Source: a virus | Reading direction: 5' to 3' (one strand) | Virus record (IMG/VR): IMGVR_UViG_3300010885_058378 | Coordinates: 62,001 to 126,000 of that record | Length of the DNA: 64,000 bases | In this document: one piece after another, positions 1 to 64,000 of the stretch | Numbering within the stretch: position 1 is the stretch's first letter | How the letters are laid out: every line of letters begins with the position of its first letter | Notes under the pieces: generated by a model | Database searches by the model: none | What the model was told of the DNA's origin: nothing | Seen by the model: the letters and a program-made list of their open reading frames with translations, nothing else | Position numbers and translations under genes: made by a program

Positions 1-2
1 AA

Positions 3-632
3 TGTTTTTTAAAATTTAGAACTATTAATAATCCAGAATGGATGGAAAGTAATCGAAAAGCACAGCTTATAGCACAAAATAAACCAGAGCAAAAAAAGAA
101 AAATGCTCTAGGAGTGTCAAGAAGCTGGGATAATAAGAGGAAAAAGAAAGCTTCAATCTATCTAAAAAATAGATGGAAAACAGATCCAAAATTTGCCGAA
201 AAAGCCAGATCAAATTTAAAAATTAATGATACTCAACATATAAAAAATACATTTGGAATTGGTGGACTAAAAGGATTTTATAATGAAATATACTATGATA
301 GCGCATTAGAGTTATCGTATTTATTATGGTGTGAACAACTTAGTATTCCAATTAAAAGATATGATCTAGATCCAATACAATATGAAATATCAAATAAACA
401 AAAGTTATATTTTCCAGATTTCATTATCCATGAGGACATAGTGGTAGAGATAAAAGGTAAGGGCTTGTATTTTGCTAAAAATAAAGAACAAAATTTAGCG
501 AAAACTGCAGAAGCCAAGAAAAAACTAAAAAATAAATTTATAATAATATTTGATCAAGACAAAGAAGTTAAAACCTACTATAAAAAAGCCAGAAAATTAC
601 ATCATGAAATTAAAAAGCAAAAAGATAATTAA
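3..632 (+). CDS. PD-(D/E)XK homing-endonuclease-like protein, 5' end outside window
   Basis: The frame is open to the left edge, so the start may lie outside the window; an internal ATG at 42 would give 196 residues. A Lys/Arg-rich N-terminal part has a SRSWDN segment reminiscent of NUMOD-type DNA-binding repeats. Further on is a PD-(D/E)XK-like core: a helix with ALEL, then YFPDF, then VVEIKGKG. It overlaps the next gene (C-intein plus polymerase) by 29 bases in another frame. Its position immediately before a C-intein matches the fractured-gene pattern, where a free-standing endonuclease sits between the halves of a split intein. DNA cleavage next to the intein insertion site is inferred from that context. 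An endonuclease domain translationally fused to the upstream N-intein is an alternative that the window cannot exclude. Confidence 0.7.
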   Translation, partial: CFLKFRTINNPEWMESNRKAQLIAQNKPEQKKKNALGVSRSWDNKRKKKASIYLKNRWKTDPKFAEKARSNLKINDTQHIKNTFGIGGLKGFYNEIYYDSALELSYLLWCEQLSIPIKRYDLDPIQYEISNKQKLYFPDFIIHEDIVVEIKGKGLYFAKNKEQNLAKTAEAKKKLKNKFIIIFDQDKEVKTYYKKARKLHHEIKKQKDN

Positions 633-711
633 GAATTACACAGGAAAAGTCCATGATATCTCTGTTAAAAATTCTGCATCCTATAATGTAGAGGGGTTGG
701 GAGTACATAAT
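604..711 (+). other. C-intein (IntC) coding segment
   Basis: Thirty-six codons show the GKVHDI (block F) and GLGVHN (block G) pattern with penultimate His, terminal Asn and a Ser at the +1 extein position. Length and ATG start are those of IntC fragments of naturally split inteins. The insertion point lies before the Ser of the DnaE GRG-SAAG motif, a highly conserved active-site spot typical of inteins. Confidence 0.9.
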
Positions 712-1437
712 TCTGCTGCAGGATGTTTGGTATCATATCTTATTGGTATTACTCAAATTGATCCTATCAAATATGATTTACTCTTTGAGAGATTTTATAA
801 TGAGGGCCGTAATACTGCGGATCATATTTCCATGCCAGATATTGATGTTGATGTTCCAATTAATAAAAGAGAACAGATCATCGAATATATTAAAAATAAG
901 TATGGTTCAGACAAGGTTTCTCAAATGATTACATTTAATACTATGAAAGGCAGGGGTGCCTTAAAAGAAGTATTAAGAGTGTATGACAATATCTCTTTTG
1001 AAGAAATGAATCGAATAACAAAGTTCATTCCTGACGAAGCAAAAATTGCTGACGAATTACAGGAAATGAAAGAAGATACCGGAGAGGCATCTATTATCAG
1101 GTGGGCACTAGAAAACAATGTTGACAAACTGAAGGAGTGGTGCTATATTAGTGATGATGGTTCTCTTGCCGGACCTTTGGCCAAAAGGTTTGAACAAGCC
1201 ATCCGACTTGAAGGAACTAAATCTAATCAATCCAAACATGCCGCCGGTGTAGTTATTAGTAGTCAAAGTCTCAGTGCTGTTTGTCCCATGGTTTATGATT
1301 CTAAAAATAAACAAGCAATAGCAGGGATGGAGATGCAAGATTTGGAAAATTTAGGTTTAATCAAATTTGATATTCTAGGCGTTGCTATGTTAGACAAAAT
1401 TATGACCATATCAGAAATTTTATGCAAAGGAGAATAA
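604..1437 (+). CDS. dnaE: C-terminal split intein fused to the palm segment of DNA polymerase III alpha (DnaE type)
   Basis: Residues 1-36 are a C-intein ending in GLGVHN, directly followed by SAAGCLVSYLIGIT, the conserved DnaE palm motif that normally follows GPGRG. Residues 79-83 (PDIDVD) and D256 (LIKFDILGV) match the three catalytic aspartates of C-family polymerases; HAAGVVIS is also present. After trans-splicing with an N-half encoded upstream of the window, the product would be the PHP/palm part of the replicative polymerase. I chose ATG 604 because it gives an IntC of canonical length; a TTG at 550 would add 18 unrelated residues. The coding sequence stops just after the third aspartate, so the fingers are missing here and encoded at 2315-3940. 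ATG 604 has only a weak Shine-Dalgarno site, so coupling to the overlapping endonuclease gene is plausible. Confidence 0.92.
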   Translation: MKLKSKKIIKNYTGKVHDISVKNSASYNVEGLGVHNSAAGCLVSYLIGITQIDPIKYDLLFERFYNEGRNTADHISMPDIDVDVPINKREQIIEYIKNKYGSDKVSQMITFNTMKGRGALKEVLRVYDNISFEEMNRITKFIPDEAKIADELQEMKEDTGEASIIRWALENNVDKLKEWCYISDDGSLAGPLAKRFEQAIRLEGTKSNQSKHAAGVVISSQSLSAVCPMVYDSKNKQAIAGMEMQDLENLGLIKFDILGVAMLDKIMTISEILCKGE

Positions 1438-1438
1438 A

Positions 1439-1618
1439 ATGCAAAAACAATTTCATGAACTAGCGATTGGTGATAGATTCACAGTTAATGGCGTTGAATA
1501 TATTAAAACTGAAGAAGTTAGAGTTAGCTGTTGCAGAAGTATCAATTGTTATGCTTCTTCTGACGCTAATCAAAAAGGACATTTTCCCGGAAATACAGAA
1601 GTTACAATAAATGGCTAA
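1439..1618 (+). CDS. Small conserved-looking phage protein, 59 aa
   Basis: A short ORF with an excellent Shine-Dalgarno site (AAAGGAG at 1426-1432) right after the polymerase palm gene. Its stop overlaps the start of the exonuclease gene by 8 bases. The protein begins MQKQFHELAIGDRF and contains VEYIKTEEVRVSCCRS and HFPGNTEVTING. The pattern of a short beta-rich module with a CC pair is familiar from small phage proteins of unknown function. No catalytic motif is visible. The operon position suggests co-expression with replication proteins, but no role can be assigned. Confidence 0.75.
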   Translation: MQKQFHELAIGDRFTVNGVEYIKTEEVRVSCCRSINCYASSDANQKGHFPGNTEVTING

Positions 1619-2306
1619 TCTACAAAAAATTTGTGTCTTTGATTTGGAAACAGACGGAGTTAATCCTGATCTTTGCAGTCCAGTTCAAATTGCTGCGGTT
1701 ATGGTTGATCCACTAAAATTAGAAATAGTTAAAGATTCGGAGTTTAATATTACCGTTAAGCCATTGATACTAGAAGAAAAACCAGAGTATGTTTATTCTG
1801 ATTCCGATGTTCTGGACTTTCATGCCAAGGTAAAAGGAAGTACAAAAGATCAGATTTTAGAATCTTGGAAAGCATACCAGAAGCAAGAGCACGGATGGAA
1901 TATGTTCATATCCTACTTGGAAATGTATCATATTAGATCCAGCGGTAAGAAGTCTTGTTTCACGGCACCTATTGCTGCTGGTTATAATATTAATAGGTTT
2001 GATCTTAGGATAATAGAAAGATTAAGTCAAAAATATAATAATCTGAATAAAGAAGGACGATCCTCTTTGTTTTATCCTAGAGACGTGATAGATATCATGA
2101 ATTTAGTATTTTATTGGTTTGAAGGAAATAGCGAACTAAAAAATTATACTCTAGATAACCTTAGAGATTATCTTGGTATAGATAAAGAAGGTGCTCACGA
2201 TGCTCTTAAGGATGTTCAAGATACGGCAAATATCTTAATTAGATTTTTAAAGTTACACAGAAGCTTGTCAAATAAGATTAAGTTTAAATCATCATTTATT
2301 GGATAA
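1611..2306 (+). CDS. DEDDh 3'-5' exonuclease (DnaQ/epsilon-like proofreading)
   Basis: The 231-residue protein carries the three exonuclease motifs: Exo I with D11 and E13 (VFDLETDG), Exo II with D131 (YNINRFDLRII), and Exo III with H196 and D201 (HDALKDVQDT), which makes it the DEDDh subtype. These residues bind two metal ions for 3'-5' removal of mismatched nucleotides. DnaE-type polymerases have no intrinsic proofreading nuclease domain, so a separate epsilon-like subunit is expected. The gene lies between the palm and fingers fragments of the split polymerase, which supports this role. It overlaps the upstream 59-aa gene by 8 bases and is followed after 8 bases by the next polymerase fragment. 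No clamp-binding motif was recognised. Confidence 0.9.
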   Translation: MANLQKICVFDLETDGVNPDLCSPVQIAAVMVDPLKLEIVKDSEFNITVKPLILEEKPEYVYSDSDVLDFHAKVKGSTKDQILESWKAYQKQEHGWNMFISYLEMYHIRSSGKKSCFTAPIAAGYNINRFDLRIIERLSQKYNNLNKEGRSSLFYPRDVIDIMNLVFYWFEGNSELKNYTLDNLRDYLGIDKEGAHDALKDVQDTANILIRFLKLHRSLSNKIKFKSSFIG

Positions 2307-2314
2307 ATTAATTA

Positions 2315-3940
2315 ATGGGTAAGTTTTTTACGTTTGATTGTGGTTGCAAGTTTCCGGTTATAGGCGATAATGAGAATTTTCCAAGAATAGATTTTTCTCC
2401 AAAATTATCTAATATCAACCTTAACTGTGAAAAAACATGGGATTTAATATCTCTTGGTAATACCAAAGGATGTTTTCAATTAGAATCCAGACTAGGCCAA
2501 ACAATGGCCAGAAAACTTAAACCTCATAATATTGAGCAGTTATCGGGATTAATTAGTATTCTCAGGCCAGGATGTCTTGAGGCTATGAGAGATGGTAAAA
2601 GCGTATCAAACCATTATATTGATAAAAAGAATGGATTAGCATCTATTGATTACTTTCATACTGCCTTAGAACCTATTCTTAAAGATACATATTCTGAAAT
2701 GATTTATCAAGAACAGGCTATGTCTATTGCTAAAGAATTAGCTGGATTTAATCTTAAAGAAGCAGACGATCTTAGAAAAGCAATTGGTAAAAAACAAGCG
2801 GATAAAATGGCTAAGGTCAAAGAACAATTTATTATTGGTTCAAAAAATAAGGGACTGATAAACGAGCAGGAAGCAGAACAAATCTTTGAATGGATTGAAA
2901 AAAGTCAAAGATATTTATTTAATGCTAGTCATTCTATTAGTTATGCAATGAATGCTTATCTGTCTGCTTATGCTAAGGCCCATTTCCCAAGAGTCTTTTT
3001 TGCTTCGTATCTTAGGTTTGCCAAAGATAAGATAGATCCTCAACAAGAGATTAAAGAGTTGGTTAGAAATGCTATTGAAATGGATATTGAAATAAGAATA
3101 CCAGACTTTAGAAATTTAAATGAATTATTCATACTCAAGGATAAAAAGATATATTTTGGATTAACAGATATTAAGGGTGTTGGTAATTCAGTATATAAAA
3201 AGATTATCGATCTTGTTAAAGATTGTGATGTTAATGAATTATCTTGGTCACAAACCATGTCTATAGTTCTTTTAAATATAAACTCTATTGCGGCCAAAGC
3301 AATGATTAGTTGTGGGGCGTTTGACTATTTTAAAAAGAATAGATCAGAATTGTTATTTGAATATGAGATATGCAGCGGCTTAACAAAGAAAGAGTTGGGA
3401 TCTTTTAATGACTATATATCTGTTAAACCAGAATCTGGAATATTAGACATATTAAGACACATATATGACAATACTAAGCTTATAAAAGGTAGGAAAGAGG
3501 CTATTAATAACTATATACAATCTATGATACGTCCTCCATATTCTTTGGTTGATAAAATAGAATGGCTATCTGATTCAGAAAATGGTCTACTTGGGGTGGG
3601 AATTACTTGTTCCAAATTAGATGCTTATGATGTAAGTTCTGCAAATTGTAATTGTAAAACCTTTAAAACATCTTTAATTAAAGATAATATTATATTAGTT
3701 GGTGAAATTTCTAATATCAATATTACCAAAACAAAAAATGGTAAAAACCCCGGATTGGAGATGGCATTTGTAACGATTGAGGACCAGTTTGGTACACTAG
3801 ATACTGTGGTCTTTTTTCCAGAACCATTCTCTCAATATAGATCGTATTTATTTATAGGAAGCATACTTGTATTTTCTGGTAATCGTAGTAAGTCGAAAGA
3901 TGGGCTGATTGTGGAAAAGTGCTTTAATCCAGTTTCTTGA
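2315..3940 (+). CDS. dnaE: DNA polymerase III alpha, fingers/HhH/OB fragment
   Basis: The 541-residue protein starts where the palm gene at 604-1437 ends in the DnaE alignment. The series is GCFQLES (residues 53-58), ILRPG, IYQEQAMSIAKELAG, DLRKAIGKK, then the fingers motif FNASHSISYA and AKAHFPRVFFASYL. A helix-hairpin-helix follows (GLTDIKGVGNSVYKKI, from residue 282) and an OB-fold sits near residues 458-520. The first 40 residues, including an FDCGC segment, have no counterpart I recognise and may help the fragments assemble. No intein halves are visible at this second break, so it would have to associate non-covalently with the spliced palm fragment. The Shine-Dalgarno signal is poor. 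Confidence 0.92.
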   Translation: MGKFFTFDCGCKFPVIGDNENFPRIDFSPKLSNINLNCEKTWDLISLGNTKGCFQLESRLGQTMARKLKPHNIEQLSGLISILRPGCLEAMRDGKSVSNHYIDKKNGLASIDYFHTALEPILKDTYSEMIYQEQAMSIAKELAGFNLKEADDLRKAIGKKQADKMAKVKEQFIIGSKNKGLINEQEAEQIFEWIEKSQRYLFNASHSISYAMNAYLSAYAKAHFPRVFFASYLRFAKDKIDPQQEIKELVRNAIEMDIEIRIPDFRNLNELFILKDKKIYFGLTDIKGVGNSVYKKIIDLVKDCDVNELSWSQTMSIVLLNINSIAAKAMISCGAFDYFKKNRSELLFEYEICSGLTKKELGSFNDYISVKPESGILDILRHIYDNTKLIKGRKEAINNYIQSMIRPPYSLVDKIEWLSDSENGLLGVGITCSKLDAYDVSSANCNCKTFKTSLIKDNIILVGEISNINITKTKNGKNPGLEMAFVTIEDQFGTLDTVVFFPEPFSQYRSYLFIGSILVFSGNRSKSKDGLIVEKCFNPVS

Positions 3941-3964
3941 CAGTGTACAGCGGCAGTTTATAAT
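3937..3964 (+). promoter_or_regulatory. Consensus sigma-70-type promoter for ssb
   Basis: TTGACA at 3937-3942 and TATAAT at 3959-3964 are both perfect matches, separated by 16 bases. The -35 box overlaps the stop region of the polymerase fragment gene. A transcript from here would have a leader of about 30 bases ending in AAGGAG (3990-3995), seven bases before the ssb ATG. Confidence 0.85.
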
Positions 3965-4002
3965 ATGGTAGTTGCGAGTTTTCTTTCTTAAGGAGTTGAT
4001 TT

Positions 4003-4374
4003 ATGAATATTACGTTGCTAAAGGGTAATCTTGCTAGGGATCCAGAACTAAGAAATGTAAATACTGGAGGAAAGCAAACATCAGTAGTTAATTTTACTGT
4101 TGCTGTTTCTCGTGAGTATACAAAGGCTAGTGGAGACAAGGATAAGATTACTTCCTTTATAAATTGCGAAGCGTGGGATAGTGGTGCGGAAATGATATCT
4201 GAGTCATTCAAGAAGGGTGATCTGGTTATGGTTGAAGGATCTCTGAGAAATGATTCGTGGGAAAAGGATGGAGTTAAGCATAGTAGTCTAAAAGTTAGAG
4301 TAAATAACTTTTCAAAGATTACAAGACTTTCTAAGAATTCCAGACAGGATTCACAAGAGCCAGTAGCATTCTGA
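4003..4374 (+). CDS. ssb: Single-stranded DNA-binding protein
   Basis: The 123-residue protein has a bacterial SSB OB-fold: MNITLLKGNLARDPELR at the N-terminus, then VVNFTVAVSREY, FINCEAWDSGAEMI and GDLVMVEGSLRNDSW. It would coat single-stranded DNA during replication and recombination. The C-terminal tail is short and ends EPVAF; it keeps the terminal phenylalanine but is much less acidic than the usual DDDIPF tail, so recruitment of partner proteins may differ. The gene has its own strong promoter, an ideal Shine-Dalgarno site and a terminator directly downstream, so it can be expressed independently of its neighbours. Confidence 0.95.
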   Translation: MNITLLKGNLARDPELRNVNTGGKQTSVVNFTVAVSREYTKASGDKDKITSFINCEAWDSGAEMISESFKKGDLVMVEGSLRNDSWEKDGVKHSSLKVRVNNFSKITRLSKNSRQDSQEPVAF

Positions 4375-4403
4375 TAAAGATATTTAAACCCTTTTAAAGA
4401 TAT

Positions 4404-4430
4404 GGGGGTGCTAACACCACCCCCGTATTT
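4404..4430 (+). terminator. Rho-independent terminator after ssb
   Basis: A 7-bp stem GGGGGTG (4404-4410) pairs with CACCCCC (4418-4424) around a 7-base loop, followed by GTATTTTTATC. It lies 30 bases after the ssb stop and ends just before the glycosyltransferase ATG at 4441. Confidence 0.8.
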
Positions 4431-4440
4431 TTATCTTCTT

Positions 4441-6111
4441 ATGACAAAACCAAAACTTAAAATCTTAATGTGTTCTGAAGCTAGTTTTATAAATTCTGGT
4501 TTTGGAATTTATACAAAAGAACTACTGAATAGACTATATGATACCGACAAGTATGATATAGCAGAATTTGCTTCTTATGGATTTGTTAATGACCCAAGAG
4601 ACACTTCTATAAGATGGAAGTATTATGCTAATGCTGTTAAGGATGGAGATCCTAGGCACAAAGAATATTCTTCTAGGGGAGACAATCAATTTGGAAGATG
4701 GAGATTTGAAAAAGTTCTTTTAGATTTTAAGCCCGACGTTGTTATTGATATCAGAGACTACTGGATGACAGCTTATCAGAGGACTTCCCCTCTGCGTAAG
4801 TTTTTCCATTGGGTGTTAATGCCAACAGTAGACTCATCACCACAACAAGAAGAATGGATTGATACTTTCTTAGACGCCGATGCCATATTCACCTATTCTG
4901 ATTGGGGTGCAAAAGTATTAAAAGACCAAGCATCTGGTAAAATCAATTATATAGATACAACATCGCCAGGAATAGACTGTAATGTATTTAAGCCAAAAGA
5001 CAGAAATACAATCAGATCAAATTTTGGAATAAGCGAAGATAGTTTTGTTGTTGGTTCAGTAATGAGGAACCAAAAAAGAAAATTAATTCCTGAGCTTTTT
5101 GCAACATTCAGGATCATTCTAGATAAACTAGAAGCAAATAACAATAAAGAGCTGGCAGATAAAATATTCCTATATCTGCATACAAGCTATCCAGATATGG
5201 GATGGGATATACCGGAAATACTAAGACAGAACAGATTGACCAATAAAGTATTATTCACATACTTATGCAAAAGCTGTGGTAAGGTTTCTTGTTCAAAATT
5301 TCAAGGACCGAGCAAAGTATGCGATAGATGCCTAGCCAAAGCGAGCAGTTTCCCATCTGTTACAGACGGGGTTAGCTCTGAGGAATTAAGCAACATATAT
5401 AATATATTTGATTTATATGTGCAGTATTCTATTTGCGAAGGATTTGGTATGCCACAAGTTGAGGCTGGTGCTTGTGGTGTGCCTATTGCTACTGTAAATT
5501 ATAGTGCCATGTGCGACATAGTAGACAGACTCAATGCTTATCCTATAAAAATTAAATCAGCATTTAAAGAACTAGAAACCAAAGCAATCAGAGTATATCC
5601 AGACAATCAGGATCTTGCTGAATACATTTTAGACTTAGCATCTCAGCCAAAACCCATTCTGAATAAGAAGAGATTTGAAACACATGAACTAACACATAAA
5701 CACTATGATTGGAATAACACTTTTAAGAAATGGGAAAAATATCTAGATAGTCTAGATTCATCGGGCTATAGATCAAATTGGAATACTGGAGAATATCTTG
5801 AACCATTGAATACTCAAATCAATAATCCCAGTAATAGTAATTTTGATAATCTTTTACATATCCTAAATAATAATATGAAAAATGCATCAATGATTGGTGA
5901 TCAAAAAATGCTAGAGTTATTGAATAGCTCAGATTATGGATTCGTTCAAAATGGACCAACAAGTATTCTAGGATATGGTTTTCAAGACCTTAAAGAATAT
6001 ATTAAAACCAATATAGACAATAACAATCAAGCAAAACAAGCAAAAGACAGTAATATTACATTTGATGAAGATTTTATCTTATATTCGAAGCTAAAGAATA
6101 AACAACAATGA
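4441..6111 (+). CDS. GT4-type glycosyltransferase with zinc-ribbon insertion
   Basis: A 556-residue GT-B fold protein. The N-terminal Rossmann part starts KLKILMCSEASF followed by NSGFGIYT. The C-terminal nucleotide-sugar-binding part has the E-x7-E motif (E333, E341 in EGFGMPQVEAGACGVP) typical of retaining GT4 enzymes. A CxxC-x14-CxxC insertion (C276, C279, C294, C297) just before it resembles a zinc ribbon and is unusual for the family. A C-terminal tail of about 120 residues is of unknown fold. I start at 4441; an upstream in-frame ATG at 4402 would place the ssb terminator hairpin inside the coding region. Neither start has a clear Shine-Dalgarno site. It is the first gene of an overlapping operon; donor and acceptor sugars are unknown. 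Confidence 0.88.
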   Translation: MTKPKLKILMCSEASFINSGFGIYTKELLNRLYDTDKYDIAEFASYGFVNDPRDTSIRWKYYANAVKDGDPRHKEYSSRGDNQFGRWRFEKVLLDFKPDVVIDIRDYWMTAYQRTSPLRKFFHWVLMPTVDSSPQQEEWIDTFLDADAIFTYSDWGAKVLKDQASGKINYIDTTSPGIDCNVFKPKDRNTIRSNFGISEDSFVVGSVMRNQKRKLIPELFATFRIILDKLEANNNKELADKIFLYLHTSYPDMGWDIPEILRQNRLTNKVLFTYLCKSCGKVSCSKFQGPSKVCDRCLAKASSFPSVTDGVSSEELSNIYNIFDLYVQYSICEGFGMPQVEAGACGVPIATVNYSAMCDIVDRLNAYPIKIKSAFKELETKAIRVYPDNQDLAEYILDLASQPKPILNKKRFETHELTHKHYDWNNTFKKWEKYLDSLDSSGYRSNWNTGEYLEPLNTQINNPSNSNFDNLLHILNNNMKNASMIGDQKMLELLNSSDYGFVQNGPTSILGYGFQDLKEYIKTNIDNNNQAKQAKDSNITFDEDFILYSKLKNKQQ

Positions 6112-7106
6112 ATATTTTATATATAGGACCATATAGACAAAAGGGTATTATTGGAATAACGTCTCTATTTGTTCTAATTAATATACTGTCTAAAGCTAAT
6201 ACCCGTGTTAGTTCTAGACCTATCTACATCAATGGTGCTGAGCCAGTGGATGTTGGAAATGAAACAATTCTGTCTAGTGAAAAAAGTAGACTAGATAATT
6301 ACGATATGGTTATCCAACATGTAGACCCAAAAGACTGTATAAAAATAAACTCAGTTAAGAAAAATGTAATCATACCTATTCTTAATGAAAGAATATTAGA
6401 TGAAAATACTATTAATAAGCTTGCAGATTTCGACATGGTATTGACAGATACGAAATATTCCTACTCCAGAATTGCAAATGCCGGTAATAAACTATCAAGT
6501 AAAACAAAGAACTATGATTACGATATTCCAATGTCTTCAATATCACAAAATAAATTCAATATAGGAACTTTGGGTCATACTAAAAAACTATATTTTATTG
6601 GTAGTTATAGACATAATATTGCTAATATTAATTATTTATGCAAGTCCTTCATAAGAAACACAGTAAACAATGAGTGTTCTTTGGTATTGTTTTTATTTGA
6701 TATCGATGCCAAAATTAAAAACGATATTGAAAGCATGATATCTAATATATATACAGAAAATAATATTAAGCATGCCATCAACAGAGTCCTTGTTGCACCA
6801 ATAGACCCAACACTAGAGAATATACTTATTGCTCATCAAACTGGCGATATTTTTATTGACTTACAAGACGATAATAGCAACACAGTAAATAGTAAATTTG
6901 CAACAATTCTTAAGAAATCAATCGTTTCATTCGGTGTTGATGACTATGATTATAGTTATAATAGAAATCATACCATATATAGCACAGGATGTGCGGGTGT
7001 TTCATATAAGTCAATAGAGACAAAAACAAAAAGAGCAATATCAGATAATATATATAGTGAGCATATAATACCATTTAAAAAACAGCATATTAATAAAATC
7101 ATATGA
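6108..7106 (+). CDS. Putative GT-B glycosyltransferase
   Basis: The 332-residue protein overlaps the preceding gene by ATGA. It starts MNILYIGPYRQKGIIG, a Rossmann strand-loop typical of GT-B enzymes, and has VIQHVDPKD and DMVLTDTKYS in positions where GT4 enzymes have their acceptor-side loops. Towards the C-terminus, residues around GDIFIDLQDDNSNTVNSKFA resemble the degraded donor-binding region where an E-x7-E motif would lie, but that motif is not intact. I infer a diverged glycosyltransferase from these traits and from the neighbours; it could be an inactive partner subunit. Confidence 0.6.
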   Translation: MNILYIGPYRQKGIIGITSLFVLINILSKANTRVSSRPIYINGAEPVDVGNETILSSEKSRLDNYDMVIQHVDPKDCIKINSVKKNVIIPILNERILDENTINKLADFDMVLTDTKYSYSRIANAGNKLSSKTKNYDYDIPMSSISQNKFNIGTLGHTKKLYFIGSYRHNIANINYLCKSFIRNTVNNECSLVLFLFDIDAKIKNDIESMISNIYTENNIKHAINRVLVAPIDPTLENILIAHQTGDIFIDLQDDNSNTVNSKFATILKKSIVSFGVDDYDYSYNRNHTIYSTGCAGVSYKSIETKTKRAISDNIYSEHIIPFKKQHINKII

Positions 7107-7981
7107 GTATCACCAATTCAATTCTAAATATCGCTTACGGAACTCTTAATAAAAGAATTAATCTTCTTTATTCTCCTAGCTTAATGTTGTTTGATAATAT
7201 TTTTAATGATGTAGATAATATTAATTTATTTTTTGATGGAGATGAGGTATCAGATTACTATTATGATTGTTATTTTTCTAATAATTTTTTAGACCATACA
7301 AATAATACTAAAAAACTATCAGATAAAGCACACCTAAAGGATATTATAGCTTTTCATTACCCTCCTCCCCCAAGCTTTAAAAAAGAAGATGTAGTACTAT
7401 TGCAAAATAATACTAAACACATTCATAAGATCTTTTTTGGCGAACATATTATGCAATCATGGAGATATCCTCAAGATAATAAAACAACAATTATGAATTA
7501 TGGTATCCCTGTTACTGAATGGTCAGCAACAAGAGATAAGAATGTATTAATATTTAATCTAGAAAATAATCCACAAATAGACACTTTACACAAAACAATA
7601 TCTTCAAACATACCCAATACAGACATTATAAAAGCCATTAGTCCATCAAATATCTCTATTAATAATCTTGGACAATTTTTATCACAATACAAAGTCTGCA
7701 TCGATCTTGGCAATACGGTCAATACTCTGTTTGCGATGTCCTGTGGGGTAGAATGTGTTTCTCCCATAACAAATGATAAAGATAATTCTCTTATGCACAA
7801 TATTAGTGATTTTAATAGCATATTATATACTTTAACAAATATTTTATCAAAAAATACAAGCGAGCAAACGCGACACGAAGGTTCGGAACTAATTTACTCA
7901 AAATATGATTATAATACATTCAAAAATAATATGGTGGAATATATGACTAATTTTAAAAACAATGAGATATTTGTACTATGA
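7103..7981 (+). CDS. Putative diverged glycosyltransferase (GT-B C-terminal-like)
   Basis: The 292-residue protein overlaps both neighbours by ATGA. The recognisable part is the C-terminal half, where LSQYKVCIDLGNTVNTLF runs into AMSCGVECVSPIT: the pattern of the second Rossmann domain of GT-B enzymes, where the usual catalytic E-x7-E is replaced. The end (YSKYDYNTFKNNMVEYM) resembles the helix that closes GT4 enzymes. The N-terminal half has no motif I can name. Assignment to sugar transfer rests on this weak similarity and on the operon. Confidence 0.5.
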   Translation: MSITNSILNIAYGTLNKRINLLYSPSLMLFDNIFNDVDNINLFFDGDEVSDYYYDCYFSNNFLDHTNNTKKLSDKAHLKDIIAFHYPPPPSFKKEDVVLLQNNTKHIHKIFFGEHIMQSWRYPQDNKTTIMNYGIPVTEWSATRDKNVLIFNLENNPQIDTLHKTISSNIPNTDIIKAISPSNISINNLGQFLSQYKVCIDLGNTVNTLFAMSCGVECVSPITNDKDNSLMHNISDFNSILYTLTNILSKNTSEQTRHEGSELIYSKYDYNTFKNNMVEYMTNFKNNEIFVL

Positions 7982-8394
7982 GCAGACATTATAATATCAC
8001 ATATAAAAATTATGTGCCTAATAGTTCTAATAGCATTAATATAGATTTATCTGAACTTGATAATATAATAAATCATTCATCAGATGGAATATATTGTTCC
8101 TGTTTAAACTATATAAAGATTGAAGAAATAGATGCTATCTTTCATAAGGTTCTTAATAAAACTAAGCCAACAGGAGTGGTAATATTTAGTATCATAGATG
8201 TTAAAAAGTATTCAAATGATTTTTTACAGAACCAAATAGGTGGACAGGAATTTTTAAGCAAACTTAATGGCGTTCAATCAATACTATCTATAGAAGATAT
8301 ATATACTAGAATTGATAATAATATTTTTACAATAAAACAAATCTTGCAAGAAGGCGGAACTATTGATGTTGCCCTAGAAAGGATTAAGATATGA
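7978..8394 (+). CDS. Small protein resembling a degenerate class I methyltransferase
   Basis: A 138-residue protein with ATGA overlaps on both sides. The stretch DGIYCSCLNYIKIEEIDAIF followed by VLNKTKPTGVVIFSI looks like the part of SAM-dependent methyltransferases around motifs II-III (D-I-...-LEH-...-LKPGG), but the SAM-binding GxGxG loop is absent and the length is about half that of an active enzyme. It may be a remnant, a non-catalytic partner, or an unrelated protein. It is translated within the glycosyltransferase cluster. Confidence 0.4.
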   Translation: MSRHYNITYKNYVPNSSNSINIDLSELDNIINHSSDGIYCSCLNYIKIEEIDAIFHKVLNKTKPTGVVIFSIIDVKKYSNDFLQNQIGGQEFLSKLNGVQSILSIEDIYTRIDNNIFTIKQILQEGGTIDVALERIKI

Positions 8395-9146
8395 GTAAAT
8401 TTAATACCTCTTGTAAAAAATGCTATTTTGCTCAAGAAGTATCGTCTGGAAAGTCTTGTGAATTTTATATTCCAGATGCTATAGCTTCCAATAAAAAAAT
8501 AGAAGTTATTGATAACTATAACTATATTCATAATTATTTATGCAAATATGGACTATCAAAAGATAAAGCCGATGAAATATCAACTAATAAAAGTGAGATT
8601 GATCTTAAAGTATATGCAAAAAGCAGAGTAGCTCCAGCTTATGATTTGTTCTGCATGGTAGGTGATGATGATGAGATAGAGAATATCTGTGATCAGATTA
8701 TAAAATTAGAGATTAAACCAGAGCGCATAAATCTGTCATTTAAACGAGATTATGACATGAAAAGGGCTCAGTCTGCTTGTGATAAAATACTAGGTAATCA
8801 GATGTCTTGGAAATTACATTATTTTCTAGAAGACAAACCAGAATACGAAACCCTGCATATTGCAACATCCACAGATGATAAATTATCAAGCTGTAAATTT
8901 ATATGGATAGTTAATCAAAAAATATTAGAGTCGGCTATAAAAAAAGATAGCATTAATAAAATTAATTATATAGTTAATGTAGATCAACCAGATGCTGCTA
9001 TTCTAATGAGTGAAATGTCAACAAATTATTTTTATGGAATATTCTTAACAATAGAGAATATGAATGGAATATATAAAAATATCAATCATAACCTAGGCCA
9101 AGCAATAGAAGAATCATATAAAGACACTATAATACATTATGATTGA
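8391..9146 (+). CDS. Unknown protein with N-terminal Cys cluster
   Basis: A 251-residue protein that I do not recognise. The first 30 residues contain SCKKCYFA and SGKSCEFY, a three-cysteine cluster that could bind zinc or an iron-sulfur cluster. After a Lys-rich helical stretch comes an alternating alpha/beta region (AYDLFCMVGDDDEIENICDQ, LEIKPERINLSFKRD) reminiscent of the nucleotide-binding fold of GT-A enzymes, but no DxD metal motif is clear. It overlaps the previous gene by ATGA and the next by 8 bases, so it is coupled to the glycan cluster. Confidence 0.6.
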   Translation: MSKFNTSCKKCYFAQEVSSGKSCEFYIPDAIASNKKIEVIDNYNYIHNYLCKYGLSKDKADEISTNKSEIDLKVYAKSRVAPAYDLFCMVGDDDEIENICDQIIKLEIKPERINLSFKRDYDMKRAQSACDKILGNQMSWKLHYFLEDKPEYETLHIATSTDDKLSSCKFIWIVNQKILESAIKKDSINKINYIVNVDQPDAAILMSEMSTNYFYGIFLTIENMNGIYKNINHNLGQAIEESYKDTIIHYD

Positions 9147-9816
9147 TGCTCTAATACTAGTACCAGAAATTACTAAAGGAATGAAGTCCATAGGATCTAA
9201 ATCCTTACTAGAGATCAAAAAAAAATTATCAGTATTAGACTATCAGATACAGTCGATTAGAAACATAGATAAGAATATTAAGATATCAATTTGCACCGGC
9301 TTTGATTCTGAAAAAATTATTAATACAATCAGTAATAACTATGGAAATGTTAATTATATATATAACCAGGACTATAAAACCACAAATCAAGCATACTCCA
9401 TAAAGATATATTTAGAACAACAGACTCATTGTGAACAGCTACTAATCGTATCAAATGGAGTCTTATTAAAAGACAAATGCATAACTAAAAATATGCTAAA
9501 TAGCGAATGTAAGGTATTCATTTTAAATAAAACTCGTGAAAACTTTAATCTTGGATGTTCAGAGCAACAACAGTTTGAATATCTATTTTATGATCTACCA
9601 GAACTTTGGTCAGAATGTATTTATCTCAATAAGGAAGCATTGACAGTATTACGAAATTTATTTACAAGTAACTGTGCCTCTCAGATGTACCTTTTTGAAC
9701 TGATCAATGAAATGATAAATAAAAATATACTATTCAAAAAACAATATATAGATAAAAAATTAATTATGAAAATTTGTAATTTCAAGGATATAACTAAAGC
9801 TAAAAATTTTATATGA
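9139..9816 (+). CDS. Nucleotidyltransferase-like protein (sugar-phosphate type)
   Basis: A 225-residue protein with the order of motifs seen in sugar-phosphate nucleotidyltransferases: an N-terminal ALILVPEITKGMKSIGSKSL in place of the G-x-GTRL-KPK loop, a DYQIQSIRNIDKNIKISICTG strand-helix unit, and VNYIYNQDYKTTNQAYSI matching the NPDY-TTN-SL motif. Such enzymes activate sugar or choline phosphates to CDP, UDP or dTDP derivatives. The signature GxGxR loop is only partly kept, so activity is uncertain. The surrounding glycosyltransferases would use such a donor. Confidence 0.6.
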   Translation: MIDALILVPEITKGMKSIGSKSLLEIKKKLSVLDYQIQSIRNIDKNIKISICTGFDSEKIINTISNNYGNVNYIYNQDYKTTNQAYSIKIYLEQQTHCEQLLIVSNGVLLKDKCITKNMLNSECKVFILNKTRENFNLGCSEQQQFEYLFYDLPELWSECIYLNKEALTVLRNLFTSNCASQMYLFELINEMINKNILFKKQYIDKKLIMKICNFKDITKAKNFI

Positions 9817-10547
9817 CAACATTATTAGTTCAAAACTCTAAATCTAAATTTATACAAACTAGTGTATATTCTAATATTCCTAATACTAACATTATTGGGT
9901 CTAGCATAGATAGTCATCTATATAAGATATACTATTCACACAATCCTACTCATGCCATATTTTGTGCAAACAGACTCACTGATGAGATTATTCAGTTTAT
10001 ATCAGACTTCTCTTCTACGAAGGTAAAATGTTTTATATATCACGATAATTTATCTTTTGAGATATTAGATCAATTCAAAGAATTGCCGGTAACTCATATT
10101 AGCAAAATAAAAATTAAATCCGAATATAAATCTGTTTTATTACCTAAAAATCTAATTAATAGTCAATTATTTTATAATAATGCATCAATAACTAAAAAAG
10201 AATCAATAGTATGCTTCGTTGATGATTATGAAACCATTCCAGAAAGTCTAAGCAATTATTTATATCCTAATACGACTATTCCAATAAAACTATTTAATAA
10301 TTATAATATTCCTCATTATCAAAATCTTGGCATGTTAGACGAAACAAGTAAAGCAAATATTTTACAGTCTCATAAGTATTATTTATCTATAGAAAATAAT
10401 AAAAATGACTATTCGCTGGAGGCTAGTCTTTGTGGTAGTATAGTTGTTGATATTGATAAAATTCAAAATTATGAAACAATAGAATATACAGAACCAAAAG
10501 ACTATTACGATCTCGCAACTTTTATTAAAGAAAGTATTTTAATATGA
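9813..10547 (+). CDS. Putative diverged glycosyltransferase, 244 aa
   Basis: The protein has alternating hydrophobic strands and helices. Its C-terminal segment SHKYYLSIENNKNDYSLEASLCGSIVVD follows the GT-B donor-site pattern (a strand, then a loop, then E-A-x-x-x-G). The N-terminal half (MTTLLVQNSKSKFIQ) is featureless. It overlaps both neighbours by ATGA. I infer a diverged GT-B-like fold. Loss of the first catalytic glutamate makes a non-catalytic role possible. Confidence 0.45.
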   Translation: MTTLLVQNSKSKFIQTSVYSNIPNTNIIGSSIDSHLYKIYYSHNPTHAIFCANRLTDEIIQFISDFSSTKVKCFIYHDNLSFEILDQFKELPVTHISKIKIKSEYKSVLLPKNLINSQLFYNNASITKKESIVCFVDDYETIPESLSNYLYPNTTIPIKLFNNYNIPHYQNLGMLDETSKANILQSHKYYLSIENNKNDYSLEASLCGSIVVDIDKIQNYETIEYTEPKDYYDLATFIKESILI

Positions 10548-10999
10548 ATGACGTAGGTTTTGTTTTAGTTAAGCTTTCAAATGACGAGGCCCACAATAAC
10601 ATACTTTCTGCTATAAAAGAAATAGAAAAAAATAATCCATATAATCAAACTGTAATTTTTAATAGCTATTGTGAAAAAGCCAATCTATATAATTTGCCAG
10701 TATTACATCTAAGCCAATCACAATTTTTTAATGGAACTTTATTTTTATTTGATTTACCCAGTGTTATACTTACTAATAAATTCCCCAATCTAAAAAGAAG
10801 AATATTATATACCAATTCCTTACCGTGGTCTAGTAATCCAGGCACCAGATACGAAGAATGGAAATCTCTTTATGATCAAGATTCATTAGATATTTTAGTT
10901 AATAATAATGATATCTATAATATATATGATATATGCTGGAAAAAACCGATAGGAATATCTGAAAGGTTTAATTATGAAGAAATCTCAAAATTTATATGA
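10544..10999 (+). CDS. Unknown protein in the glycosyltransferase operon, 151 aa
   Basis: A Rossmann-like start (DVGFVLVKLSNDEAHNNILSAI) is followed by YNQTVIFNSYCEKANLYNLP and SVILTNKF strands. A Trp-rich motif near residue 100 (LPWSSNPGTRYEEW) may be functional. I recognise no family. The start overlaps the previous gene by ATGA and the end overlaps the downstream endonuclease gene by 26 bases. That longer overlap breaks the regular ATGA pattern and may mark where the endonuclease gene was inserted. Confidence 0.55.
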   Translation: MNDVGFVLVKLSNDEAHNNILSAIKEIEKNNPYNQTVIFNSYCEKANLYNLPVLHLSQSQFFNGTLFLFDLPSVILTNKFPNLKRRILYTNSLPWSSNPGTRYEEWKSLYDQDSLDILVNNNDIYNIYDICWKKPIGISERFNYEEISKFI

Positions 11000-11771
11000 T
11001 GGTTTAACAGACTCTGATAAACTTGAACTATTGCAAACTTTGTATATTGATCAAAAACATAGTTTTGCAGATATTGCATCTATGCATGGAACATATGCGA
11101 ATAAAATTAGACGAGATGCTAAAAGACTTAAGCTAAGTATCAGAGATAAATCAGAGGCTCAAAAGAATGCTTTGAGTACTGGCAAGCACGAACATCCAAC
11201 AAAAGGTAAAAAAAGAAATGACGTTGTTAAACAGAAAATAGGAAAGTCTGTTATGGACTCTTGGGATAATCTCACAGAAACAGAATTGGAACAAAGAAAA
11301 CAGAAAGCTAAATTAGCTTGGGAAAAATTAGACGAAGATACTAAGATTAATATGCAGCAATCGGCCATGAAAGCCGTTAGAGAATCTAGCAAAACAGGAT
11401 CAAAACTAGAAAAGTTCATACATAAAAAATTGTTGAGCTTAGGATATCAAGTTCAGTTTCATAAAGAGCAATCGTTGGTAAATACCAAGTTGCAGATTGA
11501 TATCTTTTTGCCTACTATTAATACGGCCATTGAGGTTGACGGTCCAAGTCATTTTGAACCAGTTTGGGGAGAAAAGAGTTTGGAACGTAATGTTGGATAT
11601 GACCAGAAGAAAGAGGGTTTAATAACTGGCAGAGGATGGCATCTAATTAGAATTAAACAATTAAAAGATTATTCTCCTTCACGAGCATCATTGGTGGTTG
11701 AAAAATTGATACCGATTCTTGATAAATGTTCAAATGAAAAAACTCCACAAAAAATAATAATAGAGGACTGA
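10974..11771 (+). CDS. EDxHD (Vsr-like) homing-type endonuclease
   Basis: A 265-residue protein with an N-terminal helix-turn-helix (SFADIASMHGTYANKIRRDA), a basic middle with SVMDSWDN and EQRKQKAKLAWEKL repeats like NUMOD-type DNA-binding modules, and a C-terminal nuclease core. The core has IEVDGPSHF, giving E187, D189 and H193 of the EDxHD signature, then NVGYDQKKEGLITGRGWHLIRI as in Vsr-type very-short-patch-repair nucleases. Free-standing members of this family act as homing endonucleases beside fractured phage genes. A good Shine-Dalgarno site (AAAGG) precedes ATG 10974, inside the preceding gene. Its target is unknown; it might equally be a resident repair nuclease. Confidence 0.85.
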   Translation: MKKSQNLYDGLTDSDKLELLQTLYIDQKHSFADIASMHGTYANKIRRDAKRLKLSIRDKSEAQKNALSTGKHEHPTKGKKRNDVVKQKIGKSVMDSWDNLTETELEQRKQKAKLAWEKLDEDTKINMQQSAMKAVRESSKTGSKLEKFIHKKLLSLGYQVQFHKEQSLVNTKLQIDIFLPTINTAIEVDGPSHFEPVWGEKSLERNVGYDQKKEGLITGRGWHLIRIKQLKDYSPSRASLVVEKLIPILDKCSNEKTPQKIIIED

Positions 11772-11775
11772 TTTT

Positions 11776-12504
11776 ATGGTTAAAAAGGAAAAGACAGAGA
11801 AAGTTGAAGAAGTTAAGGCTGACGTTGTTGATAAGAAGATTCCAAAGACTACGGATTTAGAATGGACCGATTATGTTTTAAGCCTATTATCAGAAGACGA
11901 AAAGATATCGGGCAATCCAACAACCGATGGATTAAGACGAATTTTTGAAATTGCTCTTAATTGTAGAGTTGTTGTTTCTAGTTCTAAGGTTGTACAATCT
12001 CCTGATCCAAATAACGAAAAAAGAGCCACTGTGGTTCATTCTGTTGTGTATCTTTTAAATGATGCCTCTCCTGACAGGCCTGAATTTAATACCGTGTCTG
12101 TGGATGGAGCAGCGGACGTTTATTGGGGGAACTGTGACAAGGTTTATAGGAATCATCCTGTTGCCGTAGCAGAAACACGAGCAGAAGGCAGAGCTTTAAG
12201 AAGAGCCCTTAAACTAAGGAAAGTAGTAGCAGCAGAAGAATTGGCCAAAGAAATTGAAGACAATCCAGATAACAGTAGTGTTTCTAAGATTAGTAATAAT
12301 CAGATTAATTTTATTGACGTTATGGCTCAAAGACTTAATATAAATGTGGTTAAGTTGTTTAATAATAATCAATTACCCACAGATAATGTCTATTCTGTTT
12401 CTCATGATGATGCTGTTAATATTATACGATTATTGTCAAAGTATCAACAAAATATATCAGAGATTTCAGAAGATATTATGGGATACTCTAGCGATTGGAA
12501 ATAA
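11776..12504 (+). CDS. Possible Rad52-like single-strand annealing protein
   Basis: A 242-residue protein. After a Lys/Glu-rich head (residues 1-25) comes a globular region with NPTTDGLRRIFEIAL, ATVVHSVVYLLND, DGAADVYWGNC and FP-like VAVAETRAEGRALRRALKL. The A-x-T-x-AEGRALRRAL helix resembles the AKKEAVTDALKRALR element of Rad52/22-family annealing proteins. The last 60 residues (SNNQINFIDVMAQRL, then SHDDAVNIIRLLSKY) look like the C-terminal module of phage recombinases. The gene lies with ssb and replication functions, and overlaps the end of the zinc-ribbon gene's leader. The role, annealing of complementary strands in phage recombination, is inferred; similarity is weak. Confidence 0.5.
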   Translation: MVKKEKTEKVEEVKADVVDKKIPKTTDLEWTDYVLSLLSEDEKISGNPTTDGLRRIFEIALNCRVVVSSSKVVQSPDPNNEKRATVVHSVVYLLNDASPDRPEFNTVSVDGAADVYWGNCDKVYRNHPVAVAETRAEGRALRRALKLRKVVAAEELAKEIEDNPDNSSVSKISNNQINFIDVMAQRLNINVVKLFNNNQLPTDNVYSVSHDDAVNIIRLLSKYQQNISEISEDIMGYSSDWK

Positions 12505-12506
12505 AT

Positions 12507-12842
12507 ATGAAAGTTTTATACAGAGCGAGTGATAAGTTATCTTTTGAGCTTGAAGGATCTGGTCAAAAGGAAATATTTAAAGAGTTAGCACTAATCCAAG
12601 AAATTTTTGCTGAAGCTAAGTGCGGATTGTGCGGAAGTACTAACCTAAGATTCATAGTAAGGAATGTAGAAGGAAATGATTACTATGAACTTAGGTGTTC
12701 TGATTGTGGTGCTATATTAGCATTCGGTCAGCACAAGAAGGGCGGAACATTATTTCCAAAAAGAAAAGATGATGATGGAAATAATCTTCCAAACAGAGGC
12801 TGGCATAAGTGGACAGCTAAAGATACTAAAGACAAGAACTAA
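12507..12842 (+). CDS. Zinc-ribbon protein, 111 aa
   Basis: I start at ATG 12507 (MKVLYRASDKLSFELEG), two bases after the stop of the preceding gene and with GGA about ten bases upstream; an ATG at 12495 would add four residues. A CGLCGS and CSDCGA pair forms a four-cysteine zinc ribbon, followed by ILAFGQHKKGGTLFPKRKD. The layout (beta strand, helix, zinc ribbon, basic tail ending in W-HKW) is one I associate with phage proteins encoded beside recombination functions. DNA or RNA binding is likely but not shown. Confidence 0.7.
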   Translation: MKVLYRASDKLSFELEGSGQKEIFKELALIQEIFAEAKCGLCGSTNLRFIVRNVEGNDYYELRCSDCGAILAFGQHKKGGTLFPKRKDDDGNNLPNRGWHKWTAKDTKDKN

Positions 12843-12863
12843 TTCTTATTCTTTTTTAATTTT

Positions 12864-12901
12864 CGACAACCCTGCGTTCATCTTGGGCGCAGGTGTTGTC
12901 G
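12864..12901 (+). terminator. Strong hairpin between convergent operons
   Basis: CGACAAC plus CCTGCG (12864-12876) pairs with CGCAGG, a bulged T, and GTTGTCG (12888-12901). The plus-strand transcript then reads TTTAATTATT, a weak U-tract, consistent with termination of the plus-strand operon. The minus-strand transcript would be followed by an A-rich run, so it is a less good terminator in that direction, though the stem itself could still protect both 3' ends. Confidence 0.7.
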
Positions 12902-12906
12902 TTTAA

Positions 12907-15900
12907 TTATTCATATTCGTATGGTATCATTTCCCATGGAAAATAACTAGCAGCAACATCGGACTTATTTTCTATCTTATCAACGCTGCCAAAAAATGAT
13001 CTGAATATCATTTCATTTTGTAGTTTAAAAAAGTCTGGTAGTGTTGTTGGTTCCAGACTGAATGTTAGAGGATTCCTTTGTAGTGCCACCCAAACATACA
13101 GACTATTATTTATATTACCTACTTGAGCATTAGATAAGTCTGTCTCGTATGGAACTGGGGGACTTGTAAAACTAGCTGGTCTAAAATCAGACTTTGATCC
13201 ATATCTATAAACCGTAGATAAAATATCAACTCCTCTTAACATTCTGGGTATTCTTTTTACCATTACTGATATGTTATTTGCATTGTCTAGATTAACGATA
13301 TTACAAACTCTTGTTGGTTTTCCTATTCTAGTATTGCCTAATGTCATCATACCTTTGCCTCCTGGACTTCCAATATTAGTTTGGCAACCACCAATTCCAG
13401 ACAAATCTAAAGTATCACCAGAATTGTCATTACCTTGATTTTCGTTTGTTAATGGAACAGCATATGATTCTGTTGATTCTATTGTCACCTCTGAACCTGG
13501 ACCCAGAATATTATCCATGGTTTGATCGCCATTAATATTAAAATATCTTAGTTTAGTCAAAGTTTTCCATCCTGTAATAGCAGGATACTGTCTTTGAAAT
13601 GCATTTTTTTGCTGAGTAATACTGTTACTATTTATTGTATATGTAAACTCATTAACATTAGAAGTTATATTCTCTGTTGCACCAAAATCAAACTGTATTC
13701 CCTGATCAGGTTTAGTTGTAAAAAATGGACATATATTATTATCTATATGAGGAGTAGAAATATCTAATACAGGATTAGCTTCTGTGCATTTATATTTTGT
13801 TGAAATCAATACTTTAGGATTGCTTTCAAAATCTTGAAAACATGATTGTTTGCTGTCAATATTAATCCAATAATGGTCTTTATTAGCCTCTCTGTAATAA
13901 ACATAAATTGGACCGGACTGTGCCCCCTCATTTTGTCCTCTCCATTCGATTCCAGATAATACTGGTTCAATTTTTGGCAGTATGTATGGGGATATTCTTC
14001 TGGAGTCTGTTATTGGCAGTGATGATTTTAATTTATAGTTAGAGTAATCAGATCTGTTTAATTGATATATTGTATTATTTGCAGGAATATCAAAAACTGT
14101 TTGTTCATCTAATAATTGTATTATAGAGTTTTTCTCTTCTAATAAATCTTTTATAGCAGCATATGTCTTTTTCTTGTTGCAAGCCGAGGCATTTGCTGGA
14201 CTTGGTGTGTAGCAGTCTATCGGATCATCCTCTAGTTTGGCGTAGTGTTTTTGTAAATATTTTAATTTAGAAGAATTTAATATTGTAGATGTTGATCCTG
14301 GAACCCCAACTGCTGCTTCAAGAGTATTGTCTACTCCTGTGCTCTCTATAGTAGATAGTCTAGAAATGACCCAACTAAGTTCACTAGTGGTAATAGATCT
14401 CATTGGTTTATATTCATAATACTTATTTTCTATCTCTAATTCGCCAGTACTTATTCCTGAAGTTAGTGAGTTGACTCCATCATCTGTTCGTATTATAGAA
14501 AAATTACTTGGTATATCATTATATGCAGATGAGAACTGTATGTTTTTAACTATTATATCATGATTCGTGGCATCATCGGTATCAGATTTAATATAATAAT
14601 AATCCTTGTTTTCTTTTTCTTTTCTAAAGATTGGAGTTAAAACATTTAGATCTTCTTTAGAGTATGAGAACCCATAGCTGGAATTAGAAACAAAACCAGT
14701 ATTCTCTATCCCGCTTACAAAGATTTTTATCTTATTATGTTTTATCTTGTCGTTGTTTCTATTATTAAAAATATCATTAATTTCTTGTAATTGATTATTA
14801 TGTATATTATTTGATAACATATTCTTATTCATAAACAAAGACATATCTCCATAAGATCCAACCGAATGAGTTGTTGGAGCAATATCTGTTATATTGTTAA
14901 ATACGTTTTTATTAATATAATCTGCTCCCCATATATTATATTTTTTGCTTGTCTTATCTATAATTGTTGTTTCGTCTTTATATGTTAAAAAAATATTCAT
15001 TGTATTAGGAACAGACATTAGATTATATCCAGAAACACTATTCTCAAACACTAATAAAGAATAGTATTTATTATTTTTATAGATTAATCCTTTTTTACTT
15101 ATTGTTGCATTAGTTGAGGAGGTTCCAGAACAACTAACTATGTCACCCTTCTTAAATATATCATAAGGTATTTTACCTTTAACTAGTACAGCTTTGTTCT
15201 CTGATAAATCGATACTAGATAAAGAATTGGAAGATCCTAAAATAGCATTATGTTGTAAATAATGGTTTGCTTTAGATAGTGCTGAAGGATCTAGTTTTAG
15301 ATTTGTCCAAGTTTCATTATTTTTTGCAATACATATTTGTGATGGATTTTCACATCCGTTTCCTGTAAATGCAACTCTAACTATGTCTCCTTCGTTTATG
15401 AATGAGTCTGATATAGCAGTGGGGAGTGGTAAACTTGGTAAATTTGATCCACAGCTTAAATTTATTTGTTTAATAAAATTTTGATCAATTAAATCTTCAA
15501 TAGAATTAATAAGATCAAATGAGAAATCACCCAAACCATCTACTCCTCCAGATAATTTGATAAACTTATATCTATCTGGTTTTAGTATCGGTGTGTTATG
15601 ATATTTAAAAATACTCGCTTCAGCAGTATACCATAAAGAACTAGGTTTTTTAAAATTAATTAATATCTTTTCTGGAGAACCAAATGGATATTTAGCATAG
15701 CTCGGAAAATAAATCTGTCTTCCTTGATTCTCCAAGCTTTCACTAAAACGAACTTCTTTAAAGTAATCAAAAATAGCATTATACCCCGGACTATTTACGG
15801 CACCTTCAAGACCAGCCAAAGCACCAACTAAAGTTCCCCCAGTTGTTGCTCCATAACCAGCCAAAGCGGCCATGATTTGTATTATAGCATAGTCTGGGAA

Positions 15901-18900
15901 TTCTGGCGGCCTAACCATAACACCTTGACCTGTTGGATCGTCCTGCGAGGTTAAGCAAGTTGTTGAGTCAGCTATACAGGAATATGGGGCATTATAATTA
16001 GCAATTGGTAATAAGTGTTTTTGACTACTAAGATCTGCAATAAAACTGTAACCAGGATACGATGGATCTTTTTTATAGTCAAACAGAGATAATGCATCAT
16101 TATTCCCATAAGAAGCCAAACTGGGATTAGTGGTAGGAGTAGAATCCCTAACTGGACCAACATGAAGTATTAATTCCCAGTTGCATAATGAGTTATACAA
16201 TAAATGAGATTTAGTTTTATTCTCTGTACTCTCTAAGCCAGATAAATATTGATTATTTATTGTTGAATCTAGCACATTCATATCATCTTCTTCATCAAGA
16301 ACCATAATATTCAGAGTAAATTTAGTTTTTCCATCAAGATCTCCTTCTCTCTGTTTTGGGGCATGATCAGGACCACACGGACCATCCATTGGACCCTTGT
16401 TTCTAAACAAAGTATTTGCAACAAATTTACTAAAATTATTATTACTAATATTTAATCTGTTGTGTTTTATAATAGAAGAATATTCGCAACATTCTCTGTC
16501 AGAGTATCCTGTTGCCGCAATGGTCGGCAAAATCTCATCATTTGATCTTATAATATTTTGTAATCTAGAGGCTTGGCTTGTCATATAGGAATATTGTCCG
16601 CTAGGATGATAATATCCAGAGCCTAGCATATTCATATCGCAAGGAACATTAAATTTTGAGGCATGGTCTGAGAATTTAACACTAAAATTATAATTGTTAT
16701 TTTGTATAGTCTCTTGATTTAATAAAACTAATTTAAATATATTACCTGGTAATCCAGATGGACTATTCATTCCCACCAAATCCTTAAGATAACTTTCAAC
16801 TTTTGTATTATTTAATGATCCATCAATACTGGTTTGGTTAGGTTTATAATTACCAAAAAATATTCTTGGATTTAATGTTTGATCTAAAAATTCTTCACTA
16901 CTTTTAAGAGGAGATGGTGGGGGATTTGCTGTGGAGCCAAATCTGGAACTATCTTCAGCACTTGCATATTCTACATCTAGCCAAACCACCATATTTTTAG
17001 TATTAACATAGTTTAAAAAATTTAATTTAATCTCAATATCTTTGATTCCAAATGCATTTACTCTTGGAATCCTAAATTGCATTCGTCCGTCTGGTAATTG
17101 AATTTTATCTGGTAAAGAATTAGGCCCAGTAACAGCAAATGAATAATAGAAATTAGTTGTAGCTTGATCAGTTAAAAATTCATCATTAGCTATTGGAAAG
17201 TTATTAGTTGCCGTAGCTTCTATTCCTTTTGGTTCGCCACCAGCAAGTATTCTATATCCATGATTGCTAGAATTATTGCTATTTGTTATTTTTGTATCTA
17301 TATAATTTTTATGTTTTTGATTATCATTGTATAGTTGAATATCTGCTCCTGGCGGCGGAGATTCACAAGAACAAGCAGGATCCCATTGAATTTCTTTTGC
17401 TATTCCTAGTGTTACTGAACTAGAAAAAGTTTTTGATTGTATTATATTATTTTCGCTATTTATTGGTCCAGATCGTAGTCTTGTTATCTGGGGGCCTAGA
17501 AAGCTAAAAGAGTCTCTTGCTCCAGGATTAAACTTTAATACTCCACATCTATTAGCATGTATAGAATATTCATTTCCTCCAGAATATGGTATCCACCCAC
17601 TATTTGGATGAAAAACACCCTTACTAAATGGCAAAATTAAGCCAGTACCACTTACCATTACTGCTTTTTGATAGCATAATTTGTAAGTTGATGTGTCTGG
17701 GAAATTACGATAATTTAGTGGAAAACCAGTTATTACAGGAAGATTTGTTGACGCTCCTGGCCCAGCAACAATACCGTTGTCGTTAATTGAGGTCTGTGGT
17801 TTAGTTAGTCCATTAATCTCCACCCCTATAGAATCTATAAATTTTTTACTATATCCTCCATAAGCTTTGATTTTTGGTGCTTTCTTTGTGCTAATTGTTG
17901 GATAGTTAAAGTCTCCAACCTCTTTAATATTTTTGGCTAAATTTCTTGCAGAGTCCCATTCATAAGCTCGTAATGTGAATCCTTCAGGGTCTTTATTGGT
18001 TCGAATTGTTCTATTAAAGTTAACATTCCTGGTATTAACAACATTTCCGTGGCTGTCAGTTTCAGAAATTCTGGAACTTGTTTTGACACTTCTAATTTTT
18101 GGAAAATATAAACTTAGGCATTGAGAACACTCGTCTTGGTCTGTTCTTATTTTTTCTAACCATACTGAATGCAGTTTTACTATTGTATTGTTGTTTTCAT
18201 ATATCAAAGTTAACGGACAAGTCTCTCTATATATATAATTTGAACTATAACCAAAAATATAATCTTTAGATAATGAATATACATCATCTTGGGCTCTTGT
18301 TCCTAATGTTCCTATAAATTCCCTAACAGAAAAATCTGTTTTTATTGGATAAATTACTCCATGATAATTACTAATTGCTATTTTATTTATCTTTGATATA
18401 TTTGATTTTATAAGATCTTTATCAAGAATTAATGGAATATTTTCGCTAACTATATATGAAGGAGTAACCAATGGAGGATATACCCAAGATATATTTTTAC
18501 TATCCCAATATTTGCCATAAGAAACGGCATTTTCTTTCATAGCCCCGCCCTGACCAATAACTAACTGTCTACCATCAACAACATATATGGTTTTTTGTTT
18601 TTTAAATGTTCCAAATGGACTAGATATTGTGCATTGAAAAGTATATTTACCTGTATAATTTGTATAGAATATAACCTCATTAGAAGTTCCAGATAATAGT
18701 CCATTATCTCCAAAAGTTCCTTCTGGTCCACTCAGTTGTTCCCAAAAGAAAGAGTTTTGACTATTAATATAATTTATCAAAGATAGTTCAGACCCTTCGT
18801 CATAAGACTTCTCTATCTCTGCTATTGTCAAAGCAGATAATTGTATTCCCGATTCTTGTAGCTTAGAACAATGTGGCTGAGTTGGACCAAATTGTAGATT

Positions 18901-20637
18901 AATTTCTGCTCCATCATTCACTACAGTAGAATAAATGTAATCATATATTGTTTGATTGTTAGCATCAAGACCCTGGTTAGCAGGATCATTATAATCTATA
19001 TTATCTGATCGATAAACACGGGGGACATCTCCCTTATATGCCATGCTGGGAATAAATAATGTTTTAAGATCTAGAGAGACATCTCTAAAACGAGGTTTTC
19101 CAACATCATATAATGGTATGGTTATTTTTTTTGTATTATCAACTAGAACATCTATATTTGCATTAAACTCATTTAGTTTTGTTTGTATTGTGGTGTTGTC
19201 AAAAATAATTCTTTGATTATTATATACTGAAGTATTTGTTAGGGCTTTACTACAATAATTATCTAAAACTTGTGTGATTGCGATACCTTTGTTGTCAAAT
19301 TTTAAAACATCAGTCTTTGCAGAAATAGACGAAGTTCCTGATAGTTTAAGGTGTGCCCCATATTTTGATATTAATTTATAAAAGAGTTGTGAATTATCAT
19401 TAATTAAATTATTATTAAGAGTTATTGGAGAAAATTTAGTATCTAAATACAAAGATTTATTTGTCTTATCATTAGTTGTATTTTGTAAAAATCTGCTAAT
19501 ATCTATTAATAGGTTTTTTAAGTTTAATATTTCACCATTAATATCAATAAAGGACTCATTGAGTTTACTTTCTATAATATTCCTTATGTCTATAGAGTCT
19601 AATGCTTCTATAGAAAAATCACCAATGAATGGACTAGTACTTAGTGCATGGGCAATTTTTTTATAGAATCTTGATCTTTTTAAATTTTTATTACTAAAAG
19701 ATCTTTTTTCATCAAGGGTTAGTATCCTATATATTGATGAATATTTTTGATAAAGAGCGGATGAAACGTATGATCTGCATGATATATTGTATGATAAGGA
19801 AGAAACTCTCTCAGCATCGCTATTATGAAAGAAAAAACAGTCTCCGTCAGGAATCCAGAGTATTGGATTCATATCCATCCTGTGCAAAGAAGATGTATTG
19901 TCATAAACATTCTCTGATTTATACATATTAGCTATTTTAAATAATGGATTAGTCCCTAAAGAGCTAAGTTCCACAATAGTTTTTCCTAGTTCCTCGTCAA
20001 ACACATAACTTCCATCTTTGATGGTTCTGCTCTGTGCATTAACCAAATATAGTCTAGAATTATTTATTTTAATATAAACATTATTAGCATCTCCGCTTTT
20101 AACTAATCTTGATCCATTTGGAAAATATGTTAATGGTTGCTCTTTACCTCCATGAATATTAGAATTATTAGTTATATCTTTTAGTCTAAACCAACAAAGA
20201 ATTCCATAATATACAGAGTAAGGAGTATTCTGTCCATTTAATAACCAATCAATAGACATTTTAGCATTACTAGTTGTCCAGCTTTTAAAGTTTGGGGTGA
20301 AAGAGAAAAAACTCTCAATACCTAATTGTCCACTAGTTAATAAAGGATTGCTATTATAACAGCTGCCGTGAGATGACAATAGTTTATTATCAACATATGT
20401 ATCAGAATTAATAATTAATGGCTGCCATACATCTAATACATCATCAAGAATGGAACTTGCTTGAGATTGTTGTATCAGAGCATCAAGAGACGGTGAACGA
20501 ATTAATCCTCCTGGACTACTATCGTTATAAGTTAATGTCCCATTGGAACTGACTGTATACGGCAACAAGTCATCTAATAATGAATGCTTAATAATATTGC
20601 AATTGCTAGTTTTATCTATAATCCTTGAACTAAACAT
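12907..20637 (-). CDS. Giant distal-tail/structural protein, 2576 aa, function unknown
   Basis: The last gene of the tail operon. Its ATG overlaps the stop of the 2140-aa gene by one base (TAATG), so the two are translationally coupled. The sequence is rich in Asn, Ser, Ile and Tyr with beta-strand character throughout. One region near residues 622-690 looks like a PKD or Ig-like domain (FFWEQLSGPEGTFGDNG, then GKYTFQCTISSPFGTFK). Cysteine pairs (CSQCLS, CSCESP, ECCEYS) are scattered through it. No enzyme motif, signal peptide or coiled coil was recognised. Position at the end of the tail gene order, after the probable hub genes, suggests a tail-tip or baseplate component. It could be assembled from several unknown domains. 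Confidence 0.7.
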   Translation of the reverse strand: MFSSRIIDKTSNCNIIKHSLLDDLLPYTVSSNGTLTYNDSSPGGLIRSPSLDALIQQSQASSILDDVLDVWQPLIINSDTYVDNKLLSSHGSCYNSNPLLTSGQLGIESFFSFTPNFKSWTTSNAKMSIDWLLNGQNTPYSVYYGILCWFRLKDITNNSNIHGGKEQPLTYFPNGSRLVKSGDANNVYIKINNSRLYLVNAQSRTIKDGSYVFDEELGKTIVELSSLGTNPLFKIANMYKSENVYDNTSSLHRMDMNPILWIPDGDCFFFHNSDAERVSSLSYNISCRSYVSSALYQKYSSIYRILTLDEKRSFSNKNLKRSRFYKKIAHALSTSPFIGDFSIEALDSIDIRNIIESKLNESFIDINGEILNLKNLLIDISRFLQNTTNDKTNKSLYLDTKFSPITLNNNLINDNSQLFYKLISKYGAHLKLSGTSSISAKTDVLKFDNKGIAITQVLDNYCSKALTNTSVYNNQRIIFDNTTIQTKLNEFNANIDVLVDNTKKITIPLYDVGKPRFRDVSLDLKTLFIPSMAYKGDVPRVYRSDNIDYNDPANQGLDANNQTIYDYIYSTVVNDGAEINLQFGPTQPHCSKLQESGIQLSALTIAEIEKSYDEGSELSLINYINSQNSFFWEQLSGPEGTFGDNGLLSGTSNEVIFYTNYTGKYTFQCTISSPFGTFKKQKTIYVVDGRQLVIGQGGAMKENAVSYGKYWDSKNISWVYPPLVTPSYIVSENIPLILDKDLIKSNISKINKIAISNYHGVIYPIKTDFSVREFIGTLGTRAQDDVYSLSKDYIFGYSSNYIYRETCPLTLIYENNNTIVKLHSVWLEKIRTDQDECSQCLSLYFPKIRSVKTSSRISETDSHGNVVNTRNVNFNRTIRTNKDPEGFTLRAYEWDSARNLAKNIKEVGDFNYPTISTKKAPKIKAYGGYSKKFIDSIGVEINGLTKPQTSINDNGIVAGPGASTNLPVITGFPLNYRNFPDTSTYKLCYQKAVMVSGTGLILPFSKGVFHPNSGWIPYSGGNEYSIHANRCGVLKFNPGARDSFSFLGPQITRLRSGPINSENNIIQSKTFSSSVTLGIAKEIQWDPACSCESPPPGADIQLYNDNQKHKNYIDTKITNSNNSSNHGYRILAGGEPKGIEATATNNFPIANDEFLTDQATTNFYYSFAVTGPNSLPDKIQLPDGRMQFRIPRVNAFGIKDIEIKLNFLNYVNTKNMVVWLDVEYASAEDSSRFGSTANPPPSPLKSSEEFLDQTLNPRIFFGNYKPNQTSIDGSLNNTKVESYLKDLVGMNSPSGLPGNIFKLVLLNQETIQNNNYNFSVKFSDHASKFNVPCDMNMLGSGYYHPSGQYSYMTSQASRLQNIIRSNDEILPTIAATGYSDRECCEYSSIIKHNRLNISNNNFSKFVANTLFRNKGPMDGPCGPDHAPKQREGDLDGKTKFTLNIMVLDEEDDMNVLDSTINNQYLSGLESTENKTKSHLLYNSLCNWELILHVGPVRDSTPTTNPSLASYGNNDALSLFDYKKDPSYPGYSFIADLSSQKHLLPIANYNAPYSCIADSTTCLTSQDDPTGQGVMVRPPEFPDYAIIQIMAALAGYGATTGGTLVGALAGLEGAVNSPGYNAIFDYFKEVRFSESLENQGRQIYFPSYAKYPFGSPEKILINFKKPSSLWYTAEASIFKYHNTPILKPDRYKFIKLSGGVDGLGDFSFDLINSIEDLIDQNFIKQINLSCGSNLPSLPLPTAISDSFINEGDIVRVAFTGNGCENPSQICIAKNNETWTNLKLDPSALSKANHYLQHNAILGSSNSLSSIDLSENKAVLVKGKIPYDIFKKGDIVSCSGTSSTNATISKKGLIYKNNKYYSLLVFENSVSGYNLMSVPNTMNIFLTYKDETTIIDKTSKKYNIWGADYINKNVFNNITDIAPTTHSVGSYGDMSLFMNKNMLSNNIHNNQLQEINDIFNNRNNDKIKHNKIKIFVSGIENTGFVSNSSYGFSYSKEDLNVLTPIFRKEKENKDYYYIKSDTDDATNHDIIVKNIQFSSAYNDIPSNFSIIRTDDGVNSLTSGISTGELEIENKYYEYKPMRSITTSELSWVISRLSTIESTGVDNTLEAAVGVPGSTSTILNSSKLKYLQKHYAKLEDDPIDCYTPSPANASACNKKKTYAAIKDLLEEKNSIIQLLDEQTVFDIPANNTIYQLNRSDYSNYKLKSSLPITDSRRISPYILPKIEPVLSGIEWRGQNEGAQSGPIYVYYREANKDHYWINIDSKQSCFQDFESNPKVLISTKYKCTEANPVLDISTPHIDNNICPFFTTKPDQGIQFDFGATENITSNVNEFTYTINSNSITQQKNAFQRQYPAITGWKTLTKLRYFNINGDQTMDNILGPGSEVTIESTESYAVPLTNENQGNDNSGDTLDLSGIGGCQTNIGSPGGKGMMTLGNTRIGKPTRVCNIVNLDNANNISVMVKRIPRMLRGVDILSTVYRYGSKSDFRPASFTSPPVPYETDLSNAQVGNINNSLYVWVALQRNPLTFSLEPTTLPDFFKLQNEMIFRSFFGSVDKIENKSDVAASYFPWEMIPYEYE

Positions 20638-23600
20638 TATTTAATTGCCGTTAGTGTCCACTTTCCATTTAAGAATGTAAATATAGCTATAGCGTTAGTT
20701 GTTACCGTAAATCCTAGAGGGTTATCAAAATTAACGGTCATTGTTGGAACAACTCCTGATCTTCTACCTTGTACATAATGCATATCTATTAGGGTCTGAG
20801 TTGCGCTAGTAATCTTACCTTTAACAATTAGCGATGGTTTGCTGACTGGCTCATAAAAACCTGTCTTTTTGTTGTATCTGCAAAGTAATTTTGTTCCTCG
20901 TGGAGCACAATATCCTGTTTTATCTTTAATATATATTAATCTTCTATACCCCTGTCGTAAAGGCTCGCTGCTAAATTCAATATCGTCAATATAACCTCTT
21001 GTAACATATGTCTCATCAAAATCTGGTTGTTTAATTAAATCTTCTTCAAGAGTAGCATATATCATTCTGTAAATATACTTCTTTTTTGCTTTTTTGTCTA
21101 AAAAACTTTTTAATGTGGTTATATCATTAGAGTTGGTAAGAATATAAGGAGGATCAATCTCTTCTCCTCCGCCACCTCCGGCCCAAACCATTCTGTCTTG
21201 ATCCCAAATTAGATCAATAGGACCAACTTTCCATAAGTCAGGACGCTCTGCCCAATTTAAATAAAAATCATTTAATTTAACTTTTTCTGACCACTTCCCT
21301 CCAACAAATTTTTGAGTTTTACTAATTATACTTCCTTTAAAACCATTAGTATAATCGCTTGCAGTTCCAGGAAGATATCCTCCATCAACACTCATATCGT
21401 CCTCTATCTTAATGGGAGTAACATCAGTATTATTTATTGCTGTTGTACTAAGTGATGACCATGATGGTGGTAAATTCTCATAATTAAAAGTTTTGGCAAA
21501 AATATTAGTATTGCCCGATATAGTAAATAGTTCACCAACAGATAATGAACTATATTTTTTAGTAGCCCCGCTATTGGTTAATTTAAGCTTAAATCTTTTT
21601 GGTCTACCAAAATTGTCATAGGCTAATGGTTCATCAGCAGCATTAGGAACAGGATATCCGTCAGCATCATATCCCCAAGAGTGTAGTGTTAATGGTCCTC
21701 GTAGCCCAAAGAATCTTTGGTTGTTTTCATGCAACATATTAAGCGTATCATTAGCTTGGGATCTAATATTATATAAAGCTTCATCAGTAGGATAATAGTC
21801 TAAATTATTAGGTGGAACACCATCTGGATGATTAGTATGAGCCCTTAGATTTCTACTAGTCTCAAGCTTGTATCCCGTTTTATTTTGTGGAACTGATCCT
21901 CTTGCCACAATTTCTATGCAATGGCGTAATCTGTCTCTGAAAATTCTACCTCCAACAGTTAAGCCCCCTATATCGTCATGTGCTCCGTCTGGATGAGCAC
22001 CAGTATAGTTTTGAGAGTTAGAGTTTTTAAATTCTCCATAAGGAACAACTATAGGGTTTAATGTAATCAAATTAATTGGAATATCTTCATCTGTTACTAT
22101 CTTAGCATTTAATTTTTCACCAGCATTACCACACTTATCACATGTTATCTGTGTTGCTACTTCTGTTCTAGTTCCAGTTTGATCATATTGTACAACACTG
22201 ATATCTCTAACTTTTGTACCTCTACAAAATGGACAATTTGAAGTATTATGTAAAGAATATGAAAATGTTGAATTTTTAAAAGTTGGATAAAAAGATACTG
22301 GAGACAATATTCCATCTAAACTCATTGCTGACTGCATTCCATAGTCTTTTGATAATTGATTTTCAAGTTCTTTTCTCTGAAATAATTGTACAGTCGATGT
22401 TACTCTTGCTACTGACTTTAATGATGATATTGATGAGGCCGTCTCTAATTTGCTACTTGGCGGCTGACCAGCATCTGAACTATTAACAAGGGACCACTTA
22501 GTTGCTTTTGATGCTCTGGTATTAAAACCTCCGGGACTACTAGATATGGAAAAATCATCAATTACTTTTGGAGTTCTTGATGGTTCATTAATAAGAGGAG
22601 AAGCCTGACCAACCAATACTGTGCTAGGACTCCAACTAAATAGTTTCGAAGACAGGTCTGAACTTCCAAATTGGGCATTATTTAATCTTTCTTGTAATAT
22701 TAGATCTCTTTCTTTATTTTTTAAATTGGTAATTTCTTGATTAATTTGAGAGATCTGTTTTCCTCTTTTCAGATTTAACCTATTAGCTCTTCTTATTCTG
22801 TCATTTTCTTCTTTATTAAATAGTCCTAATTTCCTCGTATATGTTCTGAATGAATAAGTTGTGGATATTCCCTGTTGTCCAACACTTGTTTGTATAGAGG
22901 TTATAATTGGACCATCAACAAAGTATGCTGGAGTTTGTAAGTCTAATACTTTGTATGTTGCAATGGTGGTGTTTTCGGTATTAGGAGAGAAAGAAATACT
23001 TGCTCCTGGAATATATGATAAATCAACAACTGACACCACTGAGTCTTTAACGTCTTTATAGGCATAACCAGATGGTGATATAATATGTAATCCTGTATTA
23101 GCTAGTGCAAAATTACCACCTATATTAAATAATGGAAGTCCTGGCATATCTAATTGAGCAGTTTCTATAACGCTCTGGTAGTTCACTTTTGTTTGTATCT
23201 CTTTAAAAGCAACAATATCTAACTGATGCATTCCTCCATAATTCCAAGGAACAAAATCATCATTAAATTCTATGTTAACATTCGAAATTAAATTGTTTAA
23301 TGCTTTATCAACTTCTGCTTGTGTGGTTTGGCGACTTGAATATGTGCAAGTTAATGGGAATGTTGACGATTGAGTAACAATCTGACCAGACGGGAAAATA
23401 CCAGTACCCTCTAGTGCCGGATAATTAGTCCATGGTCCATAAACAAATTGGTTTGATTTGATTGGAATACCAGCAAAAAAAGGATGGGCGGCTTTTGGTG
23501 CTAGTTCAACATTATTTGCAGTATGATTAGATGATACGGTATATAGTCCAAGAAAATATGGATTATCACTATCGTCTAATACTATTGGACTAATATAGTT

Positions 23601-26600
23601 CAACATGTATCTTATCCAATCCATATCCCAATTATCTTTTCTGGTAGTCTTTAAGTATATCATCAAGTCTTCAGCGGAAATATTGGATATTACTGTTCTA
23701 TTAGGATCTTTAGCATTCTCTTCACTAGATAAATTTAAGTTAATTCCTGGAGAATCTATTAAGATTTTTGGATTTTCAAATCTAGTAGGATCTATATATA
23801 TAAAGCTTTCTTCAACTGATGTTGAAACATAAAGCTTTGATCTTGGGATTGATACAGGTGTTGATCCACTATTATCTTTTATTTCTGTTTTCCAAGCGTC
23901 ATATGACTTTACTGTATTGCTTAAAGACAATAATCCCATACTGTCATCAGTAGCCACTACGTTAGGGACAATAGATGAGCTATATTTTTGATCAACTATA
24001 ACATAGTCATTATTTGATAAAGAAGAAATATCTAATGATGGAAATATGTAGCTATCAGTACAACTTCTTGTTTTATACTCATTAAGAGTGAGCCAACTAT
24101 CATAACTAAAATAAGGATTGGCTTGTTCTTTTATAATGTCTTGAATTGGTGTGGTCTTATTAGCAGCAATACACTTGGCTTGTCTAATATAGTCATAATT
24201 ATAATTATTATTATAACCCAACAATGGTTGAATCTTACCAGAATCATCAGTTAGGGTCATCCACTGTGTTCCTCCAACAGCCATACTATCATCTATTATG
24301 TTTCCATATTCTTCCCAGGCCCCGTCATTAGTTGGAGTATAATTATATCTTAAATTACCATCACCACTGAATATGTATCCGTATCCTACATTTGTAGGAA
24401 AGGCGAATCCAGTAACACTATCTTCTCTATAGGTTCTTAACTGATCAGCAGACACCATATATTTTTTGCCATAATACTTAGCAATTTCTGTAATAAATTT
24501 ATGAATTATTTTTAAGTCTTGCAAAGCTTTTTCTTGAATATATTGGCTACCATCATTTTTATCTGGATAAACGGCAGTTGGATATAATTCGTCTCCGGCA
24601 ATATTAGGACCAAGTAATTTCCAATACCAGTCTGTTTCTTGAAAAGCAATTTTTTCAGCTTTATCAAGTTGCATACCCATATTATTTACTAGTTCATTTC
24701 GTGTTTTAATATAGTAGGCTCTTCTTATTAATTCTATTAAATCTGGCTTGTATGTTTTTGCTAATGAATAAACAAGATAATTATCAAATCCTGCTATTGC
24801 TGCTCGTATTTCTGATTCTGTTAATACAAAAAACTCTACAGGATCGTAGCTATTTAATATTCCAAGATCATTATATGTTGTTGTTGGAGGATCCAGATTT
24901 GCTGTTTGAGGAAGAATAAAGTCTGTTCCGGTTTCCAGATAATCTCGGCTAATTGGCACATTAAGCTTTGGTAATTCTGATATTCTTACTATTATCGAGA
25001 TTTGAGATGTCCAGGTGTCGTACCATACTGGACGTATTCTTCTAAAATCAGTATTTGCAGAATCATTGGCTCCAACCTTTAATCCAATTTTATTATCATA
25101 AATAAAACCAAAAAATGGACAGATATTATCTAAATATAATGGAAACCATCTTCCTTTAGAAGGATCTGAGGATGAGTATCCTTGAGCATGACTATTTTTA
25201 AAGCATGGTTCATAATTCCCATATTTAACATCAACACCATCCAAGAGTTCGGTGTTTGTGTTCCATATAGCATCATTAGTATCAAAACCTTTTAAGGCAG
25301 CAGTTTGTATAGCGTCTTCGTCGTTAATTATGCTAACATATGCAGTCTCTAGTCTACTTGATGTTCCAAGATAGTCTGATATTTTTTTATTTCTTGAACT
25401 ATTAAAATTTGGAAATCTTATTTTTCCATGACCATATTGTTGATTAGTAATATCTGGAGCATCATTTCCTGTTGGTGCTCCGGCAGCCAAAGAATAGTAA
25501 TTAACAAATTTTCTTGTTCTGGGATTATAAATAAAATTATTTTGAGTATATGCTAATCTATAACTTTTTACTTGGTATAATCTTTGTTGCTGTCCGCCAA
25601 CAACCAAACATCTTGACGGAGTATCATTCTTTTCTTTTCCTATAGTATTTGATGATACTTGATAATTATTGCATTCTAATGATTTTATAGTATTTTCAAT
25701 AATATTCGTACTAGGCTGTTTTAGTCTTGATATGGCTTTAACTTTTATAACATGATAAAGATTAGAGTTATATACTCGTGGAATCATGTCTATACTAAAA
25801 TCACAACCGGCTCTATCACTAATATCGTTTAATAAGTCTGTTATACTAAGAAATGGTCCTGTGGTTCTTATATCATTTGGCAATCTTTTTTTTGTTCTGG
25901 TATTATCTGTATATATAACATCATGAAGATCTAATACAAATTGACATCTATTTGCCCCCCCTGTATCAGCCATTGCATTTAAAGCTTGAGGATATACTAC
26001 TCCAAATCTATTAAAAGCTGATGTTACTGGTTCATATAAATTACCATTATCCTCTCTTTGCATACATTTAGATATGATTCTTCCAAATGGAGAAAATGCT
26101 CTTTTGATAGCTTCATTATCTCTACCTGATAAAACAGTGTCTAATTTAAATGTACTATCATGTGTTACTGAAGTTAACATCATTAAAGCATCTAAAATAG
26201 AATTTATACTAACTCCTCTATCGTCTGGTCGTGCTATTCCATAGTTTCCTGCTCCAAAAGACTCTAAAAATCCATAAATGTTGAAAATATTAGGAATGGT
26301 TCCGTGCTTTAAATCAGTATCGGTATAGGTGGCGCCCAGTTTTTTTAAATAGTTCTTTGGACCACCATATGTGGATGCTTGTGCCTTACTAAAAATTGAT
26401 CCAGCATATTTATCAACTATAATATAAGAAGAATTTAGAATGGATTGTGGACCATTAATAATAACAGTATAATTTTTACCTCCACTGCCAATATCTCGTG
26501 ACCAAGATTGAACAAAGCCCCCAAATTGAAAATCCCCCATTTTAAAATAAACAGGAGTATCAATTATATCATACTTATATCCTGGATGACTATCCTCAGC

Positions 26601-27059
26601 AACGTTTGAGTAAGTATTATTTTCTTGTATTCTTGTTTTTCTTCCAAAGAATCCAGGATCAGGATCTTTCCAGTATTTTGATATTAATCCTTTGGTTTCT
26701 GATAATTCATAGTATACTTTTCCTGGAACTATTCTGTTCTCTATCGGGGTATCAACAGTAGCTGCTGATCCAGTATATTTATCAATAAAACATCCTACTC
26801 CACTACAAAGAGTATAATGATCATCAGTATTGATAGTACCACTGAACTGCGGATACATGCTTCCGTCATTTGGTTGGCCTGCTGTGATAGAAGGAGACGG
26901 ATCACAAGAGTAGACCAATTCATCTTCTACTAAATTAACTGTTAATTGTGATGGCTGTGTTCCCCAGCCAAAGTTGCTAGTGAAACTGGCTACACTAGCT
27001 CCTAAAAATAATGTTTGAGCAATTGGCTTATCTATATTTGAACATACTTTTGTTGGCAT
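20637..27059 (-). CDS. Giant probable tail-hub/baseplate protein, 2140 aa
   Basis: The N-terminal 220 residues contain FKMGDFQFGGFVQSWSRD and YTVIINGPQSILNSSYIIVD, which resemble the tail-hub (late-control D or gp27-like) pattern of a beta domain followed by a ligand-like G-x-V-x-x-W segment. A charged helical stretch lies near 22700-22800 (NQEITNLKNKERDLI), and a CPFC/CDKCGN zinc-ribbon-like pair lies at 22126-22235. A GGGGGEEIDPPY loop is near the C-terminus. The size is far above the usual hub protein. It starts two bases after the stop of the 673-aa gene without a clear Shine-Dalgarno site. The hub assignment is inferred from order and this weak similarity. Confidence 0.6.
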   Translation of the reverse strand: MPTKVCSNIDKPIAQTLFLGASVASFTSNFGWGTQPSQLTVNLVEDELVYSCDPSPSITAGQPNDGSMYPQFSGTINTDDHYTLCSGVGCFIDKYTGSAATVDTPIENRIVPGKVYYELSETKGLISKYWKDPDPGFFGRKTRIQENNTYSNVAEDSHPGYKYDIIDTPVYFKMGDFQFGGFVQSWSRDIGSGGKNYTVIINGPQSILNSSYIIVDKYAGSIFSKAQASTYGGPKNYLKKLGATYTDTDLKHGTIPNIFNIYGFLESFGAGNYGIARPDDRGVSINSILDALMMLTSVTHDSTFKLDTVLSGRDNEAIKRAFSPFGRIISKCMQREDNGNLYEPVTSAFNRFGVVYPQALNAMADTGGANRCQFVLDLHDVIYTDNTRTKKRLPNDIRTTGPFLSITDLLNDISDRAGCDFSIDMIPRVYNSNLYHVIKVKAISRLKQPSTNIIENTIKSLECNNYQVSSNTIGKEKNDTPSRCLVVGGQQQRLYQVKSYRLAYTQNNFIYNPRTRKFVNYYSLAAGAPTGNDAPDITNQQYGHGKIRFPNFNSSRNKKISDYLGTSSRLETAYVSIINDEDAIQTAALKGFDTNDAIWNTNTELLDGVDVKYGNYEPCFKNSHAQGYSSSDPSKGRWFPLYLDNICPFFGFIYDNKIGLKVGANDSANTDFRRIRPVWYDTWTSQISIIVRISELPKLNVPISRDYLETGTDFILPQTANLDPPTTTYNDLGILNSYDPVEFFVLTESEIRAAIAGFDNYLVYSLAKTYKPDLIELIRRAYYIKTRNELVNNMGMQLDKAEKIAFQETDWYWKLLGPNIAGDELYPTAVYPDKNDGSQYIQEKALQDLKIIHKFITEIAKYYGKKYMVSADQLRTYREDSVTGFAFPTNVGYGYIFSGDGNLRYNYTPTNDGAWEEYGNIIDDSMAVGGTQWMTLTDDSGKIQPLLGYNNNYNYDYIRQAKCIAANKTTPIQDIIKEQANPYFSYDSWLTLNEYKTRSCTDSYIFPSLDISSLSNNDYVIVDQKYSSSIVPNVVATDDSMGLLSLSNTVKSYDAWKTEIKDNSGSTPVSIPRSKLYVSTSVEESFIYIDPTRFENPKILIDSPGINLNLSSEENAKDPNRTVISNISAEDLMIYLKTTRKDNWDMDWIRYMLNYISPIVLDDSDNPYFLGLYTVSSNHTANNVELAPKAAHPFFAGIPIKSNQFVYGPWTNYPALEGTGIFPSGQIVTQSSTFPLTCTYSSRQTTQAEVDKALNNLISNVNIEFNDDFVPWNYGGMHQLDIVAFKEIQTKVNYQSVIETAQLDMPGLPLFNIGGNFALANTGLHIISPSGYAYKDVKDSVVSVVDLSYIPGASISFSPNTENTTIATYKVLDLQTPAYFVDGPIITSIQTSVGQQGISTTYSFRTYTRKLGLFNKEENDRIRRANRLNLKRGKQISQINQEITNLKNKERDLILQERLNNAQFGSSDLSSKLFSWSPSTVLVGQASPLINEPSRTPKVIDDFSISSSPGGFNTRASKATKWSLVNSSDAGQPPSSKLETASSISSLKSVARVTSTVQLFQRKELENQLSKDYGMQSAMSLDGILSPVSFYPTFKNSTFSYSLHNTSNCPFCRGTKVRDISVVQYDQTGTRTEVATQITCDKCGNAGEKLNAKIVTDEDIPINLITLNPIVVPYGEFKNSNSQNYTGAHPDGAHDDIGGLTVGGRIFRDRLRHCIEIVARGSVPQNKTGYKLETSRNLRAHTNHPDGVPPNNLDYYPTDEALYNIRSQANDTLNMLHENNQRFFGLRGPLTLHSWGYDADGYPVPNAADEPLAYDNFGRPKRFKLKLTNSGATKKYSSLSVGELFTISGNTNIFAKTFNYENLPPSWSSLSTTAINNTDVTPIKIEDDMSVDGGYLPGTASDYTNGFKGSIISKTQKFVGGKWSEKVKLNDFYLNWAERPDLWKVGPIDLIWDQDRMVWAGGGGGEEIDPPYILTNSNDITTLKSFLDKKAKKKYIYRMIYATLEEDLIKQPDFDETYVTRGYIDDIEFSSEPLRQGYRRLIYIKDKTGYCAPRGTKLLCRYNKKTGFYEPVSKPSLIVKGKITSATQTLIDMHYVQGRRSGVVPTMTVNFDNPLGFTVTTNAIAIFTFLNGKWTLTAIK

Positions 27060-27060
27060 A

Positions 27061-29076
27061 TTAATAATCTAAATAATTTTTACTATTTGTGCATTGCTGA
27101 TAAACCCATCCAACTGATTTTGAATATCTTCCATTAGTAGGATCCCATGATTGAGTATCATTGGTCACATAAACTTGTCCTTGGGCATTATTATTACCCC
27201 TATTAAAATAATTAGCATTTCCGAATATGTATGAAGCCCTATCTCCAAATGGCTTTAGTCCTTCAATAATTCCTGTTATAGTTTGATACACCGTTCCTCC
27301 CGTCCATAGCGGACAAGTGGTATTTTGCATAAAGAATCCGCCCATGCTAGACGGTGGAACTACTCCAACCTCTATTGTTACGCTTTTTCTTGTTGATGTT
27401 TTTGTTCCAAGATTCTGTAAAACTGGCCCTAATGATCGACCCAAAACGAAAGCTTCTCCTATAACATCTGTTGGTCCAGTTTCTTCAATACTAACACTTT
27501 CATATAAAACACCACTTATTATTGTAAACTTATTATTAAACTCATAACTATATGATATGCTACCCTTCTTAGGATTATGTGTTTCAGAAGTTGATATTGG
27601 TATAATATTTAATACAGAATTTCTAGAATACACTGGATTGTTTGGGGGCTGTGGTGGATTAACTGCTCCTGGTATATATCCTTTTGTTCTGTCAGGACTG
27701 CTCATTGGTATACAAGCTCTTCTGTACAAATATGGTTTAACTTCATTTATCCATCCACTAACAGCGTTAGCATACTTACTAGCCATTAAATTTTTACTAA
27801 CTGTAGGCAATCCAACATCGACTATTGATGTATTAAATGCTAAATTATCTAATAATCCTGTGGATGACGTTAAATCAAATTTTAAAGGACTTCCACTACC
27901 GCTAACATATGGCAAACCAGTAATACTTGGACTACTAATACTTAATCCTATAATATCTCCTTGAACTCTAACAGTATGAATATATTTATCGTCAGTACTC
28001 ATTTCTAATGAATAATCTTCAATAAAAGTTATTCCTGTTGGCATGGCTAACCAAGTATCAGTTATTTCGTATTTGGCAGAATGAACATCAAAATTGGTGG
28101 ATCTGAGATGGTTATAAAAATAACCTAGAGCTGCTCCTCCAGCAGCAGCCGTACTTACCATTGGGGACCACAAAGCATTTCCTGTCTTTTTATCAAAAAC
28201 AGCAGATGATCGTTCCATCACCCAGTTTTTAGCATTATTAAATGCTGATACTGCTAATGGTGGATATTGGTCAAAATCTATTTTATTTTGTTCATTTATT
28301 GGCAAAGTACTTTTACAAAATCCTGTTCCAGAAGGTATTCCGATGGCGCTAATGGTTCTAGAAACTTTAAACTGAGGAATGCTTAAATAATTAATATCAA
28401 CTGGTGCTACTGCTGTTCCTCCAGTATTTGTTTGGTTTGATTGGGGTTGTCCAGCAGTATTTGATGGAGCTGTTGGCTTTAGCTTAGGATTATCATACTC
28501 TGTTTTTTGTATTACATTAATAGTGCCTTTACTGTAAATATAGTCTTCTAATGGTTCTATGCTCCAACTATCACTATAATCTTTAACATACCAACCGCTG
28601 TATGCTGGTTCCAAATACTCTAATACAGCGGTATAATCTGCGGTAAATATCCAATTATCATTACTCTTGTTAACATCAAAACTAACTAATCTAACACCAC
28701 CAGCACTAAATATGTTAGTTTCTACAGCGTTTGGTGCTGATTTGCATGTTATATTAAAACTTCCACAAGTATTTATTTTGAATATTTGATTTAATCCACT
28801 AATTGCTGACATCATTGGACCGATGCCACTACCATTAGGTGATGCTTCTTTAGTAATAGTAACTTTACCAGTTAATGTTATTCTGTTGGTAAAAACCATA
28901 GGTTCTCCTGCTTCGTTTCTTTCAACAGAAGTGGAGAAATCAATGAATGGAGTTGGTCCAGCAACAGTGTGGATACCGCTACCGTTGAAATATACTCCAA
29001 CAGCATTAGTAGGACCAAGAGCTTGTATAGTAGCAAAATCTTGTGTAGAATTTAGAGCTTCTAATGAATAAACCAT
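27061..29076 (-). CDS. Probable distal tail/baseplate protein, 671 aa
   Basis: I start at ATG 29076 (MVYSLEALNS), eight bases after AAGGA. The N-terminal domain (NGSGIHTVAGPTPFIDFSTS, then ITLTGKVTI and RLVSFDVNKSNDNWIFTADY) looks like a beta-sandwich of the distal-tail type. A Pro/Gln/Asn linker (SNTAGQPQSNQTNTGG) leads to a second beta-rich half with two similar strand patterns (YEITDTWLAMPTGITFIEDY and SYEFNNKFTIISG). No enzymatic motif is visible. It lies directly before the giant hub-like gene, two bases apart, which fits an adaptor or baseplate role. Confidence 0.55.
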   Translation of the reverse strand: MVYSLEALNSTQDFATIQALGPTNAVGVYFNGSGIHTVAGPTPFIDFSTSVERNEAGEPMVFTNRITLTGKVTITKEASPNGSGIGPMMSAISGLNQIFKINTCGSFNITCKSAPNAVETNIFSAGGVRLVSFDVNKSNDNWIFTADYTAVLEYLEPAYSGWYVKDYSDSWSIEPLEDYIYSKGTINVIQKTEYDNPKLKPTAPSNTAGQPQSNQTNTGGTAVAPVDINYLSIPQFKVSRTISAIGIPSGTGFCKSTLPINEQNKIDFDQYPPLAVSAFNNAKNWVMERSSAVFDKKTGNALWSPMVSTAAAGGAALGYFYNHLRSTNFDVHSAKYEITDTWLAMPTGITFIEDYSLEMSTDDKYIHTVRVQGDIIGLSISSPSITGLPYVSGSGSPLKFDLTSSTGLLDNLAFNTSIVDVGLPTVSKNLMASKYANAVSGWINEVKPYLYRRACIPMSSPDRTKGYIPGAVNPPQPPNNPVYSRNSVLNIIPISTSETHNPKKGSISYSYEFNNKFTIISGVLYESVSIEETGPTDVIGEAFVLGRSLGPVLQNLGTKTSTRKSVTIEVGVVPPSSMGGFFMQNTTCPLWTGGTVYQTITGIIEGLKPFGDRASYIFGNANYFNRGNNNAQGQVYVTNDTQSWDPTNGRYSKSVGWVYQQCTNSKNYLDY

Positions 29077-29100
29077 AATCAAATATCCTTAGTATCTTAT

Positions 29101-32100
29101 TTATGCTATATCAAACCAATTTTGAGAGTATCCTAACGAGCTGAAAGTAAATGAACCACCACTAACATTGTTACTTATAAATACTTGGGTAGTATTAGCT
29201 ATTACTATAATAATTCTACTTCTATCGCTTCCATCTGTATGAGTCCACACTTTAAAAATGGGACTCATATTTCCATAATTACTGAGCAGAATATTCCAAG
29301 AAGCCTTATTATCCGTTGACTGATATAGTTTCCCGTCAGTTGTTGCAATAATATATTTTCCACTACTGCTAGTAGTTACATATGTTCCATATCCGTATAT
29401 TATCTTGTCTACATTAAACATACTATTTTGTGTAGATGATGTTATAACACTCCAATTTATTCCGTTACTACTGGTCATCACATTCATTCCTGCTCCATAT
29501 GGTCTATTTCCTATTATTATAAACTCATTATTAAGATATTCTAATGACGAACAAGGCACAATTTGTCCACTAAATGATCTTACTGTCCATGTTAATCCAT
29601 CCGGTGATGTTGCACAGGAGCCTGAGTTGTCTGTAGCAGCAACAATGGTGTTGGCCCCATAAGCAATTCCTTTCCAATTAGCATAAGCTGGTAATGTAGA
29701 ATAAGTAAAATCATAAACACTACCATTTAAGAACTTAATAATAGCAACTTGAGAACTAGTATTTGATGTTAATATAAAGTTGTTATTAATAGGATCATAT
29801 GTAGAATTAATCCACAAGGCGCTAGTACTCGGTATCTCATTTGATATATCATATGATTGCCAAGTCATGCCATTATCAGTAGAATAATTAATTATATAAC
29901 TAGCATATGCTGCAGCAACGAATACTCCATTACCATAACAGATTGTTGTCCAATTTTGATTATCTGGTAAGTTCTTTAAAACAAAAAGACCACCATAGGT
30001 TTGAGATACCATAGCCTTGTTATTGCCATACGATACAGCAACAGCATTGGCTTGAGGTATAGATATTGTTGGTGTTACGGTTACTGTTGAAGTGGGGGTG
30101 GTCGTTGGGGTGACGCTAATAGTAGGAGTAACTGTTATTGGGGTAGTTGTAACAGTATTTGTTATGCTTGGGGTTATAGTAATTGTTGGACTAACACTAG
30201 CTGTTGGAGTCGCAGTATTCGTGGAAGTTATTGTTGGGGTGGGGGTGGTAGTTTGACTATTAGTTGGAGTAACGCTAATTGTTGGAGTAACTGTTGCTGT
30301 TGATGTTATACTCGGTGTTATTGTTCTAGTTGGAGTAGTAGTAGCAGTTGTACTACTAGTAGGGGTAACTGTTATTGTTGGACTAATACTAATTGTTGGA
30401 GTCGCAGTATTTGTGGAAGTTATTGTTGGGGTGCTTGTTGGCGTATTTGTTACGCTTGGTGTTATGCTAATTGTTGGCGTGATTGTATTAGTAGGAGTAA
30501 TTGATGGAGTATTCGTCGTCGTTATAGATGGTGTGGAACTATTAGTTGAAGTTACTGTATTGGTAGGAGTTACTGTTTTCGTTGGCGTTGTAGTTAAGGT
30601 AACACTCGGCGTTATGGTATTGGTAGCGGTATTACTTGGTGTTATAGTGCTTGTGTTCGTTTTAGTAGGGGTTATACTATTAGTTGGCGTATTGCTAGGT
30701 GTTGTTGTGGGTGTTTTTGTTTGTGTTGGGGTAGGGGTCAGAGTAGTAGACTGAGCAACAAAAGAGAACTCCCTCTCTGCTCCATCATAAATAACCTCAC
30801 CATTATTATTCAGTCTACCGGCTGCTGCTTTAAATGTATAGGTTCTTCCATTCACCATCCTTAATCTAACATCATTATAGTTTAGTGTTATGCTACCATT
30901 AGCATTTATGCCATCATAATCATCACTAAAATTAAGACTATCACAAGCTAAATGATAGCCACCAAAAATTGAGTTAGCAGGTATTGTTGGGGAGACAAAA
31001 TTAATTGTAAAAGATTGTGCCGATGTTGTAACTGATACAGTTGGTTGCCCTATTGGTGAACCAATATTTAAAACAGGAACAGTCAAGCTAGCAGATCCAA
31101 TTGTTCCACAATTTGTTAGATTATTATCACAAGCACTAACATAAAAAGTTACAGTACTACCAGCAGATGGAAAAGTATTAGCTTCATAATAGCTGAAGAC
31201 ACTGTTGTTTGCAGTAATACCCTCATCTCCAATTCCAGGAACACTAGACTCTACTCTATAATTAATTGGTCCTGTGTTTGTTGATAATATATTTAAGTTT
31301 TCTGGATAATTCCAGGAAATACTAAAAGATGGCTGATTATTAGTAATAATAGTTTGTACAACAATGTTCGTAGGAGCAGTTGCTGGAAGATTAGCTGTTG
31401 ATAATGATATTGATTGATTTAATAATGAAATATTAGGCAATAATTTACCATCAAAAAACAATCCTTTATATAAAGCTTGTATATTATCGTTAATAAAAAC
31501 ACTATTTTGATAAATTAATTGTCCAAGATTTACCGGACTGCACATTGATTTGCTTGGAGTAACTGTTGGAGTAGATGTTTTAGTCGGGGTTGGAGTCTTA
31601 GTATTTGTTGGTGTTTTTGTCGGGGTTCTAGAATTAGTTACAGAAATTGTTGGAGTTATAGTAGGAGTAGATGTGTTTGTTGATGACGGCGTTTTAGTTT
31701 TAGTTACACTCGGAGTTACAGTTCTAGTAGCAGTTACTGTTAATGTACTTGTTTTTGTTGGTGTTTGAGTAACAGAACCTGTAGGAGTTTTTGTTAAAGA
31801 AACTGATGGAGTAACAGTATTTGATGGAGTAAGTGTCTGGGTTGGAGTTGGAGTTGGGGTGATACATCCAAGATTCGTTGGTCCATTAGCCACACCAGTT
31901 ACTGAGTCTGCAGTTACTGATGTTGGAACAGAATCACTTTTTGTAGAATAAGTCCAATAATCAGCTCCAGTTCCACCCTTATTTGGATCATAATAAGCAG
32001 CTTTATACCATTCATTCTCTGTTGGTATCCAGTAAGAGTTACTATTATTTTTTGATGGCTTACCAGTTCCTTGTATTATAAAACCAGATAAAGAATACAC

Positions 32101-32778
32101 TCCATCCTCTGTAGTTGAGTTGGATGGAACTCCTGTTGGTTTTCCATTACTTAGCCAGTTCACATATCTTGCAACACAAAACCAATTTATAAAATTAACT
32201 GGTTTATCTCCCATGTTTGCAAGAGAAGCATAAGAATATAATCCTGAAATTCCTGATCTAGAAATGCCTCCTCTTTGTGCAATATCTCCCATTTGAGAAA
32301 CCCACAAAGATAAGCTGTTAGAAGATATTGCTACTGCATTTAAAAATTCAACATATTCATTATTAGTTATTAGATATTTTTTAATTTGATAAGTATAGCT
32401 CACAGATCCAAGATTATTATTAGAAGAGTCAGAACTATTATTTGTGTTATTAATTAAAACATAGTTCTGTGAGTCTATGCTTGCCGAACTTTTTGCTATT
32501 CTAAAACCCAAATCACTTCTTTTAGAGTCAAAGAAGTTAATATCAGCATAAGTCTTTTTTAAAGAATCTCCATTGCTAGCAAATGATCCACCTCTAAAAA
32601 TTGGATAGCTATTACTTATAGTATCTAAAAGCTCATTAACATTTCCGCTTTGATCATATGTTCCGTAGTAACTAGGTTGTCCATTTGATCCTACAGAAGT
32701 AATATTACCAGTTAAAGCATTCCATGATGCTGAATTATTATAATTAGCGGTATTACAATTATTTAATAAATAACTCAT
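29101..32778 (-). CDS. Tail fibre: permuted FGE-sulfatase fold, Thr/Pro linkers, FN3 and beta-propeller
   Basis: A 1225-residue modular protein. Residues 1-97 match the C-terminal half of an FGE-sulfatase domain (SYYGTYDQSGNVNE, FRGGSF, LGFRIA); residues 124-305 match its N-terminal half (YQIKKYLITNNEYVEFLNAV, DKPVNFINW, YWIPTENEWYKAAYY), so the order is permuted. A Thr/Pro linker, two FN3-like domains (residues about 450-670) and a second, longer Thr/Pro linker follow. The last 300 residues hold four Asp-box-like repeats (STDNGMTW, SPDGLTW, SSNGINW, STDNKASW) that suggest a beta-propeller. Start ATG 32778 follows TAAGGAAAC. The design implies host-surface or glycan binding at the fibre tip. 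Confidence 0.8.
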   Translation of the reverse strand: MSYLLNNCNTANYNNSASWNALTGNITSVGSNGQPSYYGTYDQSGNVNELLDTISNSYPIFRGGSFASNGDSLKKTYADINFFDSKRSDLGFRIAKSSASIDSQNYVLINNTNNSSDSSNNNLGSVSYTYQIKKYLITNNEYVEFLNAVAISSNSLSLWVSQMGDIAQRGGISRSGISGLYSYASLANMGDKPVNFINWFCVARYVNWLSNGKPTGVPSNSTTEDGVYSLSGFIIQGTGKPSKNNSNSYWIPTENEWYKAAYYDPNKGGTGADYWTYSTKSDSVPTSVTADSVTGVANGPTNLGCITPTPTPTQTLTPSNTVTPSVSLTKTPTGSVTQTPTKTSTLTVTATRTVTPSVTKTKTPSSTNTSTPTITPTISVTNSRTPTKTPTNTKTPTPTKTSTPTVTPSKSMCSPVNLGQLIYQNSVFINDNIQALYKGLFFDGKLLPNISLLNQSISLSTANLPATAPTNIVVQTIITNNQPSFSISWNYPENLNILSTNTGPINYRVESSVPGIGDEGITANNSVFSYYEANTFPSAGSTVTFYVSACDNNLTNCGTIGSASLTVPVLNIGSPIGQPTVSVTTSAQSFTINFVSPTIPANSIFGGYHLACDSLNFSDDYDGINANGSITLNYNDVRLRMVNGRTYTFKAAAGRLNNNGEVIYDGAEREFSFVAQSTTLTPTPTQTKTPTTTPSNTPTNSITPTKTNTSTITPSNTATNTITPSVTLTTTPTKTVTPTNTVTSTNSSTPSITTTNTPSITPTNTITPTISITPSVTNTPTSTPTITSTNTATPTISISPTITVTPTSSTTATTTPTRTITPSITSTATVTPTISVTPTNSQTTTPTPTITSTNTATPTASVSPTITITPSITNTVTTTPITVTPTISVTPTTTPTSTVTVTPTISIPQANAVAVSYGNNKAMVSQTYGGLFVLKNLPDNQNWTTICYGNGVFVAAAYASYIINYSTDNGMTWQSYDISNEIPSTSALWINSTYDPINNNFILTSNTSSQVAIIKFLNGSVYDFTYSTLPAYANWKGIAYGANTIVAATDNSGSCATSPDGLTWTVRSFSGQIVPCSSLEYLNNEFIIIGNRPYGAGMNVMTSSNGINWSVITSSTQNSMFNVDKIIYGYGTYVTTSSSGKYIIATTDGKLYQSTDNKASWNILLSNYGNMSPIFKVWTHTDGSDRSRIIIVIANTTQVFISNNVSGGSFTFSSLGYSQNWFDIA
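30065..30748 (-). repeat. Long Thr/Pro-rich repeat region of fibre A
   Basis: About 228 codons of TxTPT-type repeats (ITPTISITPS, TPTPTITSTNTATPT). On the plus strand this appears as degenerate GTTGGAGTA-like units. A similar but shorter stretch occurs at 31545-31863. Such regions usually act as extended, possibly O-glycosylated linkers. Confidence 0.9.
31545..31863 (-). repeat. Short Thr/Pro-rich repeat region of fibre A
   Basis: About 106 codons of Thr/Pro-rich repeats (TPTPTQTLTPSNTVTPS) between the permuted FGE-sulfatase domain and the FN3-like region, with the same composition as the longer block at 30065-30748. Confidence 0.9.
31864..32763 (-). other. Circularly permuted FGE-sulfatase (C-type-lectin-like) domain, fibre A
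   Basis: C-terminal half at about 32763-32491, N-terminal half at about 32409-31864. The N-half ends VTGVANGPTNLGC and the C-half begins NCNTANYNNSASWNAL, which would be consecutive in a normal domain. The joint between the halves is a short Asn/Ser-rich linker. Confidence 0.75.
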
Positions 32779-32798
32779 CACGTTTCCTTATAGGGCTA

Positions 32799-34298
32799 TC
32801 AACAACTTGTAGTTCCGCCACATTGAACCGTTAATGTGTCAGTAGCAGTTTCTCCTGATGTTAAATTAGTAGTAATAACCCTTAATGCTCTTGTGTTGCT
32901 GTCAGATAAATCTGAAGTTAAGCGAGTACCAAAGGTTATATTTCCATTAATGTCAGTAACGGCTATGCCGCTAATTGGTAAAGTACTGATTTTCCCATCA
33001 CTGATTGTTGGTATAAATTCATATCTATATGCTTGAGCCGGTGAGCCAACAATAGTAGCTGTTAGGTCTCTTGTTCCGGTGCAACAAGGATAACTTAAAC
33101 TTAGTAACGGAGCATTAGTAAATCCTACAGAGTATTTATCGAGACAATTAGAACAAATAATAGTAGACTCTGAGCTAGATACTTTAGAATTATTACAGTC
33201 TTGAGTTAGCTCCATCTTTAATTTGCATATTTTTTCTAATCTAGCAACACCATAAGATAATAATGTATTTATTGAATATGGCTCAACCCCAATAGTGTTT
33301 TGTGGACATAACCCTGTTGATGCACAAAACGACAGTCTAACAGATACTGTTTGGTTATCACTAGTTGGTACAATAACTCCACTATTTGGATATAAAACAA
33401 TTGGCCAATTAGCATCAGAAGTAAAAAATCTATAACTATACTTTTCTCCGGCCTTAAGATTTGAAAGAGTAGCAGATACTGTTGTTTTGCTAGTTGTGGA
33501 ACTGGTCAGAGTAACAGAGTTTGGTAGTGAAACTGTTGGTTTTGTTAAACAATTATCACAAACTATTGAAAAAGAAGTTTGAGTTTTTGTTTGCAAAGCA
33601 CTAATATCGATAGGAGTAATAGTTAGCTTAATTTTACCATAAAGTTCATCTCCAGCATAACACTGGTTAGACTGTTGATACTTTAGAATATCGCTTTGTG
33701 ATTTCTGACAATTATCTGATGAATTGCAAAAAGAAGCTAAGGAGCTAAGAATATATGTTTCTTTTGTTGATTGTATTGTGCCAGATGATGGCAGAATACT
33801 AATGGGCCAATTGCCATCAATTCCTTCAAACTTATATGTATATTCCTGATTTGGAATTAATCCACTAATAGTTATTGGTATATTGTTAGCATTTTTAGTA
33901 CTAGCATTAAGAGTAACATCAGGAGCTGATATGTCTATATTGGGTAAACAGGTGTCACATTCTACTAAACATGAACGACTATAAACAACGTTATTATTAT
34001 TAGAGTTGGTGATAACTAGGTCTAAAACAGTATATAATGTTGTATTATCAACAGACAATGTTGTTTGTTTAAGATTAGTTGTTGGAATGTTATAAAACAC
34101 ACTAGGGTCACTTGGTGAGCATGAAGCGGCACTTGGACAAAAGTATGCATAAGAATTTAGTTGTGGAGGATAAAAAACTCCTGAACGAGGCATAATTTTT
34201 ACTGGCCAATTCCCGCCTCTATTATTAAAAATAAAGTTATATTGTTCTTTATCATCTAATCCGTCCACAGATACATCTATAAGCTTGATTGTTGACAT
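32799..34298 (-). CDS. Repeat-module decoration/fibre protein with NWP-SG modules, 499 aa
   Basis: Three copies of a beta module of about 130 residues are visible, each with Y-x-Y-x-F, an NWP tripeptide and a P-x-SG turn: NWPVKIMPRSGVF, NWPISILPSSGTI and NWPIVLYPNSGVI. Each is closed by a CDTCLP-like CxxC segment (CDTCLP, CDNCLT, CSNCLD). A diverged fourth module ends the protein. An Ig-like beta sandwich is likely but inferred. The same modules occur in the next gene upstream, so the cluster probably grew by duplication. ATG 34298 follows AAAGG by nine bases. A role on the tail shaft or in fibres is inferred from position. Confidence 0.65.
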   Translation of the reverse strand: MSTIKLIDVSVDGLDDKEQYNFIFNNRGGNWPVKIMPRSGVFYPPQLNSYAYFCPSAASCSPSDPSVFYNIPTTNLKQTTLSVDNTTLYTVLDLVITNSNNNNVVYSRSCLVECDTCLPNIDISAPDVTLNASTKNANNIPITISGLIPNQEYTYKFEGIDGNWPISILPSSGTIQSTKETYILSSLASFCNSSDNCQKSQSDILKYQQSNQCYAGDELYGKIKLTITPIDISALQTKTQTSFSIVCDNCLTKPTVSLPNSVTLTSSTTSKTTVSATLSNLKAGEKYSYRFFTSDANWPIVLYPNSGVIVPTSDNQTVSVRLSFCASTGLCPQNTIGVEPYSINTLLSYGVARLEKICKLKMELTQDCNNSKVSSSESTIICSNCLDKYSVGFTNAPLLSLSYPCCTGTRDLTATIVGSPAQAYRYEFIPTISDGKISTLPISGIAVTDINGNITFGTRLTSDLSDSNTRALRVITTNLTSGETATDTLTVQCGGTTSC

Positions 34299-34315
34299 TA
34301 CATTATACCTTTTAT

Positions 34316-35533
34316 TTATGAGTCTTGTATATTTTTTATATCTACAGATGAATTTATCGAGCTTGGTGCCGAATAATTCTTACATGTTAACTTTAAAACA
34401 TTACTATAGTGAATAATAGTAGGATAATCTTGATCAGTTAAAGATGCTCTTAATGTTATCGAAGGTCTATACCACGACTGTTTAGTTACGTTATTGTTTT
34501 GAGAAACGTATGTCAAAACGTTATTAGTATTACTAGGATACTGTTCTGTTGACGGGCAAAATACACCGTCTATTTTTATTGAATCTGTTGCTGAAGTAAT
34601 TTTTATTAGTCCTGTTGGATGAGAAACATAATAAGGCCATGTTGCCGATAGTGACTCTATTGAATATCTATATGTTTTATTTTTACTAAAATTTGTCAAA
34701 TTAACAGATAGTGTTTCTTTTTGGTTCTTGACTCTGTCATCCTCATTAGTAATACTAGAAGATATTATAGCTTGTGGCAAACAATCTATACACTTTATAG
34801 TAAACTCATTACTTAATACAGAGTCTCCATCATATGATTGTGGCGTTAATTCAAGTTGTAATATTATGTGCTTATCATTTAAGTTAGAAACTAAACATGA
34901 AACAGGAATATTATATTCTATATTTGATACGTTACAGTTCTGGGTTGTTGGAGATAGAGTCAGTATTGATTGTATTGATCCAGAAGTTGAGGTGGATCTT
35001 AATGTTCCACTAATAGGGGTTATATTGGCTGGCCAATTACTATTAATGGTATTGAATTTATATGAATATGTTTCATTAATCTGTAAATTATCGGCATTAA
35101 TATGTAAAAAACTACTATTTCCTGTCCTTGTATTTAAATCGACTGAATCAATACTAACTCTTGGTAATATATCGGGATCAGCAAAATTGGTTACTGTTCC
35201 ACCTAATACTGGTATGCTAAGTGGCAGAAATGATGTGTCTCTAACAATAAAATAATATGATAGTTTAGAGTCTAGATATTCTAATGTTGAATCGGGGTGT
35301 GGAATATAAGTATATTTTGTATTTCCTAATTCGTCAGTGGTTTCTGTTAGTTTTGTCCAAAATTTTAATATTTTACCATTAATGTCCTGACTACTATAAA
35401 TACTCCCGATTGACTGAATAAATCTATCATATATAATCTTGTCTGTTGTAGACAAATTTTGTGGTTTAGTTTTTAATGGTAGTTGTGCTTTGCCATTATA
35501 GTGTGTAATAAAAAATTGGCTATTTATAATCAT
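34316..35533 (-). CDS. NWP-SG module protein with distinct N-terminal domain, 405 aa
   Basis: The first 120 residues (FFITHYNGKAQLPLKT, then YDRFIQSIGSIYSSQDINGK) form a separate domain, perhaps the tail-attachment part. Two modules related to the 499-aa neighbour follow: YSYKF-x5-NWPANITPISGTL and YRYSIESLSATWPYYVSHPTGLI, with CIDCLPQ at the junction. ATG 35533 is preceded by a GGATT stretch. Function unknown; relatedness to the neighbour is visible by eye. Confidence 0.6.
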   Translation of the reverse strand: MIINSQFFITHYNGKAQLPLKTKPQNLSTTDKIIYDRFIQSIGSIYSSQDINGKILKFWTKLTETTDELGNTKYTYIPHPDSTLEYLDSKLSYYFIVRDTSFLPLSIPVLGGTVTNFADPDILPRVSIDSVDLNTRTGNSSFLHINADNLQINETYSYKFNTINSNWPANITPISGTLRSTSTSGSIQSILTLSPTTQNCNVSNIEYNIPVSCLVSNLNDKHIILQLELTPQSYDGDSVLSNEFTIKCIDCLPQAIISSSITNEDDRVKNQKETLSVNLTNFSKNKTYRYSIESLSATWPYYVSHPTGLIKITSATDSIKIDGVFCPSTEQYPSNTNNVLTYVSQNNNVTKQSWYRPSITLRASLTDQDYPTIIHYSNVLKLTCKNYSAPSSINSSVDIKNIQDS

Positions 35534-35576
35534 ATTTAATCCATTTATTTATGGTTTGTACTAATAATTACACCAT

Positions 35577-36674
35577 TTAGATATTTGACATACATATAGA
35601 ATCATTTAAAACTCTGCCACCAAGCTTAATTATAGATACTTCTGGAATAGGGGCTGGTAAACTATCTTTTGCTAAAAGGGTTGTATTTTTAATAGGCAAA
35701 AAAATTATTAAATTTGATAAACCAGTTGATACTTCCGGAATAAACTGTGCAATAATTTGATCTTTAACTTGATAGGTCCAATTATTATTCTGATCTAATA
35801 CAGTATAAAGGGGAGACTCTATTGTTGTTGATTCTGTACTTGTGAAACATCCGAAAATTGTTGTTAAAGAATAAATTCCAGAATATTCAATAGAATTACC
35901 AATTTGTTGGTTTAATTCAAATACTGTGTCAGATACTATACTTTTAACCGTTATTATTGCGCTGCCTGATCCACTATTCGCAAATACTATAATTATATTA
36001 GCATTTAATGTTACAGACTTACTGATAACTACTTTTGAGGCGGCTTCATCTATAGAAACAATTGACCCTAATAGTGTTCCGTCTTGCTTATATGCCAACA
36101 TGCCAACAGATAAGCTTGAGATATTAGCAAGAGTAATACTTGTTGATGATGATACTGCAGAAGATACTATTTTGGATACTCTGTTGAGTGATTGATCCAA
36201 TCCTGGTCCTTGGATCGTTGATCCAACCATAACGGATGATGTTGATTCATTATTTCCAGTTATTTGTATTAAACTACCACCATTAGGTCCAAAATTAGAA
36301 GAACTAGAACTCAATAATTTACCTGTAACAGAAACCACAGATTCTGGATAACAAACTATTAATATATAATCAGTATATATGATAGTATTATTTGTGTCTT
36401 TTATTACTAATCTTAATAGTGTTTTTGTTTGTGCTTTACGTAAAGATTTTATCTTAATAAATACTGTAGGATTAAATAAATTAGATCCAAAAATAGAATA
36501 AGAACCATTTGATGGCTCAAAACTTATAATATTAGCCGGGCTCTGTGGAAGACTAACGGGAGTATCAAAATACAGTATATATTGATTCTTCTGTTTTAGA
36601 TTAGATGGAGTTGGAAAGGATATAACTATCCCTTTTTCAGCCTCTTCTAAAGAATAATTAACAGTATTAATCAT
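35577..36674 (-). CDS. Beta-rich tail-associated protein, 365 aa
   Basis: The start of the protein (NQYILYFDTPVSLPQSPANI, then FEPSNGSYSIFG) is a distant version of the NWP-SG module of the next two genes. A middle region has a Gly/Ser-rich strand pattern (SSVMVGSTIQGPGLDQ, LANISSLSVGML, GSGSAIITVKSI) as in beta-helical or beta-solenoid fibre segments. No enzyme motif. It lies between the fibre-N-domain gene and the module genes and is presumably co-translated with them. GGA lies nine bases before ATG 36674. Confidence 0.5.
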   Translation of the reverse strand: MINTVNYSLEEAEKGIVISFPTPSNLKQKNQYILYFDTPVSLPQSPANIISFEPSNGSYSIFGSNLFNPTVFIKIKSLRKAQTKTLLRLVIKDTNNTIIYTDYILIVCYPESVVSVTGKLLSSSSSNFGPNGGSLIQITGNNESTSSVMVGSTIQGPGLDQSLNRVSKIVSSAVSSSTSITLANISSLSVGMLAYKQDGTLLGSIVSIDEAASKVVISKSVTLNANIIIVFANSGSGSAIITVKSIVSDTVFELNQQIGNSIEYSGIYSLTTIFGCFTSTESTTIESPLYTVLDQNNNWTYQVKDQIIAQFIPEVSTGLSNLIIFLPIKNTTLLAKDSLPAPIPEVSIIKLGGRVLNDSICMSNI

Positions 36675-36687
36675 ATATTATATCCAG

Positions 36688-37245
36688 TTAAGATTGTGTA
36701 GCACATTTAATAGTAATAATTTTTTCAATTAATTTTTTACTATCTGTAATTGAAGATACTATGAATTTAAATATACTAATATTTTGTTGATTATTTGAAA
36801 TAGATAGATTTACTGGAACAACACCTTTTCTTACAGATATTGTTTCATTAGTTGTTGTCCCTGGTTTTGGGATTGTGTATTCAGAATACTTTACAGACTG
36901 TACGTTAATATCTGTTGGTAATGAATTTGTTGTCAATTCAACAAGCTCAAAAGAATACTGATAAGGATCTAATTTTAATTTACTAACTTCAAATTCTAAT
37001 ATTCCACCTAAGCAACAGAAATTTTCTACTATATCATTTCCTACTATTGTATTCTCATAATTTAGTACAATTTCTGGAGTAGGATCAAAGCAAATTTTTT
37101 GAGCTATCCATTCTACTATGGATCCATCCATAAGTTTTGTATACAGTCTTCCAGTAACGCTATTTATTACTAATTCTCCAACTAAAACCTGATCGACACT
37201 TGGAAAGCCATTACCGCTTTCGTCTCTTTTTAATAGTAGTTTCAT
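36688..37245 (-). CDS. Small tail protein with fibre N-terminal GEL-N motif, 185 aa
   Basis: The N-terminus (VDQVLVGELVINSVTGRLYT, then KLMDGSIVEW) matches the short anchoring motif of many phage fibres (L-x-x-GELA-N-x-x-G-L-Y-K-x-x-DG). I start at ATG 37245, ten bases after AGGAG and overlapping the upstream fibre gene's stop by ATGA; the in-frame ATG at 37254 is too close to that Shine-Dalgarno site. The rest is a beta-rich domain with a CxxxC-type pair (FCCLGG). It could be the attachment piece for the module proteins downstream. Confidence 0.6.
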   Translation of the reverse strand: MKLLLKRDESGNGFPSVDQVLVGELVINSVTGRLYTKLMDGSIVEWIAQKICFDPTPEIVLNYENTIVGNDIVENFCCLGGILEFEVSKLKLDPYQYSFELVELTTNSLPTDINVQSVKYSEYTIPKPGTTTNETISVRKGVVPVNLSISNNQQNISIFKFIVSSITDSKKLIEKIITIKCATQS

Positions 37246-39725
37246 ACTGAACATACTCCTGTAAATAATACTGTTCCGAAATCCCAGTTGCTTAATTGAT
37301 CTGTTTGTTGTTGAGAAACAGCATCAGGATCATCTTCTGGTAGAACATTACCAGAACTATAAATATAAGAAAAAGCGCTTTGACCAAAAGAGTTCCATGC
37401 TGATATTCTATAATAATAATTTATTTTAGATGTTGTGCCAGTAATTGTTTCTGTAGTATTAGTTATTAATTGATCAAGAGCGGAAACTGCAGGATCATAA
37501 CTTGGATAATATTGCCAAGTTAATCCATTATCAGATGATTCTTCTATTGAAAAACCCAATAAATTGGAAGATCCATTTTGTCCAGCGACCCATGATAATT
37601 TAATGTCTGAGTATGCGCTAGTATCAAATGTTCTGACTTGAGTCAAACCATATGGAGCCTTTGGAACAGATAATCCTGGAATTATTGTTGAAGAAGCATT
37701 GGAATATTCTCCTATACCAATATAGTTTTGAGCAGCAACCCTGAAGCGATATGAGGTCAATGGAGATAATCCAATTATAGTAGCCTTATTAGAATATGCA
37801 TTTGCTCTATTAATATAGAAATTACTACTATTGGGAATATCTGTCCAAGTTGAACCACCATTAGTAGAAAATTGTATTAGATAGTTTATTATCTGACTAT
37901 TACCGTCGCTTAATGGAATGGTCCAAGTTATCGAGGACTCTGAATTACCAGATCCATTATTGTCAGGATCCAACATTATATTAGATGGTTTTCCTGGTAT
38001 TGTTGGATTGCTCTTTGGTATTCTAGAAATTATTTTACCAGATTGATCTATTGTTAATAATGCATTTGGTATATATGGACCAGCATTATCTCCTGTGGGC
38101 TTGGGTCTGAGATATAGATTTTCTGAAATAATATTATCACTATATAGTGTTGATCTTACTGTTAGATCAGCATATGTTGTTATATATTTTTTAGTTTCGA
38201 CTACACCATTAATCTCAATTCCTGTAGGAATACTATCTATGGCATATGCCCCACTAGTATTAATCATAACCTTTGGCTTGGTATCATAAGACCATCCAGA
38301 AGGAATTAACTTAGCCCTATCCATATACTTGGTAAAGTATACTCCAGAAGTTGGACTTCCACTAACTGAATTTGGTATATTAGAATCAACCTTAAAAGCA
38401 GGTACTAATCCAACAGGAATATTATTTTCATTTAAATCAAAAATACTTGCATCATAATTTTCATGCAGAGTTTTTCTTTCTCCATAAATTATAAAATCAA
38501 TATTTTCACCAAGCATATTAAATGCAGTATGCGTATTGGGTCGAATACTAATACTATTTAATGTACTGGGCTTAAATTTTAATTCACTATTAGCAACATC
38601 CGACTGGGTGCAACTATATTTTTCTTTAGCTGTTCGTCCCAATTGCATATCAAGATACGCACCTTTTGTAATAGAGTAGGCGTATCCATTTCCGCTATAT
38701 GCTGTCTGATCCGCCCATGGAATTGGCGTACATATTTTTGCAACAAACCCAGCAACGGGATTGGAACTTGTGCCTTCTGGATCAACAATAGTAGTTTCTT
38801 TGAATAAAACTTCTAGTGGAGTTTGTAAATCTGGATTGGCTTCATCAGCGACATATGTGATTTGAGCAGCTAGTTTTATGTGAACGATCTCTCTTGTATC
38901 ATTACGAACTAATTCAATAGTGTCATATCCTTCACCTAATTCTTGTTTGAGAATTTCTAAGGTTGGGGTGTTTTTCCAATCTTGCGACCATATAGGCTTA
39001 TTTGCATAAAATATAATTTGACCATTCTCTATTTTTATTGGACGCCTTGGATATCTATTCCATAAAACCCCGTCTGCATTTAGATAAGATGCGGCTTGCC
39101 ATTCTGCTGGATTATTGACACCCATGTGAGTTAATATACTACCAGCATATCCTTGATAATTTGGAAATATTTGAATGCCACTAGTAAATGTTGTAATTGC
39201 ACCAATTTTAATGGATGGTGGAATTGGAGGATCTGATGAGGCTAAACCTTCTACATATTCTATACTTGGAAACGATTTAATCTCATGAGAATCTGGGCTG
39301 TTGATATTACCAGAACTAACATACAAAGGGCCATAACTATATGATGGCATAGTTAACATTGATAATCCAGTATTATATACTAGTTTATTATCTGGTATTC
39401 CTACTAAATCTTGTTCTCCAGATCTAAATACTATAGCTCCATCAGAACCAGGATATGCTGATACTACATGTCCTAAATTGTCTATTTTTTGTATGGATTG
39501 ATAATTTAAATTTTTAACTCGTAAACCACTAGCATCAACATACCCTTGAGATACTAACTGAATACCACTTGCTCCAACAAGCCACATATTTCCACTAGCA
39601 GCCAATTGGATGTTCTTATCTCCCAGGATATTATAATATTTTCCATCTATTTTTTTATTTCCGGTGTTAATACTAACTCCGGGCCAGCCGCTAGGTCCAA
39701 TAATTGTATACCAGGGATTACTCAT
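37242..39725 (-). CDS. Tail fibre with two FN3 domains, 827 aa
   Basis: The N-terminal 200 residues are rich in strand-turn patterns (WYTIIGPSGWPGVSINTG, GNMWLVGASGIQLVSQG) as in beta-helical fibre shafts. A central domain (YSITKGAYLDMQL, SISIRPNTHTAFNMLG, IDFIIYGE) is shared with the 1152-aa fibre. The last 250 residues carry two FN3 domains (PGKPSNIMLDPD, then SSITWTIPLSDG, and APYGLTQVRTFD). A good Shine-Dalgarno site (GAGGAAA) precedes ATG 39725. Position and domains support a fibre or tip-appendage role. Confidence 0.7.
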   Translation of the reverse strand: MSNPWYTIIGPSGWPGVSINTGNKKIDGKYYNILGDKNIQLAASGNMWLVGASGIQLVSQGYVDASGLRVKNLNYQSIQKIDNLGHVVSAYPGSDGAIVFRSGEQDLVGIPDNKLVYNTGLSMLTMPSYSYGPLYVSSGNINSPDSHEIKSFPSIEYVEGLASSDPPIPPSIKIGAITTFTSGIQIFPNYQGYAGSILTHMGVNNPAEWQAASYLNADGVLWNRYPRRPIKIENGQIIFYANKPIWSQDWKNTPTLEILKQELGEGYDTIELVRNDTREIVHIKLAAQITYVADEANPDLQTPLEVLFKETTIVDPEGTSSNPVAGFVAKICTPIPWADQTAYSGNGYAYSITKGAYLDMQLGRTAKEKYSCTQSDVANSELKFKPSTLNSISIRPNTHTAFNMLGENIDFIIYGERKTLHENYDASIFDLNENNIPVGLVPAFKVDSNIPNSVSGSPTSGVYFTKYMDRAKLIPSGWSYDTKPKVMINTSGAYAIDSIPTGIEINGVVETKKYITTYADLTVRSTLYSDNIISENLYLRPKPTGDNAGPYIPNALLTIDQSGKIISRIPKSNPTIPGKPSNIMLDPDNNGSGNSESSITWTIPLSDGNSQIINYLIQFSTNGGSTWTDIPNSSNFYINRANAYSNKATIIGLSPLTSYRFRVAAQNYIGIGEYSNASSTIIPGLSVPKAPYGLTQVRTFDTSAYSDIKLSWVAGQNGSSNLLGFSIEESSDNGLTWQYYPSYDPAVSALDQLITNTTETITGTTSKINYYYRISAWNSFGQSAFSYIYSSGNVLPEDDPDAVSQQQTDQLSNWDFGTVLFTGVCSV
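38480..38680 (-). repeat. YSITKG domain of the FN3 fibre, paralogous to that of the 1152-aa fibre
   Basis: YSITKG, then SISIRPNTHTAFNMLG and IDFIIYGE. The second copy, at 41215-41390 in the upstream fibre gene, reads YSITKGGYLTM, LSIRPLVDTTFNAGQ and INFSVYGLG. About 60-70 residues align. Confidence 0.7.
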
Positions 39726-39741
39726 GATTAATTTCCTCTAT

Positions 39742-42700
39742 TTAATTAAACCATCCAGGACCATTATTATTTGTATCACACCACCAAGGAATCTCATTAT
39801 ATGATAGAGTGTTATCGGAACATAGCGAGATAGTATCTTCATCTAATCTTAATGGCTTAGCATTAAATGAACAACCAGCAGATATGCAACTCGCAACAGA
39901 GCCAAAAACAGAAGCATAAGGATTATTATATTGGGTTAATAGATTTATTGATGGAGATACTGTGGTTGTCCCTTGTGATGTAGGAGTATCTACCACTACT
40001 GGATCAGTTAACCCTGTAAAACTTTTTGCAGATCGTATGGTTCCGTCACCAACAACAATATGGTCAACATATAACCACCCACTAACACTAAGATTAGCAT
40101 ATAATTTTGCTGCCGAACCTGTGATATCAATACCTGTGGCTATAACTTCTGGCTCACTACGCTTAATACTTACGGTAGATGTTCCTGTAAAATCGTTAGA
40201 ATTAACAGGACGATAGTAGGCTGCCTTATGCCATTCATTAAGATTGGGCAACCAATACTTTCTATACGATGACTTAACAACATTATAAGAATTACTTCCT
40301 ATACTATATATTGTATATGCTCCGACACTTAAATTATAATCAATATCAGACTCACTTAGCGTAATACTTGCTCCATTATGTAGCCAATTAATGAATTTAA
40401 TGGCACTCAAGTAGCTAACAAAAACTACTGGTTTATCACCCATATTTGACTTTGTACTATACTCATATCCAGCATTACTAATACGAGTAATTCCTCCTTG
40501 AGCATTACTACTCATTCTAATGTCATATAGTTCACGATCATTAATTTTTGCTACTGCATTTAAAAATGCACAGTATTGTGTATTTGTTACTTCGTATTTA
40601 CCAATACGATAAATATTATTTACAACACCAAGATTATTAATAACTTGTTGAGAATAAACTGTTGGAGATCCTGCTGGGTTTTTAATATAAATAGGATTTA
40701 AATCTTCTATATTTTTAGGATTATTAACTCCAACAAAAGACATATTAAGACCATTTGTACTAGAGATATAAGTCTGGTCTGTTATACCTTGTAGACTAGC
40801 AATTCTAAACCCAACATAATTATATCCTGATGCTCTAATTAAGGACTCAATACTTTTTAAAACATTAGATCCTATTATGCTGTCATTTGCTGTAGAATAA
40901 GCTCCTCCCGCAATAAATTCTATACTATCTCTAGATTCTATTGCGTCTTGTTTTTCTATCCATTCAGCAGCATTACCGTTCTGATCGTATGTTCCATAGT
41001 AAGACGGCAATCCATTAGTGCCCACACTAGACAATAATCCAGAAAAAATATTTCTACTATTATCATATGCGTAATTTGCAGATGAATACTGGTTTGATAA
41101 TCCTACTCCTGTAATATTAATTATTGTAGAAAACATATCCGAACGACCCGTGGCAAAACCCGAATAGATTCCAGAAGGTATTAATATTCTTCCTGTATTT
41201 GCTTTAATAAATAATGCTGGATCATCACCAAGTCCATATACTGAGAAATTAATATCTTTTTGGCCAGCATTAAATGTTGTATCTACTAATGGTCTAATGC
41301 TTAAAGTATTAGAAGAAGAATTTGAAATTATTCCATCATCAACACTCTTAGTCATTGTTAAATATCCACCCTTAGTTATGGAGTAAATATTAATATTCGA
41401 TGTTGTATTTTGTACGATGCTTTCATCAACTAAAAGTCCAACAATAGCATTGCCATTTAGCTCTAAACTAATAATTTTTCTATATAAATTGGATCCATTG
41501 TATGATATTACTATTTGGTCTCCAGGAGCAAACTCATCAGAAGGAATGCTATCTGTGAAAGTAATTTGTCTTAAACAAGCTGTTGCTGTTCGTGGAGAAT
41601 ATTTCGTCCAAACTATGTCTCTCTCAGTTAAGAAATAGTCATCTAGAGTATATATTCCAGTAATTGCTCCGTTTGCTGTTGTGCTCAATAATTTATTTGC
41701 TGGAACAGGAATTCTTAATGATCCTGCTGAGTCAATACTGAGTGGACTATTAATTATTTTGCCACCAGAAACCATCAATAATCCACTAGACCCTAAATTG
41801 CTAATAGTTATATTAGATGCATCAATATTTTGTGCAGATATACTTGTTAAGTATGAGGTTCCTGTGGCGTATACTGAGGAGGATGAGAATGTTATGGACG
41901 ATTGTGGACTAACGGTTATTTGACTGCTTCCATTAGTTAATGACAAATTACCATTATTATTAATCTGTAATCTATTTCCACTATATCCAACATATGTAGA
42001 ATCTACTGTGGTTTGTATGGTTTTTATTCCTGTGACACCAGAAACTACTGTGATATCTAATGAGCCCTTTTCTCCATAAACTGTTGTATTGACTGCTCGT
42101 GATTCTATCTGGGCATAATTTGTTTGATTGCCTGTGGAGTTTTTAGCAGAAAGGTTGATCTGGGAAACTACGCTTCCACTAGCTATGTCTGTGGATGGTT
42201 TATGATAAAGTGTTATATTTGCTGGATAACAGGATGTTCTATTTTCTAGTCTTAAGCCTTCTTGACAAACTGTATTAACAATATGAAATACTGTTGATGG
42301 TCGTGAGCCTGATGGAATGTTGATTCCTACTCTTCCGTCATAAGAAAAAAATAAATTTTTATTTAATGATCCACTTCCATAAACTATAAAATCACTACCA
42401 TTACTATTATTATTAACAATAAATGGATATGTGCCACTGGTCGGTATGATAGTATCTGCGGATGATGCTGAATTTGCTCCGATAAATACTCTTTGAGACC
42501 CTGAGTCCCAATACATTTCTGCATTATTGATGTCTGCACTCATTATAGAAAAAGTATCAGAATCATTATTTAATGACTGTACGCCCATTCTTTCTGGCGG
42601 CTTATTATTTAGTACTACCCAATCTTTCCCTGTTGACGCCAATCTTGCATAATTATTAAACGAATCTAGTGTGCATACTAGCGAACCATCCTTATCGTTT

Positions 42701-43200
42701 ACAAATAATGAGTTTGATGATTCTATTAGTTTTAATTCAATAATAATATTGTTTGACTGGTCTAATGATGGAAGATTAATACTAATAGATTTTGAAGAGC
42801 AGTCTACAAGATACAAGGCGCTTATAGGATCTAAACATAAGTCTTTATCAATAACGATTGTGTTGTTTAATCCTTTATCAAAAGAACTTTGATTAGCAAA
42901 TACATAAAAGTCATTACCAGAAGATGGAAAATCTACTGTATTGTTATTATTAGATGATGAAATAGTCTCAATTCTTTTAACAACAATATTACCACTATTA
43001 TCAAATACTATTTCCCCAACACCAGTTTCAAATAAGCGACTATTTAAGTTTCTGGCTATGTAAGGAATTAAATATCCTACATGATTGGTATTAAGAATAT
43101 TATATGTTTTTATAGCAGATACTGGCTTAATAACGTCATTTTCTATAACGAAATTAAATCCAATATTATCAAATACTCTAATTGATTTATTAGGTGTCAT
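39742..43200 (-). CDS. Tail fibre with permuted FGE-sulfatase domain, 1152 aa
   Basis: The first fibre gene after the tape measure, starting two bases after its stop. The N-terminal half is beta-rich (DGRVGINIPSGSRPSTVFHI is a typical fibre shaft segment). A YSITKG domain shared with the 827-aa fibre lies at 41215-41390. A circularly permuted FGE-sulfatase domain follows: SYYGTYDQNGNAAEW and GFRIAS (40795-41085) precede YRIGKYEVTNTQYCAFLNAV, DKPVVFVSY and YWLPNLNEWHKAAYY (40205-40635). A Cys-rich tail ends the protein (CISAGCSF, PWWCDTNNNGPGWF). Probable receptor-contacting fibre. Confidence 0.75.
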   Translation of the reverse strand: MTPNKSIRVFDNIGFNFVIENDVIKPVSAIKTYNILNTNHVGYLIPYIARNLNSRLFETGVGEIVFDNSGNIVVKRIETISSSNNNNTVDFPSSGNDFYVFANQSSFDKGLNNTIVIDKDLCLDPISALYLVDCSSKSISINLPSLDQSNNIIIELKLIESSNSLFVNDKDGSLVCTLDSFNNYARLASTGKDWVVLNNKPPERMGVQSLNNDSDTFSIMSADINNAEMYWDSGSQRVFIGANSASSADTIIPTSGTYPFIVNNNSNGSDFIVYGSGSLNKNLFFSYDGRVGINIPSGSRPSTVFHIVNTVCQEGLRLENRTSCYPANITLYHKPSTDIASGSVVSQINLSAKNSTGNQTNYAQIESRAVNTTVYGEKGSLDITVVSGVTGIKTIQTTVDSTYVGYSGNRLQINNNGNLSLTNGSSQITVSPQSSITFSSSSVYATGTSYLTSISAQNIDASNITISNLGSSGLLMVSGGKIINSPLSIDSAGSLRIPVPANKLLSTTANGAITGIYTLDDYFLTERDIVWTKYSPRTATACLRQITFTDSIPSDEFAPGDQIVISYNGSNLYRKIISLELNGNAIVGLLVDESIVQNTTSNINIYSITKGGYLTMTKSVDDGIISNSSSNTLSIRPLVDTTFNAGQKDINFSVYGLGDDPALFIKANTGRILIPSGIYSGFATGRSDMFSTIINITGVGLSNQYSSANYAYDNSRNIFSGLLSSVGTNGLPSYYGTYDQNGNAAEWIEKQDAIESRDSIEFIAGGAYSTANDSIIGSNVLKSIESLIRASGYNYVGFRIASLQGITDQTYISSTNGLNMSFVGVNNPKNIEDLNPIYIKNPAGSPTVYSQQVINNLGVVNNIYRIGKYEVTNTQYCAFLNAVAKINDRELYDIRMSSNAQGGITRISNAGYEYSTKSNMGDKPVVFVSYLSAIKFINWLHNGASITLSESDIDYNLSVGAYTIYSIGSNSYNVVKSSYRKYWLPNLNEWHKAAYYRPVNSNDFTGTSTVSIKRSEPEVIATGIDITGSAAKLYANLSVSGWLYVDHIVVGDGTIRSAKSFTGLTDPVVVDTPTSQGTTTVSPSINLLTQYNNPYASVFGSVASCISAGCSFNAKPLRLDEDTISLCSDNTLSYNEIPWWCDTNNNGPGWFN
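40205..41085 (-). other. Circularly permuted FGE-sulfatase (C-type-lectin-like) domain, fibre B
   Basis: The same C-half-then-N-half order as fibre A. The halves are separated by a linker (TDQTYISSTNGLNMSF to VYSQQVINNL) that is longer and different from that in fibre A. Confidence 0.7.
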
Positions 43201-43202
43201 GA

Positions 43203-46200
43203 TTAAGCTTTACCCATTGGTTTGTTGTTAGCGGATGAATTAAAGGCGCCTTCAGTAACTTTTCTATCATAGCTTGCAAAAGTATTTTGACTAGCATGGC
43301 GACCAGATAATTCTCCTGCTTGTGCTGCACTACTTACTATTCTATCTCCTTCTTTTCCGAATCCTAGAAAATCAACGACGTTCTTAACTTCGCCATGTAT
43401 ATTTAAAGTATTTGGCAAATTATCAGCAGATTGTGCAAACCCAGCTGTTGAATTACCAAAAGATTGGGTTGCATTAGCAAATGTTTGGCCGAAATTATTT
43501 AATGTTTCAGTACTACTTTGCATCATTTGACTATATGATTCCATTCCTGATTGGAGTGCGGTGCTTAGTTGGCCAACTGCTTCGTTCATAGCCTGTCCTA
43601 CTGCAGTGCTAATACTAGATGATATATCATTAGATACACCACTACTACCACCACTGCCTCCAGTAACTGGTCCAGCATTGGCATAATATTTGGGTGCAAC
43701 TATTCCACCATTGGCCAAATAGTTAACAATTCCACCTCTATTGAAATGGCCACTATTTATAGCATTAAGAAGAGGCATATGTTGCTGACTAGATTCTCTG
43801 TTAACAACAAACTCTCCAGGAGTTAGCATGGCTGGTACAGTATCTGTTCCCTGAGATAATGATGGAACTAATGCTCCATTATTAGCATATACTAAACCTC
43901 CAGAATTGTAAGTAGCAGCATCATATCTTGCCGGATCACTACTTTGTTGTTGTGCTTTTTTATATTCTGGTGACTGAGTATAGTGTAATGGAATACGTCC
44001 TTGCTCCGCTAAATCATTTGCTCTCTGTTTGAATCTTTGTGATTGTTCTCTATTAGCAATATCTATTGATCCTGCTTCAGTTCCAACCTTTAGACTTTCA
44101 GAACCAAAACCGATGCTTCCTCCAACAACAGCACCAGCAGCAGGACCAACCACTGGAACAACACTTCCAGCAGATGCTCCAATTGCGGCTCCCCTAGCAG
44201 CCGATTCCATTTGTGCTAATCTTTCATCTGTATTGTTTGATATTTCTTGATTAGCTAATTTACCTATTATTGAACCTCCAGAAGATGCTGAGCCAGATAT
44301 TGCTCCGAATACAGCCCTTGTTGGAGCGCTAATTCCTTGTTGTATAGCTTTTTCATCTTGTAGTCCTGCCATTGCTCCTCCTGCTATTGCTAACACTGGA
44401 GCCATTTTACCGGCTATTTGACCAGAGACTCTTCCTGCTGAAGACAAAGATGATGAGATCATTGGTGCTGCATTTGCTGCTGTATCTAATGACGCTTTAG
44501 AAATATCTCCAATGGCCTGAGTTTTATCTAGTGATGATTTTTCATTAGATAGTAATGTTTGAGTACCAGTTACAATATCGGCCATGCCTCTACCAACTCC
44601 TGCAACCCCTTTCATAGGAGCATTAGTAGCAAAAGTTTGAGCCAATCCTAATGCTGATGATGCTGTATCTAGAGTAACATTGCCTTCATATGCTGCTTTG
44701 CCAATATCACTTACATTTTTAGCTGTCGTAGTAGCCGTTTTAACGATAGCATTTACAGAGCCTCCATCGGCAAAATAACTTACTAGTCCTCCCTTGCTAT
44801 ATCCATGGAATTTCATTAATTGTTTTAGAATACTTTCTGCTCTCTTATTCCCCTTTACTTTGCTCATGTGCTGCATCAAGGTGCTTAATAGCTCATATGG
44901 AGCTTTTTTGATTTGGCTTGCAGAATATCCTTTACCTCCTGTTATAGCAGCTAATCCCTTTGGATCATCAACAAATGACTCGATTTGTTTCATTAATCCT
45001 GAAGATTTTAGCTTTTTGCCTCCAAAAGGATCAATCTTCATTCCGGCAGTTTTAGTTTGGAAAGAATGAGCCAATTCATGCTGAACTACTGATGTTTTGG
45101 CATTAGGATCCCTAAATACCATTTTGTTACCTGAAGTAACCATAGCCTCAGGATTTTTTACTGGACCTATATTCTTAGCAACTTTCTTTTGAGCCTCAGC
45201 TAGTGCCGTAGGATCAACAGATACTGATTGTGGAGTAGACTTATCGATAAATTCTGATAAGAACTTATCCCTTCTTGCTGGAGTAACATAATCAGCCAGA
45301 TCATTAGCTAGATTCTCTTGAACTTGTCTTATATTTACTGGATCAGTAACATTTATAACTTCTGGTAGTGGTCGTTTGGTCGGTAGTACTGCTACATCTG
45401 GTTTTGTTCTGGCCATAAATTCTTCAGCGGTAACTCTGGGCTTACTAGCTCTTTTAGCGGCCTTTGCTTCTTCAGCAAGTCTAGTATATTCTGCTGCTGT
45501 TATTTTGGGTTTGACTGGAGACCCTGATGTTGGCATAGTCAAATCAATATTTGATAATTTTTCATCCAATGCTCTGCTTCTTACAGCTTTGGCTTTTGCT
45601 GCTAGTCTACCATAATTACCATCATATTCTAATGGATTAATATCGTCTATGCTTCTTATCTTTGTAGGGGCAGACTCTGCGAATGTTACAGGCTTTGCTG
45701 GTGCCATATCCTTAAAAGGAGAAGTAACATTTGATCTATTAAGATTTGGTCTTGAATAATTTGGAGTTATACCTCTAACTCCTATAACATCACCCATTTG
45801 AGTAGCAACGTCTTGAACACCCTCAACAAAATTATTAACTACTCTTCCAGCTCCGCGAGCACCTGGAATTCTACCTCCCAATCTTCCTGCTCCTCTAGCA
45901 ACCCCCGTAATAGCTCTGTCTACTGTTCCAGCAGCCCTACCAACACTAGCAGCACCAGGTATTCTACTAGCAGCCCTACCAACACCAGAAACACCAGGTA
46001 TTCTACTAGCGACTCTTCCAGCAGCCCCTGCCATTCTACCGGCAGCATTAAATACTGCTCCTTCTGCATTGATTACTGCTCCTACGCCTTGAGAGGCTGC
46101 ATATCCAGCAGTTTGGAAGCCTGCTGTGGTAAAACCTAAATAACTATCCATTCCACCAGCCAACTCTACATTTCTAGCATCATTTCTTTGTAGAGCAGTT

Positions 46201-49200
46201 TCTGTTCCATTTTGTATTGGCCCCATACCAGCAACAGCTTGTCCAGCTTCAACAAAACTAGTTGCTCCAGCACCCATAGCTCTTAGTCCAACATCGGCAG
46301 CCGCAGAAGTTGCTGCAGAATAAGCCCCCTGTTGGTTATTTAGTCTGTTGCTGTTTGCAGTAAATGTTCTTGCTCTTATAATGGCAACATCTTGAGCAGC
46401 CGCTATCTCTTGAGGAGATGGCATTGGTCTGCCATTAGCTCTAGCCTCATCATACATATTTTCGGCTGTTCTGTTTCTTAAATTATTTTCATCTCCAATT
46501 TTAACAGCTGTATCATCTCCAGACATAGCATACCCAATACCTCCAACAATAGGAGATACAACTGTTGCAACTGCTCCGGCAGTTATATTTGCCGCCCCAT
46601 AAAGGGCGTCTCCAATACCCTGAGTTACTCCTCCAACATATCCTACTGCTGCCGTAGCAGGATTGCTACTATTTATATATAATGATGCTTGTCTATCTTC
46701 TTCAGCTTTTTGTTGTTGTGCTCTAACCTTTTCTGATGCAGTAACCTGTTGAGCCCCCTCAAATTGCGCTATTGCTTCACTATTAGCTTGATCCTGTAAT
46801 AATTGTTCGGTTGTTGGAACAACATAATTTTCAAGTTTTTCCATATACGGTTTTGGCATATATTTTCTTTGTTCAGTCCTGTACTGTTCTCTTTGATCTT
46901 CTTTAACTTTTCCTTCACTAAGCAATTGATTAAATTTATTGTCTATTTTGCCTGTTTGTTCATCTATTTTAGATCGATTTCTCTCATTAATTACTTGCTG
47001 TCTTCTTTGTTTCTTATAAGCTTCTCTATTTCCTTCATCATCTCTCCATGCTCCTGATTCTAATAGCTGATTAAATTCAACATCAAATGTTTGTTCTTGA
47101 GCTGCTATTTGTGCTCTTTTTTCTATTCCTATTTTTGTACTAGTAATAGCACTGTCTGCTTCTCTCTTTTTCTTGGTATCACTTGAAGTTGTGGCCGTTT
47201 GAATTGAAGAAGATAATCCTGGACTAGCAGTTGTTCTATAAACATTTTGTGTTTCTGCTTCTGCTCGTAATTTTGGATCATTACTATATTCCAATGGATC
47301 TGTAGCACCAGCATGTTGATAAGCTATTTGACTATTAGACAGCTGATTTGGATACTTTATCATTGCCTCAGTAGCTAGTGTATTCGATGGTGATCCAAGA
47401 GGAAAACCGAAAGAATCTCTGCGTGAACTTTCTCTATCTCTAGTTGTTTTTTGAGACTCAAACCTTGGATTAGGATCAATTCCATATGCACGATAGCTTC
47501 CAGCAACATAATCTCCAGGCAATGATACTCTAGGACTTGGAACCATTGGACCAATATTAACACCTAATCTTTCATCCTTATTCTTAATTTCTGGTGTTCT
47601 CAGATTAACAGGAGCATTAGTCTGAGATGCTAATCCTTGTCGAACGCCCGAAGAGACCGCAGGATCAGTTATATCAGGTCTTGCAGTAGTATACTGCTGT
47701 CTAATTCCCGATTCGATTGCGGCATTTTGTTGGGCAGCCTGTTGCTCATTGCTTGGTCTTGAGTAGGCTTCATTTATTCTGGAGGCCGTTGCTGAATCAA
47801 GACCGCTAGGATTTACTGCGTTGGGTCGCTGAAGGGCAGGCGATTCAGAAGTTTCAGATTCGGGATTGATAAGAGGATTAAGTCTATTGTATCTGTCTCT
47901 CTTTACTCTTTTTGATGCTGCAAGATTGTCTTCAACATCTCTGGATTGAATATTATCAAGTTTTTGAGATAATGTTCTTTTATAGTTTATAGTATCTAAT
48001 CGATTTTGTTGGTCAGGAGTTCTTTTTGATGGCGGAATATTATTTAAAGCCATTTTCCTGGTTATTTCAGATTCACTTAATCCATCAATTACGGCTTCTG
48101 AATAGCCCTGTTTTGTACGCAAAGCAGCATATTCTGTTTCTTCTTCTGAACTTCTTCCTTTGCTTCCTTTAAGCCATAATGATCGTCTTCGTGACTCTTC
48201 AGATTTAATTCTTTTTCTCTCATTGATAGTTTCTTGTGTTGGTCCAACATTTATTGCCGCTCCTCTGCCCCAAGGTATTTTTGTCATAATCGGTAGAGGA
48301 ACTGCTACTGGAACTGGTTGTTCCATAGGGCTTTGAGCCATTTGATTATTTGATGCTTCAGTTTCAGCAGCACTGGCTTTTTCAAATCTTTCTTTAGATC
48401 TTTTCTTTTCTTCATTATAAAAATTAACTCCAACAATACCAGAGTTAGGATCTTCCTTTATGCTGTCATATCCTGAATTATTAGCACTTCTGAGTTGTGC
48501 ATCAGCCTTTCTATTATTATAATTATCCCATCTATTTTGAAATTCTGGTTCATATTTTTTGGCTTCTGATTGTCTTTCATCCTCTGTCATACCCATCCAT
48601 CTACCATCACCTACCTGAGATTGTGCCCAACTAGATGATGTTCTAGAAACTACCTCATCAGGTCTTCTTCCAGTTGCCTCTGACATCATCCATGATTCTT
48701 TTTGAGCATCTATTCTTTCTTCTTTTCTTTTTTGTACTTCGCCACCATCTGCTAAATAAACCACTCCGCCCTTACTATAATTTCCACTATTAATAGCCTT
48801 CAATAGTGGTAAGTGTTCTGAGGTTGATCTTGCATTAATCACAAACTCGCCCGGAGTTAACATAGCAGGAACAGTATCAGTTCCTTGTGGTTGGAAATTT
48901 ACTAATTGACCTTCACTAGCATAAATTAATCCTCCGCGAGCCTTCGGAGGAGCAACTGGGGCGGCAACTCCGATATTTAATGGAACTTTAGCTCCGCCAG
49001 GAGCATTAATTCTACCCTCATTCATATCATTATTAGCCATGCTTGCTTCAACAGTTGTTCTAAGATCATCTATACTAACCTTAAGGTTGGCATTTGCTGA
49101 TACTAGAGCCTGCTGAGATTCTAATAAAGCCAACTCTCCTTGTGCCTTAGTAGCGTCAGCCTGCAATCCAACAGACTGTAAATACTTACCAGCAGCTTCT

Positions 49201-52200
49201 TGCATTGCGGGATCAGCTTTAGGATTTTCCATAGCAGCTATTGATTGCTGAACAAGAGGATTATTCATCATTCCACTCTCGATAGCCATACTCTTTGTTA
49301 ATTGTAGTTGTTGTTGTTTAAAATAATCAGCAACAGCTTGGTCAGCACTTACCCCAGGCTTTCCTTTACCCTGAGCATATTGATTTCTAATATTTAGCTC
49401 TTGAGCCGCTTTTACTCCAGGATCTTGTGATAGGGCCAGTGTTTCTTTTCTTTGATTGGCTAATACTGTGTTGCCAGCCTTAGTAGCTTCTCTTACGCTT
49501 CCTGTTTCTCTTAATGTTTGATTAAATGCCTTACGAGCATCTCTTTGATTACTAGCACCATTTAATCCTCCAGAAAGATTTCTTTGAAGTCTTATAAATG
49601 TTTTATTAAGTTTGTCGGCTTCTTCTGGAGTATTTGTTAGTAATGTATTAACAAAACTTTCTCTATTCTTCTGAAGATCTCTAACATTCTTTAAATCATC
49701 AAATGCTTTTTCTACTAATTCTGTGCTACTTGCTAATGTGTCTAAAGCTTCTCTTGTATCTCTTAATTGATCGTCTAATGATCTTAGTTGTATAGCAGAT
49801 TTTTTAAGTTCATCAGGATCGCTCATGCCCTGTCTTTTTTCTTCTACTGCTGTTCTTTGTGCTTGTAAGTCAACAATTCTATTTTTAATTCCACCAACAG
49901 AGGTTTGTCCACCGGCTAATCCGGCCACATCACCCATAACTCTTGCTTGTTTCTCACCATAAGTTTCGCCAACTCCGGTCATAACCTCTCTAAGATTTCT
50001 ATTCCCTTGGGTGCTAATATCTCTAGATTTCTTAAAATAATTCTGAGAATCTTTTGCTGCTTTACTAGCATCTCTAAGACCTTCGGAGAAATCGGCTAAT
50101 GCCCCTTGCTTAAACGATGATAATGCTTTTACTGCTTCAAGCGTTTTAACTCCAAAGGCCCCAAGAATATTATCAGCCTCTCCTAATCCTTCTCTAAAAG
50201 CGTCTAATTCTGCTTGAGGCGTATCATTTTTTTTCTTAGATTCTTCTGCTAAATTATTTATTCTTGTTTCTGCTTGTTTTTTAAGACTTGTCTTTTGTTC
50301 GTCTGATAAGTTTGTTTTATCTATTTGTTCATTAGTAGTTTTAATAGCCTCTGTTTTGGCTTGATCAACGTTCAAATTTGCATTAGTATTTAATTTTTCT
50401 GCTATACTTTTTGTTATAGCATTTGGTAATTGTTGTTGTAGTTGTGCTCCGCCTATTAACTGGTTCCTAGTTTTTTCATCAACTCCTGCTGTTGCAGACT
50501 GTAAGGCTTGATTAAAATCTTTTTCAGAATAGGCATTTGGATTTTCAAGAACATTTAATTCTCTTAGCTTGGGTCCACGATCTTGTGATTCTCCTCTTAA
50601 TGCTGATCTACTTTCTTCGGCTGATGATTTTCTAACATCAGATTCGAATTTAATTCTATTAACAGATTCACTAATAATACTTGATAATTTTTCAAAACTA
50701 GCTGCTAGTTTTCTGCCAGCTTTGTCTGCAGCCTCTAAAGCATCAGACATTTGTTTTGTTTTTATTGCAGATTGAACCTGAACATTTGTCAGTATTTTTT
50801 GATTAGCAACTTCATCTAATATTGCATCTTGTTTTTCTTTAGAAACCTTCTCATACCCACCTTCTTCCATAATTCTTGCTCTAACCGTTTTAAGAGCATC
50901 TTCATCTGCTAATACTAATGCTCTTCTAGCACCAATTAATTCTTTATCTGCTTGTATAGATTCTACACTAGCTCCAGTATTAATTTTTTGTGATATTAAA
51001 GCAAATGCCTTGTCTCCACTATCAGCATTTCTTTCAGCTATCTTGCTATCTAATTCATTAAAATCTTGAGTATCCATCTTCGGCTTTTCTGCTCCGGATA
51101 GAAACTCTGTCCATGTTCTGGTTTTACCCTTTTCATTTTGTGCAACCTTAGTCTCAGCAGAAACAGCTTTTAGAGATGATTCTGATGATCTAACAAGAGC
51201 CTTATCTAAAGCCTTTTGTAGATCTATATTACCAATATCTTTCTCAAAATCCTTGAAAGCCTTAGCTAAATCTTTTTCAGAAGCGGCCACTTCTTCAAAT
51301 CGTAAATTCTTTTCCATTTCTAGAGCAGCAGTTTTTTGTGCTCCAGTAAAATCAGTAAAATAATCAGTAGTAGCATAAACTACTGTTCCTAAAGCCGCTA
51401 ATCCGCCTAATAGAGGATTTATAGCCATTAATTGAGAAGCAGTAGTTAAACCAGTTGCTAGTGTTGATCCGGCCTGTTCAATAGCGGCACCCTTACCAGC
51501 AGCAGCAATCTTTCCTTCGTCTGTGGAAGTATCATACATTAGATTTGCAATATTTTTCCCTTGTCCACCAACTAATCCTGCCACCATACCAACGTCTCCC
51601 AAAGCTGTTCCAATTCCTTGAGACGCTGTTCCTGAGAAGTATCTTTCTTGAACAGCTTTTTTAATAGGACTATTTCTCCAATCAGTCAACCCACCAGCGC
51701 CAACTCCTTTTTCGCCCTGCTCTTTGGCCATTTCATTAATCATTTCTCTTCTTTTACCAACTTCTTCCTTAGCAAGAGAGAGTGCTTCTGATGCTGATTT
51801 GACTGAGACACCTCTAACAGTTCCAGCATTCTTATACTCTTCTAATCTCATTGCAATAAGCTGCTTATCCATCTGGGCCAATGTTTTACGATCAGTCATT
51901 GACTGAGAAATATAGCTTTGAATATCAGATCCACCAATACCCATATCCGATAATTCTGATTTTTTAATTCCTGTAACTTTTTGAGTAGCACTACTAAAAG
52001 ACATTTCTTTTATTTCTTTGGCCTGTTCATCTAATCTGCGTTTAACTTCTTCTTTAATTTGACTAGCATTACCAAATGATGGTCCGTATCCTCCTGGTCC
52101 ACCGCTAAGACTTTGTGTTAATTGCTTCTCCCTTTGTGCTTTAATACTTTTTTCTATCCTGTCGGCTTCTGTTAAAATGGCTTGCTGGGCACCACCAGAA

Positions 52201-55200
52201 CCAAGAACTTTACCCTTTTTTGATTCTTTTAATCCTGCTTCTAAAAATTGTCGTTTTACTACTGCTGTTTTAGCTTGATCTCTAACATTCTTTAATGCTT
52301 TTTCTGCTGCTATTATAGTGTCTATTGATGCTCCAGTAATCTTGAGTCTTTCAACATCCTTAGTCATTGCCTTTTCAATATCTTTATAAGATATGTCAGC
52401 TCCTGCCCCAACTTGCTCAAGAACTTTCTTAAAGCTTATCATACTATAACCAGCTTCTTCAAACCCTTTTGTTAATAGTTTAATATTATTAACTAGTTCT
52501 GATGAAGCTTCTATACTTTTACTATCAATAGTTTCTGGTCTGGTTTTTAATTTTTGAACTGCTGGTTCAGCAAAACCTTTTAATGCTTTCATTATTTCTT
52601 CGATACTAAAAACACTACCTCCAGTAGCAAATCTTTGAATTACTCCTCCACCAACTACTCCTCCCTTATTATAACCCTGTAATTTATCCGCTTTATTTAA
52701 TGTCTCTAACTTGCCATATCCTATTTTTTCTGCTGCTTTCTTATTAACAACAAATTCACCAGGAGTTAATAATGCAGGAACAGTGTCCTTTGATGATATT
52801 CCTGCTTGTCCTCCTTGAGCAAAGGTCTCGATATTGGTTGGCTTCAAGGGAGATGATCCAACATATTTTAATGCTAATCCTAGTGGTTTTTCAAAAAGTT
52901 TGGATTCAAATGAATTTATTAATTCGGGATCTCCAGATTGTATTCTGGACATAAGTTGACCCAATAAAGCCCCTTCTCTTACATCTCCTTCACTTCCGGC
53001 ATAAATAGATTTTCTTGATCCTCCAGGCAAGGTAAACTCTGTTCCATCTTCGGATTTTAATGTTTGAGATCCTTCTTGAACACGTACTCCAACCGACATC
53101 ATCCCAGCATCTGGATTTTTATCGAACTTACCTTTTAATCCTGTTTGATTTTCAGTAGGAGCATATTTATCTTTAAGAGTATCGTAATTATCATGCATCC
53201 ATTGTACCACTAGTCCTTTTTGTAATTCATAATCTAAATCATAAGTTTTTGGATCTAAAGTTTCATCAAAACTTAATACCATTGGCTTTCCTGATCTATC
53301 TCCTTGAGCAACAGTGAAGTTGCTTCCTCCATTAACTCTCATCTTAGCTTGTTGTTCTGCTTTATTCTTTTCTGTATATAAGTAGAATCCTTCTCCTTGA
53401 CCATATCCTTTAGCAATATTAGAAAGAGCGCCCTTTTCTTTAAAGCTTTTTAGAACGCTATCATCAACTCCAGTATTGCTTCCGTGATATAGTTTAACTT
53501 TTCCTCCAGTAGCATATCCTCTATTTTTTCTCCACATTTTTTCATCATTAGTTTTGGTCTCAAACTCTTTTGGCTTGCGACCTTGTTTTTCCATAGCCTC
53601 TTGTATTCTTTTTTGTTTATTAGCCTGGGCAAGTTCATATCTTTCTTGTTCTGGTGATGTTTTTTTAGATGGTATTAGTCCAAATCTTTTGTTTATCTCC
53701 CAGTCTGGAATAGCATAGTCTTTATATCTATTATCTAATCGTTCTTCTAATTTTGCTGTGAGTTCTTCTTGGCTCATGCCCAAAGTCTTTGCTCGTGCGG
53801 CAATATCGGGTGGAGAATATGATCCTCTTACCCAGCCACCGTCAGAAAGCATTTGTATGTCTTCTTTGACGGGTTCTGGAATTCCATATTGTTGTCTAAA
53901 ATGTTTTTGGAATTCTTCAACAGCCTTGCCTCTACTATTACTATCTATTGTTCTTTTAACTTCTGTTGGAATATCAGGATCGATACCAAATATTTTTGCT
54001 GCTTTAGGTCCGATTCCCATTGGGAAGTCAATCGGACGAGTTCTTAAAGCATCATCTAATATTGTAGCGTCTGCTGATCCAAAAATTTGTTCTAGTAAAG
54101 CTCCTTCAATATTACCTTGACCTAATGTTTCTCTTTGTTTTTTACTTAATTTCTTTGGTTCTATGCCAAGAAGTTTTGAAGCTCCTCCTACAATTTCTTC
54201 TGTTTGACCACTAAGATAATCAATTACATTTTGATATTGATTTGGTAATCCTCTCTGAACTATTGAAGCATCTATTGATCTTTCTTGTCCAGACGAATCA
54301 ACTCCAAGATTCCAAGTTTCTGGCCCTAGTAATCCAGTATATCCCAATGGATTTAAGCCTACTAATCCTAATTGTTTGGATGATAATACAGCATTAGTTG
54401 TTTCTGCTAAAGTTGTAGCCTTTTGAGTTCCTTGTGATTGTTTAAATTTATCTATTAAGTAATCTCTTGTTGCAATATAGTAGGCCAGTTTATCTGCTTT
54501 TGTTTCTGGTCTAAATGCAGAATTCCAGTATTTTAATTTTCCTCCTTCAGCGGTATCTCTTACTGTTTTTCCTGAGAATGGACCAAAACTTGCGTCATTT
54601 GGTAATCTGTCTGTTCCAAATCTTTTTAATATCTCTGTTCCTTGTGCTGGTAATATCCCAGAAGACTTCTTGACCTGAGTGGCCTTTTCTACATTTTTTA
54701 GTATAGCCTCTTCTAGTCCAGAAGGCATTGCTGTTGGAACTCCGCCAAATTCACCGGACATCTGTTCTGATAGTTGTGCTGCTATGGCTTCTTTTGTTAT
54801 GTCTGATGGTTGTGTCGATACGGCGGATTTTCTTGATGGGTCTAGTCCATAAATTTCTGGATATTTTGCAGATAGGGCGCTTATTATATTAAATGCTCTA
54901 TAGCCAAATGCTCCTTTAGATACTCGGTCTCTTTTGTCCCTTATCTGCTTAACTTGATCAGCTATTTCTGGATAATTTTTCTTTAAATCAGCACTAACAT
55001 TACCATAAGGACCACCAGGAGCATTTGATAATATTTGTGAAACCTCATCATTGGATCGTATTTTTTCTTGATCAACAAATTTTTGTATTTCTTCTATTAG
55101 CATAGGAACCATAGTGCTACGATTACGCAATTGTGATCTATTGCCCATTAATATTGATGCTATATCAGGATTCATTAAATTAGCCAGCGATTTATCATCA

Positions 55201-58200
55201 CCATGAAATAATGCGTCTCTAACTGCAGTAGCACTAATGTCTTCTATTCTAGGAATATCTTTAACATCTATTCCTGCTCTTTGGTATTTACCTAACACTT
55301 TATCGTCTTTACCAGAGGTTATTGCCATAGCTCCTTTTAATCTAGCAAATTTTCTTCTATCTCCATCGCCAATAACTTCCATAAATTTTGGTAAACTACC
55401 GGCAGGCTGACCTTGGGTGCTAATCATAGCATTTCCAAAATTCATTTTGCTGAATAAGGTCCTTATATCTGCTGGAAAAATACCATATCGCGCAGCATGA
55501 TCTATGCCTTCTTTACCAACAATCATTGGAAGATCAGGAGCAACACTAACAAGAATATCTTCTAAAGAAGAGCTTGGGTTCTTTGCTAACATATTTTCTA
55601 ATAAAGTATCTAACGCTCCTCTATGACCTCTTGTTGGTGGGGCAAAACCGCCCATATAAAATCCACCAGCCTGAACTATTTCTGGTAATTCATTCTCTTT
55701 TTTACGCCGTAAGCCAAAACCATCTGATTTTCTTCCTAATACTGTTGCCTTTTTTCCAAGCTCATCTCGTAATATTGTTTCTTCCAAACCAAAATCAGTA
55801 TCAGCTCCTCTTGTGGTTCCTGGTTTACGACCATATAGCCCTTGTCCAGTAGCGTCTCTTTGTTCTCTATTTGCTCGTAATTTTTCTTGTTCTGATTGAG
55901 TATTAGAACTTAATATATATGCTCTATCAACATCTCTTAAATAAGCATCAAGTTTGGATTCACTAGCAGTTGATGTTATAGCAATAACTTCATTAACTTT
56001 ATCAATATCTTCAGGAGTTAATATTTGGGAGCGAATTGTTTTTCTTAAAGAAGCATCATCATTGGCGCTAAATCCTGTAGCCAAACTACTTTTTCCACTA
56101 CCAGCAGCACCAGCGATTGCTGTTAGTCTTGACAAAGAACCAGTTTTTCTTGCTTTAGCAGATAGTTCTCCTAGTTTTGTTGTATAGTCACTAACATCGG
56201 TTATTCCTAGTTTTTCCATTGCTTTATCAACAATACTAGCATTTGCTGGATCTCTAAGAACATCAGTATCAATAATTCCAATTTTTCTTTCTACTTTTCC
56301 ACCAGCAGCATAAGTTTGTCTCTGAATACCAGCACTACCCAATAGATCAGTTAGTGTAGAATCTAAAGCTCCTTGAAGATTACTATCAAGTCTAGGATAG
56401 TTCTGAACTAGTGTTGTTAAAAATTCTTCTTTCCCACTATCTTCTATTCTATCAATATAAGATTGAGAAATACTATTATCTAATAATGCCTGATTAACTT
56501 CTGGATTTAATGGTTTAAAATCTTTAGCCTTTTTAATACCAAGAGATTTTGCCCAAAGAGAGGATGCGGCGGTGGCTGCTTCGGGAGTTTTAGCAGGCTT
56601 GTCTCCCCTGCTAATAGATCGATTTTGTTGTATAATTTGATCTAATGTTCCAACTTTGTATGAACGTCCATATACAACATCCGAACTGTTATAGCTAGAC
56701 TCTAAAGAATCAAATGCATCCGCTAAATCATTATTGTCTCCACCAAATAAAGAAACAACTCTTGATTTATATTTATCAAAACTCTCTGATGATCGTGTTC
56801 GTAATCCTTGAAATAATTGGTGGGTCATTTCGTGATAAAAAGTATCATTTTTTCTACCAGAAAGTCTTCCGGTGCTCATGGTGATCGCGCCACGGCCAGT
56901 AGCTTTAGCTGTGGTTTGCATCTGATCCATGGCAGTTAATTCTGCTTGGTTTTTTAATTTTTTAGTATTAGATATCTTCATTTGAAGATCATTAATCTCA
57001 TCCCAAGTTTGTTTAGCTAATGCTTCATCATATGAAAAAGATCCGTCATCAAAAGTTTTTACTTGTGTTTTTATTATTTTCTTCAATTCTTTTTGTTTTT
57101 CTGCTACTAATTTTTCATATCCATAAAGATCCTGGTCATTGGCCTCTGTATATCCAGAACTAGATAGGTCATAGCCAGATGTTCTTTTGGTGCCGGTGCC
57201 AGTTCTATCGAATTGGCCAAGACCTCTTAATCCTAAATCAGTAAAATCAATATGATTTGGTAGAGCTAATGATAAATCTTCTCTAGGCAGTCCTATGAAT
57301 TTAGCAAAGTCGCTCATTCTTCTATAAATAGCGCTATTAGCTAATTTACTCTTGAAAGAATCTGCAAACTGCTTTCTATCGAATGGCATTGAGTCAAAAG
57401 CTTCGGTTGCTTTTGCTTGATCCACTTTGAATCTAAAGTCTTCTGGATATTCCAAGAAGGATCCTCCACTAAAAGCTTTATCAACTTGTTCTTTATTTAG
57501 CTTGGCGTCTATTTCTTTGAAATAGGCATTACTAATTCTTTTGGGAAATGGAAAAGTTCCACTTCCAAATGATCGGGTTTCTTTTGCTTTTCCTCCGACC
57601 ATGAACCTGGCCAATCCTTTGGTTTCTTTCATCTTCTTTACAAAACCATTGTCATCCAGTGTAGGTATTTTTCTTGTTCGTCGTTGTATTTTGTTATTAA
57701 TAATTCTATCTGGATCACCTTCTGGAAGATAATTAAACATATAATCATCTCTAATGACTCTATCCCAAGATGATGTTTTCACATTCCCAAATCCTTCATT
57801 ATTTTGCATTATTTTTAATCTGTTAGCTAATTTATCAGATTGTATAATATCTTGTCCTGGTCCAGTTCCGTGCTCCTTGGCTACTGCTGCTTTAATTAGT
57901 GTATCATTTAATGATTGTAATTTAAGAAGGGGTCTTCCATAAACATCAACCTGATTTGTATCTTTAAATGCTTGCGATACATTTTCTGCTCCTAAATCTG
58001 TAATAAAGTCAATAGTTATTTGCTTAGCAGCTCTTGCCTTCTCTCTATTGCTAGCAGAGGCTGGTCCACCAGAAGCCCCATAAACTTCTCTTTCTTGTTT
58101 AGATAATCTCATTTCAAATGCATCAACACCATCTAGCCTTGAAGATGTTTTGAATCTACCTTGCTCTTTAGGGTATAATAGAGTTTTATTATCAGGTTTT

Positions 58201-60131
58201 TTATATTTTTTATTAAATAATTCTGGAGTTGGATCAACCTCAACCGCAATACTGTCTCCATCACTAGCTTTTAATTTACCCGCATTGGCTTTATTGCTTT
58301 TTGCAAAAGGTAGCGGATCTATATCATCATATAATTTACCTCCTTGAGTAACCATGCCAGCATTAGCAAATCTTTGTCTTTTTTTTGCTGATCCGGCCCT
58401 TATACTTCCACCGCCCCCATACTTATTCATATTATGAAGATTATCTGATCCTATAGTCTCAACAGCCTTTTTTCGTATCACAAATTCTCCTGGCTCTAAC
58501 ATTGCAGGAACAGTATCTCCACTACCAGTTCCTGGAACAACTCCACCTCTTGCAAATTTTCTAATTACTCCACCATTAGCTTTACCATCTGGTCCTCTTT
58601 TAACTCCAGTACTAAAACCACTAGCAAATTGAGTTAAAGCTTTGGCACCCTTAAATGCTGTTATAACAGCAAGAGCGGGTAATATTCCTTTAACAGCATC
58701 TGTCACTTTAATTAGTCCACTAGCTAAACTTAAAGCTCCTCTTATTAATGACTGAAAACCTTTTGATTGTCCTATTTCTCTGAATAGAGCAAAAAACTCT
58801 TGTCTTACTTTGCTAATCTGATTTGCTAAAGAAAGTTGTGCAGTTGCGGCGTCTTTCGCTAACGATCCTTGGCCAGCTTGAGCGGTCTTTAATGCTTCTT
58901 GAGCAACTGTGAACTGCTGAATAAGCGGAATAACTTTACCTATTTGTCGGAATCCACCAAGTTCTTCAACTATCTTAGAGAACTGAGCAGTTCTTGGATC
59001 AATTCCACTCAACCCCTTACTTAATAATTCAACAGCTTTATATGCTCCTACGAATTTACCTTCGGTATCAGTTAGATTAACTCCAAACTCTTTGAGAGAA
59101 TCAATTGTGCTTCCTCTCTGAATACGAGTAAAAATAGTTCTTAAACCAGTAGCAATAGTTTCAGCACTTTCACGAGTTGTAGCACGAACACTTGTAAACA
59201 CTGCTATAAATTCATTTAAAGCATCCTTACCTTCACTAACTCCTTTACTTGCAGTTGCAAATACGCTACCCGTTCTTTGAACAGCAGTAATAATGTCAGA
59301 AGATTCAACGGCGAATTTTGCAGCAACAGTATTTACAGCACCTAGTGCTCCTTCTAAATCATCAGCACTAATACCAAACTGTCTCATTAATGCGATACTT
59401 CCTTCTACTGTCTCATTCATATTATCAAATGATGGAGCTAAACTACTTAAAGCTAAAGCTCTTAATGCTTTTTCTGTTTCTCTCGCACTCAAACCAGCCT
59501 GTGCTAATGTAGAAGCAACAGAGGTTAAATCTTTAGAACTAACACCAAATGTTGTTGATAGATTTGTAATTTGTTCTTGTAGTTTGGCAAGACCGGTTGA
59601 CGATTCACCAGTAACTTGTTGTAGTTTAACTAACTCTTTATCATAATCAATAAATGCTTGAACACCCTGACTAATACTATTTGTTAATCCGTATATAACA
59701 CTAGTAACAGTACTAAATGCTACGAATCTTCTAATGGCAAGACCAGCCTGTTTACCGAACTCTTGCATCTCTGCTGATGCTGATCCAAGATCTTTTGCTG
59801 ATGAGGCTGATGCTTTGTTAAGTTTATTAACAGCATTAGCTGCCGCATTGATTTGTTGTGGAACATTATTTATTTTGACACTATTTATACTATTACCAAA
59901 AGCTTTGATAGCTGCCGAGGCAGCAGTAGCAGATGTTGTTGTTGAACCAAATGCTGCATTTAAGCCTTTTAGGGACGAGGACAAAGCCGCAACATTTTTA
60001 GTAACAGCAGGATCAAGCTTAAAAGTAATATTTGCATTAATGTTACCAAGATCTTTTTTAATTTGTGCAGCAATTTGCTTTACATTTGTTGGTCCTTGTA
60101 AATTCAGTTGTGCAGTTAAGTTGAATGCCAT
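43203..60131 (-). CDS. Giant tape measure protein with embedded enzyme-like domains, 5642 aa
   Basis: The gene sets tail length and probably helps DNA entry. Residues about 125-470 are the TP901-type tape measure core (AIRRFVAFSTVTSVIYGL, TTFGVSSKDLTSVASTLAQA, LRTIFTRIQRGSTIDSL). Four GG-DTVPAML-PGEFV modules lie at D539, D2449, D3752 and D5430. Between copies 1 and 2 are SNase-like (615-770), HExxH zincin (H1100), P-loop (1341), nucleotidylyltransferase (1490-1660) and ART-like (2210-2300) segments. Copies 2-3 enclose coiled coil and a hydrophobic segment near 2910. Copies 3-4 hold disordered Gln/Arg-rich sequence, GR-rich repeats (45828-46040) and a second zincin (H5018). The domain mix resembles phage polyvalent proteins that are injected with DNA; injection is inferred. 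Confidence 0.9.
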   Translation of the reverse strand: MAFNLTAQLNLQGPTNVKQIAAQIKKDLGNINANITFKLDPAVTKNVAALSSSLKGLNAAFGSTTTSATAASAAIKAFGNSINSVKINNVPQQINAAANAVNKLNKASASSAKDLGSASAEMQEFGKQAGLAIRRFVAFSTVTSVIYGLTNSISQGVQAFIDYDKELVKLQQVTGESSTGLAKLQEQITNLSTTFGVSSKDLTSVASTLAQAGLSARETEKALRALALSSLAPSFDNMNETVEGSIALMRQFGISADDLEGALGAVNTVAAKFAVESSDIITAVQRTGSVFATASKGVSEGKDALNEFIAVFTSVRATTRESAETIATGLRTIFTRIQRGSTIDSLKEFGVNLTDTEGKFVGAYKAVELLSKGLSGIDPRTAQFSKIVEELGGFRQIGKVIPLIQQFTVAQEALKTAQAGQGSLAKDAATAQLSLANQISKVRQEFFALFREIGQSKGFQSLIRGALSLASGLIKVTDAVKGILPALAVITAFKGAKALTQFASGFSTGVKRGPDGKANGGVIRKFARGGVVPGTGSGDTVPAMLEPGEFVIRKKAVETIGSDNLHNMNKYGGGGSIRAGSAKKRQRFANAGMVTQGGKLYDDIDPLPFAKSNKANAGKLKASDGDSIAVEVDPTPELFNKKYKKPDNKTLLYPKEQGRFKTSSRLDGVDAFEMRLSKQEREVYGASGGPASASNREKARAAKQITIDFITDLGAENVSQAFKDTNQVDVYGRPLLKLQSLNDTLIKAAVAKEHGTGPGQDIIQSDKLANRLKIMQNNEGFGNVKTSSWDRVIRDDYMFNYLPEGDPDRIINNKIQRRTRKIPTLDDNGFVKKMKETKGLARFMVGGKAKETRSFGSGTFPFPKRISNAYFKEIDAKLNKEQVDKAFSGGSFLEYPEDFRFKVDQAKATEAFDSMPFDRKQFADSFKSKLANSAIYRRMSDFAKFIGLPREDLSLALPNHIDFTDLGLRGLGQFDRTGTGTKRTSGYDLSSSGYTEANDQDLYGYEKLVAEKQKELKKIIKTQVKTFDDGSFSYDEALAKQTWDEINDLQMKISNTKKLKNQAELTAMDQMQTTAKATGRGAITMSTGRLSGRKNDTFYHEMTHQLFQGLRTRSSESFDKYKSRVVSLFGGDNNDLADAFDSLESSYNSSDVVYGRSYKVGTLDQIIQQNRSISRGDKPAKTPEAATAASSLWAKSLGIKKAKDFKPLNPEVNQALLDNSISQSYIDRIEDSGKEEFLTTLVQNYPRLDSNLQGALDSTLTDLLGSAGIQRQTYAAGGKVERKIGIIDTDVLRDPANASIVDKAMEKLGITDVSDYTTKLGELSAKARKTGSLSRLTAIAGAAGSGKSSLATGFSANDDASLRKTIRSQILTPEDIDKVNEVIAITSTASESKLDAYLRDVDRAYILSSNTQSEQEKLRANREQRDATGQGLYGRKPGTTRGADTDFGLEETILRDELGKKATVLGRKSDGFGLRRKKENELPEIVQAGGFYMGGFAPPTRGHRGALDTLLENMLAKNPSSSLEDILVSVAPDLPMIVGKEGIDHAARYGIFPADIRTLFSKMNFGNAMISTQGQPAGSLPKFMEVIGDGDRRKFARLKGAMAITSGKDDKVLGKYQRAGIDVKDIPRIEDISATAVRDALFHGDDKSLANLMNPDIASILMGNRSQLRNRSTMVPMLIEEIQKFVDQEKIRSNDEVSQILSNAPGGPYGNVSADLKKNYPEIADQVKQIRDKRDRVSKGAFGYRAFNIISALSAKYPEIYGLDPSRKSAVSTQPSDITKEAIAAQLSEQMSGEFGGVPTAMPSGLEEAILKNVEKATQVKKSSGILPAQGTEILKRFGTDRLPNDASFGPFSGKTVRDTAEGGKLKYWNSAFRPETKADKLAYYIATRDYLIDKFKQSQGTQKATTLAETTNAVLSSKQLGLVGLNPLGYTGLLGPETWNLGVDSSGQERSIDASIVQRGLPNQYQNVIDYLSGQTEEIVGGASKLLGIEPKKLSKKQRETLGQGNIEGALLEQIFGSADATILDDALRTRPIDFPMGIGPKAAKIFGIDPDIPTEVKRTIDSNSRGKAVEEFQKHFRQQYGIPEPVKEDIQMLSDGGWVRGSYSPPDIAARAKTLGMSQEELTAKLEERLDNRYKDYAIPDWEINKRFGLIPSKKTSPEQERYELAQANKQKRIQEAMEKQGRKPKEFETKTNDEKMWRKNRGYATGGKVKLYHGSNTGVDDSVLKSFKEKGALSNIAKGYGQGEGFYLYTEKNKAEQQAKMRVNGGSNFTVAQGDRSGKPMVLSFDETLDPKTYDLDYELQKGLVVQWMHDNYDTLKDKYAPTENQTGLKGKFDKNPDAGMMSVGVRVQEGSQTLKSEDGTEFTLPGGSRKSIYAGSEGDVREGALLGQLMSRIQSGDPELINSFESKLFEKPLGLALKYVGSSPLKPTNIETFAQGGQAGISSKDTVPALLTPGEFVVNKKAAEKIGYGKLETLNKADKLQGYNKGGVVGGGVIQRFATGGSVFSIEEIMKALKGFAEPAVQKLKTRPETIDSKSIEASSELVNNIKLLTKGFEEAGYSMISFKKVLEQVGAGADISYKDIEKAMTKDVERLKITGASIDTIIAAEKALKNVRDQAKTAVVKRQFLEAGLKESKKGKVLGSGGAQQAILTEADRIEKSIKAQREKQLTQSLSGGPGGYGPSFGNASQIKEEVKRRLDEQAKEIKEMSFSSATQKVTGIKKSELSDMGIGGSDIQSYISQSMTDRKTLAQMDKQLIAMRLEEYKNAGTVRGVSVKSASEALSLAKEEVGKRREMINEMAKEQGEKGVGAGGLTDWRNSPIKKAVQERYFSGTASQGIGTALGDVGMVAGLVGGQGKNIANLMYDTSTDEGKIAAAGKGAAIEQAGSTLATGLTTASQLMAINPLLGGLAALGTVVYATTDYFTDFTGAQKTAALEMEKNLRFEEVAASEKDLAKAFKDFEKDIGNIDLQKALDKALVRSSESSLKAVSAETKVAQNEKGKTRTWTEFLSGAEKPKMDTQDFNELDSKIAERNADSGDKAFALISQKINTGASVESIQADKELIGARRALVLADEDALKTVRARIMEEGGYEKVSKEKQDAILDEVANQKILTNVQVQSAIKTKQMSDALEAADKAGRKLAASFEKLSSIISESVNRIKFESDVRKSSAEESRSALRGESQDRGPKLRELNVLENPNAYSEKDFNQALQSATAGVDEKTRNQLIGGAQLQQQLPNAITKSIAEKLNTNANLNVDQAKTEAIKTTNEQIDKTNLSDEQKTSLKKQAETRINNLAEESKKKNDTPQAELDAFREGLGEADNILGAFGVKTLEAVKALSSFKQGALADFSEGLRDASKAAKDSQNYFKKSRDISTQGNRNLREVMTGVGETYGEKQARVMGDVAGLAGGQTSVGGIKNRIVDLQAQRTAVEEKRQGMSDPDELKKSAIQLRSLDDQLRDTREALDTLASSTELVEKAFDDLKNVRDLQKNRESFVNTLLTNTPEEADKLNKTFIRLQRNLSGGLNGASNQRDARKAFNQTLRETGSVREATKAGNTVLANQRKETLALSQDPGVKAAQELNIRNQYAQGKGKPGVSADQAVADYFKQQQLQLTKSMAIESGMMNNPLVQQSIAAMENPKADPAMQEAAGKYLQSVGLQADATKAQGELALLESQQALVSANANLKVSIDDLRTTVEASMANNDMNEGRINAPGGAKVPLNIGVAAPVAPPKARGGLIYASEGQLVNFQPQGTDTVPAMLTPGEFVINARSTSEHLPLLKAINSGNYSKGGVVYLADGGEVQKRKEERIDAQKESWMMSEATGRRPDEVVSRTSSSWAQSQVGDGRWMGMTEDERQSEAKKYEPEFQNRWDNYNNRKADAQLRSANNSGYDSIKEDPNSGIVGVNFYNEEKKRSKERFEKASAAETEASNNQMAQSPMEQPVPVAVPLPIMTKIPWGRGAAINVGPTQETINERKRIKSEESRRRSLWLKGSKGRSSEEETEYAALRTKQGYSEAVIDGLSESEITRKMALNNIPPSKRTPDQQNRLDTINYKRTLSQKLDNIQSRDVEDNLAASKRVKRDRYNRLNPLINPESETSESPALQRPNAVNPSGLDSATASRINEAYSRPSNEQQAAQQNAAIESGIRQQYTTARPDITDPAVSSGVRQGLASQTNAPVNLRTPEIKNKDERLGVNIGPMVPSPRVSLPGDYVAGSYRAYGIDPNPRFESQKTTRDRESSRRDSFGFPLGSPSNTLATEAMIKYPNQLSNSQIAYQHAGATDPLEYSNDPKLRAEAETQNVYRTTASPGLSSSIQTATTSSDTKKKREADSAITSTKIGIEKRAQIAAQEQTFDVEFNQLLESGAWRDDEGNREAYKKQRRQQVINERNRSKIDEQTGKIDNKFNQLLSEGKVKEDQREQYRTEQRKYMPKPYMEKLENYVVPTTEQLLQDQANSEAIAQFEGAQQVTASEKVRAQQQKAEEDRQASLYINSSNPATAAVGYVGGVTQGIGDALYGAANITAGAVATVVSPIVGGIGYAMSGDDTAVKIGDENNLRNRTAENMYDEARANGRPMPSPQEIAAAQDVAIIRARTFTANSNRLNNQQGAYSAATSAAADVGLRAMGAGATSFVEAGQAVAGMGPIQNGTETALQRNDARNVELAGGMDSYLGFTTAGFQTAGYAASQGVGAVINAEGAVFNAAGRMAGAAGRVASRIPGVSGVGRAASRIPGAASVGRAAGTVDRAITGVARGAGRLGGRIPGARGAGRVVNNFVEGVQDVATQMGDVIGVRGITPNYSRPNLNRSNVTSPFKDMAPAKPVTFAESAPTKIRSIDDINPLEYDGNYGRLAAKAKAVRSRALDEKLSNIDLTMPTSGSPVKPKITAAEYTRLAEEAKAAKRASKPRVTAEEFMARTKPDVAVLPTKRPLPEVINVTDPVNIRQVQENLANDLADYVTPARRDKFLSEFIDKSTPQSVSVDPTALAEAQKKVAKNIGPVKNPEAMVTSGNKMVFRDPNAKTSVVQHELAHSFQTKTAGMKIDPFGGKKLKSSGLMKQIESFVDDPKGLAAITGGKGYSASQIKKAPYELLSTLMQHMSKVKGNKRAESILKQLMKFHGYSKGGLVSYFADGGSVNAIVKTATTTAKNVSDIGKAAYEGNVTLDTASSALGLAQTFATNAPMKGVAGVGRGMADIVTGTQTLLSNEKSSLDKTQAIGDISKASLDTAANAAPMISSSLSSAGRVSGQIAGKMAPVLAIAGGAMAGLQDEKAIQQGISAPTRAVFGAISGSASSGGSIIGKLANQEISNNTDERLAQMESAARGAAIGASAGSVVPVVGPAAGAVVGGSIGFGSESLKVGTEAGSIDIANREQSQRFKQRANDLAEQGRIPLHYTQSPEYKKAQQQSSDPARYDAATYNSGGLVYANNGALVPSLSQGTDTVPAMLTPGEFVVNRESSQQHMPLLNAINSGHFNRGGIVNYLANGGIVAPKYYANAGPVTGGSGGSSGVSNDISSSISTAVGQAMNEAVGQLSTALQSGMESYSQMMQSSTETLNNFGQTFANATQSFGNSTAGFAQSADNLPNTLNIHGEVKNVVDFLGFGKEGDRIVSSAAQAGELSGRHASQNTFASYDRKVTEGAFNSSANNKPMGKA
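43707..43889 (-). repeat. TMP GG-DTVPAML-PGEFV module, copy 4
   Basis: QGTDTVPAMLTPGEFVVNRE, then MPLLNAINSGHFNRGG. Near the C-terminus, after zincin 2. Confidence 0.9.
44802..45194 (-). other. Zincin metallopeptidase-like domain 2 in TMP
   Basis: H5018-ELA-H5022 in VVQHELAHSF, with E5080 (YELLSTLMQHM) as the likely third ligand. The context E-L-L-S-T-L matches E-F-L-T-T-L of zincin 1, so the two are probably related. Confidence 0.65.
48732..48929 (-). repeat. TMP GG-DTVPAML-PGEFV module, copy 3
   Basis: QGTDTVPAMLTPGEFVINAR, then LPLLKAINSGNYSKGG. Nearly the same as copy 4. Confidence 0.9.
52632..52814 (-). repeat. TMP GG-DTVPAML-PGEFV module, copy 2
   Basis: SSKDTVPALLTPGEFVVNKK, then KAAEKIGYGKLETLN. 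It directly follows the ART-like segment. Confidence 0.9.
52812..53504 (-). other. ADP-ribosyltransferase-like domain in TMP (tentative)
   Basis: KLYHGSN (H2216) followed 30 residues later by GEGFYLYTEKNKAEQQAK (G2248-Y2252) is the H-Y pattern of ART-like toxins such as DUF3990-type. The catalytic Glu is not pinned down, so activity is uncertain. Confidence 0.5.
55152..55664 (-). other. Nucleotidylyltransferase-like (HIGH superfamily) domain in TMP
   Basis: GGFAPPTRGHRGAL carries T1500-R-G-H1503, and about 130 residues later EDISATAVRDAL (1632-1638) is the ISxTxVR motif. GDGDRRKFARL between them fits the middle of NMNAT-like phage domains. Confidence 0.75.
55722..56189 (-). other. P-loop NTPase/kinase-like segment in TMP
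   Basis: Walker A GAAGSGKS at residues 1341-1348 preceded by the hydrophobic strand LTAIA. A Walker B aspartate is not certain. The segment immediately precedes the nucleotidylyltransferase domain. Confidence 0.65.
56322..56954 (-). other. Zincin metallopeptidase-like domain 1 in TMP
   Basis: H1100-EMT-H1104 in FYHEMTHQLF, with E1235/E1236 (KEEFLTTL) as a candidate third zinc ligand about 135 residues later. Confidence 0.7.
57822..58289 (-). other. SNase (thermonuclease)-like domain in TMP
   Basis: D624-G-D626-S, then R665-LDGV-D670-AF-E673 (SNase numbering D21/R35/D40/E43; the R-D-E spacings 5 and 3 are identical), an NREKARAAK helix, and D-V-Y-G-R733-PLLKL matching R87. An insertion of about 25 residues lies between the first Asp pair and the Arg. 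Confidence 0.75.
58407..58574 (-). repeat. TMP GG-DTVPAML-PGEFV module, copy 1
   Basis: Residues about 520-575: FARGGVVPGTGSGDTVPAML, EPGEFVIRKKAVETIG, then N-x-L-x-x-M-N-K. It directly precedes the SNase-like segment. Confidence 0.9.
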
Positions 60132-60161
60132 AATTTGATTGTCCTAATTAATTATTTAGCT

Positions 60162-60206
60162 AAAAAAATATTCCCAGCCACAAGAAAAATCTCATGGTTG
60201 GGAATA
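60162..60206 (-). terminator. Terminator/attenuator between chaperone gene and tape measure
   Basis: On the minus strand a 12-bp stem (60206-60195 with 60180-60169, one A-C mismatch) with a 14-base loop is followed by TTTTTTT (60168-60162). It lies in the 102-base gap between the two genes and would reduce transcription into the long tail genes unless antiterminated or bypassed. Confidence 0.75.
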
Positions 60207-60233
60207 CTAAAAAGAAGAATTATGTTATAAAAA

Positions 60234-61133
60234 CTAAGCTGGAGCAACCTCTTTTGATTCAGAAACGACGGGCTGAGCTGGTTGGGTCTCTGGCTCGACT
60301 GTTTCTGTTTTTGCTGTTGGTTCATCTTTTTTGTCTTCTTCTAAGATAACTGGGTTTCCGTTTTCATCTAGGAAAGGCTGTGCATCAACGAGATAATCTC
60401 CATCAGAAGTTACTCTGTTGCCATACTTGTCAACAAAATTACCTTCTTCGTCTATGAATCTTCCACTCTCATCAATCAGCCTACCTTCCGCATCAATTAG
60501 TCTGCCCTTCTTGTCTACTAATCGTAGCTTATCATCAACAAATTTAAACTTCTTTAAGAATTTGTTTTCTGGTAAATTACTTTCGTAGTCATTATCCAAA
60601 CCATACAGCATATTGGCCAAGTTTTGTGCTCCTAGTAGTCCAACCTGATCAGTTGATCTATTAAGATAGTCTTCCATATTATTAAAATACGGTTGCTTGC
60701 TATCATTATACACCACACAAACACTAACTAAATAGTTAAATCTAGCATTATCAGCTTGACCTTCAGCACTATGGTTGTCTAGAGATGTACGAACACTGAT
60801 AAGATCTCGTATTTCATCTCTGACGCCCTTCATTTTAATCGCAAGGTCTTTGGCTTCGTTTAAACTAAATCCACCCTTAGCAAGCCTCTTCTCGCCATCA
60901 AGCAACTCTTTTTGCAAGGTGGTGAACTTAGCCTGTTTTTCATCATTCCATAATCCTTGATCTTCTAATAGATCGTCTAGTTTTGCCCTTACAACACTTT
61001 TGCTTTTAATAGCATCAGTAAAAGCTTGATTATAAACTTTCTGAGCCTCTCTTTGATCATTTAAAGACGGTGTTTTAACAAGAAACTCTTTTTCTGCACC
61101 ATCAACTGTTGTTTTAAAAGTCTTAGTCTTCAT
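60234..61133 (-). CDS. Tail assembly chaperone-like protein with 7-residue repeat, 299 aa
   Basis: I start at ATG 61133, after AAGGAGATAGAT; an upstream in-frame start at 61160 has no such site. The N-terminal 160 residues are helical (EAQKVYNQAFTDAIK, KLDDLLEDQGLW) and are paralogous to the 345-aa protein two genes upstream. Residues about 200-250 contain a run of 7-residue repeats of the type GRLID-x-x (LVDKKGRLIDAEG, RLIDESGRFIDEEG, NFVDKYGNRV). The C-terminus is Glu/Pro/Lys-rich. Position directly before the tape measure gene suggests a tail assembly chaperone; no frameshift site was found, unlike in many siphophages. Confidence 0.6.
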   Translation of the reverse strand: MKTKTFKTTVDGAEKEFLVKTPSLNDQREAQKVYNQAFTDAIKSKSVVRAKLDDLLEDQGLWNDEKQAKFTTLQKELLDGEKRLAKGGFSLNEAKDLAIKMKGVRDEIRDLISVRTSLDNHSAEGQADNARFNYLVSVCVVYNDSKQPYFNNMEDYLNRSTDQVGLLGAQNLANMLYGLDNDYESNLPENKFLKKFKFVDDKLRLVDKKGRLIDAEGRLIDESGRFIDEEGNFVDKYGNRVTSDGDYLVDAQPFLDENGNPVILEEDKKDEPTAKTETVEPETQPAQPVVSESKEVAPA

Positions 61134-61425
61134 ATCTATCTCCTTCTTTCTTTTTATCAAAGTTAAATTGATATTTTTGTTTTACTGTTCCGTTATTTCC
61201 AAAATAATTGCTAAGATCATCAATTGCTGATCGTGCTTGTTTATTTCCATTATTGAGTATGCTATTTCTAGCATATTCCCACATATCTTCAAATTCTTCA
61301 GCTTCTTTGCTATCATTTTCCCATAAATGTCCAAAAATAGCTTCGAATCTTGCTAGTGAGCCAATCATTGTGGTTTGAAATTTTTTATATACATTATCTA
61401 CTAATATTTTTTGTTCGTTTGTCAT
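61123..61425 (-). CDS. Small tail-cluster protein, 100 aa
   Basis: The protein is helical and charged (YKKFQTTMIGSLARFEAIFG, WENDSKEAEEFEDMWEYARN, ILNNGNKQARSAIDDLSNYF). The pattern L-A-R-F-E-x-x-F-G, W-E-x-x-R-N and NGNKQ-R looks conserved-type but I cannot name the family. Its stop overlaps the start of the 299-aa gene by 11 bases, so the two are coupled. Between two paralogous chaperone-like genes, it is a candidate partner. Confidence 0.6.
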   Translation of the reverse strand: MTNEQKILVDNVYKKFQTTMIGSLARFEAIFGHLWENDSKEAEEFEDMWEYARNSILNNGNKQARSAIDDLSNYFGNNGTVKQKYQFNFDKKKEGDRYED

Positions 61426-61436
61426 GGTGTTACTTT

Positions 61437-62474
61437 CTATCTTTTTCTTGCTTGAGATGCTTGATTCATTAAATCCATTCTAACGTCGGGTAAATTCCCG
61501 TCATCAACAGAGCCCACTTGCTGAACATAATTCATTTTCTCTTTCATTCTTCTTAAAGAGTCCGGAGAATTTAATCCAATAATATCCTCAATTTCTTCCT
61601 TGCTTTGTGGTATTAAAAATACTTCCTGGGCATTTTTTAATTTCGGATTCATCTCATCAATTTGGGCTTGTTTTTTCGCTTTTTGATTTTTCTCTCTTTG
61701 ATGAATCATCCAACCGTCTAACATATCGTCATCTTCAATAACATTATCTGACGGACACTCAGGATGATCATAAATATTATCATACATTCTAGTTACGCTA
61801 ACTGTTGTACGCTGATCATCTGTCCAGTCACATACTGCTTTATTAAAAACTTTTTCTTTATTGCAGTTCCAGTATGATCTCCACATGGAACTTCGTGCTA
61901 ATTCTTTATATGAGTCTATTGCTATGTTTTTTTTATTAACTTCTGTTACTAAATCATTAAAGTAAATATATGATGCTTGGTCACTAGATACTTGTTTGGG
62001 AAAAACTCTCATATTATTTTTAAATAATGTATTACAAAGTATATACTCATTTTTTATGGATGATGCATATCCTTCTAAACTATGAGAAAATAGATCGTTT
62101 TTATAGTCCATAATTTTATTTAATTGATTTCTATATTCACTTAATGATCTTTTAATTTTTTTTACTTTATCTGATAATGCTGCTGATAAAAACATATCCA
62201 CTTTGCTTCTTTCAATCTTTTTTTCTATATCTTTAATAATCTTGTTTGTGTCCTTTGACCACAGACCCAAACTAATTAGCATATTGTCTAAATCTTCTGC
62301 TCTAATCCAATCATTATATTTTTCATCATTAATAATACTATCATATAATATTTGAGCTTCATACTTAATATCAACAGACGAGTTTTTTAGCTCATATTGC
62401 TCATTTTTATATGTGAATAATATTTTTCCTGATAACACTCTATATAATAATAATTCCAGATCAGCATCAGTCAT
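61437..62474 (-). CDS. Paralogue of the 299-aa chaperone-like protein, 345 aa
   Basis: The first 180 residues follow the same plan as the 299-aa protein: YEAQILYDSIIND with EAQKVYNQAFTD, RAEDLDNMLISLGLW with VRAKLDDLLEDQGLW, a long charged helix, and HSLEGYASSIKNEYILCNTL with HSAEGQADNARFNYLVSVCV. Identity is low but the pattern is unmistakable by eye. The C-terminal half differs and has no heptad repeat; it has a WxxxWNCNKEKVFNK segment and an acidic patch (VIEDDDMLDGW). Its start overlaps the stop of the 47-aa gene. Likely tail assembly or baseplate chaperone; function inferred. Confidence 0.6.
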   Translation of the reverse strand: MTDADLELLLYRVLSGKILFTYKNEQYELKNSSVDIKYEAQILYDSIINDEKYNDWIRAEDLDNMLISLGLWSKDTNKIIKDIEKKIERSKVDMFLSAALSDKVKKIKRSLSEYRNQLNKIMDYKNDLFSHSLEGYASSIKNEYILCNTLFKNNMRVFPKQVSSDQASYIYFNDLVTEVNKKNIAIDSYKELARSSMWRSYWNCNKEKVFNKAVCDWTDDQRTTVSVTRMYDNIYDHPECPSDNVIEDDDMLDGWMIHQREKNQKAKKQAQIDEMNPKLKNAQEVFLIPQSKEEIEDIIGLNSPDSLRRMKEKMNYVQQVGSVDDGNLPDVRMDLMNQASQARKR

Positions 62475-62610
62475 CCTTGTTCCTGGTTTGTTTTAACTTT
62501 AGAATTTCAGAATCCTTGTCCTTTAACTGCTGCTGTAAACGCTCTAGCAGTTTTTGCATATTATACATGTCTACATATAATTTTCCTACTATACTAAATA
62601 GCTCATCCAT
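62467..62610 (-). CDS. Small coiled-coil protein, 47 aa
   Basis: It begins MDELFSIVGKLYVDMYNMQK and continues with a heptad-like helix (LLERLQQQLKDKDSEILKLK). AGGA lies seven bases upstream of ATG 62610. Its stop overlaps the start of the 345-aa gene. The shadow ORF on the other strand covers the same bases. Small coiled-coil proteins between tail tube and chaperone genes are common in phages; partner unknown. Confidence 0.75.
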   Translation of the reverse strand: MDELFSIVGKLYVDMYNMQKLLERLQQQLKDKDSEILKLKQTRNKDD

Positions 62611-62665
62611 AGTTGTCCTAAGTCCTGTTCAATATCCCTTGTCTGCTTACAAATTTAAATAATTA

Positions 62666-63787
62666 TCAGTCACCCACTATAGCATCGTTAGTATTATCTA
62701 CAAAACTAATAGCCGTAGGATCAGTACCAGTGCCGAATGTTCCGCTACCAGTTACAACAAGCTTATTAAAGGTTTGATAGCTATATGTGACAGTAGCATT
62801 ACCACCACCAGTATCTCCACCATTATAATTAACACTTGTTAGTTTATTCTTTTTTCCAAGATCAAGCCTTAATGAATCATTAATACCAGAACCACAAATA
62901 ACAATATTAACTTCTTTATCTTGTAAATTCTTATAAACAGTAGAACAACTTGATGTTAGTGAACTAAAGTCTGAAGCCTCAACCATATCTCCACTAGCAG
63001 CAATAATTTGGAATTCACTAGTAACTTCGAGTGGGAATGTTACATAACGATAGTATGGAGCCATGGATCCTAGTTCGTAAATTGCTTCACGACCAAGGTT
63101 AGCACTAATAGTAACGCTTTGCATTCTTGGCTTTCCACCACCAGGAGCAGGAATACCACCGCCAACACCAGTTGGAATAATACTTTGTACCGTGTTATAT
63201 TTATAACGTCTAGCAATTGATGGAGCTGTCATGGTTCCAGCGTCAGTGCCTCCACCGAAGATACCATTCGAACTTGGAGCCCCATTTAATCCGCTATTCC
63301 ATACTTTATTATTTCCAACAAGGGTAACGTCTTCTGTAGCATTTCCTTCAACAGGAATGGTATAGCTAATGCTTGACAAATACATTCCGCTGCAGTCAAC
63401 ATAATTACTTGGTGTTCCAGTAGCTGCTGCTAAATCGTCGCTATAAAGACCTAAACGAACGTTAACTCTATTATTGGCTAAGGAAACAAGTTCTTTTCCA
63501 CTAGCACTAGCAGGACCAGCACTTCCACCCATGCATAATAGATATAGTGGGAATGTTCCATCAATAACTTTGCTCATTGTAACTTCAACTTCAGGAACAT
63601 TTTCAATGTTGTCATAAAGTTCGATTTGACCTAATTGAAAAACTTGTTCTAGTGTGAAGTTTGTTGTGATGCCTATGCTTTGTAAGCCTCTGGGATAGTA
63701 CCAGTTACCATTAACTGATGTTCCGTCTACGTTTTGTCCTTTAAGAGCAACACCTTGTGTGGCGTAAAAAATTCTATTAAATGGCAT
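62666..63787 (-). CDS. Probable major tail tube protein, 373 aa
   Basis: A 373-residue protein starting MPFNRIFYATQGVALKG with repeated beta-strand and turn patterns (VTISANLGREAIYELGSMAP, FPLEVTSEFQIIAASGD). Gene order matches a tail tube protein upstream of chaperones and the tape measure. The RGLQSIGITTNFTLEQVFQL N-terminal region resembles the start of myovirus tail tubes. GGAG lies nine bases before the ATG. Identification is by position and fold pattern, not by a specific signature. A neck or decoration protein is the alternative. Confidence 0.55.
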   Translation of the reverse strand: MPFNRIFYATQGVALKGQNVDGTSVNGNWYYPRGLQSIGITTNFTLEQVFQLGQIELYDNIENVPEVEVTMSKVIDGTFPLYLLCMGGSAGPASASGKELVSLANNRVNVRLGLYSDDLAAATGTPSNYVDCSGMYLSSISYTIPVEGNATEDVTLVGNNKVWNSGLNGAPSSNGIFGGGTDAGTMTAPSIARRYKYNTVQSIIPTGVGGGIPAPGGGKPRMQSVTISANLGREAIYELGSMAPYYRYVTFPLEVTSEFQIIAASGDMVEASDFSSLTSSCSTVYKNLQDKEVNIVICGSGINDSLRLDLGKKNKLTSVNYNGGDTGGGNATVTYSYQTFNKLVVTGSGTFGTGTDPTAISFVDNTNDAIVGD

Positions 63788-63838
63788 TTGTATTCTCCGA
63801 ATAAGGGGTGTTTTGATTTATATGTAATATACACCAAG

Positions 63839-64000
63839 TCATGGAAAAATTTCTATCGACCATCTGATAAGACCATTATATAAGTTGCTGCTCAAAGTAT
63901 TCATTTCGCCAAGACTGCTACTTTTAATATTACACCAATACTGCCTAAAATTAGATACCAAATCAGGATAATTTTGTCCATTTCGATTAATGCTTCCTTC
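63839..64000 (-). CDS. C-terminal end of an unknown protein, partial
   Basis: Fifty-three codons open to the right edge and ending at the TGA at 63841-63839. The residues include QNYPDLVSNFRQYWC and YNGLIRWSIEIFP; the hydrophobic aromatic C-terminus resembles those of structural adaptor proteins. It is separated from the tail tube gene by 51 bases. Too little is visible to assign a function. Confidence 0.6.
   Translation of the reverse strand, partial: EGSINRNGQNYPDLVSNFRQYWCNIKSSSLGEMNTLSSNLYNGLIRWSIEIFP

Follow-up and report, generated by a model that had tools for sequence, protein, structure and literature searches.

The window analysed here, 64,000 nucleotides of viral DNA, encodes a tail fibre protein (fibre A) whose N-terminal domain is circularly permuted at the level of sequence, with the C-terminal half of an FGE-sulfatase domain placed ahead of the N-terminal half. 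In fibre A, and likewise in a second tail protein encoded by gene B, this is probably an intramolecularly folded, circularly permuted C-lectin domain of the FGE type that is displayed on the tail as a ligand-binding (adhesin) module. The permutation, first proposed in a preliminary description of the sequence, is upheld by rotation against a sequence profile, a single-domain structural model, the contrast between fold searches with permuted and normal chains, a short conserved linker in homologues and paired cysteines at the chain ends. A search of the open-access literature turned up no earlier account of the C-lectin/FGE fold being circularly permuted in nature, although one may exist elsewhere. 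To our knowledge, no permuted form of the formylglycine-generating enzymes is known. Such modules escape annotation, since Pfam and Foldseek each detect one half at a time.

Rotated order of the tail modules

The fibre A gene (29101..32778, minus strand) lies in an open reading frame of 1226 aa (29101-32781, minus strand) and probably starts at the ATG at 32778, which has an AAGGA 7 nt upstream. The protein, which has matches in Pfam and to PHROG 15511, carries the permuted FGE/C-lectin domain at its extreme N-terminus. Beyond the domain come two linkers rich in T and P, a region resembling fn3 and, at the C-terminus, a repeat region. The preliminary description placed the end at 32763, whereas the gene start is 15 nt earlier, at 32778. 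The C-half, which corresponds to canonical segments 4-5, is placed first (residues 9-97; 32488..32754, minus strand) and carries the motifs ANYNN...YGTYDQSGNV...FRGGSF...GFRIA in that order. A new short linker (residues 98-105; 32464..32487, minus strand) leads from the old C-terminus, the GFRIA strand, to the old N-terminus, the YVLI strand. The N-half, composed of canonical segments 1-3, is placed second (residues 106-296; 31891..32463, minus strand), with the motifs YQIKKYLITNNEYVEFLNAV...PVNFINWFCVARYVNWLSN...PTENEWYKAAYY. The FGE-sulfatase motifs on which the permutation was first proposed (YGTYDQSGNV, FRGGSF and GFRIA, then NNEYVEFLNAV) are all present, and in the rotated order claimed for them.

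Positions 36-140 of the FGE-sulfatase family PF03781 match the downstream part of the fibre A domain (E 8.5e-12 when the protein is searched, 1.8e-9 when its own record is), and positions 159-255 match the upstream part (E 1.1e-4). A canonical profile built from 32 normal-order cellular relatives spans the entire phage domain, aligning its positions 195-288 to residues 7-98 (77.6 bits) and its positions 8-194 to residues 102-299 (215.6 bits). When the letters of fibre A are placed in rotated order, these two matches become a single uninterrupted one of 292.6 bits, and among all rotations tried the best-scoring were those cut at residues 96-105. The domain is complete, with each segment present once and the cut at profile positions 194|195 showing neither gap nor overlap. 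That the halves would join gaplessly into a normal domain, as had been supposed, is therefore borne out far beyond chance. An assembly artefact was also considered and discarded, because many independent assemblies, with about 105 viral ORFs among them, show the rotated order.

The permuted module of fibre A is not alone in the genome. Gene B (39742..43200, minus strand) encodes another tail protein, and here the permuted module is internal, its C-half at about residues 715-801 (40798..41058, minus strand) and its N-half at about residues 855-998 (40207..40638, minus strand); against the canonical profile it scores 201.4 bits when rotated versus 154.9 as it stands. Gene B is directly downstream of the gene for a tape measure protein of 5642 aa (43203..60131, minus strand; PF10145 PhageMin_Tail, E 2.8e-24), and a neighbouring gene in the block matches minor tail proteins. 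Both fibre A and gene B are encoded within this tail gene block, and a tape-measure match is found in about 20-21 of 36 related records. The likeliest role for the permuted modules would accordingly be that of a ligand-binding adhesin on the tail fibres or tail tip. The DNA polymerase of this phage matches those of many phages, all with less than 30% identity.

Predicted fold and cysteines at the new ends

An AlphaFold2 monomer model of fibre A residues 1-305, computed with 47 permuted homologues, forms one compact domain (pLDDT 90.3, pTM 0.91) in which only residues 299-305 have pLDDT below 50; the halves did not separate into two partial domains that do not pack. Foldseek, whose alignments respect chain order, returned as leading matches for this model the FGE-type variable protein TvpA (PDB 2y3c, the top PDB match, with 102 columns, TMq 0.23 and E 9.8e-3) and a human FGE paralogue, the matches extending over 102-104 columns (TMq 0.22-0.23, E 0.01-0.02). 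As a control, the normal-order cellular relative L056 was modelled (pLDDT 82.9, pTM 0.88), and 2y3c was again first, now with 292 columns, TMq 0.50 and E 6.8e-10. The difference between 102 and 292 columns is what a permutation predicts, in which chain order alone would differ. The model and its Foldseek matches support an FGE-type C-lectin fold for the fibre A domain; a phmmer search of PDB sequences gave no relative of the module, and a fold search of BFVD gave no match. Together, sequence and model strongly support the packing of both halves of the predicted domain within one chain.

In many of the phage modules the new N-terminal end has a cysteine close by, in ANFNN(C)ADW, and so does the new C-terminal end, in PT(C)V. 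Among permuted modules, 36 have both cysteines, two have a single one and 51 have neither (Fisher p 7e-23, a descriptive value since the counts span related sequences), and in one of the two single cases the cysteine is merely one position off. Neither cysteine occurs in any of 38 cellular modules. A recount with a second, cruder parser gave 35 with both, 42 with neither and 4 + 1 with one (p 1.5e-17); on inspection four of these five single cases were parsing shifts or insertions, leaving L048. The normal chain has about 25 residues between the paired positions, but the permuted chain has them at its opposite ends, and their co-occurrence there supports the packing of the two halves, suggesting that in many members the pair may form a disulfide clasp of the new ends.

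Fibre A itself lacks the ANFNN(C)/PT(C)V pair but has cysteines at both ends of its domain: Cys8 (codon 32755..32757, minus strand) at the N-terminal edge, and its candidate partner Cys305 (codon 31864..31866, minus strand) at the C-terminal edge, immediately ahead of the T/P-rich linker. The members of its subclade (L004, L005, L006, L049, L135 and L140) share a cysteine in xxCNSANYN and another just before the T/P-rich linker. Across permuted modules, a C-edge cysteine is found in 21 of 25 with an N-edge cysteine versus 43 of 90 without (p 0.0013). The exact-position counts were used for the motif pair, as a looser definition picks up a local downstream cysteine pair and lowers the concordance.

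Distribution, origins and selection

Scans of IMG/VR yielded 51 loci with the domain as query, 76 with an alignment and 65 with a variant module, these sets being partly overlapping. To read segment order, five profiles were used, one per segment and numbered as in the normal domain: 110 viral modules have the order 45123, while 73 cellular modules are 12345 and nine more are tandem, 1234512345 or nearly so. Other permuted members, a search for which had been proposed at the outset, amount after removal of duplicates to about 105 viral ORFs with about 126 permuted modules; 91 of the 105 have a single module, and the maximum is four per protein. No permuted module was found among the best 80 cellular loci listed, all of which are normal-order. 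These were ranked by similarity to a permuted query, such that a collinear permuted protein would rank first. Among the cellular matches listed, identity to the fibre A domain goes up to 48%. The secreted, FGE-sulfatase-like proteins of normal order that occur in Planctomycetota and Verrucomicrobiota, many of them with PEP-CTERM-like ends, constitute a 41-79% related family that differs from the phage form in its order, 1-2-3-4-5, in a loop without the paired cysteines, and in that its members are not tail proteins. Normal-order cases in the viral set are few. L045-L047 lie on short contigs and have PEP-CTERM-like ends, and these contigs are probably cellular; the remaining case is L010/L151, a protein that combines one normal-order module with an adjacent permuted one. 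A tblastn search of the 50,697 phage records of INPHARED with either of the two modules found no relative.

In all but one of 119 phage modules (118), the linker between the old termini measures 6-13 aa, with a median of 9, and five cellular proteins with tandem N-C-N-C halves (L055, L059, L060, L080 and L096) have linkers of 11-12 aa at the same place. Loss of the first N-half and the last C-half from such a tandem protein would give the phage form. The likely route is that a normal domain was duplicated in tandem and then underwent these two losses, leaving the end of β5 joined to the start of β1 by a linker of about nine residues.

This conversion appears to have arisen independently at least twice in viral proteins, as judged from sequence trees. 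Members L052-L054, which have a common PGTTIGS..NQANY motif, group with related cellular proteins and with the one module of L010/L151 that has normal order, in a well-supported clade (100/98), and a single origin for L052-L054 and the main permuted clade was rejected both under LG+F+G4 (delta lnL 63.9, p-AU 1.5e-4) and under a C20 mixture (delta lnL 52, p-AU 4e-4). These rejecting tests included the cellular relatives of L052 and used full searches and two models; with a quick tree of 61 rows that lacked these relatives, a single origin survived the AU test (p 0.47). The tests do not speak against one origin for the main permuted clade by itself (p 0.46 and 0.37). A count of order changes on a tree of 202 rows was inflated by the misparsed tandem or partial modules L087, L040 and L048, which were then excluded. 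A different cut is seen in L210 and L212, whose order is 34512. Both retain the linker of phage type between segments 5 and 1 as well as the normal junction of 3 with 4, which gives the impression of a closed ring that was cut a second time. The viral family as a whole, which has at least two origins, includes a second cut site and neighbours in tandem or mixed order and bears the signature of paired cysteines, and so offers a natural setting in which to test why fibre proteins favour permutation.

A mechanical reason may be proposed, and it is the least certain step of the explanation. A domain strung on both sides within a fibre would be better held through a side loop than at its two neighbouring terminal strands, which in the permuted form would be closed off as a hairpin. 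Pulling on the fibre then would not unzip the domain, and permutation may have been selected for that property. More broadly, it can be suggested, tentatively, that phages have repeatedly converted a C-lectin domain derived from cells to a permuted form, with two cut sites, hairpin-sealed old ends and disulfide-clasped new ends, as an adaptation that lets tail fibres carry a series of ligand-binding domains along their length, the halves perhaps coming from neighbouring genes in one lineage.

The main rival to this mechanical advantage holds that the rotation is real but neutral, with duplication and truncation in repeat-rich fibre genes shifting the boundary of the domain for no functional gain. 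The path is indeed short, given the cellular tandem proteins and their 11-12 aa linkers, and the low-complexity T/P-rich flanks, present upstream in 109 of 183 cases and downstream in 160 of 229, recombine easily. A purely neutral origin is nonetheless somewhat unlikely. It must contend with at least two independent permutations and a re-cut form, with a rotated order that is nearly completely dominant in the viral set and absent from the best 80 cellular loci, and with cysteine pairs that were added at the new ends; the repetition, the viral dominance and the added cysteines suggest selection.

A second alternative, that of a domain swap, takes the rotation to be only apparent, with the N-half of one chain, or of a preceding module, completed by the C-half of another. 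Multi-module proteins can be read as N-half, spacer and C-half, and could thus be normal domains with giant inserts. Moreover, L048 and L275 each have a protein that starts with an orphan C-half and, two genes upstream of it, a gene for an orphan N-half. Against this reading, 91 of the 105 viral ORFs carry a single C-N unit, a short, almost constant linker joins the halves, and the monomer model is confident alone. Of 11 comparisons in multi-module proteins, 10 show the two cysteines of a module in the same state, against 8 when the partner is taken from the preceding module. Within-module folding is favoured by this small sample, in which the cysteines pair within a module even in the few cases where neighbouring modules differ. 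The short, fixed linker and the same-module pairing would likewise argue against a trimer-swapped normal domain. Overall, a swap is improbable, and folding of each permuted module within its own chain is the preferred reading.

Variable loops and the putative binding face

In the FGE-type C-lectin proteins of DGRs, the N- and C-termini are the paired strands β1 and β5, helix 2 and strand 2 are separated by an insert 2, and it is the stretch between strands 3 and 5 that makes up the binding site; insert 2 contacts the variable region in several of TaqVP, Mtd and TvpA (PMC6328139). When the phage domain is mapped onto this scheme by sequence, its β5 and β1 would form a hairpin and the tether would pass through insert 2, the loop from helix 2 to strand 2 in which the new ends appear to lie. 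The loops between strands 3 and 5 would then bind a ligand on the host surface, and the permutation may turn this variable face outward on the fibre, as the preliminary description proposed. Sequence variability is highest in two loops of the C-half, one after GNVxEW and one between RGGS and GFR. The C-half is just as variable in cellular relatives, and so variability itself is no sign of receptor selection.

These features raise the question of whether the domain is a DGR target whose variable region has moved inside the protein. The phage domain and the DGR variable proteins Mtd, TvpA and TaqVP are alike in fold type and in the hypervariability of the loops between strands 3 and 5, but the phage chain is rotated and its variable loops are internal rather than C-terminal. 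A search for reverse transcriptase (PF00078) found none in the 131-kb record or in 39 related records, which may be incomplete. Targeted mutation was rejected as a source of the variability, as differences between close pairs are not in excess in the C-half and the cellular C-half varies as much. A DGR target is therefore very improbable.

In human FGE, the catalytic cysteine pair lies between RGGS and GFR. Although the Pfam name and homology to SUMF1/FGE (PF03781) would favour a formylglycine-generating or related enzyme, that reading is almost certainly wrong, as the catalytic cysteines are absent from the phage form: the fibre A domain has no cysteine between RGGS and GFR, and two are found there in just one of 83 permuted modules.

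Linkers and cysteines of the permuted modules

In the permuted modules of loci L005 (2116-5937), L140 (602-4945), L141 (1021-4944) and L004 (1-3537), an insertion of 260-280 residues falls precisely within the new linker that connects the old termini, and whole extra domains are thus tolerated at the hairpin tip. Outside its permuted module, fibre A carries an fn3-like region between two long T/P-rich (TPTxTxT) linkers (window 30000-31860), and similar linkers border permuted modules of other phages. Modules that lack the PTC/NNC pair, the co-occurring cysteines beside the new C- and N-ends, can carry another pattern at the new C-end, PxxVC...GDG...C (L188, L145:4977-8810, L006:7615-11361, L248 and L147), the cysteines of which perhaps form a local disulfide.

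Orphan halves in neighbouring genes

At L048 (5416-6810 and 8093-12502) and L275 (3962-5188 and 6497-8590), one protein has an orphan C-half at its start, then an Ig-like insert and after that a normal-order N-C unit; two genes upstream of its gene lies one for an orphan N-half. The two proteins may supply halves of one domain. PEC and NNC cysteines are present in the L048 orphan halves; neither occurs in either L275 half.

Tape measure and DNA polymerase genes

The tape measure protein (window 43203-60131) comprises 5642 aa and those of related records 3074-7577 aa, lengths that imply unusually long tails. The window DNA polymerase is apparently in two pieces (ORFs 550-1437 and 2315-3940), matching phrog_405 positions 407-610 and 622-1052. 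The 231-aa ORF between them (1611-2306) is perhaps an intron or inserted gene.

What the first reader, a model, noticed from the sequence alone, without database searches (positions are those of the whole stretch)
43203..60131. Tape measure protein with polyvalent enzyme cargo
The 5642-aa tape measure has a TP901 core (residues 125-470) but carries, between residues about 575 and 2440, an SNase-like domain, an HExxH zincin, a P-loop, a nucleotidylyltransferase and an ART-like segment, and later a second zincin. The mix matches phage polyvalent proteins, which are large proteins delivered into the host to blunt defences. Carrying such a set inside a tape measure would make the injected ruler a multi-enzyme effector. 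Enzymatic activity and injection are inferred.
Basis: partly seen in the sequence, partly recalled or inferred. Interest (0 to 1): 0.92.

Follow-up and report, generated by a model that had tools for sequence, protein, structure and literature searches.

The report
Phage tail ruler carrying enzyme cassettes
The giant protein that sets tail length in this uncultivated phage carries a bay of swappable enzyme domains, all free of cysteine like the rest of the ruler, which suggests that these phages push a changeable set of enzymes into the bacterium together with their DNA.

Summary
The minus-strand 5,642-aa ORF is a tape measure protein (TMP; E 7e-27) with enzyme domains between two copies of a ~73-aa "PGEFV" repeat (aa 581-2421). 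Fold comparison supports an SNase (Z 9.6), an NMNAT/PPAT-type nucleotidylyltransferase (Z 10.9) and, at borderline Z 8.1, a zeta-toxin-like P-loop kinase. Zincins and ART rest on motifs. The bay varies from 93 to 2,250 aa (CV 0.57; next segment 0.17). Cassettes are gained, lost and reordered, some at short GG joints, and differ from the backbone in synonymous divergence. Bays have 0 cysteines in 53,770 residues, upstream ORFs 1.08%; eleven other TMPs or TMP-like proteins are nearly cysteine-free too, so the cargo seems to obey the ruler's constraint. Best reading: a TMP turned polyvalent protein whose exchangeable cargo leaves through the tail. Delivery and activity are inferred. TMP-derived effectors of contractile injection systems (Tme, Sle1) are precedents.

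The parts
43203..60131 (-). Tape measure protein ORF, 5,642 aa
   Evidence: PhageMin_Tail E 7.4e-27; PHROG TMP profiles
58959..59579 (-). TMP core (aa 185-391)
   Evidence: 62-91% identical per 100-aa window to L003 and L004 over aa 1-500
58392..58604 (-). PGEFV repeat R1 (aa 510-580), start of cargo bay 1
   Evidence: repeat HMM E 8e-27
57855..58277 (-). SNase (thermonuclease) cassette, aa ~619-759
   Evidence: VIA-align Z 9.6 to SNase; over 13 rows R665 in 12, D670 in 13, E673 in 12; R733 in all 8 rows that reach it, 5 rows cover only the N-terminal part
56316..57584 (-). Zincin-like cassette Zn1 (HExTH), aa 850-1272
   Evidence: HExxH and E1236 in 15 of 15 homologues; AF2 block means mostly >= 90; fold not matched
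55701..56291 (-). P-loop kinase domain, zeta-toxin-like, aa 1281-1477
   Evidence: 6eph Z 8.1; Walker A Gly and Lys in 23 of 24 rows
55080..55694 (-). HIGH-type nucleotidylyltransferase domain, aa 1480-1684
   Evidence: NadM/PPAT Z 10.9; GH in 22 of 23 and ISxTxxR residues in 22-23 of 23; PF16581 in 11 of 37 bays scanned
53892..54482 (-). PD-(D/E)XK-like block D, aa 1884-2080, motif E2014-D2035-E2057-x-K2059
   Evidence: in 46 of 58 TMPs, window included; over 50 rows E 46, D 50, E/D 49, K 41; fold unresolved
52857..53507 (-). ART-like cassette, aa 2209-2425
   Evidence: 7 of 58 TMPs; DUF3990 E 0.026, ART-PolyVal E 0.29; H2216 and Y2250 7 of 7, E2386 6 of 7
52644..52868 (-). PGEFV repeat R2 (aa 2422-2496), end of cargo bay 1
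   Evidence: E 2e-23
48963..52643 (-). Ruler-like segment R2-R3, aa 2497-3723
   Evidence: far less variable in length than the bay, CV 0.17 in 40 TMPs
48753..48962 (-). PGEFV repeat R3 (aa 3724-3793)
   Evidence: E 6e-27
43932..48752 (-). Second variable segment R3-R4, aa 3794-5400
   Evidence: 8-28% identical per 100-aa window to L003 and L004; lengths
44787..45548 (-). Second zincin-like cassette Zn2 (HELAH), aa 4862-5115
   Evidence: HExxH at aa 5018; 78% identical to L006; 2 of 58 TMPs
43716..43931 (-). PGEFV repeat R4 (aa 5401-5472)
   Evidence: E 9e-26

Best explanation
This is a tape measure protein that has become a combinatorial polyvalent protein. A conserved N-terminal TMP core and a ruler segment of fairly constant length are separated by a cargo bay bounded by PGEFV repeats, into which phages load exchangeable enzyme cassettes joined by short 'FA.GG' linkers. 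Here they are SNase, zincin-like, P-loop kinase plus nucleotidylyltransferase, PD-(D/E)XK-like and ART-like. SHOWN by sequence or fold: TMP identity, the bay and its length variation, SNase and nucleotidylyltransferase folds, cassette gain, loss, reordering and separate divergence, absence of cysteine. INFERRED: the chain passes through the tail tube and periplasm with or ahead of the DNA (the simplest reason for the shared absence of cysteine), the cargo folds in the host, the zincin may cut the cassettes apart, and the enzymes act on host nucleic acid, NAD or nucleotide metabolism and proteins early in infection.
For: TMP core E 7e-27, beside ORFs with fn3 and minor-tail matches. SNase Z 9.6; nucleotidylyltransferase Z 10.9, zeta-toxin-like P-loop Z 8.1. 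Motif residues conserved in the bay cassettes. Bay 93-2,250 aa in 50 TMPs, CV 0.57, against 0.17 for R2-R3 in 40; Brown-Forsythe on log lengths of those 40, p 1.9e-5. Census in 58 TMPs, window included: block D 46, P-loop and NT 23 each, Zn1 15, SNase 13, ART 7, Zn2 2. Zn1 lies before the P-loop in 6 TMPs and after D in 9. L005 and L006 lack Zn1 at one GGK joint. W-L006: core dS 1.45, ruler 1.34, but P-loop/NT 0.52, D 0.49, Zn2 0.51; W-L005: core 0.35, ruler 0.41, but SNase 1.99, ART 0.79; cargo dN/dS in these two pairs 0.08-0.29. Cysteine: 0 of 53,770 bay residues and 2 of 128,837 in the rest; 1,610 of 149,640 (1.08%) in upstream ORFs; 4 of 19,314 in 11 other TMPs or TMP-like proteins.
Against: No proteomics or activity data. 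In cultured phages, aa 1-2480 match only in the core, the repeats and their flanks (the rest was not searched there). Neither whole-model PDB Foldseek search gave E <= 0.001. Zincin, PD-(D/E)XK and ART folds were not recovered; AF2 block means in block D are 33-76. Nine of 50 D rows have Thr for the motif Lys. Five of 13 SNase hits cover only part of the domain. In more distant pairs cargo dN/dS reaches 0.55. Bay and R2-R3 lengths correlate (r 0.57), so the bay is not wholly independent of the ruler. In 2 of 10 control phages the few neighbours I chose are also cysteine-poor (CN1A 0 of 1,170, Lumi 1 of 939). A ~1,840-aa globular bay would be hard to fit folded in a tube ~4 nm wide (width recalled). 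Absence of cysteine could have other causes.
Confidence: 0.66

Rival explanations
1. It is simply a very long ruler: the extra length sets a very long tail and the domains are incidental.
For: TMP length often tracks tail length (for example 2,251 aa and 430 nm for PBC4, passages of PMC6145125), so 5,642 aa could mean a tail near 1 micrometre. Bay and R2-R3 lengths correlate, r 0.57.
Against: Bay blocks include enzyme folds and conserved motif residues. Cassettes come and go between relatives with similar cores. R2-R3 varies much less. PMC6145125 also reports tail lengths that do not follow TMP gene size (passages).
Confidence: 0.1
2. The cargo acts in the virion or envelope (proteolytic maturation of the TMP, tip opening, periplasmic nuclease), not in the host cytoplasm.
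For: Enzymes known in TMPs are wall hydrolases (passages). Zincins are proposed to process polyvalent proteins (PMC5512222 passages). Cysteine-free proteins suit the periplasm.
Against: Kinase-nucleotidylyltransferase and ART-like domains would need ATP or NAD, which points to the cytoplasm (inference). Three Pfam families, none a peptidoglycan hydrolase, matched the 37 bays scanned at E <= 0.01.
Confidence: 0.17
3. The cassettes are decaying or decoy remnants of recombination without function.
For: 9 of 50 D rows have Thr for the motif Lys; 5 of 13 SNase hits are partial; cargo dN/dS reaches 0.55 in distant pairs.
Against: Cargo dN/dS 0.08-0.29 in the two closest pairs examined; 50 of 50 D rows keep the central Asp and 15 of 15 Zn1 rows keep HExxH; no cysteine in 53,770 bay residues.
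Confidence: 0.07

Closest known systems
Polyvalent proteins of phages and conjugative elements (Iyer et al. 2017, PMC5512222; passages seen)
   Same: Large multi-enzyme proteins near late genes, with zincin-like, ART and nuclease domains, proposed to be delivered with DNA and split by the zincin
   Different: Here built into a tape measure protein with a repeat-bounded bay; 'tape measure' occurs 0 times in that paper's main text
TMP-related effectors of contractile injection systems: Tme (PMC11126660, passages seen) and Sle1 (PMC13277306, abstract, outline and passages seen)
   Same: TMP-related protein with an effector domain (nuclease in Tme); exchangeable functional domain in Sle1; loaded in a phage-tail-like particle
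   Different: Bacterial systems with one C-terminal functional domain; here a phage TMP with several internal cassettes
TMPs with peptidoglycan hydrolases (SPbeta YomI, Basilisk gp47, TM4 TMP)
   Same: Enzymatic domain inside a TMP (passages; TM4 seen as a reference title). SPbeta-group TMPs are the top-listed matches to this core, 24-25% identity (15 of 57 records shown); YomI also has no cysteine
   Different: Those enzymes act on the cell wall; here the set is nuclease, kinase-nucleotidylyltransferase, protease-like and ART-like
NadR (NMN adenylyltransferase fused to a P-loop kinase; PMC9503650 passages seen)
   Same: P-loop kinase and NMNAT-fold nucleotidylyltransferase in one chain, together in 23 of 23 TMPs that have either
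   Different: Order reversed; the kinase resembles zeta toxin; substrate unknown

Membership tests
Tail tape measure protein | TMP core homology | tested here: met
   PhageMin_Tail E 7.4e-27; PHROG TMP profiles down to 1e-29
Tail tape measure protein | Very large ORF in the tail gene cluster | tested here: met
   largest ORF of the window, followed by ORFs some of which have fn3 and minor-tail matches
Tail tape measure protein | Length sets tail length | not testable with these tools
   needs EM and deletions
Polyvalent proteins | Several different enzymatic domains in one polypeptide | tested here: met
   SNase and nucleotidylyltransferase by fold, others by motif
Polyvalent proteins | Zincin-like metallopeptidase domain (commonest domain, in about 36% of them) | tested here: inconclusive
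   HExxH plus Glu in 15 of 15; fold and profile not matched
Polyvalent proteins | ART domain of the polyvalent type | tested here: inconclusive
   ART-PolyVal E 0.29 in 2 of 7, DUF3990 E 0.026
Polyvalent proteins | Late-gene neighbourhood | tested here: met
   it is itself a tail gene beside tail genes
Polyvalent proteins | Delivered into the host with DNA | not testable with these tools
   inferred from TMP biology; absence of cysteine is indirect
PD-(D/E)XK nucleases | E...D...(D/E)xK catalytic motif (motif recalled) | tested here: met
   over 50 rows E 46, D 50, E/D 49, K 41
PD-(D/E)XK nucleases | Fold | tested here: inconclusive
   low confidence; no Pfam or PDB profile match of note
NadR | NMNAT-type nucleotidylyltransferase fold | tested here: met
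   2qjo Z 10.9; NadR 6gzo Z 8.0 on this domain
NadR | Nucleotidylyltransferase domain followed by ribosylnicotinamide kinase (order recalled) | tested here: not met
   kinase precedes the nucleotidylyltransferase in 23 of 23
CIS effectors of Tme type | DUF4157 core domain (PMC11126660 passages) | not tested
   no specific search made; the Pfam scans of the window protein did not list it

The most novel reading that the evidence does not exclude
Tape measure proteins of a widespread uncultivated phage group are a combinatorial injection platform. A repeat-bounded, cysteine-free cargo bay lets phages swap enzyme cassettes at short GG joints, so the ruler that opens the cell also delivers a changeable, pre-made set of nuclease, kinase-nucleotidylyltransferase, protease and ADP-ribosyltransferase effectors against first-minutes host defences.
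Probability: 0.5. Interest if true: 0.92.

Novelty: new variant of a known kind. Interest (0 to 1): 0.8.

Why it matters
It joins two ideas kept apart so far: polyvalent proteins, thought to ride in heads or be injected with DNA, and the tape measure, a protein known to be ejected from the tail. It offers a natural, modular protein-delivery chassis and a simple composition rule (no cysteine) for what may pass. A survey of phage protein mosaicism wrote that it could not confirm any genuine recent mosaicism in tape measures (PMC10684548, passage); these loci show clean cassette presence or absence and separate divergence. It makes testable whether siphophages deliver pre-made enzymes before any gene is expressed.

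Tried and rejected
Profile searches of the cargo against the PDB gave nothing useful for the SNase-Zn1 stretch, Zn1, D or ART (block D alone). For the P-loop/NT region they gave weak hits only, best UPF0348 protein 3gmi at E 0.0019-0.0033. Pfam and PHROGs on the window's own cargo gave only sub-threshold rows. The zincin fold is not among the listed matches of model 1: inconclusive, SNase fills the list. PD-(D/E)XK and ART folds are not listed for model 2: inconclusive, nucleotidylyltransferases fill most of the list. PADLOC gave two single-member matches at E 0.0025-0.0027, not followed. The viral library was searched with model 1 only.

The profile for the whole D block (43 of 58) had drifted in its N-terminal half into a HAD-like sequence that precedes D in some relatives. 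I rebuilt it on the C-terminal half and report 46 of 58. Two bays split wrongly by a weak internal repeat (L025, L030) were corrected with a stricter cut-off. A possible frameshifted chaperone upstream was considered and dropped: the 308-aa ORF has its own ATG. No match to the kinase-NT unit in plasmids at E <= 0.01. The host stays unknown: of 75 pattern matches in genome contigs one was a relative, a 5.3-kb contig in an Alphaproteobacteria MAG (L093), possibly a binning artefact. Literature searches for TMPs with cargo, effector, enzymatic or polyvalent domains; for cysteine-free TMPs: whose 12 listed papers (of 79) all have 0 occurrences of 'tape measure protein'.

Selection of rows: of 73 loci I analysed 69, leaving out L089-L092 (25-28% identity). 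With the earlier loci and the window this gave 85 sequences, counted from stop to stop except the window's. After removing 13 repeat fetches 72 were left; 22 were dropped (7 with fewer than two repeats, 2 open at the 5' end, 13 duplicates), leaving 50 for lengths and cysteine. The census set of 58 removes duplicates only. Many ORFs are cut by locus ends, so the census is a lower bound. Bays under 600 aa (13 of 50) were not scanned. The cysteine controls are 10 of the 34 records plus YomI; 8 of these 11 proteins are annotated as tape measure, 3 are not (Lumi, Bellamy gp12, S-SM2 ORF 12); their neighbours were chosen by me, 2 to 6 per phage.

Full report
What is there. The window lies at 62001-126000 of a 131,481-bp virus record. 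The ORF at 43203-60131 is on the minus strand and is one open 5,642-aa frame. Its N-terminus is a tape measure core (PhageMin_Tail aa 185-391, E 7.4e-27; PHROG TMP profiles). Some of the ORFs that follow it carry fn3 domains, FGE-sulfatase-type domains or minor-tail matches. The top-listed matches to aa 1-590 in cultured phages are SPbeta-group proteins, YomI among them, at 24-25% identity (15 of 57 records shown). For aa 480-2480 the 34 records found match only at aa ~480-606 or ~2435-2480, that is, at the PGEFV repeats and their flanks.

Repeats mark the plan. A ~73-aa repeat ('..GG.I..[FY]A.GG.V..GTDTVPAMLTPGEFVIN..A..') occurs at aa 510-580, 2422-2496, 3724-3793 and 5401-5472, each with E <= 2e-23. 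I call R1-R2 the cargo bay and R2-R3 the ruler-like segment. In 50 non-redundant TMPs, window included, the bay runs from 93 to 2,250 aa (median 1,046, CV 0.57). R2-R3, measurable in 40, has median 1,170 aa (345-1,582) and CV 0.17; Brown-Forsythe on log lengths of those 40, p = 1.9e-5. The two lengths correlate (r 0.57), so they are not fully independent. Fifteen TMPs are complete in the data, from 1,962 aa (bay 275) to 5,989 aa counted stop to stop (bay 2,046).

The cassettes. SNase: in the AF2 model of aa 585-1285 (pLDDT 75.6, 24 sequences) the region aa ~619-759 aligns with staphylococcal nuclease (2snm Z 9.6, rmsd 2.8 over 98 residues; the 50 rows shown are all SNase; Foldseek also lists SNase structures first, best E 0.067). 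R665, D670 and E673 are kept in 12, 13 and 12 of 13 rows, and R733 in the 8 rows that reach it; the other 5 are partial. Zincin-like Zn1: HExTH and E1236 are conserved in 15 of 15 rows; in the model both sit on helices of a confidently folded block (HExxH in model helix 511-529, Glu in 639-659), which fits the two-helix description of polyvalent zincins in PMC5512222 (passages). No zincin fold or profile was matched. P-loop and nucleotidylyltransferase: the model of aa 1276-2440 (pLDDT 66.7, 27 sequences) gives NadM 2qjo and PPAT 7yyb at Z 10.9 for aa ~1487-1677, and zeta toxin 6eph at Z 8.1 for aa ~1282-1483. Z 8 is near the level the tool calls common. The two domains occur together and in this order in 23 of 23 TMPs. 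The 37 bays scanned give Pfam matches at E <= 0.01 to HIGH_NTase1_ass (11 of 37), ADPrib_exo_Tox (3 of 37, best 7e-10) and SNase (1 of 37, 0.0055).

Block D (aa ~1884-2080) is the commonest cassette: 46 of 58 TMPs, window included. Its pattern, in the window 'IEGALLEQ...RPIDFPMG...IPTEVKRT', fits the PD-(D/E)XK catalytic motif (recalled). In 50 rows the first Glu is kept in 46, the Asp in 50, Glu or Asp of (D/E)xK in 49, and the Lys in 41; in 9 it is Thr, perhaps inactive copies. The fold is unresolved (AF2 block means 33-76 there), and neither Pfam nor the PDB profile search recognises it. In several relatives a sequence with a HAD-like 'FVDDD.RNI' motif (recalled, by eye) directly precedes D; one of 37 bays matches a HAD family in NCBIfam.

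ART and Zn2. The ART-like cassette (aa 2209-2425) is in 7 of 58, with H2216 and Y2250 in 7 of 7 and E2386 in 6 of 7; DUF3990 at best E 0.026 and ART-PolyVal at best E 0.29 are below Pfam cut-offs. Zn2 (aa 4862-5115) is in 2 of 58.

Cassettes move. L005 and L006 run from the SNase cassette to the P-loop cassette with one joint 'GLAKFMVGGKVERKI', where the window has 'GLARFMVGGKA', then Zn1, then 'YAAGGKVERKI': a clean presence or absence of one cassette. Zn1 precedes the P-loop in 6 TMPs and follows D in 9. The ART-like cassette is absent from L006, and in L003 other sequence, with a HAD-like 'DFDDTL' (by eye) and an HESFH motif, stands in its place. Synonymous divergence (NG86) differs within pairs: window-L006 core 1.45, ruler 1.34, but P-loop/NT 0.52, D 0.49, Zn2 0.51; window-L005 core 0.35, ruler 0.41, P-loop/NT 0.51, D 0.37, but SNase 1.99, ART 0.79. 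Values above 1 are near saturation, so only the contrast counts. It means that cassettes and backbone of one gene have different histories. Cargo dN/dS in these two pairs is 0.08-0.29, which indicates purifying selection; in more distant pairs it reaches 0.55.

No cysteine. The TMP has 0 cysteines in 5,642 aa. In 50 TMPs the bays have 0 in 53,770 residues and the rest 2 in 128,837. ORFs of at least 151 aa upstream of the TMPs in 58 loci have 1,610 in 149,640, 1.08% (called mechanically, so some may be spurious). The 26 other ORFs counted in the window range from 0.3 to 4%. In composition cysteine is the extreme: bay to neighbour ratio 0.00, next lowest Trp 0.36 and His 0.45. Ten TMPs or TMP-like proteins of other phages have 4 in 17,029, against 88 in 15,747 (0.56%) in neighbours I chose; two of these ten phages have cysteine-poor neighbours as well (CN1A 0 of 1,170, Lumi 1 of 939). 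YomI has 0 in 2,285. So near-absence of cysteine looks common in TMPs, and the inserted enzymes obey it. The simplest cause is passage of the whole chain through the tail and an oxidising periplasm, unfolded or narrowly confined. This is inference.

How it most likely works. The TMP is assembled in the tail with its bay; on ejection the chain leaves the tube with or before the DNA, reaches the cytoplasm, folds, and is possibly split by its zincin-like domain, as proposed for polyvalent proteins (PMC5512222 passages). Nucleases could act on host or competing nucleic acid, the kinase-nucleotidylyltransferase on nucleotide or NAD pools, the ART on host proteins. Specific substrates are not known. 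How ~1,840 residues per chain fit in the tube is open; [quoted passage not shown]

Known or new. Enzymes in TMPs are known for wall hydrolysis (passages and reference titles in PMC6145125, and PMC13277306), and TMP-related effectors with one functional domain exist in contractile injection systems (PMC11126660 and PMC13277306). Polyvalent proteins are known, but 'tape measure' does not occur in the founding paper's main text. The listings of my literature searches showed no phage TMP with a multi-enzyme intracellular cargo (open-licence library only). I call it a new variant of a known kind.

Noticed in passing
TMP family, all loci: Near-total absence of cysteine: 3 in 297,543 residues over all 85 TMP sequences including duplicates, and 4 in 19,314 in 11 other TMPs or TMP-like proteins. 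It may be a general, usable rule for tape measures.
   Followed up: partly
window 12907-20637 and 20637-27059 (-): Two giant ORFs (2,576 and 2,140 aa) in the tail region; the first has no Pfam match at E <= 0.01, the second no PHROG match at E <= 0.001.
   Followed up: no
window 29101-32781 and 39742-43200 (-): Two tail-region ORFs with an FGE-sulfatase-type domain (E 8e-12 and 3e-11), perhaps lectin-like receptor-binding parts (inference).
   Followed up: no
window 60234-61160 (-): 308-aa ORF directly upstream of the TMP, strongly similar by eye in L003 and L004, with an acidic 'DEEG' repeat; no match in cultured phages at E <= 1e-5.
   Followed up: partly
window TMP aa ~4391-4490: Sub-threshold HEPN_AbiV match (E 0.0027, 18.3 bits against cut-off 27.1) in the second variable segment.
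   Followed up: no
L005 aa ~1790-2036; L006 aa ~1664-1915: Near-identical extra cassette in both, different from the window's ART; it may be one of the 3 of 37 bays that match ADPrib_exo_Tox, which members those are was not printed.
   Followed up: partly
L018, L028, L039, L040, L043, L053, L059, L064, L087 (block D): 9 of 50 D rows have Thr for the motif Lys: possible inactive or re-purposed subfamily.
   Followed up: no
L093: 5.3-kb contig in an Alphaproteobacteria MAG (title says Lanier) carries a 76% identical TMP core; a weak host hint.
   Followed up: no
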